Below, in pieces: positions 1 through 57,808 of a stretch of 57,808 bases of DNA. Position 1 is the first letter of the stretch; every line of letters begins with the position of its first letter. The notes beneath the pieces were generated by a model. The model searched no databases and was not told the origin of the DNA. It worked only from the letters and a program-made list of their open reading frames with translations. This DNA is from Bacteroidaceae bacterium (GTDB lineage Bacteria > Bacteroidota > Bacteroidia > Bacteroidales > Bacteroidaceae), in NCBI GenBank assembly GCA_017448825.1, contig JAFSKR010000004.1:1-57808 (forward strand), written 5' to 3'. The position numbers were made by a program, and so were the translations under genes.

Positions 1-1669
<1,669 letters not shown>

Positions 1670-1772
1670 AAATTTAATGTACGATTTAACCATTTACAAT
1701 TTACCATTCGGCGTGTGTGCATCGCGTTAGCTAAATTGTACATTGTAAATCGCAAAATTGTAAATCAATAAT
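1670..1772. repeat. inverted repeat between atpD and atpC
   Basis: An imperfect inverted repeat: arm 1 at 1683-1703 and arm 2 at 1732-1751, both variants of GATTTACAATGTACAATTTA, with a partial third copy at 1755-1766. In RNA it would form a long AU-rich hairpin between the first two genes of the operon. It has no T-run suited to termination. A role in mRNA processing or in setting atpD versus downstream expression is possible but is inference. Confidence 0.6.
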
Positions 1773-1994
1773 ATGCATCTACAAATCATTACTCCCAAGG
1801 GGATGAAATATGACGGGGAGGTGGAAAGGTTCCAGTTCACGTCGGCTACGGGCATGATGGAGTTTCTGCCAGGTCATGCTCCACTGATTGCTGAGGTGAA
1901 GGAGGGCATCATTGTGACGGATATGGACGAGATGGATTGTGGCAACGGTGTGGTGAAGGTGGAGGATGACGAGATTGTGGTGGTGTGTGAGTAG
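1773..1994 (+). CDS. atpC: ATP synthase F1 subunit epsilon (short form)
   Basis: Epsilon subunit of the F1 central stalk, which couples rotor and catalytic head. At 73 residues it contains only the N-terminal beta-sandwich domain (motifs LQIITPKG near the N-terminus and LPGHAPLIAEVKEG at about 32-45). It lacks the C-terminal helical pair that inhibits ATP hydrolysis in E. coli, where the subunit is about 139 residues. Short epsilons of about 80 residues are common in this phylum, so this looks like the normal local form and not a truncation. It is followed 17 nt later by atpB; I see no atpI-like gene between them. Confidence 0.92.
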   Translation: MHLQIITPKGMKYDGEVERFQFTSATGMMEFLPGHAPLIAEVKEGIIVTDMDEMDCGNGVVKVEDDEIVVVCE

Positions 1995-2011
1995 TAAAGT
2001 TTAAGGGTAGC

Positions 2012-3016
2012 GTGAAAAGGTTTTTATACATATTATTATTGTGTGGGCTTTGTTTGCCTATGAGGGCTTCCAAGGAGGAGGGGAAGGTGGATATCCCCGG
2101 CATCATCTTCGGCCATATAGGCGACAGCTATGAGTGGCACATCGCGGAGGGGGCAGTGATTCCCCTACCCTGCATCTTGATTGGAGATGGGGGTGTGGAT
2201 GTGTTCATGTCGGACAAGCTGGAGCATGGGCAAACTTACAAGGGCTACCACATTGCTGACGAGGGTGACTATGCGGGGAAGATTGTGACGGCAGAGGGAG
2301 TGAGGCCTTTTGACATCAGCATCACGAAGAATGTGCTGGAACTGTTGATTGTGTGCGTACTGCTGTGCTGGGGGGTGCTGGGCGTGGCTGGATGGTACAG
2401 GAAGAATGGCTACAGAAAGGCTCCAGGCGGATTTGTGGGGGTGATGGAGGCTGTGGTGAACTTCATTGACAAGGATGTGGCGAAGGCGAGCATCGGGCAT
2501 GGATATGAACGCTTTTCGCCGTATCTGCTCACCGTGTTCCTCTTCATCTTGACAAGTAACCTGTTGGGGCTTATCCCTGTCTTCCCAGGGGGGGCGAACT
2601 TGACTGGCAACATTGCCGTGACGCTCACGTGTGCGGTGACGGCGTTCATCGCCATCAATTTCTTTGCCCCCAAAGAATACTACAAGAGCATCTTTTGGCC
2701 AGATGTGCCGATGTTCCTAAAGGCACCGCTGCCCATCATGCCTGCCATCGAGTTTATTGGTGTATTCACCAAACCTTTTTCGCTGACCATCCGTCTCTTT
2801 GCCAACATCATGGCAGGACACATCATCATCTTGGCTCTGACGTGCATCGTGTTTGTGACGGCTCAGATGGGGGCGGCGATTTGTGCTCCGATGACGGTGG
2901 TGAGCGTGCTGTTCTGCATCTTCATGAACTGCCTTGAACTATTGGTAGCGTTCATTCAGGCCTACGTGTTCACGATACTAACTGCCAACTTCATCGGATT
3001 GGCACATAACGAATAA
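2012..3016 (+). CDS. atpB: ATP synthase Fo subunit a
   Basis: Membrane stator subunit a, forming the proton half-channels against the c-ring. The 334-residue protein begins with a hydrophobic segment (residues 3-17) and a periplasmic-looking stretch of about 90 residues before the first core helix at about 107-128. The essential arginine is Arg261 in TIRLFANIMAGH. The C-terminal helix motif FIQAYVFTILTANFIGLAH (about 314-332) is also present. The start is GTG at 2012, chosen because it keeps the signal-like N-terminus. The long N-terminal extension is typical of Bacteroidota homologues. The gap to atpE is 139 nt and contains a G/C-run hairpin. Confidence 0.95.
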   Translation: MKRFLYILLLCGLCLPMRASKEEGKVDIPGIIFGHIGDSYEWHIAEGAVIPLPCILIGDGGVDVFMSDKLEHGQTYKGYHIADEGDYAGKIVTAEGVRPFDISITKNVLELLIVCVLLCWGVLGVAGWYRKNGYRKAPGGFVGVMEAVVNFIDKDVAKASIGHGYERFSPYLLTVFLFILTSNLLGLIPVFPGGANLTGNIAVTLTCAVTAFIAINFFAPKEYYKSIFWPDVPMFLKAPLPIMPAIEFIGVFTKPFSLTIRLFANIMAGHIIILALTCIVFVTAQMGAAICAPMTVVSVLFCIFMNCLELLVAFIQAYVFTILTANFIGLAHNE

Positions 3017-3077
3017 CCCCACCCCAAAAAAGGGAAAGACCTTTCGGGTATCATACAGAGAGAGAGACAAGTAATAA

Positions 3078-3401
<324 letters not shown>

Positions 3402-3402
3402 C

Positions 3403-3430
3403 TCAAGTTTCGCAAGTTGTATATCTTTGA
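3403..3430. repeat. 28-nt dispersed repeat, copy 1
   Basis: A 28-nt sequence starting two bases after the atpE stop recurs exactly, in opposite orientation, at 24065-24092 before the galacturonokinase-like gene. Read on + it contains TATCTTTG, a perfect Bacteroidota -7 element, here 203 nt before atpF. It directly abuts the inverted repeat at 3429-3583. Confidence 0.75.
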
Positions 3431-3590
3431 AGTTAACGAAGTTAGCGAAGTTATCGGTTCTTTGCGAGCAAAGCGCTTCGCGATGACGCTCGAAGTTAAC
3501 GACAATAGTTACGGACATTGAAACAACATTGAAAACTATCGCAAAAAGTATTGTCGATTACTTCGTTAACTTCGATAACTTCGAGCGAAG
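3429..3590. repeat. GAAGTTA(A/T)C repeat palindrome between atpE and atpF
   Basis: Positions 3429-3456 hold three successive 9-nt units (GAAGTTAAC, GAAGTTAGC, GAAGTTATC). Positions 3555-3583 hold the same units in inverted orientation, followed by a further GCGATAACTTC. The arms can pair over about 28 bases across a roughly 100-nt loop. The spacer otherwise contains no gene. It looks like a small palindromic repeat element lodged in the operon. Confidence 0.65.
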
Positions 3591-3631
3591 CGATAACTTC
3601 AGAAAGTTGAGATACATTATCTATTAAGCAC

Positions 3632-4117
3632 ATGAATCTACTCACACCAGACCCGGGACTTCTCTTCTGGATGGTTCTCTCGTTTGCCGTGGTGTTCTTC
3701 CTATTGGCACGATGGGGATTCCCTGTCATCGTGAAGGCTATCAACGAACGAAAGGAATTCATCGAGATGTCGCTACTCTCTGCCAAGCATGCCAACGAGA
3801 AGTTGGCAAGCATTCAGGCTGAGAGCGAAAAACTGCTGTCTGATGCCAAGACGCAGCAGAAGGCCATCATTGCGGAAGCCTTGCAGGAAAAGCAGAAGAT
3901 TGTCCAGGCAGCACAAGAGGAGGCACAAACTTCTGCCAACCAGATGATTGACGAGGCGAAGCTAAGCATTCAAGCAGAGAAGGAGAGAGCCTTGCAGGAG
4001 GTGCGGAGCGAGGTGGCAAGCCTTGCTCTCGATATTGCCGAGAAGGTGATAGGCGAGCGAATGAAGGATGCTGCCTTACAAAAGCAAACCATCGAAAAAA
4101 TGATTGATGAGTTATGA
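3632..4117 (+). CDS. atpF: ATP synthase Fo subunit b
   Basis: Peripheral stalk subunit b, which holds F1 against the stator. The 161-residue protein has a single N-terminal membrane helix (about residues 8-27) followed by a long Glu/Lys/Ala/Gln-rich coiled coil, ending in a segment (SLALDIAEKVIGERMKD) typical of the delta-binding end. Length is normal. The stop overlaps the atpH start in an ATGA arrangement, implying translational coupling. Confidence 0.94.
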   Translation: MNLLTPDPGLLFWMVLSFAVVFFLLARWGFPVIVKAINERKEFIEMSLLSAKHANEKLASIQAESEKLLSDAKTQQKAIIAEALQEKQKIVQAAQEEAQTSANQMIDEAKLSIQAEKERALQEVRSEVASLALDIAEKVIGERMKDAALQKQTIEKMIDEL

Positions 4118-4662
4118 ACAATGGCAGTATAGCAAAACGGTATGCCAAGGCACTCTTTGAGGAAGCCAGGGAGCAGTTTGTGGATGAACAAATCTACAAA
4201 CATTTCGGTATGCTGTATGCCATGATGAAAAAAGAACCTGATTTGCTCATCGCACTCATCAATCCGCGTGTCTCATCCGAAAAGAAATACGCACTGCTGT
4301 TGCTGGCATCAGGTCTTGACCCCGAAGCCACCACGCTTTACACACGCTTCATCTGGCTTCTGTTGAAGAACCGCCGCGAGAATCAACTCCGCATGATTAT
4401 CTTCATCTACAGAGATATGTTCCGCGAGTATCATGAGATTGACCGTGTGGTGTTCGAGACAGCTGTGCCTGTGGATGAAGATACCATTGACCGCCTGACG
4501 AAACGCATCCAGCGGCACACTCACCGCACCGTGGAATGTGAACAGAAGGTCAACCCAAAACTGATTGGTGGCTTCCGACTCCGCATTGGCGATCACCATT
4601 ATGACCATAGTTACAAACATCAACTTGAACAAATAAGACAACGCTTATGTCCGACCAGATAA
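4114..4662 (+). CDS. atpH: ATP synthase F1 subunit delta
   Basis: Delta subunit (OSCP homologue), linking the top of the alpha3beta3 head to the b stalk. The 182-residue protein starts with [14 protein letters not shown], the usual N-terminal signature, and ends with the conserved segment [14 protein letters not shown] at about 147-160. It overlaps atpF by 4 nt and atpA by 16 nt, the tight packing expected of a coupled operon. Confidence 0.94.
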
Positions 4663-6233
4663 AAGTGAGCGAGGTGACGGCGATGCTGCGCCAACAACTC
4701 GCCGACATCGATAACGAAGAGAACACGCTCGGCAACGAGACCGAGGTGGGCACTGTGCTGACCGTCAGCGACGGCGTGGTGCGTGCGTATGGACTCCGCA
4801 ACGCTGAGGCTGGCGAACTGCTGGCATTCGACAACGGCATGGAAGCCATCGTGATGAACCTTGAGGAGGACAACGTGGGAGCCGTTCTGCTGGGGCCTAC
4901 TGACAACATTGAGGAGGGCGACACCGTGAAGCGCACAGGACGCATCGCCTCCATCGCTGTGAGTGAAGGCATGGTGGGACGCGTAGTAGATACGCTCGGA
5001 CATCCTATTGACGGAAAGGGTGCCATCGAAGGTGAGACCTTTGACATGCCACTGGAGCGCAAGGCACCAGGGGTCATCTTCCGACAGCCAGTGAACGAAC
5101 CTTTGCAAACAGGATTGAAAGCAGTGGATGCCATGATACCTATCGGCAGAGGACAGCGAGAACTCATCATCGGAGACCGCCAGACAGGCAAGACCGCCAT
5201 CGCCATCGACACCATTATCAACCAACGTGCCAACTATGAGGCAGGAAAGCCCGTCTATTGTATTTATGTGGCTGTGGGACAGAAGGGTTCAACGGTGGCA
5301 ACCATTGTGAACACACTTCAACAGAAGGGGGCAATGAATTATACCATCGTGGTGTCGGCAACAGCCAGCGACCCTGCCGCCATGCAGTATTTCGCACCAT
5401 TCGCAGGTGCTGCTATCGGCGAGTATTTCCGAGACACGGGACGCCATGCGCTGGTGGTGTATGACGACCTCTCTAAACAAGCCGTGGCTTATCGTGAGGT
5501 GTCACTGATTCTGAAGCGTCCTTCGGGTCGTGAGGCATACCCTGGCGACATCTTCTATCTGCACTCGCGTCTATTGGAGAGAGCGGCAAAGATTATCGCC
5601 CAGCAGGAGGTGGCGGAACAGATGAACGACCTGCCAGACAGCCTTGCTGGGAAAGTGCGTGGCGGTGGCTCACTTACAGCCCTGCCCATCATCGAAACAC
5701 AGGCGGGTGACGTGTCGGCCTACATCCCGACGAACGTCATCTCTATCACTGACGGACAGATTTTCTTGGAGACAGACCTCTTCAATCAAGGTGTGCGACC
5801 AGCCATCAACGTGGGTATCTCTGTATCTCGTGTGGGTGGTAATGCCCAGTTGAAGGCCATGAAGAAGGTGGCAGGAACACTGAAAATTGACCAAGCACAA
5901 TACCGTGAATTGGAATCGTTCTCAAAGTTTGGTGGCGACATGGATCCTGTGACGGCATTCACCATCGACAAAGGACGCAAGAATGCCAAACTGCTCATCC
6001 AGAAGCAGTACTGCCCCATGCCAGTGGAGGAGCAAATCGCCATTCTCTATTGCGGCACCCACGGTTTGTTGCGTGACATCCCTGTGGAGAACGTCGCTGA
6101 GTATGAAACGACATTTCTGAACCTGTTGCGCTCCACACATCAAGAGGATGTGCTGGCACCGCTTCGTGCAGGAAAGATTGACGAAAACATCACGGACATC
6201 ATAGAGAAAATAGCTGCAAATATCAAACTATAA
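4647..6233 (+). CDS. atpA: ATP synthase F1 subunit alpha
   Basis: Non-catalytic nucleotide-binding alpha subunit of F1. The 528-residue protein carries Walker A GDRQTGKT at 176-183 and the arginine finger Arg395 in [10 protein letters not shown], which reaches into the catalytic site of beta. Length is close to the family norm. The start lies inside the end of atpH, and the stop is directly followed by the atpG start codon with no spacer. Confidence 0.97.
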
Positions 6234-7133
6234 ATGGCTTCACTGAAGGAAATAAAAGGAAGAATCGCGTCCATCAAGAACACGCAGAAAATCACGTCTG
6301 CCATGCGTATGGTGTCGAGTGCCAAACTCCACCACACACAGGGCATGACGGAGAAATTCCTGTACTACAAAGACCAACTCCAGGCCATTGTGGAGCGTCT
6401 AGGAGGGTTTCAACTCACATCCCCCCAACAGGAAAACGTGCATTCTGTTGTGCTGATTCCCATCTCTTCCAACAGTGGTCTTTGTGGTGCGTTCAACAGC
6501 AACATCAACAAAGCCACCTTCCAGCGCATTCAGGAATTGAAATCGCAAGGAAAGGAGGTTCTTCTGCTGCCCATTGGCAAGAAAATTGCACACGAACTGC
6601 AAAAGGCAGGGATTGACTGCAACCTTGGCTACTTCAACTTGATTCTGCACATCGAGAAGGGGGGCAACTTCGCTGAAATCGCTTTCCTTGTGGAGTATCT
6701 CCTCCAATTGCATCAGAACGGAACCATCGACAGCGTAGAGTTCTTGTACCATCATTTCAAGTCGATGGGTAGTCAAGTGATTCAAATTGACAGTTTACAG
6801 TTGACGGTTGACAAATCCGTGCAGCATGCAGACGAACAAAGTGACAGCCAACCCTCAACCCACAACCCTCAACCCTCAACCTACCTTACGGAGCCTTCTC
6901 CTGACGAACTCCTCGCCTCCCTGTTTCCCCGTCTGCTCAATGCACAAGCCTACGGCATCCTGCTCGACTCGCTCACCAGCGAACACGCTGCCCGTATGCT
7001 CGCCATGCAGACGGCTGACGACAACGCCAATGACCTGCTGAAAGAACTCACATTATTATATAATAAGACACGCCAGCAAGCCATCACAAACGAGTTGATA
7101 GATATTATGGGCGGTCAGAGTGGGAAACATTGA
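6234..7133 (+). CDS. atpG: ATP synthase F1 subunit gamma
   Basis: Central rotor shaft of F1. The conserved N-terminal helix (MASLKEIKGRIASIKNTQKI, through about residue 36) and C-terminal helix (LLYNKTRQQAITNELIDI, to about 291) are intact. Between them, residues about 186-218 form a Ser/Gln/Pro/Asn-rich low-complexity insert containing QPSTHNPQPST. At DNA level this insert (6789-6882) is built from short repeats resembling intergenic repeat sequence. The insert keeps the reading frame and falls in the globular domain away from the shaft, so the subunit is probably functional. This is the last gene of the operon, with a terminator 37 nt downstream. Confidence 0.95.
   Translation: MASLKEIKGRIASIKNTQKITSAMRMVSSAKLHHTQGMTEKFLYYKDQLQAIVERLGGFQLTSPQQENVHSVVLIPISSNSGLCGAFNSNINKATFQRIQELKSQGKEVLLLPIGKKIAHELQKAGIDCNLGYFNLILHIEKGGNFAEIAFLVEYLLQLHQNGTIDSVEFLYHHFKSMGSQVIQIDSLQLTVDKSVQHADEQSDSQPSTHNPQPSTYLTEPSPDELLASLFPRLLNAQAYGILLDSLTSEHAARMLAMQTADDNANDLLKELTLLYNKTRQQAITNELIDIMGGQSGKH
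6789..6882 (+). repeat. repeat-derived in-frame segment inside atpG
   Basis: Positions 6789-6811 show GACAGTTTACAGTTGACGGT, and 6848-6882 is a tandem of (C)AACCCTCAACC-type units. Such motifs are usually seen between genes in related genomes. Here they are translated as residues 186-218 of gamma. Confidence 0.5.
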
Positions 7134-7169
7134 CAAGACTCCCTACCTTGACCTGCTTCACAACAGAGA

Positions 7170-7210
7170 ACGCCCCTCTTCTCGCATTTGAGAGGACGGG
7201 CGTTTTTTTG
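7170..7210 (+). terminator. Rho-independent terminator of the atp operon
   Basis: ACGCCC (7170-7175) pairs with GGGCGT (7198-7203), with an inner CCTCT/AGAGG pairing, followed directly by a run of seven T. It closes the atp operon. Confidence 0.85.
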
Positions 7211-7219
7211 TTGTCATTC

Positions 7220-7588
7220 CTATTTCAAGAACACAAAATAGACGGCGGCTATCAGGCAGAGAAAGGCAACCGCATGGTTCCAGTGCAGTTGCTCGCCTTG
7301 GAACATCACACCCGCTATCACCGTGAAGACTGAGAGCGAGACCACCTCTTGAATCACTTTCAGCTGCATCAGCGTGAAGGGGCCTCCATTACCCACAAAC
7401 CCCATCTTGTTGGCCGGCACTTGCAAAGAGTATTCAAAAAAGGCAATCGCCCAAGAGAAACCTATGACTGCGATGAGTGGCCAACTATTGCTGATATTCA
7501 TTTGCTGCAGCTTCAAATGGCCGTACCACGCAAGGGTCATGAAGATGTTACTGCCAATAAGCAGGAGGATGGTGTAGATTCCGTTCAT
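7220..7588 (-). CDS. DUF486 / small DMT-family membrane protein
   Basis: A 122-residue integral membrane protein with four predicted helices (about 3-22, 38-55, 73-95 and 102-121). The N-terminus NGIYTILLLIGSNIFMTLAWYGHLK and the central FFEYSLQVPANKMG match the DUF486 family of the drug/metabolite transporter superfamily. No substrate is known to me. It is a single gene convergent with the atp operon, its stop just past the atp terminator. Confidence 0.8.
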   Translation of the reverse strand: MNGIYTILLLIGSNIFMTLAWYGHLKLQQMNISNSWPLIAVIGFSWAIAFFEYSLQVPANKMGFVGNGGPFTLMQLKVIQEVVSLSVFTVIAGVMFQGEQLHWNHAVAFLCLIAAVYFVFLK

Positions 7589-7610
7589 GTTTTTTCGTTG
7601 AATTCGGCTG

Positions 7611-7618
7611 CAAAGGTA
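7611..7618 (-). promoter_or_regulatory. -7 element for the DUF486 gene
   Basis: TACCTTTG on the minus strand, 22 nt upstream of the start codon, matches TAnnTTTG. No good -33 element was found. Confidence 0.5.
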
Positions 7619-7693
7619 GGAATTTATCGGGAATTTTCTCTCTTTTCTGAGAAATAATCATTTTGTCCATCCTTTTTGGGGCAGAAAGACAGA

Positions 7694-7722
7694 TTTTTTG
7701 TGAGATAGAAGACGTAACTTTG
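7694..7722 (+). promoter_or_regulatory. promoter of the sugar porter gene
   Basis: TAACTTTG at 7715-7722 matches TAnnTTTG, with TTTTTTG at 7694-7700 upstream (spacer slightly short at 14 nt). It lies 45 nt before the chosen ATG at 7768, which supports that start over the longer open frame from 7663. Confidence 0.6.
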
Positions 7723-7767
7723 CAGCGAAAATCAAACTTGACCTATACAAGAAAAACCTGTACTAAC

Positions 7768-9081
7768 ATGAAAAAAAGTTTCCTATACTTCATTTGCTCC
7801 GTGTCCGCCATGGGTGGATTGCTGTTTGGCTACGACTGGGTGGTCATTGGCGGAGCAAAACCTTTCTACGAGGAGTTTTTCGACATTGCGACCAATCCGA
7901 TTATACAGGGAGTGGCCATGAGCACAGCACTGGTCGGTTGCCTCATCGGGGCAATGGTAGCAGGCGCGTTGGCTGACAAATACGGACGAAAGCCGCTGCT
8001 CATCACAGCGGCGGTGCTGTTCACCGTGAGTGCCATCGCGACGGGGCTGTTCAACGACTTCACAATGTTCAACATCGCCCGATTCATCGGTGGCATCGGC
8101 ATCGGAGTGGCATCGGCCCTCTCGCCCATGTACATTGCTGAGGTCTCCCCTGCTCACATTCGGGGTCGCCTCGTCAGCCTCAACCAGATGACGATTGTAT
8201 TGGGTATTCTCGCCGCACAGATTGTCAATATGCTGCTGGCACGAGAGACGAGCGACCCCGAGGGCATGGCGTGGAACCTCGCATGGGGCTGGCGGTGGAT
8301 GTTCTGGGCAGAGACAGTGCCAGCAGCATTGTTCCTGTTGATGGCGTTTTTCATACCCGAAAGCCCTGTGTTCTTGGCAATGAAAGCCTCCCAGCCCCCG
8401 AAGGATGAGGGGTTGCACGAGGCACATCAATCGCCAAAGGCTGCATTAGCCCTCTCCCTTCGGGAGCTGGGGGGCATACGGAAGGTATTGCTGTTGGGGC
8501 TTGTCATCGCCGTGTTCCAACAGTGGTGCGGCACGAACGTGATTTTCAACTATGCCCAGGAAATCTTCATCAGTGCTGGCTACAACGTAGATGGCATGTT
8601 CATCAACATCGTCATTACGGGCATTGCCAACGTGGTGTTCACCTTCGTGGCACTCTATACGGTGGAGAAGTGGGGACGAAGAACGCTGATGCTGTTGGGT
8701 GCCAGCGGATTGGGTCTGATTTACCTGATTCTCGGCACTTGCTACCATTTCGAGGTGACAGGCATTTTTATGGTGGTGCTCGTCGTGGCAGCCATCTCCT
8801 GCTACGCCATGACCCTGGGACCAGTGACGTGGGTGCTCCTATCTGAAATCTTCCCCGACCGAGCCAGAGGCGTCGCAATGGCCACCTGCACGTTCGCCCT
8901 GTGGGTGGGATGCTGCACACTGACGTTCACCTTCCCCTCAATGAACGCAGCCCTCGGCAGCAGCGGCACGTTCTGGATCTACAGCGGCATCTGCCTCTGC
9001 ACCTTCGTCTATCTCTTCAGGGCTTGCCCCGAAACCAAAGGCAAGACGCTGAGTGAACTGGAAAAGGAACTCACCGCATAA
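7768..9081 (+). CDS. MFS sugar porter (XylE/GLUT-like)
   Basis: Twelve-helix major facilitator of the sugar porter family, probably a sugar:H+ symporter in the inner membrane. The 437-residue protein has GGLLFGYDWVVIGG (16-29), the loop 2-3 signature GALADKYGRKP (67-77), PMYIAEVSPAHIRGRLVSLN (120-139), PESP (198-201), QQWCGTN (251-257), EKWGRR (300-305), GPVTWVLLSEIFPDRARG (351-368) and PETKGKTLSELE (421-432). All are hallmarks of the family. The frame is open to 7663, but a promoter box lies inside that extension. The central cytoplasmic loop (about 206-233) is variable. The downstream DUF5107 and GH35 genes suggest a plant- or host-glycan sugar; the exact substrate cannot be read from sequence. 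Confidence 0.9.
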   Translation: MKKSFLYFICSVSAMGGLLFGYDWVVIGGAKPFYEEFFDIATNPIIQGVAMSTALVGCLIGAMVAGALADKYGRKPLLITAAVLFTVSAIATGLFNDFTMFNIARFIGGIGIGVASALSPMYIAEVSPAHIRGRLVSLNQMTIVLGILAAQIVNMLLARETSDPEGMAWNLAWGWRWMFWAETVPAALFLLMAFFIPESPVFLAMKASQPPKDEGLHEAHQSPKAALALSLRELGGIRKVLLLGLVIAVFQQWCGTNVIFNYAQEIFISAGYNVDGMFINIVITGIANVVFTFVALYTVEKWGRRTLMLLGASGLGLIYLILGTCYHFEVTGIFMVVLVVAAISCYAMTLGPVTWVLLSEIFPDRARGVAMATCTFALWVGCCTLTFTFPSMNAALGSSGTFWIYSGICLCTFVYLFRACPETKGKTLSELEKELTA

Positions 9082-9111
9082 CCCCATACAGGTACGCCCG
9101 CAACCTCTTGA

Positions 9112-9176
9112 CCGACGTGGGGCACGTCGGTCGACCGATGTGCCCCACGTCGGCAAGGCGGCGTGCCCCACGTCGG
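9112..9176. repeat. 42-nt near-perfect palindrome plus third half-copy
   Basis: 9112-9153 is a palindrome built on CCGACGTGGGGCACGTCGG around a central TCGA with only two mismatched pairs. A further half-copy (GTGCCCCACGTCGG) follows at 9163-9176, then TTTT. It lies between the porter and DUF5107 genes and could attenuate transcription or protect the upstream message. It is GC-rich compared with its surroundings and is probably a dispersed repeat. Confidence 0.7.
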
Positions 9177-9259
9177 TTTTGAGGTGACGGAAGCACCTGA
9201 AAAGAGATTCATCGCTCCATATTCAAGCAGTAACCATATCAAACAAAAAACATACAACT

Positions 9260-12200
9260 ATGTCAGTCAAAGCATGGAAAGAAGAGGTGGTCATCCCCAC
9301 CTACGAACCCGGGAAACCCGAGAAGAATCCCATCTTTTTGGAGAAACGTGTCTATCAAGGCAGCAGCGGTGTGGTGTACCCCTACCCTGTCATCGAGCGC
9401 ATCAGCGACGAGAAGACCGATGTGACCTACAACGCCGTCTATCTGGAGAATGAGTACATCAAAGTGATGATTCTGCCCGAGCTGGGCGGCAGGGTGCAGA
9501 TGGCGTATGACAAAATCAAGCAACGCCACTTCGTCTATTACAACCACGTCATCAAGCCCGCACTGGTGGGCTTGGCAGGGCCTTGGATCTCGGGCGGCAT
9601 CGAGTTCAACTGGCCGCAACACCACCGCCCATCGACCTATATGCCCGTAGATAGCACCATCGTTGAGAACGAGGACGGATCGGTGACGGTGTGGGTGAAC
9701 GAAATGGAGCGGATGTTTCACCAGAAAGGCATGGCAGGTTTCACCTTGCGCCCTGGCTGTGCGTATCTGGAGATTCAGGGAAGGGTGAGCAACCGCACCC
9801 CACTCCCCCAGACCTTCCTCTGGTGGGCAAACCCTGCCGTGGAGGTGAACGACGACTATCAGAGCGTCTTCCCTCCCGACGTAAATGCCGTGTTCGACCA
9901 CGGCAAACGGGCGGTCAGCAGTTTCCCCATCGCGACGGGCACCTACTATAAGATGGACTACTCGGCAGGTGTCGATATATCGAACTACAAGAACATCAAG
10001 GTGCCCACCTCCTACATGGCGGTCAACTCCAAATACAACTTCGAAGGCGGCTACGAGAACGACACCCACGGCGGTATGCTCCACGTGGCATCCCACCACT
10101 TCTCGCCCGGCAAGAAGCAATGGACCTGGGGCAACGGGGACTTCGGCAGAGCTTGGGACCGCAACCTGACCGACGAAGCCACCGCGTCCGATGGTTTACC
10201 CATCGGAACCATCCGCGAGGGCTTCCGCCCCTACATCGAGCTGATGGCAGGTGTTTACACCGAGAACCAGCCCGACTTCACGTGGCTCATGCCGTATGAG
10301 GAGAAACAGTTTGTGCAATACTTCATGCCATACCGTGAACTCGGCATCGTGAAGCAGGCCTCAAAAGACTTCATCCTCAACATTGAAGAAACCGACAATG
10401 GTGTCCGCCTCAAAGTGCTCTCCACCTCGAAACAGACGGTAGAGGTCATGCTGACAGACAAGCAGGGCAGAGCGTATTATCACCAAACCTTGACGCTATC
10501 GCCCGAAGAAGTCTTTGAACAGAGCGTCGATGTGAAGGGCACACCCATGAGCGAGCTAATGCTACAAGTTGGGAAACTGATGTGGATGGCAGAACCCGAC
10601 GACATCCGTCCCATCCCCGATGCCGCTGAAGCACCCCTTTCCCCACAGGACACCAAGACCAACGACCAGCTCTACCTCACAGGTCTCCATCTGGAGCAAT
10701 ATCGCCACGCCACATGGTCAGCCCTCGACTACTACGAAGAGGCTCTGCGCCGCGACCCCAACGATGTGCGTTGCCTCAACCAGACAGGTCTGTGGTACCT
10801 GCACCGTGGACGCTTCGACAAGGCTGAGACCTATCTGCAGAAAGCCGTGAAAATATGGCAAAAGCGCAACCCCAACCCTTACGACGGGGAAGCACTCTTC
10901 AATCTGGCACTGACTTTGAAATATCTGCATTGCCCGCAAGAAGCCTACGAGCTTTTCTGGAAATCCACCTGGAACAAGGCGTGGGCTGATGCCGGCTACT
11001 TCGAGGCTGCTTGCATCAGCACATCACAAGGACGCTACGACGATGCCCTCGACGAACTCAACCGCTGCCTCATCTTCAACCAGTGCCACCACAAAGCACG
11101 GGCATTGCAGGTAACCCTCCTTCGCAAAACAGGCAACCACGCTCGCGCCTTGGAGCTTGCCTCCCAAGCCCTGGAACTTGACCCCTTCAACTATGGCATC
11201 CTCTTCGAAAAGCACCTGCTCACCCAAGACGAGACGGTGATGAACGAGATGGTGGAGATGATGCACGGCAATATCTACAACTACCACGAACTGGCACTCG
11301 ACTATGCACAGGCAGGACTCTGGCAAGAGGCCATCGATGTGCTGACCCTCCCAGCCGTAGTCGAGAGACAGACACAGGCTTCACCCCTCACATTATATTA
11401 TATCGGGTGGGCAAAGGTGAGTCAGGGCAAACCCGAAGAAGCCAAGGCCTGCTTTGCCGAGGCGGAGCAAGTGGACAGCTACTGCTGCTTCCCCAACCGA
11501 CTGGAAGATGTCCTTGTGCTCAACACCGCCATCACTTTCCATCCTCAAGGAGCCAAAGCCCCCTACTACCTCGGCTGCCTCTACTACGACAAACGGCAGT
11601 ACGACCTGGCAAAGAAGTATTGGGAGATGTCCGAGCAACTTGCCCCATCCTTCCCCACCGTCCATCGCAACCTCGCCCTGCTCTACTACAACAAAGAACA
11701 CGACAGCGACCGTGCTCTACAAGAGATGGAACTCGCCTTCACCCTCGACCAGTCGGATGCCCGCGTCTTCATGGAACTCGACCAGCTCTACAAAAAGCTT
11801 CAGCGTCCCCATGCCGAACGCCTACAGAACTACGAGGCACTGCCCCACCTCATTGCCCAGCGCGACGACCTCATCCTCGAACACGCCACCCTGCTCAACC
11901 TGCTCGGTCGCTACGAGGAAGCCAAAGCCATCATCGACCAGCACATCTTCCACCCGTGGGAAGGCGGTGAAGGAAAGGTGAGCGGACAGTATCAGATGTC
12001 ACGCATCGAGATGGCGAAACAACTCTTGAAAACCGACCCGAACTCGGCAGAAGCCCGACAACTTCTGAAAGAGTGCCTCACCTTCCCCTACTCCCTCGGT
12101 GAAGGCAAACTCCACGGAGCACAGGACAACGACTTCCTTTACTTCCTCGGACGCTACGAAGAAGGAACCGCAGGCCCCACCGAACCCGCTGCTGCCATGT

Positions 12201-12553
12201 ACTACAACGATGCCAAGCCCGACAAAATCTTCTATGCCGGACTTTGCTACCGCGCACTGGGTCAGGAAGACAAGGCACGCAGCCTCTTCCACAAACTCAT
12301 CAACTACGGTCAGCAACACTTCTTCGACCACATCACCATGGACTACTTCGCCGTCTCCCTGCCTGACTTATTGGTCTGGGACGGAGACCTCGACCTCCAA
12401 AACCGCATCCACTGCCACTATATGCTCGCCCTCGGTCATTACGGTATGGGTGACCAAGAAAAGGCAAAGCATCATCTGGCAGAAATAAACAAACTCGACA
12501 TCAATCATTGGGGTGCTGCAGCACTGCGCACCTTCATGGAAAATTTTAGCTAA
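9260..12553 (+). CDS. DUF5107 domain protein with C-terminal TPR repeats
   Basis: A 1,097-residue protein without a signal peptide, so probably cytoplasmic. Residues about 40-350 match DUF5107, which is thought to have a galactose-mutarotase-like beta-sandwich fold; visible landmarks are ILPELGGRVQ (about 72-81), GGIEFNWPQHH and FLWWANPAVEVND. From about residue 480 to the C-terminus the protein is helical TPR repeats (for example YYEEALRRDPNDVRCLNQTG and successive A/L/Y-spaced helices). DUF5107-TPR proteins commonly accompany sugar transporters and glycosidases. A role in handling the anomer or an intermediate of the imported sugar is inferred; no catalytic reaction has been assigned to my knowledge. 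The GH35 gene follows 13 nt later. Confidence 0.85.
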   Translation: MSVKAWKEEVVIPTYEPGKPEKNPIFLEKRVYQGSSGVVYPYPVIERISDEKTDVTYNAVYLENEYIKVMILPELGGRVQMAYDKIKQRHFVYYNHVIKPALVGLAGPWISGGIEFNWPQHHRPSTYMPVDSTIVENEDGSVTVWVNEMERMFHQKGMAGFTLRPGCAYLEIQGRVSNRTPLPQTFLWWANPAVEVNDDYQSVFPPDVNAVFDHGKRAVSSFPIATGTYYKMDYSAGVDISNYKNIKVPTSYMAVNSKYNFEGGYENDTHGGMLHVASHHFSPGKKQWTWGNGDFGRAWDRNLTDEATASDGLPIGTIREGFRPYIELMAGVYTENQPDFTWLMPYEEKQFVQYFMPYRELGIVKQASKDFILNIEETDNGVRLKVLSTSKQTVEVMLTDKQGRAYYHQTLTLSPEEVFEQSVDVKGTPMSELMLQVGKLMWMAEPDDIRPIPDAAEAPLSPQDTKTNDQLYLTGLHLEQYRHATWSALDYYEEALRRDPNDVRCLNQTGLWYLHRGRFDKAETYLQKAVKIWQKRNPNPYDGEALFNLALTLKYLHCPQEAYELFWKSTWNKAWADAGYFEAACISTSQGRYDDALDELNRCLIFNQCHHKARALQVTLLRKTGNHARALELASQALELDPFNYGILFEKHLLTQDETVMNEMVEMMHGNIYNYHELALDYAQAGLWQEAIDVLTLPAVVERQTQASPLTLYYIGWAKVSQGKPEEAKACFAEAEQVDSYCCFPNRLEDVLVLNTAITFHPQGAKAPYYLGCLYYDKRQYDLAKKYWEMSEQLAPSFPTVHRNLALLYYNKEHDSDRALQEMELAFTLDQSDARVFMELDQLYKKLQRPHAERLQNYEALPHLIAQRDDLILEHATLLNLLGRYEEAKAIIDQHIFHPWEGGEGKVSGQYQMSRIEMAKQLLKTDPNSAEARQLLKECLTFPYSLGEGKLHGAQDNDFLYFLGRYEEGTAGPTEPAAAMYYNDAKPDKIFYAGLCYRALGQEDKARSLFHKLINYGQQHFFDHITMDYFAVSLPDLLVWDGDLDLQNRIHCHYMLALGHYGMGDQEKAKHHLAEINKLDINHWGAAALRTFMENFS

Positions 12554-12566
12554 CACATAAGAACCT

Positions 12567-14672
12567 ATGAACATCAAACATCTTTTATCCATTTTATGTA
12601 TCAGTTGTGCTACATCTATCATAGCACAAGAGAACCCAGCAAATATGAGGGGAGTGCGCTCTAACACTATCCAGTTTGGCACCAACATCAACCCCGACGG
12701 CGTGAAGTTCGAAGTCGATAGCCGAGGCTTCATCATCGGGGGCAAGCACGTGTTGCCTGTGATGGGTGAAATCCACTACGCCCGTGTGCCAGAGAAGGAA
12801 TGGCGACGCGAGATTCAAAAGATGAGGGCTGGCGGCATCACTGTCATCGCCACGTATGTCTTTTGGATTCACCATGAGGAGGAAGAAGGTAAATGGGACT
12901 GGAGCGGCAACAAGAACCTGCGCAAGTTCATCGAAATTTGTCAAGAGGAACAGATGCCCGTCGTGTTGCGCATAGGCCCCTTCTGTCATGGCGAGGTCTA
13001 TCAAGGGGGATTCCCTGTATGGCTGACGGACAAGGCTACCGCCGACCCCAAGCAATATAAGTTGCGGTCGCAGGCACCCGGCTTCATGGAGGCAGCACAC
13101 CACCTCTACAACAACATCTTTGCACAGGTGAACGGGCTGCTGTGGAAGGATGGTGGCCCCATCGTAGGCGTGCAGATAGAGAATGAATGCCGTGGCCCTT
13201 GGGCGTATTACATGGCACTGAAAAATTTGGCCGTACAGGCAGGTTTCGACACACCGTTCTACACCCGAACGGGCTGGCCCAAGCTAAACGGACAGGAGGA
13301 ATTCGGCAAGATGCTTCCGCTCTATGGCGACTATGCCGATGGCTTCTGGGACAGAGACCTGAAGGATATGCCCGGCGACTATCCCAAGGCGTTCATCATG
13401 AAGGACACCCGTCTGTCTGCCGTCATCGCCACCGAAGCATTGGGCAAGAATCAAGACACCGAGATGAGCACACGCGACCGCGCCTACCCCTACCTCACCT
13501 GCGAGTTGGGCGGTGGCATGATGCCCTCGTATCACCGTCGCATCAACATGAGTGGACGGGAAGTCAAGCCACTCGCCATCTGCAAGTTAGGTTCTGGTTC
13601 CAACCTGCCTGGCTACTATATGTATCATGGCGGCACCAACCCCTACAACCCCAAACATACGATGGCAGAGACCCAGGCCACCAGCGTGACCAACTACAAC
13701 GATATGCCCCACATGACCTACGACTTTCAAGCGCCGCTCGGCGAGATGGGACAGCCGAACTGGACAGCATGGCACGAAAGCCGACTGCTGCATCAATTCT
13801 TGGCAGATTGGGGCGAGGAGCTGAGTCTGATGGATGTGGACACGCTTTCCGACCACTATGCCCGTCGCGGCTGCTTCGAGTTCCATAACGAATATGTGAA
13901 AATACTCAACGAAGAAGGCACATCGTACATCACCCCAAACAACTGGAAATTGTCCGATAACGTGACCATCGATTGGGCAACTGCCGAACCCTTCTGCACG
14001 GCAGATGGCATCGTGTACTTCATCGCCATCGAAGGCCAGAAACCAAGAGTTTCCATCAACGGAAAGGTCACAACTGCCAAACTCAACAAACCTTTCACAG
14101 CGGCTGGCAAGATGTTCTGTGTTCTCTCTAAAGACAAAGCGCAAACAGCCTACAAGATAGGCGACAAACTCTACTACTCCGACGGCATCCTCTACCAAGA
14201 TGGTGACCGCATCATGGAGGAGACGTGGCACACCCTTTCCACCAAGGTCAACTACGTGCTGACCCAAGAGCCTGGCGGTCTGCGTGAAGTCAAGATGGGT
14301 AGTCAGAAGGTGGCAGCACAACCCGTGGAGAGCGACTTCAACAAAGCCGCCACATGGAGCATCAGCAACCTCAACGAACTCAACGAGAACCTCGACCTCT
14401 ACTTAGAAATAAAGTACCGAGGTGACGTGGCACGCATCTATGCCGACGGCAAACTGGTGGAGGACAACTTCTGGAACGGCAAGCCCATGCTCGTCCGCCT
14501 CTCCGACCTTGTAGGCAAGAAGGTGGAACTCCGCATCCTCCCCCTCGGCAAGGACTACCCCATCTACCTGCAACAAGCCCAACGAGCCGAACTGGACAAG
14601 GCACCCAACGGAGTGCTCCTCTCGCTCGACAACATTCAAGTGATTGAACGGAGGACAAACGTCGTTGAATAA
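12567..14672 (+). CDS. GH35 family beta-galactosidase, secreted
   Basis: Glycoside hydrolase of family 35, acting on terminal beta-galactosyl residues. The 701-residue protein has an N-terminal signal peptide (about 1-20, ending near SIIAQ). The GH35 core includes GEIHYARVP (68-76), RIGPFCHGE (135-143), and the acid/base motif GGPIVGVQIENE with Glu207. The probable nucleophile is Glu313 in TCELGGGMMPSYHRR, a variant of the more usual EFWxGW context. The C-terminal third (about 430-700) is beta-rich, as in other family members with jelly-roll domains. It is the last gene of the porter-DUF5107-GH35 locus and is followed by a strong hairpin. Confidence 0.88.
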   Translation: MNIKHLLSILCISCATSIIAQENPANMRGVRSNTIQFGTNINPDGVKFEVDSRGFIIGGKHVLPVMGEIHYARVPEKEWRREIQKMRAGGITVIATYVFWIHHEEEEGKWDWSGNKNLRKFIEICQEEQMPVVLRIGPFCHGEVYQGGFPVWLTDKATADPKQYKLRSQAPGFMEAAHHLYNNIFAQVNGLLWKDGGPIVGVQIENECRGPWAYYMALKNLAVQAGFDTPFYTRTGWPKLNGQEEFGKMLPLYGDYADGFWDRDLKDMPGDYPKAFIMKDTRLSAVIATEALGKNQDTEMSTRDRAYPYLTCELGGGMMPSYHRRINMSGREVKPLAICKLGSGSNLPGYYMYHGGTNPYNPKHTMAETQATSVTNYNDMPHMTYDFQAPLGEMGQPNWTAWHESRLLHQFLADWGEELSLMDVDTLSDHYARRGCFEFHNEYVKILNEEGTSYITPNNWKLSDNVTIDWATAEPFCTADGIVYFIAIEGQKPRVSINGKVTTAKLNKPFTAAGKMFCVLSKDKAQTAYKIGDKLYYSDGILYQDGDRIMEETWHTLSTKVNYVLTQEPGGLREVKMGSQKVAAQPVESDFNKAATWSISNLNELNENLDLYLEIKYRGDVARIYADGKLVEDNFWNGKPMLVRLSDLVGKKVELRILPLGKDYPIYLQQAQRAELDKAPNGVLLSLDNIQVIERRTNVVE

Positions 14673-14677
14673 AAAGT

Positions 14678-14723
14678 GTACCCCTCGGCTACGACCCCAC
14701 CGTAGCCGAGGGGTACTATTTTT
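14678..14723. terminator. bidirectional terminator
   Basis: A perfect 16-bp stem (14678-14693 with 14701-14716) around a 7-nt loop. It is followed by TATTTTT on + and, on the other side, by five A (T-run on -). It serves the GH35 gene and the convergent sigma-factor operon. Confidence 0.92.
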
Positions 14724-14774
14724 CTAAACCATCAGAACAAAAGAACGACCTTTACAGTCAAACACAGCCTTTTC

Positions 14775-15179
14775 TCACTTCTCTGCTTGCAGACGAACAC
14801 GCATATCCATGACATCTTTCACGTTGGCGACGATGCTGATGATGCCGAGACTCATCAGCAGGGAGAGGGCGGCGGCGGCAATGATGCGGGAGTTTTCACC
14901 GACCCACTGAAGGAGGACGATGTGGGTGCGGAAGGTGAAGAGAGGGACTTGGGCTGGTGTGGAAAGAAGGAAGACCATGCCGACAGCACCACCGATGAAT
15001 CCAGCCACAAAGGCGACAAGCATCGCCATCTTATAGCGATGGAGGGCAGCTTCCTGATACCGTTTGATGAACTCCACGGCATCAAGGCGTTTGGTGAGCG
15101 ATGTCATGAATACGTCGCTGTCGTCGAAATGAGGCTTCTGGGCGAGGAAAAGTTCCTCAAGGGCTTGAGCTTTCTTCAT
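14775..15179 (-). CDS. two-helix membrane protein, candidate anti-sigma partner
   Basis: A 134-residue protein not matched to a named family. The first 45 residues are soluble and polar, followed by two membrane helices (about 50-72 and 95-117). Its start overlaps the stop of the ECF sigma gene in an ATGA arrangement, the classic position of an anti-sigma factor. A small cytoplasmic domain anchored by helices would suit that job, but I see no zinc-binding anti-sigma motif, so the role rests on context only. Confidence 0.7.
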   Translation of the reverse strand: MKKAQALEELFLAQKPHFDDSDVFMTSLTKRLDAVEFIKRYQEAALHRYKMAMLVAFVAGFIGGAVGMVFLLSTPAQVPLFTFRTHIVLLQWVGENSRIIAAAALSLLMSLGIISIVANVKDVMDMRVRLQAEK

Positions 15180-15652
15180 AGTTTCAATCTTTCTTTTAGT
15201 TTGTTACGTCCCCGTGAGAGTTGTTGCTTCACGGCATCCTCGGAGGTTTCTGTGATGGTGGCTATCTCTTTGACACTATATCCGCTGAGGTAGAACAGCG
15301 TGATAGCAGAACGTTCCTTGGGTGGAAGCGTGCGAAGGGCGAGGTAGAGGTCTTGGTGCTCAAAGGAAGCATCAGCGGCAGTATTACCGACGAGTGTCCG
15401 AGCAGCATCCATGCTTTCCATCGTCCGACAACTTGCCTTGTGGTTGAGGAACGTGTTGTGGGCAATCTTGAAAAGCCACGAACGGAACTTCCCCTTGTCC
15501 TGATACCCTACAGATGAGAGGTAAGCCTTGACCAACGTATCCTGTGCAAGGTCGTCGGCATCGTCCTTCTTGCCACAGCAGAGAGCGAGCAAGAAACTTC
15601 GTAGTGCCTCCTGCTCACGATCTACGTGTGCTATGAATACTTCGCGTGTCAC
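15176..15652 (-). CDS. ECF-type RNA polymerase sigma factor
   Basis: Sigma-70 family, extracytoplasmic-function group. Region 2 is seen in DADDLAQDTLVKAYLSS, and region 4 in ALRTLPPKERSAITLFYLSGYSVKEIA followed by a DNA-recognition helix (SEDAVKQQLSRGRNKLKERL). The open frame continues 55 codons upstream, but that part is Arg/Trp/Cys-rich and overlaps the upstream gene. The GTG at 15652, four bases after the upstream stop, gives 158 residues, the normal ECF length. It is the middle gene of a three-gene operon with two membrane proteins, suggesting that the regulon responds to envelope state. Confidence 0.85.
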   Translation of the reverse strand: MTREVFIAHVDREQEALRSFLLALCCGKKDDADDLAQDTLVKAYLSSVGYQDKGKFRSWLFKIAHNTFLNHKASCRTMESMDAARTLVGNTAADASFEHQDLYLALRTLPPKERSAITLFYLSGYSVKEIATITETSEDAVKQQLSRGRNKLKERLKL

Positions 15653-15656
15653 GGGT

Positions 15657-16118
15657 TCACGCCTGTTGGGAAAGTTGCTTCTCCTCCGCTTCCATCTCTT
15701 TGGCAAGCATCTTCTTGCCCATGTGATAACTGATGGCAAGAGAAATGGATACTGCCAACAGAATGGAACCAATGAACACACTGAACGGTATGTCGTCAGG
15801 ATCCGAACCGCCCACATATCCTAGCCAAGTAGCAATTCCGAGAAACACGAGACCGAGCAACGCTGTCAAACTGCTCCACATCATTTTCGTGATTTGTTTC
15901 TCCTTCAGCAACCTTTGCTTGGGTAAACTCTTCCGCATCAGTTCCTCGATGTCCATGTTCGGGTTCTTCTCGATGGCTGCCAATATAATCTGTGTGCGTT
16001 GATTCGTCTCATTCATCTTCTTTCGGATGATGAACCAGACAATCATGATGGGGAGCACACATCCACACGCGACAGGTACTATAAATGCAGTTAACGCACC
16101 AATTTCCAAGAAATCCAT
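15657..16118 (-). CDS. DUF6249-like membrane protein
   Basis: A 153-residue protein with an N-terminal helix (about 7-31), a charged segment containing NPNMDIEELMRKSLPKQR, and two further helices (about 83-104 and 113-131), ending in a Lys/Glu-rich tail. This layout resembles DUF6249 proteins that sit next to ECF sigma genes in Bacteroidota. It is the first gene of the operon; the sigma gene begins 4 nt after its stop. Its function is not known. Confidence 0.7.
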   Translation of the reverse strand: MDFLEIGALTAFIVPVACGCVLPIMIVWFIIRKKMNETNQRTQIILAAIEKNPNMDIEELMRKSLPKQRLLKEKQITKMMWSSLTALLGLVFLGIATWLGYVGGSDPDDIPFSVFIGSILLAVSISLAISYHMGKKMLAKEMEAEEKQLSQQA

Positions 16119-16309
16119 TTTCTGTTCTTTTTATTGTTAAACTTTTGTTTTGTTCTTGAACCAGTTCACTTATATAACAAGAAAAGGAAGCGAAAGGTGA
16201 CATCGGATACGATTCTTTTTCAGTACATAAAGCCAAACGCCCAAAGTGGAATCTTGCGGAGGGTTACTGCTTATGCCGTTAAACCTCAATCGTTCATTAG
16301 CGGGAGAAT

Positions 16310-16477
16310 ATGTACTTCGCAATCCTACAATTCTATTTAGAACAGAACCGAGGATTCGGGGAAATGTACAAAGAGGTGGGAGTCCTTTCCAAGTCTGCAC
16401 AGAAAACACAAAAGTACCTCAACAACGTCATGGAGAAATACATCCACGAATTGGACAATCCTTTGTCTGAGCACTAA
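16310..16477 (+). CDS. small ORF of unknown function (55 residues)
   Basis: A short open frame giving a charged, helical-looking protein that begins MYFAILQFYLEQNRGFGEMY and ends with HELDNPLSEH. A purine-rich GGGAGA lies 4 nt before the ATG, an in-frame stop lies just upstream at 16298, and a strong hairpin terminator begins 8 nt after the stop. Codon use is sensible. I do not recognise a family. It could be a real small protein or the end of a decayed gene. Confidence 0.45.
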   Translation: MYFAILQFYLEQNRGFGEMYKEVGVLSKSAQKTQKYLNNVMEKYIHELDNPLSEH

Positions 16478-16484
16478 GAGCAAG

Positions 16485-16529
16485 AAAAAGGAAGGCACTC
16501 TGCCGATATAACAGAGCGCTTTCCTTTTT
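16485..16529. terminator. bidirectional terminator
   Basis: AAAAAGGAAGGCACTCTG (16485-16502) pairs with the complementary stretch at 16512-16529 across a 9-nt loop, with one mismatch. It gives a T-run on either strand and serves the small + ORF and the metY operon on -. Confidence 0.85.
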
Positions 16530-16548
16530 GTCTCTCATCTTTTTGTCC

Positions 16549-17826
16549 TTACATCTTCGCCATCGCCTGTTCCAAGTCGGCAATGATGTCTTCCACATTC
16601 TCGATGCCGACAGAGAGGCGAACGAGGTCGGGTGCCACGCCTGCCTCACGGAGTTGCTCATCGGAAAGCTGACGGTGGGTGTGGCTGGCTGGGTGCAACA
16701 CACAAGTACGAGCATCTGCCACGTGGGTGACGATGCTGATGAAGTCGAGGTTGTCCATGAACTTAATGGCCTCTTCGCGACTGCCTTTCAAGCCGAAAGC
16801 AATCACGCCACAAGAACCATTGGGTAAGTATTTCTGAGCCAATTCGTAGTATTTGTTGCCGGGCAGACCGCAATAGTTCACCCAACCCACCTTCGGATTC
16901 TTTTCGAGCCATTCTGCCACCTTCTGTGCATTGGCACAGTGTTGGCGCATACGGAGGTGGAGGGTCTCCAAACCGAGGTTGAGCAGGAAAGAGTTTTGAG
17001 GAGCAGGGATGCTGCCAAGGTCACGCATGAGCTGGGAAACGAGCTTGGTGCTGTATGCCAACTTGCCGAAAGTCTTGGTGTAGGTGAGTCCATGGTAAGA
17101 CTCATCGGGCGTGGTCAAACCGGGGAACTTGTCGCTGTAGGCATCCCAATCGAAGTTGCCGCTATCAACCACACAACCACCCACCTGTGTGGCATGACCA
17201 TCCATGTATTTGGTGGTGGAGTGTGTCACGATGTCGCAACCCCACTCAAAAGGACGACAGTTGATAGGAGTGGCAAAGGTGTTGTCCACAATCAGTGGTA
17301 CTCCATGCTTGTGTGCCATCTTGGCAAAACGTTCGATGTCAAACACATTGCCACCTGGGTTGCTGATGGTCTCACCAAAGAAGCACTTCGTATTGGGACG
17401 GAACTCTTTCTCAATACGCTCGTCGTCCCAATCGGGGTCAACGAAAGTACATTCGATGCCGAGTTTCTTCATCGTCACGCCAAAGAGGTTGAACGTACCG
17501 CCATAGATGGTGTTGGAGGTGATGAAGTGGTCGCCCGACTCGCAGATATTGAAGATGGCATAGAAATTGGCAGCCTGACCGCTGGAGGTCAGCACGGCAC
17601 CCACACCGCCTTCGAGGGCAGCAATCTTCTTCGCCACCATATCGTTGGTGGGATTGGCCAAACGGGTGTAGAAATAACCAGCATCCTTCAAGTCGAACAG
17701 ACGAGCCATCTGCTCGCTGGTGTCATACTTGAACGTCGTGCTCTGATAGATGGGCAGCTGCTGTGGCTCGCCCTTCGTTGGTTTCCATCCGCCATGAACG
17801 CAGATGGTCTCAAGATTTTTCTTCAT
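16549..17826 (-). CDS. metY: O-acetylhomoserine aminocarboxypropyltransferase (MetY)
   Basis: PLP enzyme of the Cys/Met metabolism family that joins sulfide to O-acetylhomoserine to form homocysteine (direct sulfhydrylation) in methionine synthesis. The 425-residue length and the N-terminus (ETICVHGGWKP) match O-acetylhomoserine sulfhydrylases rather than the shorter (about 380) cystathionine synthases and lyases. The PLP lysine is Lys206 in THSTTKYMDGH, and Asp181 in VDNTFATP binds the pyridine nitrogen. It starts 3 nt after the stop of the CotH-family gene, so the two are co-transcribed, although no shared function is evident. Confidence 0.92.
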   Translation of the reverse strand: MKKNLETICVHGGWKPTKGEPQQLPIYQSTTFKYDTSEQMARLFDLKDAGYFYTRLANPTNDMVAKKIAALEGGVGAVLTSSGQAANFYAIFNICESGDHFITSNTIYGGTFNLFGVTMKKLGIECTFVDPDWDDERIEKEFRPNTKCFFGETISNPGGNVFDIERFAKMAHKHGVPLIVDNTFATPINCRPFEWGCDIVTHSTTKYMDGHATQVGGCVVDSGNFDWDAYSDKFPGLTTPDESYHGLTYTKTFGKLAYSTKLVSQLMRDLGSIPAPQNSFLLNLGLETLHLRMRQHCANAQKVAEWLEKNPKVGWVNYCGLPGNKYYELAQKYLPNGSCGVIAFGLKGSREEAIKFMDNLDFISIVTHVADARTCVLHPASHTHRQLSDEQLREAGVAPDLVRLSVGIENVEDIIADLEQAMAKM

Positions 17827-17829
17827 ATT

Positions 17830-19740
17830 CTATTTGATTGTAAATGTCACTATCACGTTCACGGTTTTGCTGCCGCGCTGATACTGCATGGTGACAGTAT
17901 GCTTGTCGCCCGCTTTGCAGTTGTCGGGATGGCATCCATACTTCCACGAGTAAAGTTCGTCGCTCTCGATGTAGACGTGACTCCATCCCCACTCGTTGGT
18001 GTCGCCATATTCGTCAAACCACGCGCCATAACGGCCTGCTGCAGTGTTCCAGCCGACCTCTCCATCAGCATCCAACGGCTGGAGGCTTGAGGGATTGCCA
18101 CCCAGCAAGCCGGTCACATCGCTTTCGTTGATATTGATTCTGTATCCCTGACTATAGCCACCCGAAAAGTCCATCGTGGCTGTCACATAGATGGCACCAT
18201 CCTTCACCGTCACCACAGGCGCTTCAATCGTCACCACTTCTTCCTCCTCTTCGGGATAGTTCGCAATGATGCCATCCAGATAATTCTTGCGCCTCTGCAA
18301 CCAGGTCTTCATCTTCTCCACCTCTTCGGAAGGCACAAACGTGGTGGTCTCGCCACCCCATCCCCACCAACCGCCAGTGGTCATCTCAAGCGGCCAAGCC
18401 TTCACATCTCGGTCGTAGGCACCCTTGTTCATCTCATCTATATACTTCTGTATCTCTGCCCAGTTGCGCACATAGATGGAATCGCTCACATCAGACCACG
18501 CCTTCTTATACTGAGCCACAAACTCCTTACAACCAAACATATCACGGAAGAACTTGTTGATATGGTAGCTGGCACCAGTGGCCTTCACAGGGTCTTTACC
18601 GTAAATCAGTTCCTTATAATCAGAGAAGTAGGTGTGATTCTCCGTCCAGTTGCTCCAGTCAAAGTCGTAGGCAGCATCCCAGTCCCAGACGGGGCCAAAC
18701 GTGTACTTCCCCCCTTTGTCCTTATACATATACAGGCTTCTTGGCGCATCAATCTCCACGTTATACAAGAACTCATGCAACTGCAAGATGCTGATGAACG
18801 AAGGAATGTCCATCAGACTGTCCACCAACGCATAGTCGCGCGACTGCACGGCCCGTTCCAACACGGCGAAGTCTTCACGAATGGAGTCCATCTTCGCTGT
18901 CGAAAGGTCTTCCGGCTCCTTCACACACATGGGCAGACTATAGACCTCACTCCAGAAGTTGTCGGTGGCTTCGGGGCTAAGTTCCGGACCATCATCCTTA
19001 TCGAAAGACATCAGCACACCCCCCACCTCATCGATGTTGACGCGATTCTTCCCTATCTCAATCTTCTCGGTCAATTGATATACCCCCACATATTCACCAT
19101 TCAAGAACACCTCGACAAAACGTGTGTGGTTCGTGTTCGGCATCCCCATCCAACGAGCCGTTTCGAAAGCGAACACGTTCATCATGTCGGTCACGTCGCG
19201 ATAATTGGATAGGAGGTTCCAATTCTTCGCTTTATCCAGCCCCAGCAACTTACTCTTCGTGTCGAGTTTGAACTTATAAGGCTTCTTCTTGTAGTACTTC
19301 CAACTGGAATTGCCACGCCCTCTGATGCGGCCAGTGCCCGAATAATCAGAGTATTCGCCTTTACCGTCGAGCGAGAAATAGCACGGAATCCACGTCTCCT
19401 TTTCCACAATCGGAGCCTCGCCTTCGGTCGTCACATGGAGCGTGAACACCCTGTATCTATTGTGTCCCTTCTCCTCGTCAGTCAAGCCATTGGCAAAGGT
19501 GATGCTGTCCAGATATTCCACGCTGAACGGCACCAGCAGTTCCGTGCTGTCCTTCTTCAGCGTGTAACCCCGCAGCGTGGTCTCGTCATCAACAAACTCA
19601 AATTCCGAAAACTGGCCAATCTGCAACGGAATCGCCCATGCTTCATTTGCATAGTTTCGATACACCTTCATCCACTCTTGCGCATCAGCAAGCAGGGCGA
19701 TGAAGAGCACACTCATTGTTAGTAAAAGTTTACGTTTCAT
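17830..19740 (-). CDS. secreted CotH kinase family protein
   Basis: A 636-residue secreted protein with a signal peptide (about 1-20, ending ALLADAQ). The CotH-like kinase domain is shown by RIRGRGNSSW (138-147), KKPYKFKLD, the VEVFLNGEYVGVYQLTEKIE segment (about 209-228) and GPVWDWDAAYDFDW (about 348-361). A Glu-rich linker (EEEEE) separates it from a C-terminal beta-rich domain of about 120 residues that resembles DUF4859. CotH-family proteins phosphorylate secreted proteins in spores and eukaryotes; the target here is unknown. It is the first gene of an operon with metY and has a good promoter. Confidence 0.82.
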   Translation of the reverse strand: MKRKLLLTMSVLFIALLADAQEWMKVYRNYANEAWAIPLQIGQFSEFEFVDDETTLRGYTLKKDSTELLVPFSVEYLDSITFANGLTDEEKGHNRYRVFTLHVTTEGEAPIVEKETWIPCYFSLDGKGEYSDYSGTGRIRGRGNSSWKYYKKKPYKFKLDTKSKLLGLDKAKNWNLLSNYRDVTDMMNVFAFETARWMGMPNTNHTRFVEVFLNGEYVGVYQLTEKIEIGKNRVNIDEVGGVLMSFDKDDGPELSPEATDNFWSEVYSLPMCVKEPEDLSTAKMDSIREDFAVLERAVQSRDYALVDSLMDIPSFISILQLHEFLYNVEIDAPRSLYMYKDKGGKYTFGPVWDWDAAYDFDWSNWTENHTYFSDYKELIYGKDPVKATGASYHINKFFRDMFGCKEFVAQYKKAWSDVSDSIYVRNWAEIQKYIDEMNKGAYDRDVKAWPLEMTTGGWWGWGGETTTFVPSEEVEKMKTWLQRRKNYLDGIIANYPEEEEEVVTIEAPVVTVKDGAIYVTATMDFSGGYSQGYRININESDVTGLLGGNPSSLQPLDADGEVGWNTAAGRYGAWFDEYGDTNEWGWSHVYIESDELYSWKYGCHPDNCKAGDKHTVTMQYQRGSKTVNVIVTFTIK

Positions 19741-19779
19741 ACTTCTTTCATTATTAAGCTAATCTAAACAAATCGAGTG

Positions 19780-19811
19780 CAAATTTACACCGTTTTTTCT
19801 TAACCACCAAA
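19780..19811 (-). promoter_or_regulatory. promoter of the cotH-metY operon
   Basis: On the minus strand TTTG (19808-19811), a 20-nt spacer and TAAATTTG (19780-19787) give a full match to the Bacteroidota consensus, 39 nt before the start codon. Confidence 0.75.
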
Positions 19812-19819
19812 AGACCAAG

Positions 19820-19856
19820 GCAAAAAGAAAGTGCATCGAACTGAAATTCGATGCAC
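19820..19856 (-). terminator. terminator downstream of gdhA
   Basis: A perfect 10-bp stem (GTGCATCGAA at 19831-19840 with 19847-19856) and a 6-nt loop, followed on the minus strand by the T-rich TTTCTTTTTG. Confidence 0.85.
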
Positions 19857-19877
19857 CCTCTCTATTTGAAAATGTCA

Positions 19878-19993
19878 ATTTACACAATTCCTTGAGCCAT
19901 CATATTAATAAACGTTGGCTTCGCTTACGCTACGCCGAAGTTCCTTGGCTCTTCGGCTCGGAATTGATTTACACAATTCCTTGAGCCATCATA
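19878..19993. repeat. 27-nt direct repeat duplicating the gdhA 3' end
   Basis: The last coding bases and stop of gdhA (19967-19993) are repeated exactly at 19878-19904. The 62 nt between them contain short inverted repeats, for example CTTCG at 19919-19923 with CGAAG at 19936-19940. The layout resembles insertion of a small palindromic element with duplication of its target, or a slipped duplication. The gene itself remains intact. Confidence 0.75.
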
Positions 19994-21309
19994 GCCTTCG
20001 CAACTTTCATGAAGCCAGCCACATTGGCACCCTTCACGTAGTTCACATAGCCATCAGGCTGAGTACCGTACTTCACGCAGTTCTCGTGGATGTTCTCCAT
20101 AATCCAGAGCAACTTGGCATCAACTTCTTCAGCTGACCAAGACAGACGCTCTGAGTTCTGAGACATTTCGAGACCTGACACAGATACACCACCAGCGTTA
20201 GAAGCCTTACCTGGAGAGTACAGAATCTTAGCCTCCTGGAATACGCGGATAGCACCTGGAGTTGAAGGCATGTTAGCACCCTCAGCCACGGCGATAACAC
20301 CGTTAGCAATCAGCGCCTTAGCTTGCTCTTCGTTCAACTCGTTCTGAGTAGCACATGGCAGAGCGATGTCAGCCTTCTCGAACCAAGGCTTTGCACCGTC
20401 GCCCACATACTTGGCTGTTGGATACTTGTCAACATATTCCTTGATACGGCCACGATAAACGTTCTTCAGCTCCATGATGTAGTCGAGCTTCTCGCGGTCG
20501 ATACCGTCTGGGTCATAAACATAACCGTCTGAGTCAGACATGGTCATCACCTTACCACCAAGCTGGAGCACCTTCTCAGCTGCATACTGAGCCACGTTAC
20601 CAGCACCAGAGATGAGCACCTTCTTACCTTCAACAGTGTCACCCTTTGTCTTCAGCATAGCACGGAGGAAGTACACTGTACCGTAACCTGTAGCCTCAGG
20701 ACGGATGAGAGAACCACCGAACTCAAGACCCTTACCAGTGAGCACACCGCTGTACTCGCGAGTGAGCTTCTTGTACATACCGAACATATAACCTACTTCG
20801 CGGCCACCTACACCGATGTCACCAGCAGGAACGTCAATGTCTGGACCGATGTGGCGACCCAACTCCAGCATGAAAGCTTGGCAGAAACGCATCACCTCAG
20901 CGTTGCTCTTGCCACGTGGAGAGAAGTCAGAACCACCCTTGCCACCACCCATTGGGAGCGTGGTCAAAGAGTTCTTGAAAGTCTGCTCGAAAGCGAGGAA
21001 CTTCAGGATACCGAGGTTCACAGAGCTGTGGAAACGGATACCACCCTTGTAGGGGCCAATGGCGTTGTTGTGCTGGATGCGGTAACCCATGTTTGTCTGG
21101 ATTTGACCCTTGTCGTCCATCCAAGTGACACGGAACTGATATACACGATCTGGAATACAAAGACGCTCGATCAAATTCACCTTGTCGAACTCTGGGTGCT
21201 TGTTGTACTCTTCCTCGATAGTACCGAGAACTTCTTCTACTGCCTGATGATACTCAGGTTCATTTGGAAAACGACGCTTCAGGTCTTCCAATACTTTTTT
21301 TGCGTCCAT
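19969..21309 (-). CDS. gdhA: NADP-type glutamate dehydrogenase
   Basis: Hexameric GDH of the roughly 450-residue class, reductively aminating 2-oxoglutarate with ammonium: the main ammonium assimilation entry in many gut Bacteroidales. The 446-residue protein has GPYKGGIRFH and LPMGGGKGGSDFSPRGKS, the latter carrying the active-site lysine, followed by the dinucleotide-binding GAGNVAQYAAEK (about 245-256). The length and the K-G-S-D-F motif favour the NADP-dependent biosynthetic form. It is a single gene with its own promoter about 138 nt upstream and a terminator. Its 3' end is duplicated just downstream. Confidence 0.95.
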   Translation of the reverse strand: MDAKKVLEDLKRRFPNEPEYHQAVEEVLGTIEEEYNKHPEFDKVNLIERLCIPDRVYQFRVTWMDDKGQIQTNMGYRIQHNNAIGPYKGGIRFHSSVNLGILKFLAFEQTFKNSLTTLPMGGGKGGSDFSPRGKSNAEVMRFCQAFMLELGRHIGPDIDVPAGDIGVGGREVGYMFGMYKKLTREYSGVLTGKGLEFGGSLIRPEATGYGTVYFLRAMLKTKGDTVEGKKVLISGAGNVAQYAAEKVLQLGGKVMTMSDSDGYVYDPDGIDREKLDYIMELKNVYRGRIKEYVDKYPTAKYVGDGAKPWFEKADIALPCATQNELNEEQAKALIANGVIAVAEGANMPSTPGAIRVFQEAKILYSPGKASNAGGVSVSGLEMSQNSERLSWSAEEVDAKLLWIMENIHENCVKYGTQPDGYVNYVKGANVAGFMKVAKAMMAQGIV

Positions 21310-21446
21310 TTGTGAAAACGTTTGTTTAATAATTGTTGGTTTATAGTTTTGTCTGTTGTTTTATTTTTCACGCAGAACCGTCTGACAAGACCTTTTCAAA
21401 AGGTATTCCCGCGGTGTTCCGTGTCTGTATTTCTTAATTTCGGGTG

Positions 21447-21478
21447 CAAAGGTATGAAAAATCAACCAAACTCACAAA
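21447..21478 (-). promoter_or_regulatory. promoter of gdhA
   Basis: On the minus strand TTTG (21475-21478), a 20-nt spacer and TACCTTTG (21447-21454) form a consensus promoter. It implies a leader of about 130 nt, long enough to hold regulatory structure, though I identified no known riboswitch. Confidence 0.7.
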
Positions 21479-21514
21479 AAATCTAACAAAAAAACATCAT
21501 TTTCTTGAAAAAAC

Positions 21515-21545
21515 TTTCAAAATTACTCAAATTCCAGTATCTTTG
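21515..21545 (+). promoter_or_regulatory. promoter of the aminopeptidase gene
   Basis: TATCTTTG at 21538-21545 is a perfect -7 box. TTTC (21515-21518), a one-base variant of TTTG, lies 19 nt upstream of it. The start codon is 29 nt downstream. Confidence 0.7.
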
Positions 21546-21574
21546 TGGAAAAATTATAGTAACCAACAATAAAT

Positions 21575-23401
21575 ATGAAAACAACTGAAAAAATAGAGGC
21601 TCTCCGTAGCCTCATGCGCAGAGAAGGCATCAATGCCTTTATCACCCCCAGTACCGACCCTCACTCAGGCGAATATGTACCCGAACGATGGAAGTCACGC
21701 CGTTGGGTGAGCGGTTTCACCGGTTCCGCTGGCACAGCAGTGGTCACACTCGACAAAGCAGGCCTTTGGACAGATTCACGCTACTTCATCCAAGCCACCG
21801 AACAATTGGCCGACACAGGTTTTGAACTGATGAAGGAAAAGATAGAAGGCACCCCCTCCATCACCGAATGGCTGGGCAACATGCTTCCCAAAGGCAGCGT
21901 GGTGGCAGTGGATGCTTGGGTGAACACAACCACCGAAGTGGAGAACCTCAAAAACGAACTGAAAGCCTACGGCCTCACCCTGCGCACTAATCTCGACCCC
22001 TATGTTGAGATATGGACAGACCGTCCAGCACCTCCCATGAGCAAGGCTTTTATCCAAGGGCTGGAGTTTGCAGGCGAGAGTGCCTCATCGAAAATCGCAC
22101 GCATTCGCAAGAAGACTGGCAACAATGCACTGGTGCTCTCCATGCTTGAAGAGGTGGCATGGACACTCAACCTTCGTGCCGACGACGTGGAATGCACTCC
22201 CTTCCTACTCGGCTATGTGCTCATCACACCAACCGACACATTATTATATATATATAAGGAAAAACTCACCCCCGAAGTGGAGGCCTACTTGAAAGGTGAG
22301 GGGGTGGGCATCCGTGACTACAACGACATCATTGCCGACCTCCGCGCCCTCGACCTACCCGTGTACGTGCAACCCGAAAAGACCAACTATGCCGTCTACT
22401 CTGCCATCAAGAACCCCATCCGCAAGGACAGCCCCGTGGCGCATATGCTCATCTTCAAGAACGAAACAGAAATCCGCTGTTTCCGCAACGCAATGGAGAA
22501 GGATGGAGTGGCAATGGTGAAGTGGATAAAATGGACACTGGAAAACGTGCCAAAAGGAGGTCAGACAGAGCTTTCACTCTCGGAAAAGCTGGAAGCCTTC
22601 CGTGCCGAGCAACCACTCTTCAAGGGCATCAGTTTTGAGAGCATCATGGGCTATGCCCATCATGGTGCCATCGTTCACTATGACCCGACCCCCGAGACTG
22701 ACATCCCCGTGAAACCCGAAGGACTCCTGCTCATTGATTCAGGCGGTCAGTATCTTGATGGAACCACCGACATCACACGCACCATCCCACTGGGCCCGCT
22801 CACTTGGGAGATGCGCCGCGACTACACCCTGGTGTTGAAAGGCTGGATTCGCCTCGGCTCAGCCGTCTTTCCCAAAGGCACCTGCGGCACCCAACTCGAT
22901 GCTTTCGCCCGCGAAGCCATGTGGAAATATGGCATCAACTACCTGCATGGAACAGGTCACGGTGTGGGACAGTTCATGTCCGTTCACGAAGGCATCGACC
23001 TCCATCAGTTCCGCATGCAATGGCGTCCCACCCCACTGCTGCCTGGCATGATTATCACCGACGAACCAGGCATCTACATCGAAGGCAGCCACGGCGTGCG
23101 CCACGAAGACACCATGCTTGTGGTCAATGCCAACTTCTCAGGCGACCACGGCAAAGCCAATATGCCTGGTGCCCATCCCTACGACGGCGACGAAACCCCG
23201 GGCATCACCTTTGGCCCTTATTACACATTCGAGCACCTCACCCTCTGCCCCATCCTCACCAGCCCTATCCTCGTCGATATGCTGACAGAAGAAGAGCGCC
23301 AATGGTTCAACGACTACCAGCAAACCGTCTGCGAGCGCCTCTCTCCTCGCCTTGACAATGAGCACCGAGCTTGGCTAAAAGAAGTCACTCGTCCCATCTA
23401 A
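21575..23401 (+). CDS. Xaa-Pro aminopeptidase (M24B)
   Basis: Metallopeptidase that removes an N-terminal residue preceding proline; no signal peptide, so cytoplasmic. The 608-residue protein has two creatinase-like N-terminal domains (about 5-310) and a pita-bread catalytic domain. The five metal ligands are visible: Asp388 (LLIDSGGQYLDG), Asp399 (TTDITR), His462 (HGTGHGVGQ), Glu497 (TDEPGIYIEG) and Glu511 (GVRHEDTMLV). The C-terminal 60-residue extension (FTFEHLTLCPI-like segment onward) is typical of the long, APP1-type eukaryote-like form. It is followed 40 nt later by ruvA, probably on the same transcript. Confidence 0.92.
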   Translation: MKTTEKIEALRSLMRREGINAFITPSTDPHSGEYVPERWKSRRWVSGFTGSAGTAVVTLDKAGLWTDSRYFIQATEQLADTGFELMKEKIEGTPSITEWLGNMLPKGSVVAVDAWVNTTTEVENLKNELKAYGLTLRTNLDPYVEIWTDRPAPPMSKAFIQGLEFAGESASSKIARIRKKTGNNALVLSMLEEVAWTLNLRADDVECTPFLLGYVLITPTDTLLYIYKEKLTPEVEAYLKGEGVGIRDYNDIIADLRALDLPVYVQPEKTNYAVYSAIKNPIRKDSPVAHMLIFKNETEIRCFRNAMEKDGVAMVKWIKWTLENVPKGGQTELSLSEKLEAFRAEQPLFKGISFESIMGYAHHGAIVHYDPTPETDIPVKPEGLLLIDSGGQYLDGTTDITRTIPLGPLTWEMRRDYTLVLKGWIRLGSAVFPKGTCGTQLDAFAREAMWKYGINYLHGTGHGVGQFMSVHEGIDLHQFRMQWRPTPLLPGMIITDEPGIYIEGSHGVRHEDTMLVVNANFSGDHGKANMPGAHPYDGDETPGITFGPYYTFEHLTLCPILTSPILVDMLTEEERQWFNDYQQTVCERLSPRLDNEHRAWLKEVTRPI

Positions 23402-23441
23402 TTGATAAACTATAATCCGCAAACTATACACAGCAATCCTT

Positions 23442-24044
23442 ATGATAGAATATATCCGAGGCATCCTCGACGAACTCACCCCCACCACTGCCACCCTCGA
23501 GACGCATGGTGTTGGCTATATGCTCAACATTTCCCTCAACACCTACACCGCCCTGCAAGGCAAAAACGAGGCACGCCTCTTTGTCTATGAATCCATCCGC
23601 GAAGACGCATGGACACTCTTCGGCTTTGCCACCAAGCAAGAACGCGAACTCTTCCTCATGCTCATCAGTGTCAGCGGCGTGGGAGGCAACACTGCCCGCA
23701 CTATGCTCAGCAGTTTCTCTACCCCCGAACTGGCCACCCTCATCATGGAAGGAAACGAACGCCTGTTGAAGACGGTGAAAGGGCTTGGCGCAAAAACCGC
23801 CCAACGCATCATCGTGGAACTCCATGACAAAGTGGTTAACCTTGGCATCGAAAGCACCTCTTCCATCGACGGGAAAACCACTCCATCCATCCAGAACAGC
23901 GAGGTCTATAACGAAGCCTTCGAAGCTCTCAAGATGCTTGGTTTCCCACCAGCCCCTGTTGCCAAGACCGTCAAAGCCATCCTTAAAGACACCCCCGACG
24001 CCCCCGTGGAAAAAGTCATCAAGATGGCACTCAAGATGCTGTAA
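23442..24044 (+). CDS. ruvA: Holliday junction branch migration protein RuvA
   Basis: RuvA binds four-way junctions and loads the RuvB motor during recombinational repair. The 200-residue protein starts MIEYIRGILDELTP with the OB-fold domain (1-62), has two helix-hairpin-helix motifs (VSGVGGNTA at 77-85 and VKGLGAKTAQR at 112-122), and a C-terminal RuvB-binding domain beginning near 150. Length is normal. In several Bacteroidota, as I recall, ruvA lies directly upstream of sprA; here a three-gene sugar-nucleotide cassette and 750 nt of repeats separate them. Confidence 0.95.
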   Translation: MIEYIRGILDELTPTTATLETHGVGYMLNISLNTYTALQGKNEARLFVYESIREDAWTLFGFATKQERELFLMLISVSGVGGNTARTMLSSFSTPELATLIMEGNERLLKTVKGLGAKTAQRIIVELHDKVVNLGIESTSSIDGKTTPSIQNSEVYNEAFEALKMLGFPPAPVAKTVKAILKDTPDAPVEKVIKMALKML

Positions 24045-24064
24045 GCCACCCACACATAAACATA

Positions 24065-24092
24065 TCAAAGATATACAACTTGCGAAACTTGA
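24065..24092. repeat. 28-nt dispersed repeat, copy 2
   Basis: Exact inverted copy of 3403-3430, lying in the 88-nt gap between ruvA and the kinase gene. CAACTTTG at 24099-24106, just past the repeat, is one base from a -7 box, so a promoter for the cassette may straddle this repeat's edge. Confidence 0.75.
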
Positions 24093-24132
24093 ATATACCA
24101 ACTTTGTGCCGCTTTATTAAAACAAGAAAATC

Positions 24133-25275
24133 ATGGAAGAATACCAGTATCATATTTTCGCGCCATACCGAGTGTGTCCGTTGGGAGCACATGTGGACCA
24201 TCAGCATGGGCTGGTGACAGGTTTTGCCATTGACAAAGGAGTCGATTTTTGGTTTAATGTACGTGAAGATGGACATGTGCATCTGGTGTCACGTACATTT
24301 GAAGGCGAAGTGGATTTCGACGTGGCAGCACCTTCACAAGTGAGAGAACATCACTGGGGAGATTATGCACGTGGCGCAAAATTTGCGTTGAAGAAGCGAT
24401 TTGAACTGACAAAAGGTGTAGAGGGAATCATCCAAGGTTCCTTGCCAGTAGGAGGGCTGAGTTCTTCCGCAGCAGTACTGATTGCCTATGTCATGGCGTT
24501 TGCAAAGGCGAACGGAATCACGCTACAGCCATTTGAAGTGGTGCAGATTGCATCGGAAGCAGAACGTGAGTACATCGGTCTGAACAATGGTTTGCTTGAT
24601 CAAGCTTGCATCGCTTTAGGAAAGAAAGATGGGTTGCTCTTCTTGGATTGTGACAGCAATGACTATCGTATCATCAAAATGAATCCCGAAATGCCTGCAT
24701 TCAAGTTGGGCATCTTCTTCTCGGGACTGACGCGCAGCTTGGTGAACAGCGACTACAATCTGCGCGTGTATGAGTGTAAGACCGCCGCTTGGAATATGTT
24801 GGCTTACACCGACCAACCATTAAAAACATTTGACAAAACATTCTTGCGTGATATTCCAAAGGCGACATTTGATAAAACGAAAATTGCCATGCCAGCACGT
24901 TTTGCAAGACGTGCCGAGCACTTCTACTCTGAATATAGGAGGGTACGGCAAGGCGTGACGGCGTGGGAAACAGGCAATCTGAAACTCTTTGGCAAACTCA
25001 GTTTCGATTCATGTGAAAGTTCCATCCATCATTACGAGTGTGGAAGTCCAGAACTCATTGCCATCTACGAAATCATGCGCACACTCCCCGGCATTTGGGG
25101 CGGCAGATTCAGCGGAGCGGGATTTAAGGGTGCCTGTATTGCCATCATTGATCCAGCCTACCAAGAACAGATTGAGAAAGAACTGACAGCAAGGTATTTG
25201 GAGCAGTTCCCCGAATACGAAAAGACCTTCAAGTGCTACTTCGTCAACCCCGATGATGGCGCACGATTTGTATAA
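24133..25275 (+). CDS. GHMP kinase, probable galacturonokinase
   Basis: GHMP superfamily sugar kinase that I read as converting D-galacturonate plus ATP to galacturonate 1-phosphate. The substrate motif is APYRVCPLGAHVDHQHG (10-26), where Ala19 replaces the Glu of the galactokinase motif GEHTDY. That Glu contacts the sugar in galactokinases, and the PLGAH(I/V)DHQ form is what I recall from plant galacturonokinase. The C-terminal half (KRAEHFYSE-like, AWETGNLKLFGKL, SSIHHYECGSPEL, GGRFSGAGFKGAC) also follows the plant enzyme. The ATP loop is PVGGLSSSAA (105-114) and the catalytic base is Asp156 in NNGLLDQ. Automatic annotation would probably say galactokinase. The two genes downstream (nucleotidyltransferase, UDP-uronate epimerase) fit galacturonate salvage. 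Specificity is inference from motifs and context. Confidence 0.75.
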   Translation: MEEYQYHIFAPYRVCPLGAHVDHQHGLVTGFAIDKGVDFWFNVREDGHVHLVSRTFEGEVDFDVAAPSQVREHHWGDYARGAKFALKKRFELTKGVEGIIQGSLPVGGLSSSAAVLIAYVMAFAKANGITLQPFEVVQIASEAEREYIGLNNGLLDQACIALGKKDGLLFLDCDSNDYRIIKMNPEMPAFKLGIFFSGLTRSLVNSDYNLRVYECKTAAWNMLAYTDQPLKTFDKTFLRDIPKATFDKTKIAMPARFARRAEHFYSEYRRVRQGVTAWETGNLKLFGKLSFDSCESSIHHYECGSPELIAIYEIMRTLPGIWGGRFSGAGFKGACIAIIDPAYQEQIEKELTARYLEQFPEYEKTFKCYFVNPDDGARFV

Positions 25276-25298
25276 CAACAAGAGGGAGAGAATCCAGC

Positions 25299-26033
25299 AT
25301 GAAAAATATAGTAATTGCGGCAGGGTACGCCACCCGATTAGGCGATTTGACAAAGAACTTTCCAAAGCCCTTGCTGAAGATTGGAGAAAGCACGATTCTT
25401 GGACGTATGTTGGATGACATCGATCAGATACCTGAAATTGATGAGCACATCGTCATCACCAACCACAAGTTTGCCCCCATCTTTGAAGAATGGAAAAACA
25501 AACAGCACTATCTGAAACCTATCACCATCGTTGACGATGGCACAGAAACAAATGAAACGCGTCTGGGCGCAGTATGCGACTTGCTCTTTGCCATGGAGAA
25601 ACTGAGCATTGATGATGATATGTTGGTCGTGGCGGCAGATAATCTACTATTCTTTTCATTCCAAGAGTTCGTGGATTTTGCCAGAGAGAAGGACACCTCA
25701 TGCATCATGTGCCACGAACAACCTGCCATAGAGAAATTGCAACGCACAGGCGTGGTGGAGTTGGATAAAGAGATGCGTGTATTGGGAATGGAAGAGAAGC
25801 CCCAAGTGCCCAAGTCGCACTGGGCAGTTCCTCCTTTTTACATCTATTTGAAAAACGACCTCGACCTCGTTCGCCATTCCGTAGAGAACGGTTGCGGCAA
25901 GGATGCCCCAGGCAATCTGGCACACTACATGGTCGAACACACAGCCATGCACGCATGGAAGATGTCAGCAGGAAGATTCGACATCGGAAGCCTCGACACA
26001 TATTATGAGGCTGTGGAGAAATTTGGAAAATGA
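25299..26033 (+). CDS. sugar-1-phosphate nucleotidyltransferase
   Basis: RmlA/GalU-like nucleotidyltransferase of 244 residues, with the N-terminal signature VIAAGYATRLGDLTKNFPKPLL (positions 5-26), AADNLLFFSF holding the metal-binding Asp, and a C-terminal FDIGSLDTYYEA. It has no C-terminal hexapeptide or regulatory domain, so it is the minimal catalytic unit. It lies 23 nt after the kinase and 36 nt before the epimerase ATG. By position it would charge galacturonate 1-phosphate with UTP (or another NTP) to give UDP-galacturonate; the nucleotide and sugar are inferred from the neighbours. Confidence 0.82.
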   Translation: MKNIVIAAGYATRLGDLTKNFPKPLLKIGESTILGRMLDDIDQIPEIDEHIVITNHKFAPIFEEWKNKQHYLKPITIVDDGTETNETRLGAVCDLLFAMEKLSIDDDMLVVAADNLLFFSFQEFVDFAREKDTSCIMCHEQPAIEKLQRTGVVELDKEMRVLGMEEKPQVPKSHWAVPPFYIYLKNDLDLVRHSVENGCGKDAPGNLAHYMVEHTAMHAWKMSAGRFDIGSLDTYYEAVEKFGK

Positions 26034-26069
26034 TTGGCAAAAACAACCATCATAGAAATAGATAATCGT

Positions 26070-27149
26070 ATGAAACAGACCATAGACTTAAACAACAAGA
26101 CGATATTCGTCACAGGTGCAGCAGGGTTCATCGGCTCCAATCTGGTGAAAAGGCTCTTCAAAGAGACAAAAGGCGCAAGCATTGTCGGTATCGACAACAT
26201 GAATGATTATTACGATGTCAGTCTCAAGGAATTCCGACTACAGGAACTGGATAAAGCCCAACCAGAAGACACCTCATATATATTTATCCGCGGAGACATT
26301 GCCGACAAAGCAACCATCGACAGCGTCTTCAAACAATACCATCCCCATGTAGTGGTAAACTTAGCAGCACAAGCAGGTGTACGATACAGCATCACCAACC
26401 CAGATGCCTACATCCAATCCAATCTGATTGGATTCTACAACATACTTGAGGCTTGCAGAAACTATCCTGTTGAGCATCTGGTCTATGCCAGTTCATCCAG
26501 TGTGTATGGTTCCAACAAGAAAGTACCATACTCCACCGAAGACAAGGTGGACAACCCCGTCTCACTCTATGCAGCCACCAAGAAAAGCAATGAACTAATG
26601 GCACATGCCTACAGCAAACTCTACAACATCCCCTCCACAGGATTGCGCTTCTTCACCGTTTATGGCCCAGCAGGCCGCCCAGACATGGCTTACTTCATGT
26701 TCACCAACAAACTCTTGCGAGGTGACACCATCCAAATTTTCAACTACGGTAACTGCATGCGCGACTTCACATACGTGGATGACATTGTAGAAGGCGTCGT
26801 GCGAATCATGCAAGGTGCTCCTACAAAACAAATGGGTGAAGACGGATTACCTCTGCCCCCCTACTCCATCTACAACATCGGTAACAACAATCCCGAGAAC
26901 CTGCTCAACTTCGTGGACATACTCCAGCAAGAACTCACCCGAGCAAAGGTGTTGCCCGAAGATTACGATTTCGATGCCCACAAACAATTAGTACCCATGC
27001 AACCAGGCGATGTACCAACCACATACGCTGACACATCAGCCTTGGAGCAAGACTTCGGTTTCAAGCCATCCACCTCTCTCAGAGACGGACTTCGAGCCTT
27101 CGCTGAATGGTATGCCACCTTCTACTCCAACACCAGCCCCAACCAATAA
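26070..27149 (+). CDS. UDP-glucuronate 4-epimerase family protein
   Basis: Extended short-chain dehydrogenase of 359 residues interconverting UDP-galacturonate and UDP-glucuronate. Landmarks are GAAGFIGSNL (16-25) for NAD binding, LAAQAGVRYSI (98-108), a signature of UDP-glucuronate epimerases, SSSSVYG, the catalytic YAATK (167-171), and VYGPAGRPDMAYF (198-210; the usual form has Trp in YGPWGRPDMA). The frame extends 12 codons to a TTG at 26034, but MKQTIDLNNKTIFVTG from the ATG at 26070 is the natural start. It is the third gene of the cassette, followed by a hairpin. Confidence 0.87.
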   Translation: MKQTIDLNNKTIFVTGAAGFIGSNLVKRLFKETKGASIVGIDNMNDYYDVSLKEFRLQELDKAQPEDTSYIFIRGDIADKATIDSVFKQYHPHVVVNLAAQAGVRYSITNPDAYIQSNLIGFYNILEACRNYPVEHLVYASSSSVYGSNKKVPYSTEDKVDNPVSLYAATKKSNELMAHAYSKLYNIPSTGLRFFTVYGPAGRPDMAYFMFTNKLLRGDTIQIFNYGNCMRDFTYVDDIVEGVVRIMQGAPTKQMGEDGLPLPPYSIYNIGNNNPENLLNFVDILQQELTRAKVLPEDYDFDAHKQLVPMQPGDVPTTYADTSALEQDFGFKPSTSLRDGLRAFAEWYATFYSNTSPNQ

Positions 27150-27171
27150 ACCCAAATCGGTCATTACATCA

Positions 27172-27209
27172 TGAACCCCAAAAGTTTTTTGTTTAACTTT
27201 TGGGGTTCA
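27172..27209. terminator. hairpin after the uronate cassette
   Basis: A perfect 15-bp stem (27172-27186 with 27195-27209, beginning TGAACCCCAAAAGTT) around an 8-nt loop, 22 nt after the epimerase stop. Only a weak T-rich tail (TTCATTTTG) follows, so it may be a modest terminator or an mRNA 3' stabiliser. Confidence 0.65.
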
Positions 27210-27367
27210 CTTCATTTTGACACCTTTTTTCTTTGGGGTCAGCGCATCGGTGAAACCTATCATCTACAGGGGGTGTATGCCGATGCTTTCGGGAGACTTT
27301 CCTAATCGTCTGTTTTTCAAATAATTGGAATACACCTTCCGACATAACCGCGATTCATAAAAAAAAA
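27210..27367. other. intergenic stretch with no recognised gene
   Basis: This stretch lies between the cassette hairpin and the first 23-nt repeat array. The longest open frame is about 30 codons, and nothing in it suggests a gene or RNA that I recognise. Confidence 0.5.
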
Positions 27368-27474
27368 TTAGCTTGATTATAACTTTCAATTTAGCTTGAT
27401 TACACATTTCAATTTGGCTTGAATACACTGAGTTATAATCAAGCTAAATTGAAATGTGTATTCAAGTCAAATTG
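27368..27474. repeat. 23-nt repeat array A (three direct, two inverted units)
   Basis: Two full 23-nt units of the form TTAGCTTGATTACACATTT plus CAAT at 27368-27390 and 27391-27413, and a third partial unit to about 27432. Then two units run in inverted orientation (27433-27447 partial and 27448-27470 full). The inverted half can fold back on the direct half into a long AT-rich hairpin. There is no coding potential. Confidence 0.8.
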
Positions 27475-27537
27475 ATTTTTATGTTTAGGCTAAATAGTTG
27501 AGAGAAATGCCTTATCTCAGGTTTTCGGTGTTTATTC

Positions 27538-27697
27538 GTCCTTCTTTTTGGTGTTTGCTCAATTCTTCTTTTTGGTGTTTGCTCGGTCTTCTTTTTGCTG
27601 TTTGCTCGGTTCTCATTTTATTGTTTGCTCGGTTCTCATTTTATTGTTTGCTTGGTAGTCTTTTAATTGTTTACTCGGTCTTCTTTTTATTATTCCC
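27538..27697. repeat. 23-nt tandem repeat array B (about seven units)
   Basis: Seven successive imperfect units of 23 nt (one of 24), of the form GGTTCTCATTTTATTGTTTG plus CTC, at 27538, 27561, 27585, 27608, 27631, 27654 and 27677. The unit sequence differs from array A but the period is the same. As 23 is not a multiple of three, the 69-codon open frame across it is not a gene. It lies about 200 nt before sprA. Confidence 0.85.
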
Positions 27698-27899
27698 AGG
27701 CGCGTGATGATGGAGGGGAAAAGGAGCGGAGCCATTGAACTGAGATTGGGGAGCGAGGGCGGAAGAAGGCAGCAATCTGTGCCTCCCCTACCGATGAAAA
27801 AAAGGGCATGAAATACAATAATGAGGCGATTTGAACGTTTATATTGATAGTAATTGTAAGAAGGGGCTTGGAAGGAGCCTTAAAATATAGAGGACTGAA

Positions 27900-30800
27900 T
27901 TGAAGCAGACACTTCGGAATATATTATATATCTTGCTGATTATGACGAGTGTGAGTGCTATTGCGGCTGTAAGCAATAGTGCTGCGTTTTCGTCGGCTGC
28001 ACCCGCTGCATCTGCTTCGTCACCCTTCCCAACTTCTGTCTCTGAGGCTCCGTCTCCTTCCTCAATGCAACCAACTGTTGCTCCCCTGCCCGACCCTGCC
28101 GACTCTGTCAAGGTGAAGAAGACAGATTATCCTCAAGGGCAGCATCCTGAGATGTTCTCAATGGACTTGGATGACCCTGAAAACTTGAAGCCTGACACAG
28201 CTGAATATGACGTGAAGACGGGCTATTACAAGGTGGGAACGAAGTTGGGCGACAACTTCTTGAGCCAACCTTGGTGGATGACTCCGGAAGAGTATCTGAA
28301 ATGGTCGGAGCCGAAGTCGTTCCGCGATTACTTTAAGGTAAGGAACGACTCGCTGTTTGTGACGAAGGGTAAGGAGAAATTCGACTTTAGCAACATGCAC
28401 TTCGACCTCGGTCCTGCCGAGAAAATCTTCGGTCCTGGAGGTGTACAAATCAAGACGCAAGGTAGCGCGGAACTGAAGTTTGGCTACAATTATAAGTTTA
28501 CGGACAACCCGTCGCTGTCAGAGCGTAACCGAACGACGAAGGCTTTTGATTTTGACGAGAAAATCAACATGAGCGTCAATGCCAAAGTGGGCGACAAGAT
28601 GGACTTCAACATCAATTACAACACAGATGCGACGTTCGATTTCGACTCGAAGAATCTGAAGCTGGCCTACGAGGGCAAGGAGGACGAGATAGTGAAGTTG
28701 CTGGAGGCTGGTAACATCACGTTTCCCACCAACTCGAGCCTCATCAAAGGTTCGAGTACTCTTTTCGGCATACGGACGGACTTGCAGTTCGGACGCCTCA
28801 GCTTGCAGACGGTAGTGAGCCAGAAGAAGTCAAAGTCGCAGACCGTGAGCAGCCGGGGTGGCAACCAGCTCTCGACGTTTGAGATTCAGGCTTACGACTA
28901 TGACGAGAACCGCCACTTTTTCCTTGCCCATTATTTCCATGACACGTACGACAAGGCTTGTGCCACCCTGCCCAACATCACGAGCGGAGTGACCATCAAT
29001 CGCATCGAAGTGTGGCAGACGAACACGGGCGGCTCAACGGAGAACACGCGCAACATCATCGGCTTTGTGGACTTGGCTGAGCGCAACCACATCAGCAACT
29101 CCATCTGGAACGGCACTGGCAGCACAAACCCCAGCAACGCCAGCAATGACCTCTACGCCACGATGGTGAACACCTACAGCGATGCAAGGAACGTGGACCA
29201 GACGAGCAACGTGCTGGACGCGTTCCTGCAAGGCGGCTTCGACTATGAGAAAGTGGAGAACGCGCGCCTGCTCACGTCCTCGGAATACACGCTCAACACC
29301 CACCTTGGCTACATCAGCCTGAAGACCACGTTGCAGCCCAATCAGGTGCTGGCTGTGGCATACGAGTACACCTACAATGGGCAGACTTATCAGGTGGGCG
29401 AGTTCTCTGCCGACCAAAAGGATAACGACAAGTCGCTGTACGTGAAGCTGCTGAAGAGCACCAGCAACTCGCCGAAGCTGGGCAACTGGGACTTGATGAT
29501 GAAGAATGTGTATAGCCTCAATGCCCAGTCGGTGCAGAAGGAGAAGTTCAAGCTCGACATCAAGTACCTGAGCGACACCACGGGCGTGAACCTCAGTTAC
29601 ATCCCCGAGGCAGAATTCAAGCAGACCACACTTCTGAAGATGCTCAACCTCGACCGTCTGGACGACAACGAGAAGACGAACCCGAACGGAAAGTTCGACT
29701 TTCTGGAGGGCTACACCATCCTGGCGCAGACGGGTCGTGTCATCTTCCCCGTGGTGGAGCCTTTCGGCGACTGGCTGCGGCAGAAGATAGGCGACAACGC
29801 CATTGCCGACAAGTATTGCTACGACGAACTCTACGACTCCACGAAGACCACTGCCAAGCAAGTGGCAGAGAAGAACAAGTTCACCCTGATAGGCGAATAC
29901 AAGGCATCGAGCGGCAGCGAAATCCGCATCAGCGACGGCTACACCCCCATCCCGCAAGGCAGCGTGACGGTGACAGCCGGAGGTGTGGAACTGACGGAGG
30001 GCAGCGACTATACGGTGGACTACTCCAACGGTATTGTCAGAATCATCAACCAGAGTATCATAGACGCAGGCACCAACGTAAGCGTCAGCCTCGAGAGTAT
30101 GGAAGACTACTCCATGATGCGCAAGACCATGTTGGGCTTGAACTGGGAATACGACTTCTCCAAGAACTTCAACATCGGCGGAACGCTGCTGAAAGTCAGC
30201 GAGAAGCCGCTCACCTCTAAAGTGACAATGGGGGCGGAGCCTCTCAACAATATGCTGTGGGGCCTGCACATGAACTGGAAGCAAAACTCCCAATGGCTCA
30301 CCAACATGCTGGACAAGTTTCCTTTCCTGAATCTCTCTGCTCCTTCCAGCATCTCCTTCACAGGCGAATATGCTCAACTGAACGCTGGCGAGGCAAAAGG
30401 CACCCAGGGCAACGCATCCTATCTGGACGACTTTGAGCAGACAAAGACCCCCATCGACTACAGCCATCCAAAGGAGTGGATGCTGTCATCGACCCCGAGC
30501 CACTTGGAATACGGCAATCTGAGCAACGACGTGAAATATGGCTACAACCGTGCCCGTCTGGCTTGGTACTACATCGAGCCTCTCTTCACACGCCGTTCCT
30601 CATCACTCACTCCTGCCCACATCAAGAGAGACCTTGACCAGTTGTCCAACCACTATGTGCGCGAGGTCTATGTACGTGAGGTCTATCCCAACCGCGACAC
30701 CAACCAAGGCGAGAGCAACACACTGAACATCCTCAACCTTGCCTACTACCCCAACGAGCGTGGTCCCTACAACCTTGACCCCGACCTGGATCAGCAAGGC

Positions 30801-33800
30801 CACCTGAACGACCCCAAGAAGCGATGGGGCGGCATGATGAGGAAGATTGACACCAGCGACTTCGAGACCAGCAACGTGCAGTACATCGAGTTCTGGATGC
30901 TCGACCCCTTCATCTACACGAAGGATGACCGACGCTATGGCGGCGACTTCTACATCAACCTTGGCGATGTCAGCGAGGATGTGCTGAAGGACGGCAAGAA
31001 GTTCTACGAGAGCGGTATGCCCGTCAGCAATGCCTCCACCTATACAGAGACCACATGGGGACGTGTGCCCAGCGAAAAGTCGGTGGTCTATTCCTTCTCC
31101 AACGAGAGCGGTGCCCGTCAGAGGCAGGACATCGGTCTGAACGGCTTGGCCGATGCTGACGAACGCACGTATGGCATCTATGCCGACTACCTCAACGCCA
31201 TCAAAGGCAAGGTGAGCGAAGCCGTCTATGACTCCATCTACGAAGACCCTGCTGGCGACGACTACCACTACTACCGTGGCAGCGACTTTGATGCCGCCCA
31301 AACCTCTATCCTCGACCGCTACAAGCGTATCAACTCACCCGAAGGCAACTCACCCAACACGAGCGAGTCGGGCGAGAGCTATTCCACAGCCTATCAAAGC
31401 ACACCCGATGTGGAGGACGTGAACAGCGACTACACCATGAACGAATACGAGAACTTCTACGAGTACCATGTCAGCATTCGTCCCGAAGACCTCATCGTGG
31501 GCAGGAATTACATTGTCGATACCAAAAACACCAAGGTGAAGCTGCGCAATGGCAACACCGAAGAAGCCACATGGTATGAGTTCCGCATACCCGTCGATGA
31601 GTTTGAGAGCAAGGTGGGCAGCATCAACGACTTCTCCAGCATACGCTTCATGCGTATGTACATGACAGGATTTGAAGAGCCCATCGTCCTCCGTTTTGCC
31701 AACCTTGACCTCGTGTGTGGCGAATGGCGCAACTACACACAGACCCTCTACACTGGCGACAAGCCCAGTGTGAGCGGCACCATCGTTCCGTCGGCAGTGA
31801 ACATCGAAGAGAACAACGACAAGAGCCCCGTCAACTACGTGCTGCCTCCTGGTGTGACCCGTATCCTCGACCCTTCACAGCCCCAGCTCACACAAGAAAA
31901 CGAACAGGCACTTGCCCTCACCGTAGAAAACCTCGCCACTGGCGATGCCCGTGCGGTGTATAAGACCATGAACAAAGACCTGCGCCACTACAAGCACTTG
32001 CAGATGTTCATCCATGCCAACGCTATGGAGGGAGATAACCTGTTGGAAGACAACCAGATGAGCGTCTTCATCCGCATGGGAAGCGACTATAAGAGCAACT
32101 ACTACGAGTATGAGATTCCGCTCACCCTCACCCCTGCTGGTCACTATGACACCTACACTACGCAGGGATGTAAAGCTGTATGGCCCGATGAGAATATGCT
32201 CGACATCGATTTCAGCGTGTTCACCAACTTGAAGCACGAACGCAACAAGGCACGAGCCAACGGCACCGCCAGCTACACCCAACTCTTCTCTATCTACGAT
32301 GATGACCGCCCCAACAACAAAATCAGTGTCTTGGGCAACCCCTCGCTGGGCGAAGTGAAGACGATGATGATTGGTGTGCGCAACAACGGACGCCGCACAG
32401 GCAGTGTGGAAGTGTGGGTGAACGAACTGCGTATGCAGGACTACAGTAATGAAGGCGGTTGGGCTGCACAAGGAAACATGAACGTGCAGTTGTCCGACTT
32501 CGGCTCCGTCAACGTGACAGGACACGTCGAGACGGCAGGCTTCGGCGGTCTGGAAGAAGGGGTGAACGAACGACGCGACGACAACCTCTACGAATGGAGC
32601 ATCACCACCCAGTTCGAACTGGGCAAGTTCTTCCCCGACAAGTGGAAGATGCAACTGCCCTTCTACTACTCCTACTCTTGGCAGAAACTCTCGCCTAAGT
32701 ACAACCCCTTCGACACCGATATGCTCCTGAAGGATGCCCTCGACGAATGTGAAACCTCGGCAGCACGCGACTCGCTGAGCAGCCTCACCGAAACCATCGT
32801 CAAGAACAAGAACTTCTCCCTCAGCAACTGGAAGTCACAGTTGCAGAGCCGAAAGCCCATGCCCTATGACCCCAACAACTTCTCCCTCAGCTACAGTTAC
32901 AGCCAACGCTACAAGACGGGCGAAACCACTGTCTATGAGAACGAAGAGAACTGGAAGTTCAACCTCTCCTACAACTACTCCCCCAAGTACAAGGCATGGG
33001 AGCCGTTCAAGAACCTGAAGGGCAAGTCGAAATGGCTCGACATCGTCAAGGCACAAAACCTGCAATGGTTGCCACAGACCGTTTCGTTCAACACCGACAT
33101 CACTCGCAGCTACTACGAGTTCCAAGAACGCGACATCGATGCCGGTACACAGTTGCCAGTCACCTTCTCAGACCAGTTCCTCTGGAACCGCGAATTGACC
33201 GTCCGTTGGGACATCTTCAAGGCACTCAAACTCTCATGGACTTCAGCCACCCATGCCGAGATTGAAGAGCCATACACCGTCGTGAACAAAAACCTCTATC
33301 CCGATGAGTATGCGGCATGGAAAGACTCTGTGAAGCGCAGCCTTCTCTCCTTCGGCCGACCACTCACTTACAAGGGCACCTTCACTGGCTCCTACCAAGT
33401 GCCACTCAACAAGATACCGCTCCTCGACTGGCTCTCGGCTGATGGCTCCTACAACTCCAGCTATGGCTGGACAAGAGGAACCGAACTGGAAGACGGCACC
33501 TCATTGGGCCACACCGCCTCCACCCAGCGCACCGTTAACATCAACGGTAAAATCAACCTCGAAACCCTCTACAAGAAGTGGAATTTCCTGGTCGATACCG
33601 AAAAGCGTTTCTCGGACAGCAACAGCAAGAAGAACGACAAGAACAATAGCAAGAACACCGCCAGCAAGAACGCCAAGACTCCTGCCAAAGACGCGAAGGG
33701 AAAGGACGACAAGGATGCTGATAATGCCGATGCTGCTGAGGACACGAAGAACGCCAAGTCCACCGACAAGAATGCCAAGAAGACGAAAGGCTTCACCAAA

Positions 33801-35540
33801 GAGTTCACCCTCAATGACTCCACTGCCACCGAAGTGAAACACGGCCAGAACTCCAAACGACTGATGGTACGTGCCACCACCGCTGAAGGCAAGACGTACA
33901 AACTGAAGTACAAGAAGGTGGATGTCAACACCATCTCGGTGAAGAACCGCGACACCATCCCCGTGAAAATCAACGTTGTGGCAAAACGTCCGCTCGAAGA
34001 ACTTACATGGTACAAGACAGCCCAGGTGATTGCCCGCGCCCTCATGATGGTGCGCAATGCCAGCATCTCTTACCGCAACACCTATGCTCTTACCCTGCCC
34101 GGTTTCCGCACCGAGATAGGCGATGCTTTCGGACAGAAACGCATCAATGGCATGCTCTCTCCAGGCCTTGACTTCGCTTTCGGAGCTGTGGGCGATGGCT
34201 ACATTGACAAGGCAGCCAACAACGGATGGCTCATGCAGAACGACTCCAACATCACCACCCCTGCCACCACAGCTGCGATGGAAGACCTGCAACTGAAAGC
34301 CACCCTCGAGCCCTTCAAGGACTTCAAGATTGACCTCAACGCCAGCCGCACCGTCAACAAATCGAAGAGCATCCAGTTCATGTATGCAGGAATGCCCGCC
34401 ACCCAAAGCGGTTCCTTCTCCATGACCGTCATCTCCATTGGCTCAGCATTCGAAAGCGGCGGAAATATCAACAACAACTACCACTCCAAGCACTTCCAGA
34501 AGTTCCTTTCCAATATGCCCATCATCCAAGAGCGATTGGAAAAGAAATATGCCAATAGCACCTACCCCACCGCTGCCGGCACAGCATGGGCTGGACAGAC
34601 CTACAACCCAGAGAATGGAGGCATTGACCTCTACTCTGCCGATGTCATGATACCAGCCTTCCTCTCTGCCTACTGCGGAGGCAATGCTATCTCCTCACCG
34701 CTTGACATCTTCCCTGCCCTCGCACGCCTGATGCCCAACTGGAGTGTCAAGTACAGCGGCCTGCCAAAACTCTTCCCGTGGATAGGCGACCACTTCAAGA
34801 GCTTCAACATCAACCATGCCTACAAGAGTGTCTATACGGTGGGAGCCTACAACTCCTACTCCACCTTCATGGAATATATGGGCGACATGGGCTTCATCAC
34901 CGATGTCACCACCGGCAACCCCATCCCATCCTCCATGTACAACGTTTCCACCGTCAGCCTCAACGAGTCCTTCTCGCCACTCATCGGTGTCGATATGACC
35001 CTCAACAACGGCATGACCGCCAAACTCGAATACAAGAAGACACGCACGCTCAACCTCTCTATGACCAGCGTAGCCCTCACCGAAAACTTCTCCAACGACA
35101 TCGTGGTCGGCTTGGGCTACAAGCTCAAAGACCTCAACCTCTTCGGAGCCAAAAACATCCAGTCGGGCGAAAGCAAGAAGTCCAAGTCGAAGTCGAAATC
35201 AAAGAACTCGAAAAACAAGGAGGAAGACGAAAAGACCAACACCAATAGTCGCACCAACACCCGCACACGTGGTGTCAGCCATGATCTCAACATCCGTGCC
35301 GACTTCTCCTACCGTCTGCAAAATGCTCTAAACCGCAACATCCAGACTGCCGTGACCACCGCCACCAGCGGAGCAACAGCCTACCAGCTCAAACTCTCAG
35401 CCGACTACACCTTCAGCCGTCTGCTCACCCTCTCTGGCTTCCTCGACTGGCAGAAGAATGTCCCCCTTGTCTCCCAATCCTCCTACCCCACCACCAACGC
35501 CGACTTCGGTGTCAGCATGAAGTTCTCGCTGACACGATGA
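27900..35540 (+). CDS. sprA: T9SS outer-membrane translocon SprA/Sov
   Basis: SprA (Sov in Porphyromonas) is the giant outer-membrane beta-barrel through which type IX secretion cargo leaves the cell. The 2,546-residue length fits (about 2,400-2,500 in known members). Family segments include the barrel strands rich in alternating Tyr/Phe, NRIEVWQTN near 370, GLNWEYDFSKNFNIGGTLL near 740, YLDDFEQTKTPIDYS near 840, and many Asn-Leu-Asp / Ser-Tyr-Ser-Tyr strands to the C-terminus. The start is TTG at 27900, giving KQTLRNILYILLIMTSVSAI, a proper signal peptide. Two Lys/Asp/Asn-rich low-complexity stretches (about residues 1900-1960 and 2420-2460) are probably exposed loops. It lies downstream of two 23-nt repeat arrays and is transcribed alone or with the upstream cassette. 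Confidence 0.92.
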   Translation: MKQTLRNILYILLIMTSVSAIAAVSNSAAFSSAAPAASASSPFPTSVSEAPSPSSMQPTVAPLPDPADSVKVKKTDYPQGQHPEMFSMDLDDPENLKPDTAEYDVKTGYYKVGTKLGDNFLSQPWWMTPEEYLKWSEPKSFRDYFKVRNDSLFVTKGKEKFDFSNMHFDLGPAEKIFGPGGVQIKTQGSAELKFGYNYKFTDNPSLSERNRTTKAFDFDEKINMSVNAKVGDKMDFNINYNTDATFDFDSKNLKLAYEGKEDEIVKLLEAGNITFPTNSSLIKGSSTLFGIRTDLQFGRLSLQTVVSQKKSKSQTVSSRGGNQLSTFEIQAYDYDENRHFFLAHYFHDTYDKACATLPNITSGVTINRIEVWQTNTGGSTENTRNIIGFVDLAERNHISNSIWNGTGSTNPSNASNDLYATMVNTYSDARNVDQTSNVLDAFLQGGFDYEKVENARLLTSSEYTLNTHLGYISLKTTLQPNQVLAVAYEYTYNGQTYQVGEFSADQKDNDKSLYVKLLKSTSNSPKLGNWDLMMKNVYSLNAQSVQKEKFKLDIKYLSDTTGVNLSYIPEAEFKQTTLLKMLNLDRLDDNEKTNPNGKFDFLEGYTILAQTGRVIFPVVEPFGDWLRQKIGDNAIADKYCYDELYDSTKTTAKQVAEKNKFTLIGEYKASSGSEIRISDGYTPIPQGSVTVTAGGVELTEGSDYTVDYSNGIVRIINQSIIDAGTNVSVSLESMEDYSMMRKTMLGLNWEYDFSKNFNIGGTLLKVSEKPLTSKVTMGAEPLNNMLWGLHMNWKQNSQWLTNMLDKFPFLNLSAPSSISFTGEYAQLNAGEAKGTQGNASYLDDFEQTKTPIDYSHPKEWMLSSTPSHLEYGNLSNDVKYGYNRARLAWYYIEPLFTRRSSSLTPAHIKRDLDQLSNHYVREVYVREVYPNRDTNQGESNTLNILNLAYYPNERGPYNLDPDLDQQGHLNDPKKRWGGMMRKIDTSDFETSNVQYIEFWMLDPFIYTKDDRRYGGDFYINLGDVSEDVLKDGKKFYESGMPVSNASTYTETTWGRVPSEKSVVYSFSNESGARQRQDIGLNGLADADERTYGIYADYLNAIKGKVSEAVYDSIYEDPAGDDYHYYRGSDFDAAQTSILDRYKRINSPEGNSPNTSESGESYSTAYQSTPDVEDVNSDYTMNEYENFYEYHVSIRPEDLIVGRNYIVDTKNTKVKLRNGNTEEATWYEFRIPVDEFESKVGSINDFSSIRFMRMYMTGFEEPIVLRFANLDLVCGEWRNYTQTLYTGDKPSVSGTIVPSAVNIEENNDKSPVNYVLPPGVTRILDPSQPQLTQENEQALALTVENLATGDARAVYKTMNKDLRHYKHLQMFIHANAMEGDNLLEDNQMSVFIRMGSDYKSNYYEYEIPLTLTPAGHYDTYTTQGCKAVWPDENMLDIDFSVFTNLKHERNKARANGTASYTQLFSIYDDDRPNNKISVLGNPSLGEVKTMMIGVRNNGRRTGSVEVWVNELRMQDYSNEGGWAAQGNMNVQLSDFGSVNVTGHVETAGFGGLEEGVNERRDDNLYEWSITTQFELGKFFPDKWKMQLPFYYSYSWQKLSPKYNPFDTDMLLKDALDECETSAARDSLSSLTETIVKNKNFSLSNWKSQLQSRKPMPYDPNNFSLSYSYSQRYKTGETTVYENEENWKFNLSYNYSPKYKAWEPFKNLKGKSKWLDIVKAQNLQWLPQTVSFNTDITRSYYEFQERDIDAGTQLPVTFSDQFLWNRELTVRWDIFKALKLSWTSATHAEIEEPYTVVNKNLYPDEYAAWKDSVKRSLLSFGRPLTYKGTFTGSYQVPLNKIPLLDWLSADGSYNSSYGWTRGTELEDGTSLGHTASTQRTVNINGKINLETLYKKWNFLVDTEKRFSDSNSKKNDKNNSKNTASKNAKTPAKDAKGKDDKDADNADAAEDTKNAKSTDKNAKKTKGFTKEFTLNDSTATEVKHGQNSKRLMVRATTAEGKTYKLKYKKVDVNTISVKNRDTIPVKINVVAKRPLEELTWYKTAQVIARALMMVRNASISYRNTYALTLPGFRTEIGDAFGQKRINGMLSPGLDFAFGAVGDGYIDKAANNGWLMQNDSNITTPATTAAMEDLQLKATLEPFKDFKIDLNASRTVNKSKSIQFMYAGMPATQSGSFSMTVISIGSAFESGGNINNNYHSKHFQKFLSNMPIIQERLEKKYANSTYPTAAGTAWAGQTYNPENGGIDLYSADVMIPAFLSAYCGGNAISSPLDIFPALARLMPNWSVKYSGLPKLFPWIGDHFKSFNINHAYKSVYTVGAYNSYSTFMEYMGDMGFITDVTTGNPIPSSMYNVSTVSLNESFSPLIGVDMTLNNGMTAKLEYKKTRTLNLSMTSVALTENFSNDIVVGLGYKLKDLNLFGAKNIQSGESKKSKSKSKSKNSKNKEEDEKTNTNSRTNTRTRGVSHDLNIRADFSYRLQNALNRNIQTAVTTATSGATAYQLKLSADYTFSRLLTLSGFLDWQKNVPLVSQSSYPTTNADFGVSMKFSLTR

Positions 35541-35630
35541 TGTCGTGCATTTCATGAACCGTGGCATCATCAATCCTCAAAAAATGGAAGAATTTACAGT
35601 GAGGTTGGAAAAATGAGGTGAACCATATCG

Positions 35631-35658
35631 TTTGGTTGCAAATTATTTCGTAATTTTG
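35631..35658 (+). promoter_or_regulatory. promoter of the LOG-family gene
   Basis: TTTG at 35631-35634, a 16-nt spacer and TAATTTTG at 35651-35658 match the Bacteroidota consensus. It overlaps the start of the longer open frame (35666) and supports the ATG at 35738. Confidence 0.75.
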
Positions 35659-35737
35659 CAAGTGAATGGATTCCATGTGTATCTTGGTTTCACATGATGG
35701 GCAAAATCAATATCAACAAAAAACTAAAACGAGAGAA

Positions 35738-36748
35738 ATGAAAAAGTTGTACCTTGGAGCAATGCTGATGCTTGCTGCCGCCTCTGTCTCTGCACAGAAG
35801 GCCAACGGTCTGTTTGACGCGAAGTCGATGGAGTATCTAAAGACCGTACCCTACGATTTGACACGCACGACGCTGTACAATGCAGCTGATTTGTATGAAG
35901 GCTATCAGCCAGAGAAGCCCGAGACCTTTCAGACGTGTTACGACACGAAAGCTTATCAGCATTTCATGTCGAAGGGCAAGCAGACCAACAGCGTGGAAGA
36001 GTCGCTGGCAAGAACGCTGCACGACCAGCAGATTCGCACGGCACTGAATGAGTTTTTCACACAGCATGACGCTCGCCTCTGTGTGGGCATCATGGGTGGT
36101 CACGCCCTGCTACGCACCGACCCTGTTTATAGACAGATTGTGTTGCTGAGCAAGCAACTGACAGAAAAGGGGTTCATCATGATCAGCGGTGGCGGCCCCG
36201 GCGCGATGGAAGCCACCCATCTGGGAGCCTGGATGGCTGGAAGAACGGAAGAAGATGTGGATGCAGCCCTGAAGGTGCTGATGACGGCACCCTCGTTCCG
36301 AGATGAAGGATGGCTTGCCACCTCTTTTGACGTGATGAAACGCTTTCCACAGGACAAATACGTCAGCTTGGGTGTGCCCACGTTTCTCTATGGCCATGAG
36401 CCTTCAGCACCGTTTGCCACCCACATTGCCAAGTTCTTCGAGAACAGCATCCGCGAAGACTACATCCTGACGCAGGCTTACGGTGGCATCATCTACACGC
36501 CGGGCAGTGCTGGCACAATGCAGGAAATTTTCCAAGACGCAGTGCAGAACCACTACCTTTCGTTCGGGTTCTCCAGCCCGATGGTGTTCATGGGAAAGAA
36601 ATTCTGGACGAAGGATATGCCTGTCTATCCTTTCTTGCAGAAGTTGGTCAAGAAGGGAACTTACAAGAACATGGTGCTCTCGCTGACAGACGATTCCAAT
36701 GCCATTGTTGACGAACTGATGAAGTTCAGAAACAGCGGGGCAAAGTAA
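35738..36748 (+). CDS. LOG-family protein with signal peptide
   Basis: A 336-residue protein of the LOG / lysine-decarboxylase-like fold. The two family motifs are present: GGGPGAMEA (151-159) and PGSAGTMQE (255-263), equivalent to PGGxGTxxE. LOG enzymes hydrolyse nucleoside 5'-monophosphates to base plus ribose 5-phosphate. The start at 35738 gives MKKLYLGAMLMLAAASVSAQ, a clear Sec signal peptide, placing the protein outside the cytoplasm, which is unusual for the family. It is also longer than a typical LOG (about 190), with an added N-terminal region of about 110 residues, as in the larger TIGR00730-related or YgdH-like proteins. It is convergent with a secreted 5'-nucleotidase, which could act on the same class of substrates. 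Confidence 0.83.
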   Translation: MKKLYLGAMLMLAAASVSAQKANGLFDAKSMEYLKTVPYDLTRTTLYNAADLYEGYQPEKPETFQTCYDTKAYQHFMSKGKQTNSVEESLARTLHDQQIRTALNEFFTQHDARLCVGIMGGHALLRTDPVYRQIVLLSKQLTEKGFIMISGGGPGAMEATHLGAWMAGRTEEDVDAALKVLMTAPSFRDEGWLATSFDVMKRFPQDKYVSLGVPTFLYGHEPSAPFATHIAKFFENSIREDYILTQAYGGIIYTPGSAGTMQEIFQDAVQNHYLSFGFSSPMVFMGKKFWTKDMPVYPFLQKLVKKGTYKNMVLSLTDDSNAIVDELMKFRNSGAK

Positions 36749-36763
36749 CCCCCAACATCCAGC

Positions 36764-36824
36764 AAGCCCTCACAAGAAAGGCTACCCACAACATCCATGC
36801 GGGTAGCCTTTCTTGTGAGGGCTT
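36764..36824. terminator. long hairpin between convergent genes
   Basis: A perfect 24-bp stem (36764-36787 with 36801-36824) and 13-nt loop. There is no long T-run on either side, but its position between two convergent stops suggests a bidirectional terminator. Confidence 0.75.
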
Positions 36825-36860
36825 ATTGTTCATGCGCTCCTTTCTGTTCAGTCTTATCGT

Positions 36861-38516
36861 TTACTCCACGATGGTGATTCGACCTTGGGGTTTGCCATAC
36901 TCCTCACCGATGTGGCCTTTCAGTGCTTCTGTCACATACTTGATGAAGGCATCACTGTATATCATGATGGCATCCTTCACCACCTTGCAGTCCTTCAACT
37001 TGTTGTTGAAGCCTCCGCCCGTCACGCAGTAGTCGGTCACGGCAAGGGTGTAGGTGCGCTCTGGGTCTATCGGCTCATACTGACCGGTTTGGGCATTGAG
37101 CACCGCCACATCGGAAACACTGTGGCTGCTCACATGACCCGTGTATCGAAGTCCAGAGGTCTGCGGAAACTGTCCATTCTCATTAGGCAGCTCGCTCATC
37201 AGGCTATTGAGCATATCGACGATGAGTGCGCCCTTTGCCTCGACCACAACCAGATAATTATCGTATGGGAGCAACGAAACGAGGTCACCATACGTCAGGT
37301 CGCCAGCCTTGGCTTCGTTACGGATGGCACCCCCGTTGAGGAAGGCGATGTCAGCCTTTACCACATAACGAAAAGCGTCAGTCACAAGGTTGCCAGCATT
37401 GCTTTCGCTAAAACGTGCCCGACTCCTGCCCTGCTCGTTGAAGAGGAGGAAATCGACATCGCTGTGGCACAGCTTCTGGTCTGCAATTTCTTTCGTCAGC
37501 GTATAGACACTGTCTATCACTTGTGCCACAAAGGCATTCTTCTCGGTCACATCCTCCGTGCGATAGAGCGAGGTGGACATCTTGCCGTCGGGTGTGATGA
37601 GCAACTTGCCGATGTTGGCGAACTGGGTGCCTGTTTGTGTGATGAGCACGGGCTTTCCTTCCTTGTTCATCACGGTCTCGGTCTCGATGGTGGAGTGCGT
37701 GTGACCATCCAGCACCACGTCAATGCCCCTGGTGTTCGCAATCAAACCATGCGAATCCACGTTTTGGTTCGTAGGCACCTCGCCCAGATGGGAGTTGACA
37801 ATCACATAGTCGGCACCAGCCCGACGCGCTTCGTCGGCGGCTCGCTGCACCTGCTGATAGACATCCTCAAACTGCAAGTCGTAAATCTTCTTGCCTGCGT
37901 CATCATAGAAAGCGTAGGCCTCCGACTCCATTGTGCTGGGCGTGACGGCACCGATGAAGGCAATCCGCTTTTCGCCCACCTGCTTGATGGCGTATGGCGC
38001 AAAGACACAGCGGCCCGTGAGCGCGTCGTACATATTGGCACACACGACCGATGCCGGCAACTGACGCAGCAGTTCAAACATACGCGGCACCTTGTAGTCA
38101 TATTCGTGATTGCCCAACGTGATGGCATCGTAGTTGACTGCCCTCATCACGTCAATAACGTACTGCCCTTTCGAGATGGCACCAGGCGTTCCACCCTGTA
38201 TGTAGTCACCGTTAGACACGACAGCCACCCACGCCGTGTCGGAAATGGCATCGCGCAGTCCTGCTATCTTGGCATAGCCATCGATGGCGCAATGCACGTC
38301 ATTATCGTACAAGATGACGATACTCTTCTGCCGACAAGAGTGAGGCGCATCGAGGGCAGCCTTTTTCTGCTTCTTCGCCTTCTTTCCTCGGGGTTGGGAC
38401 ATCACTGCATCCGCACGCAGACGAGTCCCTGGTCCATCAACCAGCAAGTCATTGTTTTGCCCAGCATACGCCATGAACGTGTACGCCAACATAGAAATCA
38501 TCAAAAACTTCTTCAT
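36861..38516 (-). CDS. secreted 5'-nucleotidase / UDP-sugar hydrolase family protein
   Basis: Metallophosphoesterase plus 5'-nucleotidase C-terminal domain, releasing phosphate from extracytoplasmic nucleotides or related esters. The 551-residue protein has a signal peptide (1-19) and a Lys-rich stretch (44-53). Metal-binding motifs are YDNDVHCAIDGY (Asp73, His75), SNGDYIQGG (Asp104), GNHEYDY (Asn136, His137), NSHLGE and DGHTHST. The C-terminal domain opens with SNAGNLVTDAFR and includes a GGGFNNK-like substrate loop. The usual GGD in motif two is NGD here, with the aspartate kept. Probably periplasmic or surface-exposed. Convergent with the secreted LOG-family gene. Confidence 0.87.
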   Translation of the reverse strand: MKKFLMISMLAYTFMAYAGQNNDLLVDGPGTRLRADAVMSQPRGKKAKKQKKAALDAPHSCRQKSIVILYDNDVHCAIDGYAKIAGLRDAISDTAWVAVVSNGDYIQGGTPGAISKGQYVIDVMRAVNYDAITLGNHEYDYKVPRMFELLRQLPASVVCANMYDALTGRCVFAPYAIKQVGEKRIAFIGAVTPSTMESEAYAFYDDAGKKIYDLQFEDVYQQVQRAADEARRAGADYVIVNSHLGEVPTNQNVDSHGLIANTRGIDVVLDGHTHSTIETETVMNKEGKPVLITQTGTQFANIGKLLITPDGKMSTSLYRTEDVTEKNAFVAQVIDSVYTLTKEIADQKLCHSDVDFLLFNEQGRSRARFSESNAGNLVTDAFRYVVKADIAFLNGGAIRNEAKAGDLTYGDLVSLLPYDNYLVVVEAKGALIVDMLNSLMSELPNENGQFPQTSGLRYTGHVSSHSVSDVAVLNAQTGQYEPIDPERTYTLAVTDYCVTGGGFNNKLKDCKVVKDAIMIYSDAFIKYVTEALKGHIGEEYGKPQGRITIVE

Positions 38517-38667
38517 AATGTAATAAGTTAAGTCACAGTAAAAATTGATTCACAGACAAAGAAACAAATAAATTCTCACTCCCACAACTTTTTCTTGAAT
38601 TTTCTTATGCCGAAGGCACGTTAAATTATATGTTGGATAATTTTCGTCGAACTGACGTAAAAAAAAA
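38517..38667. other. intergenic stretch with no recognised gene
   Basis: An AT-rich gap between the nucleotidase start and the terminator of the fimbrial operon. I found no clear TAnnTTTG box for the nucleotidase and no small gene. Confidence 0.4.
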
Positions 38668-38702
38668 CTCCAACCACAAACCGAGGAGGTTCGTGGCTGG
38701 AG
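38658..38702 (-). terminator. terminator of the fimbrial operon
   Basis: The inverted repeat at 38668-38702 (CTCCAACCAC... pairing with GTGGCTGGAG), followed on the minus strand by nine T, is a strong Rho-independent terminator 59 nt after the last fimbrillin stop. Confidence 0.9.
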
Positions 38703-38760
38703 ATTTTCTTGTATGCTCATGTCCCTGCGCTGACGAGCGACAGGAACGAGCAGCCTATGT

Positions 38761-40233
38761 TTATGAACCAGAAGAGGGGACAACATTAGAGGGCAGCCAA
38801 ATGACAGTGGCAGAGCTGCCGCTACCGCTTGTGGCATCTTCCCAGTCAGAAACGGATGCCGCGAACTTGACGCTGGTAAGACCGAGGTGGATGATAATCT
38901 TATAGTATTTATTAGGTTCCAAGGCACTGATGTCCACACTGTTAGTGATGGTCTGCATGACTTTCGAGCAGGTGGCAGACTCACCAGAAGGAGTTGCCAA
39001 ATTGGCATCGTAAGTACGCACGGTGTACTGCACCGTCACCTCTAGCGATGCGTCCGAGACTGGGATGAAGTAAAGCTCATTTCCGCCAGAAGTTAACACG
39101 CTTTGAACGACTGTTGTGACACCACCCATTGACCACTTGTCAGAGGTGTATGTGGGTGCTGTAGATGTCTCCCAAAGATTGGTGTTATAACCAGTTGTTG
39201 ACGAATTATACGTAGTAGAGAACGTCAGGGCTGTAGAACCAGCAGTCCATTCTCCCGTGGCGAGGTCGAAGACACCATCAGCCTTGAGGGTGCTGGAGCC
39301 ACCGCTCTCACCGTTCTTAATCGTGATACTATTCAGAGTGATAAGAGTTGCATCAGGCTTTGTGCCTATACCTGCTGTAGCAGGAGTAGAAGAATTTGCA
39401 TCAATATCAGCCACCACTTGAATGCCCGAACCATCAGAAGCACCAAGCTTTGCGAGTGCGTGCTTGAAGGCAAAGTTCACCTTCTCCTCGGTAGTCTGCT
39501 TGGTGAGGTTGACGTTATAGTTCGAACCCAAAGCCTCTTTCGTGCTACTATTAGCGACATTGTATCCAGTACTTTTACTTCCGTTCATTCCCCACAGCAA
39601 GTCCACATTGTTGGCAGCAGTAATGTCGTATGTCGTCACATCACCAGTTGTCGTGTTCTTGAACTTGTACGTCACCTTAGGGTCGCCAGTAGCAGCATTT
39701 CCTGTAAGGGCAGTGATGCCCTCGGTGGCTTCAGAAGGAACACCTGAGCTTGCTGTAACCGCTACGTAAGGAGCGTACGCAAAGAAGCTCAAATACTGTC
39801 TCCCAGATTGGCTTGCCGTATTGGAAGGGGTATTAGCAGAGTTGGCTGCATCCGTTCCGTTAGGCCAGTACTTCAATGGAGTGTATGTCCAAGCAGAAGA
39901 GCTGTATTCCACCTTCTGGTTATACATGAAGTCGGGCTTGTAAGTTTCAAAGGCAGTTGCATCAGTCAAAGTGGAAGTTCCCGTATTATAGGCGAACACA
40001 CCGAATTCATAGCCCGTGCTGCCGAGTTTGTTTCCGCTTGTAGCATCATAGTTGACAATACCACCTGTTGCTCCCGCCCTTGTTGTTCCAGTCTTTCCCA
40101 TGTATGTGCCAAACTGCACAGCAATGGGAGCATCGTTTTTGCTTTGCAGTGATTCCTGCGTGAAATCTACCTGCTCTGTACAACCGGCCAGCGTCATGGC
40201 TGCCGTTGCTGCGATGAATAAATAGCGTTTCAT
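38761..40233 (-). CDS. fimbrillin family lipoprotein (distal gene)
   Basis: Mfa/FimA-type fimbrillin of 490 residues with a lipoprotein signal (MKRYLFIAATAAMTLAGC, lipobox Cys18). In this family the precursor is anchored in the outer membrane and matured by a gingipain-like protease before strand-exchange polymerisation. The family region around WTYTPLKYWPNGTDAAN and QYLSFFAYAP is nearly identical to the fimbrillin at 43181. An ATG two codons upstream (40239) is also possible. It is the last gene of the operon, 85 nt after the DUF5119 gene. It could be the shaft subunit or a tip component. Confidence 0.82.
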   Translation of the reverse strand: MKRYLFIAATAAMTLAGCTEQVDFTQESLQSKNDAPIAVQFGTYMGKTGTTRAGATGGIVNYDATSGNKLGSTGYEFGVFAYNTGTSTLTDATAFETYKPDFMYNQKVEYSSSAWTYTPLKYWPNGTDAANSANTPSNTASQSGRQYLSFFAYAPYVAVTASSGVPSEATEGITALTGNAATGDPKVTYKFKNTTTGDVTTYDITAANNVDLLWGMNGSKSTGYNVANSSTKEALGSNYNVNLTKQTTEEKVNFAFKHALAKLGASDGSGIQVVADIDANSSTPATAGIGTKPDATLITLNSITIKNGESGGSSTLKADGVFDLATGEWTAGSTALTFSTTYNSSTTGYNTNLWETSTAPTYTSDKWSMGGVTTVVQSVLTSGGNELYFIPVSDASLEVTVQYTVRTYDANLATPSGESATCSKVMQTITNSVDISALEPNKYYKIIIHLGLTSVKFAASVSDWEDATSGSGSSATVIWLPSNVVPSSGS

Positions 40234-40324
40234 AAGCATAAAATTTTAGTTAGTAATAAAATATATTTTTTTCTTCTATTCTTCTTAATCGTGTTGTCTA
40301 TCAGTTCTTCGTATGGCCCGTGCC

Positions 40325-41425
40325 TTAGAAGCCTCCGATGTTGAGCGTTCCTCCGTCTTCCCATTCCACCACCTTGGCATCGAAGCCCGCATTGGTACGG
40401 GGATTGTCGATGGGCGGCATGACGATGACATCGCGGAGGTCGAGCTCCAGCTTCAGGTCGTGCAGATCCTGACGGTAGCGTATCTGCGCCTCGCGTCCCT
40501 CGGGAGTGAGGTAACGTATGTCTTTGCCCACGTTGAAGACGCACTCCTGCACGGAGTCGTTAGCAAGCGTGATACGGAAGGTGAGCACGTTGTCTTCGGG
40601 GTTGCGCTCTGCCAGCAGTTCCTTTCCGTGAGGCAGTCCGAAGGTAACGGTCTTGTTGACGATGAGACCCATCGAGTCACTCTCCTCGCCCTCGGTGTAG
40701 AACTCCCACCCATTGGGGTCTAACTCTATGGTGCCCGTCTCGCGTGTGCGGTATATCTGACTCATGTAGAACCCTTCTGCCATACCGCTGATGCTGGCCT
40801 CTATGCTCTTCAGGCTCTGACGGTGCTTCACCTTCGCCTTGATGTAAAGGGTGACGGTCATGGGCGTTGCCACCTCAGGTATCTCATACACACGCTCGCT
40901 GACGTGGTAGTCGGTTAGCTCCTTCTCAATATCGCTGTGGTAGGGAACGAAGATGCTGGTGTCTGAGGCGACCATATCCTGGGTGATGTCGAACGTATCC
41001 ACGGCTACGCCTATGGGGTCGGGATAGTAGATGTAAGGCAGTGCATCGTTGCCACGTGTGTAGTGGCTCAGGCGCATGGCGATATTCTCGAAGCTCTGTG
41101 CGTCGTAGATGCTCATGTAGGGCTGGAACTCCTCCACGCGATCATTGAAGATAAGCAAGTGGTAGGTGTCCGGCACAAGCATCACCGACACAGAGCTACC
41201 GTTGACAGACTCCATGACGCGGGTGCCTGTGTTCACGCCCCACAGCATGAGCGTCATGCCATTGGGTGCCTCGTTGTATATCTCGGTGAAGTTCACCTGC
41301 CAGTTGATGACAATCTTGACACGCACCCTACTCTCGACGATGACCTCCAACGGACGCCTTTCGCAAGCGACAACAGCAAAAACCATCGCCAGAAGACCAC
41401 AGACAATTGACTTCAAACTATTCAT
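40325..41425 (-). CDS. DUF5119 lipoprotein of the fimbrial operon
   Basis: A 366-residue lipoprotein with the signal LLAMVFAVVACERR (Cys at about 21). It matches DUF5119 proteins, found in Bacteroidota fimbrial operons beside DUF3868 and fimbrillin genes and related to Mfa2/FimB-like anchors. The start is the ATG at 41425, preceded by a strong AGGAGG Shine-Dalgarno five bases upstream, rare in this phylum; the open frame also has a GTG two codons earlier. It overlaps the end of the DUF3868 gene by 8 nt. A role as anchor or length terminator of the fimbria is inferred from family context. Confidence 0.83.
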   Translation of the reverse strand: MNSLKSIVCGLLAMVFAVVACERRPLEVIVESRVRVKIVINWQVNFTEIYNEAPNGMTLMLWGVNTGTRVMESVNGSSVSVMLVPDTYHLLIFNDRVEEFQPYMSIYDAQSFENIAMRLSHYTRGNDALPYIYYPDPIGVAVDTFDITQDMVASDTSIFVPYHSDIEKELTDYHVSERVYEIPEVATPMTVTLYIKAKVKHRQSLKSIEASISGMAEGFYMSQIYRTRETGTIELDPNGWEFYTEGEESDSMGLIVNKTVTFGLPHGKELLAERNPEDNVLTFRITLANDSVQECVFNVGKDIRYLTPEGREAQIRYRQDLHDLKLELDLRDVIVMPPIDNPRTNAGFDAKVVEWEDGGTLNIGGF

Positions 41426-43151
41426 GGGCACCTCCTTTCTGCTTTTTCAGGCTGGGTATGAGCCATACGAGCGAGAGCTTCAACTTGGTGGGGCCTACGT
41501 AGGACGTGTGACCCGTGTATTTCCAAATCAAGTGGGTGTCGTCGAACTCTCCCTTGTAGTGGCGGCGCGGTCCCCAGAAATAACCGGCACTGACGGAGGC
41601 CTCGAGATTCCAGTGGCGGGAGAGCGGCCAACAATAGCCGTAGGTCAGTCCCACACTGTTGAACTCGCCCTGGTCGCCCTTACTGTTCCACTCCACGTCG
41701 TACTTGCCGTTGGCATAGTAGAGTCCAAGGAAGGGGCCAGTGAGCCGCGGCCTTGCCTGTGGGCATGCACCCTGCCACCAGTAGCGCAACTCGACACCCA
41801 GGGTCCAAAGTTCGTAGGCACTGGTCTTCATGTCGTTGCCCGGTCGCACATAGCGTCCGATGCTGATGTTGCCGCCCTTGTTGTGGAGCAGCCAAGGGAA
41901 CCAGTCCTCCACCATCAGGCTCCACCTGTTCCCGATGGGCACTTCCACCTCCACGTTGGGCGTAAACAGCAGGTCGAAGAGCATATTGGTCTTCAAAGCT
42001 ATCCACGGACGAGTGGGTGTCATATAGGTCACGATGTCGGGTTGCAACGAGTCGATGGCGATGGAAGTACCCGCACTGACGATGGTGTCGGGACTCACCG
42101 CGGCAGGCCCGCCTCCCGTGTAGTGGCGTCGCTCGTAAGTGATGGTATATTCCGTGCGGCGCAAGGCAGGGAAGCAATCACGCAGCAACAGTTGGTATGC
42201 CGCAGGATAGCGGGCGGCTATGACGGCAAGCTGATGGTCTGGGTCGGCATCGCCGTTGTCGATGATGCTCAGAATATGGCTGGCATCGGGTATGTCGGCG
42301 CGGTGGGCTTCCACATACTGTCGCAGCCCCTGCCAGTCTTCCGCCTCACTGTCGGTGTGCAGTTGTTCGGAAGGCACGCCCCAGCTGCCCGTGATGTACT
42401 GGCGCAATCGCTCCGTACGTCCCTGCGACAGCCTGACGTTGTTGGCATACGAGCCTTCGGGCGAGGCATAACCCTTGATGGTGTATTGCGGGTTGATGAT
42501 GTCGGGATTGTTCCTCACGGAGTCTATGCTTGAGCGTATCTTCTCCAGTTCCGTGCGGTTGGCTGCCAGCGAGGGGTTGAAGTCCGTCCTGTTGACCACA
42601 AACTGTATTCTTGCCTCACCCTTCACGGTGTCGGTGGTCATCCGCAAAGGTGTGGGGGTGGGCAAAATGACCGTCGTGTCACCGGGGATAGCCGCAATAC
42701 TGGTATGAACATCCAGACAACGCTGGTCGCAAGGGTCGCCCTGCTGAAGGATCAGCTTGAGCCGGGAGTCGTTCATCCATGACTGCCATGCAATGGTGCG
42801 TGCATACTGCTCGCGGCGCGGTGCGCCCTTATAACGTATGCGATAAGCGTTGGCGGGTATGTCAGCGGTCGTAATGCCGTGGCGCACATCACGGTAGTAG
42901 GCATCGCGCCCGAAGACAGCTATCGGTGGGAAGTCGATGGAGTCAGCAGTCCCCACGAGGCGTGGGGTGAGCACCACCACGTCGCGGCGCGAGAGTTTGC
43001 TGCCGTCAAGGGTCACCGTCAGCGAGAGCTGCACGCTGCCACCGCAGCGCACCAGCCGCACACTGTCAGCTGCCACAGGACACTGACCGCGGGCGATGAC
43101 TACCATCAACAGCAGCACTACGACGATGATATGTACTCTATATGGTCTCAC
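41418..43151 (-). CDS. DUF3868 / OmpA-like / DUF3575 fimbrial assembly protein
   Basis: A 577-residue outer-membrane protein. A signal peptide (about 1-22, start GTG) precedes a DUF3868 N-terminal domain. An OmpA-like segment (GYASPEGSYANNVRLSQGR, about 250-268) follows. The C-terminal DUF3575 barrel-like domain runs from about residue 385 (ALKTNMLFDLLFTPNVEVEV) to the end with GLTYGYCWPLSRHWNLE. Proteins of this layout accompany fimbrillin genes in Bacteroidota and are thought to assist assembly or anchor the structure to the cell wall. It lies 29 nt after the upstream fimbrillin and overlaps the DUF5119 gene, so the three are translationally linked. Confidence 0.85.
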   Translation of the reverse strand: MRPYRVHIIVVVLLLMVVIARGQCPVAADSVRLVRCGGSVQLSLTVTLDGSKLSRRDVVVLTPRLVGTADSIDFPPIAVFGRDAYYRDVRHGITTADIPANAYRIRYKGAPRREQYARTIAWQSWMNDSRLKLILQQGDPCDQRCLDVHTSIAAIPGDTTVILPTPTPLRMTTDTVKGEARIQFVVNRTDFNPSLAANRTELEKIRSSIDSVRNNPDIINPQYTIKGYASPEGSYANNVRLSQGRTERLRQYITGSWGVPSEQLHTDSEAEDWQGLRQYVEAHRADIPDASHILSIIDNGDADPDHQLAVIAARYPAAYQLLLRDCFPALRRTEYTITYERRHYTGGGPAAVSPDTIVSAGTSIAIDSLQPDIVTYMTPTRPWIALKTNMLFDLLFTPNVEVEVPIGNRWSLMVEDWFPWLLHNKGGNISIGRYVRPGNDMKTSAYELWTLGVELRYWWQGACPQARPRLTGPFLGLYYANGKYDVEWNSKGDQGEFNSVGLTYGYCWPLSRHWNLEASVSAGYFWGPRRHYKGEFDDTHLIWKYTGHTSYVGPTKLKLSLVWLIPSLKKQKGGAHE

Positions 43152-43180
43152 TTTTTTAACGCTTAATTCTTAATTTTTCT

Positions 43181-44314
43181 TTACCACTGCTCTGCCTCTT
43201 GGGTGCGCAACAAATAGCTCTCCACTTCTCCGCCGTCGATGACGAAGATGACGGTGTACTTCTTTCCCATGGCCAATGCCCATCCGCCCGTAGGCTGGGT
43301 GAAGGTGATGGTGCTGGAAGGGGTCTTGGCGGTGCCGCCAAGAGTGTAGCTGAGCGTGAAGGGTATGGTGAGCGTCCCCTCGTAGGGCATGAGGAGCAGG
43401 AGGTTGGGCGTGTAGTTGGTCAGCGCATGTGCCGTCTCGTCGGTATAGGCGGTGACACCCGTCTTCGACGCGTCAGTACTATGCGTTCCCGTTAGGTCGG
43501 TATTGATGTTGGCGGCATCATAGGTGATGGTGCCAACATCTGAAGTGAGGGTGCTCCATGCCGAAGTGCCAAGGTTGAAGGTGCCGCTGGTGTTGAAGCT
43601 GGCTTGAGCGGTGGAGGTGGCAGTCGCTGCACTGCTGCTGTTCAGCGCCAGACTGGTAAGGATGATAGGCAAACCAGTTTCATCCTTGCGCCGCACCTTG
43701 AACTCGATGGCTGTGAGGGCATGGTGGAACTCGAAAGACACCTTGGACGTCACGTCGGGTCTTGTCAAGTTTTTCTGCGGAGCGGCATAGAGCAGGTCGG
43801 CCTGGTCTGTGGGGTTGACGTTGTTAACCCAAGCGTAGGCAATGGTGGGTGCACCCGTGGTGCTGTTGGTGCTCGGTGTGAGACCAGTGCCGTTGTGGGG
43901 GGCGTAGGCGAAGAAGCTGAGGTACTGCGTCGCTAACTCTGTCGCCGTGTTCGACGGGTTGTCTTCTTCATTGGCGGCATCCGTGCCGTTAGGCCAGTAT
44001 TTCACGGGCGAGTAGGTCCATTCGCTGCCGCTCACCTGCTGGTTCCACATGAAGTTGGGCGTGGCAGTGCCAGAGGCAGTGTCCCAGTCGCTGTTGCCCG
44101 TATGGTAGGCGAACACGCCAAAGCCCTGCGTCTGCAGGTCGCTGATGTCGTTGACCACGCTGCGTGTCTGGAAGGCAGGCACACTGGCATGGAAACTCAC
44201 CGCCATCGGCTCCGAACCTTTGTCCACAGCCTCTGACACCTCGTCGCCACTACATGCCGACAGCATCAACACGGCGACCGCCATCCACGTCCATATATGA
44301 TATTTACTCCACAT
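43181..44314 (-). CDS. fimbrillin family lipoprotein (proximal gene)
   Basis: A 377-residue Mfa-like fimbrillin with a lipoprotein signal (MWSKYHIWTWMAVAVLMLSAC, positions 1-21, lipobox Cys21). It shares the WTYSPVKYWPNGTDAAN and QYLSFFAYAP blocks with the distal fimbrillin, so the two are paralogues. The start at 44314 lies 11 nt inside the end of the giant gene, so the two are translationally coupled; an ATG five codons earlier (44329) is possible but gives a poorer signal peptide. Confidence 0.83.
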   Translation of the reverse strand: MWSKYHIWTWMAVAVLMLSACSGDEVSEAVDKGSEPMAVSFHASVPAFQTRSVVNDISDLQTQGFGVFAYHTGNSDWDTASGTATPNFMWNQQVSGSEWTYSPVKYWPNGTDAANEEDNPSNTATELATQYLSFFAYAPHNGTGLTPSTNSTTGAPTIAYAWVNNVNPTDQADLLYAAPQKNLTRPDVTSKVSFEFHHALTAIEFKVRRKDETGLPIILTSLALNSSSAATATSTAQASFNTSGTFNLGTSAWSTLTSDVGTITYDAANINTDLTGTHSTDASKTGVTAYTDETAHALTNYTPNLLLLMPYEGTLTIPFTLSYTLGGTAKTPSSTITFTQPTGGWALAMGKKYTVIFVIDGGEVESYLLRTQEAEQW

Positions 44315-47300
44315 ACACTTTCTTTCCATTGATTATATACACACCGCTCTTTACTACCTTGCGCCACGTACCGTCAGCCACCTGCTCGCTCGTAGCTACG
44401 CGACGACCTTGCAGGTCGTAAACACCCTCGGCTGCATGGCGGTCAAACATCGGCATTTGCTCCTCTATGTCCGCCTCGCCGAACCACAAGGGGATGAACT
44501 GGCGTGGACGTGCGCTGCCACCACTGTTGCCAGAATAATGATCCGAATTAGGATAATCACCCTCAACCGTCTTCTCGAAAAGGTATATCTTGTTATGACG
44601 CACATAGAGATTATTCCTATTCGAATACTCGGTACTGCCGTCGGTGGTGTTCTTGTTGATGTAGAAGCCAGCCTCCAGCTTTGGATGACTTTCACCGTCC
44701 TCCAGCGTGCGGTTGGGGTCATCGGGGATGGTGGTGTAGTCTTCCTCTGTTGCTTGTCCGAACACATAAACGCTCTCACCCGATGCTGGCACGTCTGTTA
44801 CTTCCGTTCCTGAGAGCACCTGCTCCAGATATTTGCCCTGGAAGATGTTGGTGCTCTCTGCCGACAGTTCTGCTGGTGCATCGTTGGGGATGGTCAGCGA
44901 AATGTAGAAGGCTTTTTCGTCCTTGCGGTCGTAATTATAGCCCTTGAAGCTGTCCTCCTGCGACTGTGCTCCCACAGCGGCACGGACGAGCACAGGTGTT
45001 CCGGCAGGGAACAGCTTCCCTTTTTCGTAAACCTGTCCGCCCACGCTTCGAGCAATCACCTTCTCGCACTGCAATCGCCAGTCCTTCTCTGTGCCCTTTC
45101 CGTCGTTCTTCGTCAACTTGCCTGCATAGGCATAGACATTGCCATCGGGAATCACCACGTCGTAGGGCACGTAGAGGGTGCCAAAGTAGAAGGTCTGCTG
45201 TCCCACCGCCTCGTCGGTGTAGAGAGCAGGATAGAGCTGCATCTTCAGGGGCAACAGGTTCTCGTCCGCACTGCCGATGGGCTGCATATAGAAGCGTGTC
45301 TTGTACAGGCCCGCCTGCTCGTCGAAGCAGTGGTTGATGCTGGTCTCGTCGGTACCGGCACAACTCAGGTAGTCGTAGTGTCTATCATCATCTTCGCTCT
45401 GTGACTTCAGTTGCATGATGCCAGCACCGATGTCCTCGTAGCGGCACTTGTAGCCGTCGCCCGTGTTCATCCCATTGCCTGTCAGACCAAGACCCTGCGT
45501 ATGGACGTAGTAGCGTGGGTAACTGCCCTCTGTAGTACTGCCAAACCAAAGCACGCTGGCAGGGTCATACATAGCTTCGTTGAGGGTCTCCACCTTCATG
45601 TTGCGGTTCATGCCGCTGCTGGCGGTACGCTCGTTCTCGTAGAGGTAGCCACGCACATAGCGGCGCTCACCGTTGTTCTTCTCCCATGTGTAGGGGATGA
45701 GGCGGTAGTAGCCCTGTGCCATCTGCACAATGTTGGTGGGATTGTCTGCGAGGTCGTGCAGTGCCTGCAACTCTGCTTCGGTGGCGTTGCCGTCATCAAT
45801 CTTCGCCTTGATGTCGGCGATGTCCATCGTCTCTTCGCCTACCTCCACTGTTCCGTTGGTCACGAGGTCGTAATCCAACGAACCCACCATGCCGGCATAG
45901 TCCAGATATTCCTTCAGTGTGGCGTCCGAACGTCGCTCCAGTCGGAAGTTGGCAGCCGAGTTGGCGCGCAGGGCATTGGCGGTGCTGGTCATGAGGATGG
46001 CGGCAGAGCCGTTGTAGTTCTGACCCATGTAACTCAGCTCGTCGAAGCCGTCGGTCGGCTCTTCTATAGTGCTGACAGAATAGACAGGGTGTATCCAGAA
46101 GTTGTAGCTGTACAGTCCGGGCATCATCTCGAAGATGTGCTGGCTGTTGCTTGCAGCCTGTTTGAACATACACTTGCCAGAGGAAGTGTCCACGTCACTG
46201 GTGACGGAGATGAACTCGTCGAAGCGGTGGTCGGGGTCGTAGCGGTTGAGCATACGGAAGCCGTAGGGGTCGCCAATGACACACCACTCATAGTTGTTCA
46301 GGTAGAGCTGGTCGCTGACGAGGTCGGTGCTGATGCGCAGCTTCGGATCGCTGTCGCGGTGTACCATCTTGCCCAGAATGCCGTTGGGGCGGTGGTTGTT
46401 CACGAGGTAGTACCAGTGCTTGCCGGTGTAGTTGCCTGTGGTGCTGCTCCACTGGAACGGGGCGAGGGTCGTGTAGTCGTAGGTCACGTGGACGTAAAGG
46501 TAGGCATCCTTGTGACTGTTGTAGGCATCCACCATGCTTTGACTGACGGTAGTGACGGTCGTGCCCGACGGCGTGGACTCTGTGGATGATGTGCCCCAGT
46601 CGTATGTATATTTGCAGAAGGAACGCTTCCATGCCTTGGGCAGTACGTCGTCTAAGGCTTTGTCTAACTTCTGGTAGGAGTCAACCTTGATGGTCTCCGT
46701 AGTGCCAGCGGCAGTAGCGTCTAAGACACCATCGTTGTCGCTGTCGTACTTACGCAACGTATTGTCTGAGTAGTGCAACACGAAGGCTATCTTCACCACG
46801 CCGTAGGTGTTGCTGAAGTCTGCAGCCGTTCCGCCAGCACCGTTATAGGTCTGGAGCGTGGCAGAGGCGTTGATATAGGTGCCTGTGGCTGCATCGTAGA
46901 TGGCACAGAGGTTGCCCGAATAGTCATCATAAAGGGTGAAGGCCGTACCCTCGGCACCCATTGTCAGCGTCTCGCCGTTGGAGGTGAGGTAGGTTCCCGT
47001 CTCCTTGTTGTAGAACTTCACGCTGTATGGCGAGCCTACCAGTGCCCACCGGCAGTACTGATAATTGGCAAAGTCTCTGAGGGCACTGACCGATACCGCA
47101 TTCTGGCTGCTTACGCCGTTGGTCGTGTCATAGTAGATGTACTTAGCTACTTCCGGGTAGCCTATCTCGTACCAGTATTTCTCTGCCGTCGATGACGTAG
47201 GCGTTGCGCTGAGGAAGTCCGGTGCCCCGCTGTCGAGAATGTAGGGCACATAGACATCGGTGGCTGCCGTGACGGTGACGCTGTTACCTGAATAGACTAC

Positions 47301-50300
47301 TGAGCAGGCATCGTTGCTATACATATTATTATATAGGCAGAAATGGCGCTTCAGCGAGGCGGGCATATCTTCGATGACTACTGTGGTATTCTCGTCCACG
47401 ATGACCTGTGCGGTGGCCACCTGCGAGTAATTGTTGGAGCCGTCGTTCTCCATCACGTGCCAACTGACGGCATAGCGCTCGATGGGCAGCTCCAGAACCA
47501 TCTCCACCTCGGATGCCAACATACGCACGACGCCACCGTTGCCAGCAGCATAGCGACGGTTGAGCGACTTGGTGTAGCGCAGAGCCTCACCCTCGTCAAT
47601 GTTCCAGAACACGTAGTTGCCGTTGCTCTTGGCAATAATCTCCCAGCGCGAGTACTGCCCGTAGGACTCCGTGTCGTTGCCGTCTTCCGGAATCTCACTT
47701 GTGAGCAGTGCCAAGGTGCCGGCAGCCTCGCTCTCTACTGTCGTGCCGTCGCTGACGGTCTTCACTGCCAACGGGAAACTGTTGCGGGTCTCGCCCAGTC
47801 CCACGTTCACTATCTGCAGGTCGTAGGGGTCGCCAATCATCTGCCAGCGGTAAGAGCGCGTGTCGTCGTTCTTGGCATCGGTCTTGTTGTTCACGCCCAT
47901 CAACGTATAGCCGTGGGTGCTTTCAGTATTCTTACCGATGTAGATGCCTTCACCGTCCGAACCCTTTATCAGGTATATCTGGTCGAAGCCGTCGTGGTCG
48001 ACGGTGTAGGTGGCGAAGAACTGGCGTTTCCACTGGTCCTTGCCGCCGTAATAGGGCAGGCCTTCGTCGGGGATGAGGTTGTCCATGTCTCCTGTATCCC
48101 AGTCGTAGCTACGGTAGAACGTGTAGTCGCAGAAAGCATGGCGGAAGTCGTGTGCTGTGCCCACGGCGTTGCCCGTCTCCGTCAGCTGGCTGTCGGTGAT
48201 GCGGTCGGCGGTGCTCAGATGGGAGGTCAGGTCCATGGCATATTCGCGGTAGTCCATCTGGTTGGCCTCTTCCGTCATCCCCTCCTTAAAGACATGTACG
48301 GGGATGATGATGTCGCGGAGCGTGAGGAATCCCTGGTTAGCCCCGGCTATCCATACGTGGGGAGGGTTACACGTCACGGTCCTGACCGTCCCCTTCAGGC
48401 GTGCCACAAACTGCGTAATGTTCATCTCCGAAACCGGCACCTGCATGTCGAACACGGCATCGGCCGCACCGCCGCCTATCTGTAAGCCGCTCTGGTTGGG
48501 TGTGCCCACATACTGATCGGCATAGCGGCTGTAGAGCTTGAAGCTGTAGGGATTGCCCACGAGGGCGAACTGATGCTTGTGCTCACGGATGGAGCCTATG
48601 TTTTGGTCGATCTTGAAGTCGTAGCCGCCACTGCCGTCATCATCGACACCGATAATGTAGGGATAGTTTGAGCCGGAAGCGCACACCGTCATGATGTAGT
48701 ACTGGTAATCGCGTACGTCGCTGCCGGTACTGAACACGGGGGCGTAGTCGGTGTAGTCCCATTTTACATAGACCGTCTCCGCCGCATTGGAGCCAGCCTC
48801 AGTCACGGGATCGCTCAGCGTTTGGGTCTGGGCGTCGTAGGAACTGTAGAAGGTATATTCGCAGAAGCGCCGTTGCAGGTCGGTATGGCCGAAGGCGGCA
48901 GCAATGTCATCGCCTGCCGACACACCCGTCAGCGTGAAGTCGCTGACGGTGGGCGACATATACGTGCCGTCCTTGTCGTAGAGCTTAAAGGTAAGCGTCT
49001 TGGCATCGGTCTCCTTCACCCATGTCAGGTCAAGGCCCTGATTGCCTCCCGTGCTCATGGTCAGGCTCATGTTGATTGCGCCACCGTTCCATCCTATATA
49101 TAAATAAGGTGTCTCACCATTGAGCGACCGCTGCGGGCGGATGAGCAGTTTAACGTTATTGCTGTAACCAGTGCAGACCTCCCACGTGGTGATGTCGGCA
49201 GTGCCGTCGTCGATGAAGGCAAAACTGCGATTTGCGGCTTCCTCGCTGATGCCCAAGTAGTTCGACATGCCGTGGTAGCGGTCGACGAGCTTCAGGTTAT
49301 AGGGCGTGCCGATAAATGCCCACTGCGCCAGTTTGTTGGCATCGGCTTCGGCATCGGTAGTGGCATTTGTGGAAGTAGCCTCCGACAAGTTGGCCGGAGT
49401 AGCCGTGGTGGAGGCACCGACATACTTACTGTTATTTGTCCTTAGGGCATACCAATTAATCTTGTCGTTGCTTGGCGAAGGCATTACCTTGATGGTCTGG
49501 GCGGTCTTCTTCGCCGTCAGGTCGTCAGCATCAACGGCTGCGCCCCAGTTGGAGGCGAGGGTGTATTTCACATAGACAGCGCCGTTGGCAGTCACCGTTG
49601 CGTCATTGACCGTGCCGCTGATGGCATTCGTCCCTGCCGTGGCATCGGCCAATGTGTAGTAGAAGGTGTGGCCGCTGGTATAGATGCGATCTAAGTAGAA
49701 CGGCGTGAAACTGTTCGACCAAGTACAACCGCTCTTATAATAGCCTTCGAGCGTACACTCCACCTCGTTGTCAGCATTGACCACATTGATGCTGATGGAC
49801 GGCAGTTCGGTGATGGTCAGCCGGCGGTTGTCGCCAGTGCGAGAAGTATTTGCCCGCCAGTCGCCATTATTGTCATAGACATACTTGTTATGCGTACGGT
49901 TGTACAGCGTACAATCATCCGTATCGTCACCATAATAGAGGATACAGAACGGCGTGGCGGTAGCGGGTATCTGTCCAGCTGTCTCGATAATAGCCAACTG
50001 TTCCATACGGTAATCGTTGCCAGTAGTTGACTGATTGAGGTATCGGCGAGCACCCTTGTTGAGGAACCTCACGTTGTAGGGGTCTGGCGTTTCGCCTACC
50101 TGCCAGGCGTAGGTGTTGTCGAGGAAGGGCAGTGTGGTTAATGAAATGGCATTACCATTTTCCCGGTCAACTTTCTGACTTTGCATCCACCAGAGATATT
50201 TTCCTTTTGATGAATCGTCCTGGTCATTACCATAACGATAGCAGGCGTGCATATAGCTATTAGCACCGTAGATGGTGTATGCCTTGTCGGCGTTGAAGTC

Positions 50301-53300
50301 GTCGCTGACCTTGTAGCTGACGAAGATTTCACCGTTTGGTGCCACCGTGGTCACGTTCGACGTGGTGCGGTTGGTCTGGGCATCTTCCAATGAGGAGTGG
50401 TAGTAGTACTGCTCCACCATCGGACTCTGATACTCCTTCGGCACGGCGAAGCCGGCACCCGTGTAGGTGAGTGCGTCGAAGACATCGGCACCTGAGTTGT
50501 CGATGATGTGGTAGGTGATGGGCGTGGTGATTAGGGTGGTCTGTGCGTGCGTGGTATTGCCTGCGGGCTGGTCATCGGCCTGCTCTGCCAATGCCGTGAA
50601 GCCCTGCACCACTTGCGAGTGGTCGAAGCGCGGCATCAGCCGCATATTGCCGTTGCCGTCCTGCACCGCCATGAAGGTGGCATTGGTGATGGCGAGGGTT
50701 GTCTGGTCGTAGCCTGTGGCACCGTAAGTGCTGGTGGCGTTGGTCAGACTCAGCGTCGTGCCATTGCCTGTCCATGCGCCGCTACTGAGGGTGGCTGCAC
50801 TGGCGTTGGTAGTAAAATAGGTCGAGGCACCGACGTTCTGGATGCGTAGGTTGTAGGGGTCGAAGCCGTTGCGACCGTAAGTGCCGTAGTTCTCGTCGTT
50901 GAAGTACGTGCTTTCAAGCTCAGACTGCGATGGTTCCGAATTGCCCGTTCCATTGTTATACTGGTAGCCCATCTCGGCATCGATGTTGAAGTTGGGCCTC
51001 AGATACCAGTTGTCAGCTGTCGCAACATCGGTCGTGGTTGTGATGGTGCTGCCATTGGCCTTGGCGTAGTTACTGCCTTGGCGGACGAGGAACTGCGAGG
51101 CACTGATGCCATCCTCGGTAGCTGCGCCTATATAGCTGTTGGCATATTCGTCCTTCACGTCGTAGATGACGTAGAGGTCGGTCAGGGCACCGCCGCTGGT
51201 CACCTCAGGATAGTCAGCCAGCGAGGTGATGGTCTTGTCGGCATCTACACGGGTGCTGGCAGCGAGTGGGGTCTTGCTGCCGGTATTGGTAATGATGTCG
51301 AACTTATGGTAGCCATAGACCTTGTGGTTGACGTTGCGTGTGGAGTAGAACTTGTAGTTCTTCACCATCGGGCTGTCGTACTTCTTGAGGGCGGCCTGTA
51401 CGGTGGCGTAGTCTGGGTCGTCGTGTTCTACGATGGGCTGGCGCATGATTTCCCAGCCGTGGTTGTCCAAGAGCACGAGCACACCGTCGATGTTGGCCTC
51501 CACGAGGTCGAAGGAGCCGTTGCCCAGCTGTATGCTCTGGTACCAATGCTCGCCGTTGGCATAGCTCTTGTTCGCCGAGCCGGTGCCGCCCGTCCATCCT
51601 GCGGCGTTCACCCAGGCGTTGTAGTTGTGCCAGCCCTTGTTCTGCAGCGTAGTCTTCTCTGTTGCTGTCAGCTCTCCGTTGTTGCTTTCACTGCGCCCAG
51701 CCTGTATCTGTGCCGTCGGGTTGTTGCGCCAGTACTGCTCCAAAGAGGTCACGTCGCGGCGTTCCGTTGTCGTTCCGTTGTCGATTGCTGCCACAGTCGT
51801 CAGCTTGTAGGTACCGTTGCTGTCATCAGCGCGAAGCAGCATATATTCGGTAGGCAGAATCTGCTGGCTGTTGCCATCGACAGTACGCGGGTCGTCGGTG
51901 ACGTTGTTGGTGACGATACCCACACCACTTTGATAGAAGGTGCGCAGATATGAGTAGTAGTTGGTGCCGCTGTTGGCGTGTGAGTTCTGCCATGAGGTGA
52001 TATACACATGGTAGGGGTCGCCGGTGGGACTGACGAGGAACCACGGCCACCGTGTGCGGGTGGAGGCACCGTTGTCCTTCTGGTCCTGATAGCGGCTATC
52101 GGTGTAGATGTACATCGGACCATCGCCGTTGGTATAGGGATAGACGGTGGTGCCAGCAGGTGTTTCAGCCGTTTCCACCTTGTCACTGCCGTCCTCTGAG
52201 TGATAGGCGGCACTGGTCTTGAACTTCAGCAAGTACATCTTGCCGAAACTGTCAGCGTTGCGCACCAGTGTAGCTTCTGTTGCCGAGCGGGCCACGCGGG
52301 TGTTCATCAAGTCGTTAAGGCTGCTGAAGCTGCTGCTGTTCAGATCGATGGCATCGCTGACCTCATAGCCCACATAGACGGTATTATCGGTGCTGCTCCA
52401 GTCGAAGAGGTTGCTGCCGCTGTTGTTCTGAGCGTCTGCCTTGGTGCTGTAGTAGTAATAGCGTGTCACCAACGGACTGCGCCAGCTGTTGTTCAGCGGG
52501 TCGGCATTGCGCCCAGAGATGCTGTTGGGCTCTTCGACACGTGATTTCGGCACGTTGCTCTCGGTAAACAATTCGTTGCCCGACTTGTCCACGAGAATCA
52601 GCGTATAGTTGTCGGAGCCTACAACGAACGGGCGGACGGTGGCGGTGATAGTCACAACACTGCCTGCTTGTGATTCGTCAGTAGTATAAAGAGGCGACTC
52701 CGTATCTCCGTTTGCGTATGCCTTAGCACGGAAGTTGAAGGTGCCTTCAGATGATGGTGTAAAGGCGTAGGTCACGGTAACCACCCCCTCGCCATCCTTT
52801 TCTGCTTCTCCAGTAACGTTCGCTCCTTCGTATGCCGTACCGACGACCTCCCATGTGTTTGTGCTTGTCTCTTGCTCTATGGCGAAATAAGTAACGTTTT
52901 GACCAGCAGATGGTGTGGCTGTTGCTGTCAACGTTACTGGCTCGTCAACGTATGTAGTATTGCTGAGTGCACTAAGGGTCAACGTAGCTGCAATAGTCGT
53001 CGATGCCTTGTAGGTGTATTGATAGGCTCGGCAGTTCACATTGTCGGTAGGATTAAGAGAGTTAGAATTTGCATAGAGAAAGAAATAAGGAGCCTCGCCA
53101 TTGGCACTGCCTTGCGGCATGATGGCAGGCAGCGAACGGTAGGTTTCACTCACATGGCTGTTGTTGAAGTCGCGCATCTCCCATACCGTAGCGACAGCAC
53201 TGCTCTCTGCATACATCTTGGCTTTGGAGGCATCAGAGCCGGTCAGCGTCATATCAGCTCCGGCAAACAAACCCTTGTTCGAAGCGTCCCTGTTGACCAG

Positions 53301-56300
53301 CTTCAAGGCGTATGGGGAGCCATAAAGTGCCCAGTGGGAGTTGTCGGCTGTTGTGCTGGTAGTCGCATTACTGCCAGCACTGCCAATGCTGTGGTCGCCT
53401 GAGGTGCCGGCATTCAGATAGTTGCTGTTACCAAAGCAGACGGCATACCAGTACTGGGTGGTGCTGGTACTGGTCAAAAACAGGTTCTCGGTGTTCCACT
53501 TGGTATCAAGCTCATAAGACATATAGATGTTGCTGCCGTCAAACTTGGTGGCATCGAAGGTACTACCTGCCGTGATGGCTTTGCTGCATGCTGCATCATA
53601 GTAAAATGTATGGTTGCTGGTGTAGGTACGTTTGAGGAAGAAGGGTACGAACGAGGGCATAGTGGCGGCACTGTTGTAATAGCCGTGCATGGTGTATTCC
53701 ACCGCATGTGTGGTGGGGTTCACTACGTTGACATTGAGTTCAGGCAGCTCTTTGATGTAGATTTTAGAGCCTTCGGTGTAGGCATTATTGGAAGAATTGC
53801 TGACGCGCCAGTTTCCACCGTCACTGCTTTGGTACATGACATGATAGTCTGTTGCACTGTTTGTCCCCTTGTACCTGACGGAGAAATAGTCCTGATTAGA
53901 TGTGTCACCCTCCCAATAGAGCAGGCAGTAGGAATTGGCTGGTTTTGAGGTCACCAAGCCTCCATTACTGTTTCCTGTTGGAGATGCATAACGTCCTGTG
54001 CCTACATTCTGGAAATAGAAGTTATAAGGGTCGTCGCCCAACGTCCACATATAGTTATTGTCGATGAAAGGAAGTGTAGAGGCCAGGACGGTGTTAGCAT
54101 TGGTATTGTCGTTGCTTAAGTCTTTGTCCTGATTGTAGAGACAGAAGAGATTATTATAAGTATGGCTCTCGTCGGCACGAACTACAGCATGCATGTAGCG
54201 GTCGTTAGCATATATAGCGTATTTCTTTGTCGATGCCATCTTCGTAGCATCAACTAAGTATCCCACGTAGATGTCCTCCTGGTTCCAGAACGACGGGGTT
54301 CCGCTGTTGGCCTGCGCCTCCGCCTGTGAGTCGAAGTAGAGGTATGACGAGACGAAGGGGCTGCGGTACAGGTTGGCAAGCGGATCGTTATTGCCTCCCG
54401 ATACTGTAGCGTGGGTCACTGCCTGAGTGAACACCTCGTTGCCAGCGTTGTCGATGAGGTGGAGGGTGTAGTCACCGTCATAGGGCAGATCGTCCACCAC
54501 ACTGACGGCTACGGCACCAGCACTTGCAGCCGTTGCACCATCATCGGTGGTCTTAACTACTGTGGCATCGGCATCGGTGAGAACGGCACGGAATATGTAT
54601 GTACTAAGGTCGGTGGGAGTGAACGTCTGGGTGTATTCGGTGTCCGAAACAGGGTCGGTCACCGTGGCGATGTCGGTGAACTCGCTGTCGGCTCCGCCAG
54701 TGGTCTTATACTGGAACTTCAGACTGGTGAGTGCGCCCTTGCCGTTCCATACGGGCGTTGCCTTCAGCGTAACAGTGCTGTTCACCTGTGCTGCAGATAC
54801 ATTGGACGAGAGCGTCACGGTTGGGTCGGAAGGCTCAAAGTCGGCGGTCTTCTGTATGAATACGTAATCAAGAGCTACGTTGCTGGTTCCACTGTGATAA
54901 ATGGTGACTGTCTTGTCCTCCTTGACAGTGAACTCGTCGGTGGTGTATTCCGTCAACTGGTCTTTTGTCGCACCGGGATAATTGCCCACTTCATTGGCAG
55001 CATCTGTGCCACCTACGCGGATGGAGTAGTAGCCACCGTCGTTGCTGGCACTGGCCACCACACCGATAGTCACCTTGTAGGTGCCTGGCTCCAAGGTGGT
55101 GATGGTGCCGAAGTTGTTGTTGTCACGCCTAACACCGCTACCAGCAGAGCAAAGAGCCTCCACTCTGCCTTGGAAAGAATTCCAGTTAGTGGTGTGGTCG
55201 GGAACAACACCACCGTGACCGCTAATATCCTCGGCCTCGGTATAGAACACCACATTCTCATTTTCCTTCGCATAGGTGTATGGCTCGCTGATGCCGGCAA
55301 TGTTGACACTGAGATAGTTGCCATACCACGGTTGGGAGATGGTGTTGCTTGATTGTGTCATGGCTCCATTGCCCGAAGTCTTGTAGAGTGTGGTGCCCTC
55401 CAGAATATAGCGCGGTATATAGTATTTTACATTGGTAGCCTCATCGTAGTAGCCGCTGCTTAGTGTCTTGGTGGCTACTGTTGTCCCGTTCTCTTGCAGG
55501 TTGGCTGTTGCAAGGTAGGAATAACCATAGTCCTTGTCGAGTGCCGCCTGCTTGGCTGTTTTTGTTGCTCCTGGCAATAGTTGGTCAATGAGGTACTGGG
55601 CATCGCGCTTGATGAAGAGGTTGGTGGGATTATTGCGGTAGAGGGTTGTCAGTTCGTCGATATAGGTGAGTATCTTTGTCTCCATGCCGAAGTTCACCAC
55701 GTAGCCCTTCGATGCATCGTTGGTCTGCGCGTAGCTGCCCGTCGTCACGGTGCCGTCAGAGGAAGTCAGGGTGCAAGTAGTGCCGCCAGTGAGACCGGGA
55801 ATGTTGATGGTGAGTTCGCGGAACTGGTTCTTCTTGTATTTCGGCACTTTCACGTCGAAGGTGAGATTGCTGCCGTCCCACCCGACATTCTCTATCACCA
55901 CGTTGTGATAGATGTTGTAATACTCCCAGTACTCATCGGCGCTGGTCACCCACACCTTGTCCTTGTAAGTGGCATTCGTGGCAATGTCGGTGACCAGTTG
56001 TCTCGGATATGTGCCCATGCCGTGACATCCGTAGAAGATGGGGTCGGTGTTGCCCGCCGCTATGGCCGACTCCGTCTGTGTGAGGAAATTCTGCTCCTTC
56101 GTGGCATCGGCATTGGGGAAGGTGCGTGTTGTCGACCCGTTGCTCTTGCCAGAGAACGTGGTGGGCAGCGACGTCGTCCAAGTGCTGACGCTGTTGCTGA
56201 TGGCAGGGTGCGTGGCATCTGCCGACTGGAAGATGCTCCAGCACATCTCGTCGGATGCTGCCGTGGCATCAATGTATTTCTTGTCGCCGCCTGGCTCCAC

Positions 56301-57017
56301 CATGATTTTCAGCCCTATGCCCGTGACGTTGTTGGCCCACAACTCGCTCAGCGGTTGGAATCGCAAGGCGATGGATGCTATCTTCTCCTCGTCGGTGTCA
56401 CCAGTGATGTTGTTCACGTCGTGCTGGGCAAAACTCCATCCAGTGCGTATCATAATCTGCGCCTCGTCGCCCTGCATATGGGCATAATTGTTGTCATTGT
56501 AGGAGGCGGGCCAGATGGCACTTGTCGCCGTGAAGCGGTGCTCCTTGCCAGCATCATCGGTGAACGTCAATGGCTGGTAGTCGTTGACATCCTGGCTCCT
56601 GGCGCCCATATAGGTGGTGTTGTAAGGGGCGTTCAGTGCATCTTCGCCACGCGGACAGATGCCCCAGTTCACCTTCCCGTCGTTGCCCAACCGCCAGTCA
56701 CCATAGAGCGGGTATCCGTTCATTAGTGCCCAGTTATTAAGGTACTCGCCCGTGCCCATATCATCGGAAGTGATGACGAGGGCACACTGGCGGTTATACT
56801 TCACTTTTGCCATCTGCGGAGCACCAAGTCCTGTGCCGCCTTCGTCGGCATTATAGCTGGAGGCAGGTATGGTGACGGTGACGGTCTCGTAGCCCGTCAC
56901 GTCGGTCTGGGCATTGACACAAATACTGCTTCCGCCGCCGATGAAGAACAGCAGAAGCAACAATATATAGCAGAATGTCGCTATGTGCGCCTTTATGTAT
57001 CTACAAAAACCTCTCAT
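44304..57017 (-). CDS. giant modular secreted protein heading the fimbrial operon
   Basis: About 4,237 residues. The frame is open to an ATG at 57158, but a TATCTTTG promoter box ends 18 nt from that codon and the signal peptide (HIATFCYILLLLLFFIGGG, ending near VNAQ37) begins only after the ATG at 57017. Order: a polysaccharide-deacetylase-like domain (about 70-370; Asp85-Asp86, His199, His332), a carbohydrate-binding-like domain (about 590-730), an Ig-like domain (about 732-845), then ten copies of a repeat of roughly 250 residues. The copies are marked by W..xGxPY..xxxN near residues 996, 1235, 1669, 2055, 2313, 2573, 2823, 3063, 3330 and 3584. A second Ig-like domain lies at about 1342-1459. 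The C-terminus (GVYDLQGRRV ... GVYIINGKKVYVE) resembles a type IX sorting segment. It is co-directional and overlapping with a fimbrillin gene, so a surface adhesin is likely; the exact role is unknown. Confidence 0.85.
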   Translation of the reverse strand: MRGFCRYIKAHIATFCYILLLLLFFIGGGSSICVNAQTDVTGYETVTVTIPASSYNADEGGTGLGAPQMAKVKYNRQCALVITSDDMGTGEYLNNWALMNGYPLYGDWRLGNDGKVNWGICPRGEDALNAPYNTTYMGARSQDVNDYQPLTFTDDAGKEHRFTATSAIWPASYNDNNYAHMQGDEAQIMIRTGWSFAQHDVNNITGDTDEEKIASIALRFQPLSELWANNVTGIGLKIMVEPGGDKKYIDATAASDEMCWSIFQSADATHPAISNSVSTWTTSLPTTFSGKSNGSTTRTFPNADATKEQNFLTQTESAIAAGNTDPIFYGCHGMGTYPRQLVTDIATNATYKDKVWVTSADEYWEYYNIYHNVVIENVGWDGSNLTFDVKVPKYKKNQFRELTINIPGLTGGTTCTLTSSDGTVTTGSYAQTNDASKGYVVNFGMETKILTYIDELTTLYRNNPTNLFIKRDAQYLIDQLLPGATKTAKQAALDKDYGYSYLATANLQENGTTVATKTLSSGYYDEATNVKYYIPRYILEGTTLYKTSGNGAMTQSSNTISQPWYGNYLSVNIAGISEPYTYAKENENVVFYTEAEDISGHGGVVPDHTTNWNSFQGRVEALCSAGSGVRRDNNNFGTITTLEPGTYKVTIGVVASASNDGGYYSIRVGGTDAANEVGNYPGATKDQLTEYTTDEFTVKEDKTVTIYHSGTSNVALDYVFIQKTADFEPSDPTVTLSSNVSAAQVNSTVTLKATPVWNGKGALTSLKFQYKTTGGADSEFTDIATVTDPVSDTEYTQTFTPTDLSTYIFRAVLTDADATVVKTTDDGATAASAGAVAVSVVDDLPYDGDYTLHLIDNAGNEVFTQAVTHATVSGGNNDPLANLYRSPFVSSYLYFDSQAEAQANSGTPSFWNQEDIYVGYLVDATKMASTKKYAIYANDRYMHAVVRADESHTYNNLFCLYNQDKDLSNDNTNANTVLASTLPFIDNNYMWTLGDDPYNFYFQNVGTGRYASPTGNSNGGLVTSKPANSYCLLYWEGDTSNQDYFSVRYKGTNSATDYHVMYQSSDGGNWRVSNSSNNAYTEGSKIYIKELPELNVNVVNPTTHAVEYTMHGYYNSAATMPSFVPFFLKRTYTSNHTFYYDAACSKAITAGSTFDATKFDGSNIYMSYELDTKWNTENLFLTSTSTTQYWYAVCFGNSNYLNAGTSGDHSIGSAGSNATTSTTADNSHWALYGSPYALKLVNRDASNKGLFAGADMTLTGSDASKAKMYAESSAVATVWEMRDFNNSHVSETYRSLPAIMPQGSANGEAPYFFLYANSNSLNPTDNVNCRAYQYTYKASTTIAATLTLSALSNTTYVDEPVTLTATATPSAGQNVTYFAIEQETSTNTWEVVGTAYEGANVTGEAEKDGEGVVTVTYAFTPSSEGTFNFRAKAYANGDTESPLYTTDESQAGSVVTITATVRPFVVGSDNYTLILVDKSGNELFTESNVPKSRVEEPNSISGRNADPLNNSWRSPLVTRYYYYSTKADAQNNSGSNLFDWSSTDNTVYVGYEVSDAIDLNSSSFSSLNDLMNTRVARSATEATLVRNADSFGKMYLLKFKTSAAYHSEDGSDKVETAETPAGTTVYPYTNGDGPMYIYTDSRYQDQKDNGASTRTRWPWFLVSPTGDPYHVYITSWQNSHANSGTNYYSYLRTFYQSGVGIVTNNVTDDPRTVDGNSQQILPTEYMLLRADDSNGTYKLTTVAAIDNGTTTERRDVTSLEQYWRNNPTAQIQAGRSESNNGELTATEKTTLQNKGWHNYNAWVNAAGWTGGTGSANKSYANGEHWYQSIQLGNGSFDLVEANIDGVLVLLDNHGWEIMRQPIVEHDDPDYATVQAALKKYDSPMVKNYKFYSTRNVNHKVYGYHKFDIITNTGSKTPLAASTRVDADKTITSLADYPEVTSGGALTDLYVIYDVKDEYANSYIGAATEDGISASQFLVRQGSNYAKANGSTITTTTDVATADNWYLRPNFNIDAEMGYQYNNGTGNSEPSQSELESTYFNDENYGTYGRNGFDPYNLRIQNVGASTYFTTNASAATLSSGAWTGNGTTLSLTNATSTYGATGYDQTTLAITNATFMAVQDGNGNMRLMPRFDHSQVVQGFTALAEQADDQPAGNTTHAQTTLITTPITYHIIDNSGADVFDALTYTGAGFAVPKEYQSPMVEQYYYHSSLEDAQTNRTTSNVTTVAPNGEIFVSYKVSDDFNADKAYTIYGANSYMHACYRYGNDQDDSSKGKYLWWMQSQKVDRENGNAISLTTLPFLDNTYAWQVGETPDPYNVRFLNKGARRYLNQSTTGNDYRMEQLAIIETAGQIPATATPFCILYYGDDTDDCTLYNRTHNKYVYDNNGDWRANTSRTGDNRRLTITELPSISINVVNADNEVECTLEGYYKSGCTWSNSFTPFYLDRIYTSGHTFYYTLADATAGTNAISGTVNDATVTANGAVYVKYTLASNWGAAVDADDLTAKKTAQTIKVMPSPSNDKINWYALRTNNSKYVGASTTATPANLSEATSTNATTDAEADANKLAQWAFIGTPYNLKLVDRYHGMSNYLGISEEAANRSFAFIDDGTADITTWEVCTGYSNNVKLLIRPQRSLNGETPYLYIGWNGGAINMSLTMSTGGNQGLDLTWVKETDAKTLTFKLYDKDGTYMSPTVSDFTLTGVSAGDDIAAAFGHTDLQRRFCEYTFYSSYDAQTQTLSDPVTEAGSNAAETVYVKWDYTDYAPVFSTGSDVRDYQYYIMTVCASGSNYPYIIGVDDDGSGGYDFKIDQNIGSIREHKHQFALVGNPYSFKLYSRYADQYVGTPNQSGLQIGGGAADAVFDMQVPVSEMNITQFVARLKGTVRTVTCNPPHVWIAGANQGFLTLRDIIIPVHVFKEGMTEEANQMDYREYAMDLTSHLSTADRITDSQLTETGNAVGTAHDFRHAFCDYTFYRSYDWDTGDMDNLIPDEGLPYYGGKDQWKRQFFATYTVDHDGFDQIYLIKGSDGEGIYIGKNTESTHGYTLMGVNNKTDAKNDDTRSYRWQMIGDPYDLQIVNVGLGETRNSFPLAVKTVSDGTTVESEAAGTLALLTSEIPEDGNDTESYGQYSRWEIIAKSNGNYVFWNIDEGEALRYTKSLNRRYAAGNGGVVRMLASEVEMVLELPIERYAVSWHVMENDGSNNYSQVATAQVIVDENTTVVIEDMPASLKRHFCLYNNMYSNDACSVVYSGNSVTVTAATDVYVPYILDSGAPDFLSATPTSSTAEKYWYEIGYPEVAKYIYYDTTNGVSSQNAVSVSALRDFANYQYCRWALVGSPYSVKFYNKETGTYLTSNGETLTMGAEGTAFTLYDDYSGNLCAIYDAATGTYINASATLQTYNGAGGTAADFSNTYGVVKIAFVLHYSDNTLRKYDSDNDGVLDATAAGTTETIKVDSYQKLDKALDDVLPKAWKRSFCKYTYDWGTSSTESTPSGTTVTTVSQSMVDAYNSHKDAYLYVHVTYDYTTLAPFQWSSTTGNYTGKHWYYLVNNHRPNGILGKMVHRDSDPKLRISTDLVSDQLYLNNYEWCVIGDPYGFRMLNRYDPDHRFDEFISVTSDVDTSSGKCMFKQAASNSQHIFEMMPGLYSYNFWIHPVYSVSTIEEPTDGFDELSYMGQNYNGSAAILMTSTANALRANSAANFRLERRSDATLKEYLDYAGMVGSLDYDLVTNGTVEVGEETMDIADIKAKIDDGNATEAELQALHDLADNPTNIVQMAQGYYRLIPYTWEKNNGERRYVRGYLYENERTASSGMNRNMKVETLNEAMYDPASVLWFGSTTEGSYPRYYVHTQGLGLTGNGMNTGDGYKCRYEDIGAGIMQLKSQSEDDDRHYDYLSCAGTDETSINHCFDEQAGLYKTRFYMQPIGSADENLLPLKMQLYPALYTDEAVGQQTFYFGTLYVPYDVVIPDGNVYAYAGKLTKNDGKGTEKDWRLQCEKVIARSVGGQVYEKGKLFPAGTPVLVRAAVGAQSQEDSFKGYNYDRKDEKAFYISLTIPNDAPAELSAESTNIFQGKYLEQVLSGTEVTDVPASGESVYVFGQATEEDYTTIPDDPNRTLEDGESHPKLEAGFYINKNTTDGSTEYSNRNNLYVRHNKIYLFEKTVEGDYPNSDHYSGNSGGSARPRQFIPLWFGEADIEEQMPMFDRHAAEGVYDLQGRRVATSEQVADGTWRKVVKSGVYIINGKKVYVE

Positions 57018-57175
57018 TTTTGTGTCAAACACCCTATCGCCACGCATCGCTCCCCACAACACCCGTCGTATGATAGCGGCATACTTTCCACTGCTGGGTG
57101 GAGTTCCCTTCACATCTGAGTGATACAGGAACGTGTTCGTCGATACCAGACGATTCATGACTGCATGAATTGTTG

Positions 57176-57183
57176 CAAAGATA
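57176..57183 (-). promoter_or_regulatory. -7 element of the giant-fimbrillin operon
   Basis: TATCTTTG on the minus strand, a perfect -7 box, about 160 nt before the preferred start at 57017. No matching -33 element was found at the usual distance. Confidence 0.55.
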
Positions 57184-57290
57184 TTAAATATTTTTTTAAT
57201 GTGTGTGTTTTTTTAACAAAAAAATCTTACAGAATAACGAAAAAGCATCATTTTTCAGCAGAAATTGGAAAAATGTTGTGAAAAAATCTG

Positions 57291-57298
57291 TAATTTTG
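57291..57298 (+). promoter_or_regulatory. -7 element of the DUF4250 gene
   Basis: TAATTTTG matches TAnnTTTG, 57 nt before the start codon. A TTG at 57265-57267 is a possible distal element, though the spacing is long. Confidence 0.55.
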
Positions 57299-57354
57299 TG
57301 GTCGCATACAAATAAACGACAAGAAATCACAAAGAAAAAAGCACAATCATCAAC

Positions 57355-57555
57355 ATGGAGTATTTACCCAAAGACCCTTTCATGCTGGTTTCCTGCATCA
57401 ATATGCTGCTGAGAGACCACGAATTTGATTCATTGGAGGAACTCTGTGACCATTTTGGCAAAGAGTCTGAAAACATCAAGAAAGAACTTCTGCAACACGG
57501 ATACGTGTACAGCGAAGAACAAAAACAGATGCGCCCTGTCGGCTATGACGATTAG
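57355..57555 (+). CDS. DUF4250 domain protein
   Basis: A 66-residue cytoplasmic protein matching DUF4250 over its whole length: LPKDPFMLVSCINMLLRDH, then SLEELCDHF and a C-terminal LLQHGYVYSEEQKQ. Function is unknown. It is a single gene, divergent from the giant surface-protein operon, with its own promoter box. Confidence 0.85.
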   Translation: MEYLPKDPFMLVSCINMLLRDHEFDSLEELCDHFGKESENIKKELLQHGYVYSEEQKQMRPVGYDD

Positions 57556-57623
57556 CCCCGCAAACTCAATGAACTAAACTCACGTCAGCTCGATGCCCCC
57601 TTTCTCTATACACAAGCCTCTAT

Positions 57624-57658
57624 AAAAAAATGAAACCTGCCAACTCTCAGCAGATTTC
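57624..57658 (-). terminator. terminator of the partial gene at the window edge
   Basis: On the minus strand a 9-bp stem (GAAATCTGC with GCAGGTTTC, one U-G pair; 57650-57658 and 57632-57640) with a 9-nt loop is followed by seven T. It begins 3-4 nt after a minus-strand stop at 57662. Confidence 0.75.
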
Positions 57659-57661
57659 AAA

Positions 57662-57808
57662 CTATTTAGCGGAGGGAGAGGTTTTTGAACCAGTTTTTGA
57701 ATCCCACTCATTATCATTTAGTTGGCAATCAGCCAATATCTTGCGTAACACAAAATGTAACACGTTTCTGTTAGTCGTTTTGACCACGACTTGACTACCG
57801 CAGTAGTC
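57662..57808 (-). CDS. 3' end of an unidentified gene running off the window
   Basis: Forty-eight codons remain open on the minus strand from the window edge to a TAG at 57662-57664, ending in SKTGSKTSPSAK. A good terminator follows directly, which supports a real gene end. The visible part contains NVLHFVLRKILADCQLNDNE and is too short to assign. The frame is AT-richer than neighbouring genes. Confidence 0.45.
   Translation of the reverse strand, partial: DYCGSQVVVKTTNRNVLHFVLRKILADCQLNDNEWDSKTGSKTSPSAK

Follow-up and report, generated by a model that had tools for sequence, protein, structure and literature searches.

Introduction

The pili of gut and oral Bacteroidales are of type V. As stated in extracts of a review (PMC12632263), very little is known about what they bind, and their anchor, stalk and tip pilins are made as lipoproteins that are cleaved near the N-terminus. 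The closest described system to the locus reported here is the Mfa1 fimbria of Porphyromonas gingivalis, with the shaft protein Mfa1, the anchor Mfa2, the adaptor Mfa3, and Mfa4 and Mfa5. Mfa5 is a T9SS-dependent protein of 1228 aa located at the tip (PMC7835359, in excerpt), and Mfa3 binds Mfa1, Mfa4 and the T9SS-secreted Mfa5 (PMC5954841, in excerpt). According to excerpts of a study of Mfa1 (PMC5789003), a conserved tryptophan starts the flexible C-terminal tail of this pilin, which no longer polymerises once its last six residues are removed; Mfa4, a tip protein, is short at its C-terminus, Mfa3 tolerates loss of its last nine residues, the anchor Mfa2 is without the arginine site, and the identity of the donor strand was left open. 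In Prevotella intermedia, a short T9SS signal comprises the motifs B (YDLxGR), D (GVYI) and E (KK) (PMC11969387, in excerpt).

We here analyze a 57,808-nt stretch of DNA from a Bacteroidaceae bacterium, a relative of gut Prevotella, referred to as the window, which holds an operon headed by a giant gene. As in the Mfa1 fimbria, type V pilins are clustered with one exceptionally large multi-domain protein. The giants of this family are however about 2.7-6.0 k aa long against the 1228 aa of Mfa5, i.e. 2-5 times larger, and the vWF domain was not found in a Pfam scan of the window giant. Moreover, the partner pilin ends in QW, the cluster includes DUF5119 and DUF3575/OmpA genes, and the giant and fimbrillin genes overlap, whereas mfa5 is transcribed apart from mfa1-4. 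While Mfa5 is described as a large T9SS-dependent tip protein (excerpts of PMC7835359 and PMC5954841), a tip position and T9SS export are here suggested by the genes.

Results

Organization of the operon

On the minus strand, the window encodes, in this order, the giant, a fimbrillin ending in QW, a DUF3575/OmpA protein, a DUF5119 protein and a further fimbrillin (Table 1). The original prediction of a giant of roughly 4,240 residues agrees with the 4237 aa obtained from an in-frame ATG at 57017, which we prefer as the start because a clear signal peptide begins there. The predicted overlap with a fimbrillin gene was likewise recovered, P0002 overlapping the 3' end of the giant gene by 26 nt, as were the overlaps or short gaps leading to a strong terminator: P0002 and P0003 are separated by 29 nt, P0004 overlaps P0003 by 14 nt (8 nt counted from the P0004 ATG), and P0004 and P0005 lie 85 nt apart, the largest gap, ahead of the site at 38702-38668. 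The four fimbrial genes of that prediction, in turn, comprise two fimbrillins, one DUF5119 protein and one DUF3868/OmpA/DUF3575 protein.

Terminator-like sites on both strands amount to 16, compared to 15.5 in shuffled sequence, so that only position and strength support a terminator at 38702-38668. The remaining minus-strand sites between the end of P0005 and the giant start (56962, 50834, 41655 and 38826) are all intragenic and have poorer T runs, and a further one is located upstream of the giant at 57659-57631. The TAnnTTTG box at 57183-57176, presumably the -7 element of Bacteroidota, is the sole intergenic one on the minus strand of the operon; another falls inside P0003. A single transcript from the giant through P0005 is plausible. 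Upstream of the giant, 650 bp remain before the contig ends. We consider the observation real, since an open frame of 4.2 k codons is not given by chance and the neighbourhood recurs.

Table 1 Features of the operon and of the T9SS translocon gene in the window.
Feature	Position	Strand	Evidence
Giant gene P0001	44304..57158	-	4284 aa from first ATG (ORF list)
PF15421 putative polysaccharide deacetylase domain	55551..56813	-	P0001 residues 116-536; 71.4 bits, E 7.2e-20
Array of diverged ~300-aa modules	46677..54473	-	P0001 residues 896-3494; 9 profile matches
C-terminal T9SS-type signal, short form	44304..44486	-	YDLQGRRV ... GVYIINGKK
P0002, fimbrillin lipoprotein ending AEQW-COOH; candidate terminal/adaptor pilin	43181..44329	-	PDB 4qb7, E 1.8e-10
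P0003, DUF3868 / OmpA-like / DUF3575 protein	41418..43151	-	DUF3575 111.4 bits, over cut-off
P0004, DUF5119 lipoprotein; candidate anchor	40325..41431	-	DUF5119 56.9 bits
P0005, fimbrillin without QW end; candidate shaft pilin	38761..40239	-	PDB 4qb7, E 2.8e-4
TATCTTTG box, candidate -7 promoter element	57176..57183	-	Just upstream of giant; TAnnTTTG consensus
Intrinsic terminator-like site	38668..38702	-	3' of P0005; 15-pair stem, 8 G-C pairs, then nine T
Sov/SprA, T9SS outer-membrane translocon	27900..35540	+	TIGR04189 2678.7 bits; outside operon

Putative deacetylase head and module array of the giant

PF15421 was the only family matched in the Pfam scan of P0001 at E <= 0.1, scoring above the gathering cut-off of 28.5 bits and being covered nearly end to end (profile positions 20-434 of 439). 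The domain was aligned with that of four other ORFs, one of which (L148) was left out owing to a wrong frame. In the four rows counted, the TxDD motif and the histidine of HxV are kept throughout, the latter followed by asparagine in three, and a later histidine is also present in 4/4, within GxH in three. By analogy with deacetylases in general, the conserved Asp-Asp and the two histidines may be the metal-binding residues. PF15421 is present in one of 45 genus genomes, that of the window, and in 7/301 family genomes, again including it. The other six family copies reside on ORFs of 331-1179 aa; compared to such Polysacc_deac_3 ORFs, the window copy retains nearly the whole domain with its Asp and His residues but is fused to a giant, an arrangement seen only here.

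The array that follows consists of modules with about 23-39% identity between copies, and pairwise matches suggest an extra copy reaching to approximately residue 3720. The module profile matches 54 of the 57 ORFs of at least 1,900 aa in the window and the 65 loci described below, nine times in the window giant and 4-9 times in others; it failed to match Sov/SprA, the cut giant of L121 and a different ORF in L090. No Pfam family scored over its cut-off on the module and no PDB sequence matched at E <= 1. By eye, the module seemed to combine a small beta domain and a trefoil-like region bearing a W...DPY motif, suggestive of a lectin. RicinB_lectin_2, however, was touched by only 2/50 members (best E 0.088), and since these matches are few and weak and no PDB sequence matched, we leave the fold without assignment. 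A CBM-like stretch after the deacetylase, at around residues 560-815, was likewise noticed by eye only and matched no other ORF then compared.

Putative export signal and export machinery

The C-terminus of the giant contains motifs B, D and E of the short CTD as defined in the excerpted PMC11969387. These are alike and similarly spaced in the short-CTD T9SS cargo of Prevotella intermedia described there, whereas the cargo size differs and the window copy is sub-threshold for TIGR04183 (13.1 and 15.7 bits, cut-off 23). The same profile matches 9/9 members of alignment A1 at E <= 1, and in alignment A5 the positions V22, D24, G27, R28, V30, G48, Y50, I51 and K56 are invariant in all nine members. 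Both Sov/SprA, encoded in the window, and PorU (NF033707, 957.4 bits, cut-off 420) are present in the genome, and Sov/SprA is the likely export route of the giant, judging from these assignments. A profile of the giants' C-termini gives 19 matches in this genome at E <= 0.1, the giant included and the weakest possibly due to chance, as would be expected of a shared export signal.

Two further observations were made in the same genome. A tandem array of a ~23-bp unit in about 7 copies occupies positions 27522-27691 of the window, just upstream of sov/sprA. Elsewhere, a second giant of 4,223 aa with a short CTD end is found (L191, G000:C36:2224-15676, GVYIFNGRKVVIK); 13 bp downstream of it lies the gene of a 255-aa lipoprotein, which is fimbrillin-like by a loose profile and does not end in QW.

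A fimbrillin class ending at tryptophan

P0002 belongs to a fimbrillin alignment (A3, 14 sequences) whose profile matches PDB 4qb7, 4k4k and 3ufi, which we take to be type V pilins. PF13149 is detected in 10/14 members and is absent from P0002 itself. At the positions of Cys26 and Arg56 of P0002, this alignment is nearly invariant (90% or more). The fimbrillin profiles used throughout are our own iterated ones, which can drift.

Of the 682 distinct ORFs with at least 200 aa, 47 carry the [ED]QW end, and 46 of these are fimbrillins by profile, the 47th (L109) looking like one; 45/47 share a locus with a giant or a large piece of one. Among fimbrillins adjoining a large ORF (1,300 aa or more, same strand), the end is found in 24/26 upstream and 16/17 downstream, compared to 6/67 of the other fimbrillin matches, and each of these six has a giant a few ORFs away at most or a cut giant next to it. 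The exceptions are a fimbrillin ending in EQM (L096), one beside a 2,552-aa ORF without module match, and one ORF cut by the fetched end. QW fimbrillins keep the lipobox cysteine, and a loose arginine-site pattern is detected in 36/46 of them versus 59/64 other fimbrillins. In 39/41 other fimbrillins under 560 aa, 10-40 residues follow the last tryptophan.

From this pattern, the tryptophan of EQW appears to correspond to the Mfa1-type tryptophan. P0002 has the usual N-terminal-side arginine and should therefore be able to accept a strand, and as its chain stops at the tryptophan that precedes the polymerising tail of shaft pilins, it should cap the pilus. We infer that a pilin with the arginine site but without the tail is a terminal pilin, a tip pilin needing no tail.

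For the remaining proteins, the DUF3868 and OmpA matches of P0003 fall just below their cut-offs. The family profile of P0004 matches 5cag (E 1.2e-24), an entry without functional name, and Cys23 and Trp357, the latter 11 residues before the end, are invariant in 7/7 DUF5119 sequences. DUF5119 was considered as a fimbrillin relative and dropped, as the profile comparison aligned the signal peptide only; a search of the open-licence literature for DUF5119 gave no match.

Distribution of the giants

The first 2,937 residues of the giant are matched in 12 of 101 genomes, that of the window included. Eight of these are other genomes of the genus that match in the module region, in frames of ~2,970-5,900 aa, and three match in the deacetylase part only, in frames of 359-498 aa, one with an internal stop. 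The module profile matches 21/399 family genomes, eight of them (including that of the window) in the window's genus and several others weakly. The distribution of the giant family is patchy.

Scanning species genomes with the C-terminal alignment yielded 65 loci from 59 assemblies (by accession). The record titles of 46/65 name a ruminant, rumen or the RUG project, the last presumably standing for rumen genomes, and the records include Prevotella sp. tc2-28, which is not titled a MAG. A fimbrillin is a direct same-strand neighbour of the giant in 39/65 loci, preceding it in 23 (type 1) and following it in 16 (type 2), ignoring ORFs under 150 aa, allowing gaps up to 836 bp and using our own fimbrillin profile. 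Type 1 giants are ~2,760-3,670 aa, and in the uncut ones compared the signal peptide gives way to a YHILT-type stretch, the second half of the L084 giant excepted. Type 2 giants in the 65 loci are cut at the flank, one to 214 aa; whole copies measure 5,212-6,001 aa.

A tree of the giants' core unites 38 type 1 rows in a single group (99/97) and places the window giant outside this group, with the only two type 2 rows that it contains. The tree was built from 41 of the 49 matched rows; the other eight, all type 2, were dropped for length, and six further type 2 giants lack a core match because their loci are cut. As long branches meet and the composition of the window is unusual, we claim only that the window giant is not inside type 1.

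Recurrence of the gene neighbourhood

Additional DNA or whole-genome searches revealed four more direct neighbours (L102, L097, L086 and L114), and six loci have at most two intervening ORFs (L084, where the giant is split, L088, L100, L104, L109 and L111), so that a fimbrillin adjoins the giant or sits within two ORFs in 49/65 loci. Most of the others are cut. The upstream side is cut in eight (L091, L093, L108, L110, L132, L133, L135 and L137), a cut upstream ORF is not a fimbrillin by profile in L101 and L081, the L115 giant starts at the contig end (38 bp), L082 and L123 are short ORFs, and L131 is broken beside a QW fimbrillin; in L125 the QW fimbrillin is on the other strand, and in L113 the nearest fimbrillin is about 3 kb off. 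We note that the L115 giant and a contig-end fimbrillin (G394:C21:72-998) are possibly one locus broken between contigs, and that the giant of L084 (1137-11161) is split into overlapping ORFs of 1317 and 2023 aa, through a frame break or an assembly error.

In genomes of the window's genus, a fimbrillin is next to the giant or one ORF away in 8/9 giant loci. Fimbrillin matches per genus genome number only 0-15, with 34/45 genomes having any, and the adjacency is therefore far above background. In one genus genome (G004, L022-L023, G004:C1:93311-103108), a 3,265-aa module protein has no fimbrillin by profile within 34 kb and no CTD-like end.

DUF5119 is present in 30/36 genomes with type 1-like loci. 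On comparing coordinates by hand, a same-strand DUF5119 gene was located ~0.4-10 kb upstream of the fimbrillin-giant pair in 22/36 such loci. Among the 14 others, the contig ends within about 1.6 kb in seven, while that of L109 breaks off about 11 kb upstream in a run of fimbrillins; in the remaining six (L086, L096, L105, L106, L113 and L126) upstream DNA exists and holds no DUF5119. From the 22, we fetched 20 loci, L094 and L102 apart, where the giant is in most stretches a cut N-terminal piece identified by coordinates. The order DUF3575/OmpA, DUF5119, fimbrillin(s), QW fimbrillin, giant is present in 16/20, sometimes with one or two other ORFs between, a count that describes order and not frequency since the loci were chosen for DUF5119. 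The exceptions are L162 and L165, without a separate shaft fimbrillin, L170, without DUF3575/OmpA, and L173, where DUF3575/OmpA would fall off the contig; local ORF picking had hidden DUF5119 (L170 and L171) and fimbrillin (L170) genes behind antisense ORFs. All 19 QW ORFs in these loci pass the fimbrillin profile. The window contains the same five families, in another order.

Discussion

Based on the gene set and the terminal sequences, we propose, with a probability of about 0.57, that the operon gives rise to a split-tip type V pilus, in which a terminal pilin carries a separately exported T9SS giant. P0005 would build the shaft, with P0004 (DUF5119) as its lipid anchor and P0003 as an outer-membrane part. 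The giant would leave the cell through the T9SS, and P0002 would cap the pilus and carry the giant, by analogy with Mfa3. Since relatives carry the same gene set, the giant is probably the binding end of the pilus; its module repeats may act as a long multi-site binder of polysaccharide, which the deacetylase head, special to this species, would then modify. Compared to the pilins covered in the excerpted PMC12632263, the tip-type pilin would here stop at the tryptophan, with the binding part provided as a separate T9SS-type protein.

In the original prediction, the giant was an adhesin, accessory or at the tip, or a large surface fibre, produced along with the fimbria. Recurring neighbourhoods, the T9SS-type C-terminus and the [ED]QW fimbrillin are in agreement with such an adhesin, as a reading of sequence. 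The prediction also proposed searching other genomes for the same gene order; the five families were found together in 16/20 loci chosen for DUF5119, in an order different from that of the window. Its statement that no described fimbrial system has such a component was too strong, Mfa5 being a direct precedent (PMC7835359, in excerpt), although nothing close to this size appeared among the matches listed from the open-licence literature. No title among these matches names such a giant from a cluster of type V pilus genes. The deacetylase head, the export signal and the recurrence of the five-gene set are additions beyond that prediction.

The giant could alternatively be a free-standing surface fibre, with the QW fimbrillin as its lipoprotein anchor or surface partner outside the pilus and the shaft operon as a neighbour of related origin. 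The retained lipobox cysteine of QW fimbrillins would suit such a role, as would the type 2 arrangement, where giant and QW fimbrillin make up a unit of two genes and most other fimbrillin-type genes are encoded on the opposite strand, and the G004 module giant without a fimbrillin nearby. We nevertheless regard this as less likely, as in the window and in 16/20 fetched type 1 loci the pair runs in the direction of the DUF3575/OmpA, DUF5119 and further fimbrillin genes, and QW fimbrillins mostly (36/46) keep the arginine site, which is absent from the anchor Mfa2 (PMC5789003, in excerpt).

T9SS cargo proteins are often enzymes. Together with the deacetylase head of the window giant, this would fit a secreted or surface carbohydrate-active protein that is merely co-regulated with the pilus, an explanation we find improbable, because PF15421 is on no other giant and it is the module array and the QW partner that recur, not the enzyme. 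An artefact of assembly, or genes adjacent by chance, is very unlikely to explain the neighbourhood in the window, although the assembly consists of 75 contigs and the contig ends 650 bp from the giant; with the same families together in many assemblies (65 loci, 59 assemblies), including Prevotella sp. tc2-28, this explanation is untenable for the family.

Returning to the split-tip pilus, we tentatively suggest, while rating it somewhat short of an even chance, that the [ED]QW-COOH pilin is a non-polymerising cap whose free tryptophan end serves as a docking code for one T9SS-delivered giant, and that swapping of heads changes the function of the pilus. Freed from the need to be made as a pilin, such a tip could grow to 3-6 thousand residues. 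One class of tip-type pilin can be recognised by the QW signature, a simple mark in the sequence that also lets the joining of a T9SS product to a pilus be tested directly. The recurring pilus cluster with its giant, mostly from ruminant Prevotellaceae, is a candidate means of holding plant or host glycans.

Loci of other composition were also encountered. In G433, G461, G468 and G202, one to five fimbrillins by profile, none of them a QW fimbrillin, lie near two large module-bearing ORFs, one of 4.1-4.3 k aa and the other of 5.0-8.4 k aa (the 5.0 k copy being cut), and in G232 the fetched stretch holds no fimbrillin. In L174-L182 (G433, G461 and G468) and L183-L184 (G202), where the fimbrillins precede the two giants, the one of ~4.1-4.3 k aa has GG(N)xYGGGN-type repeats and a CTD-like end, and the one of 7.9-8.4 k aa (5.0 k, cut, in G202) is without a CTD-like end. 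Finally, small genes occur among or near the fimbrillin and giant genes of L033/L034 (G040), L030 (G014), L021 (G039) and L031 (G034), which resemble GNAT acetyltransferases, RhuM-like proteins (three near-copies in G039) or a nucleotidyltransferase in sequence.
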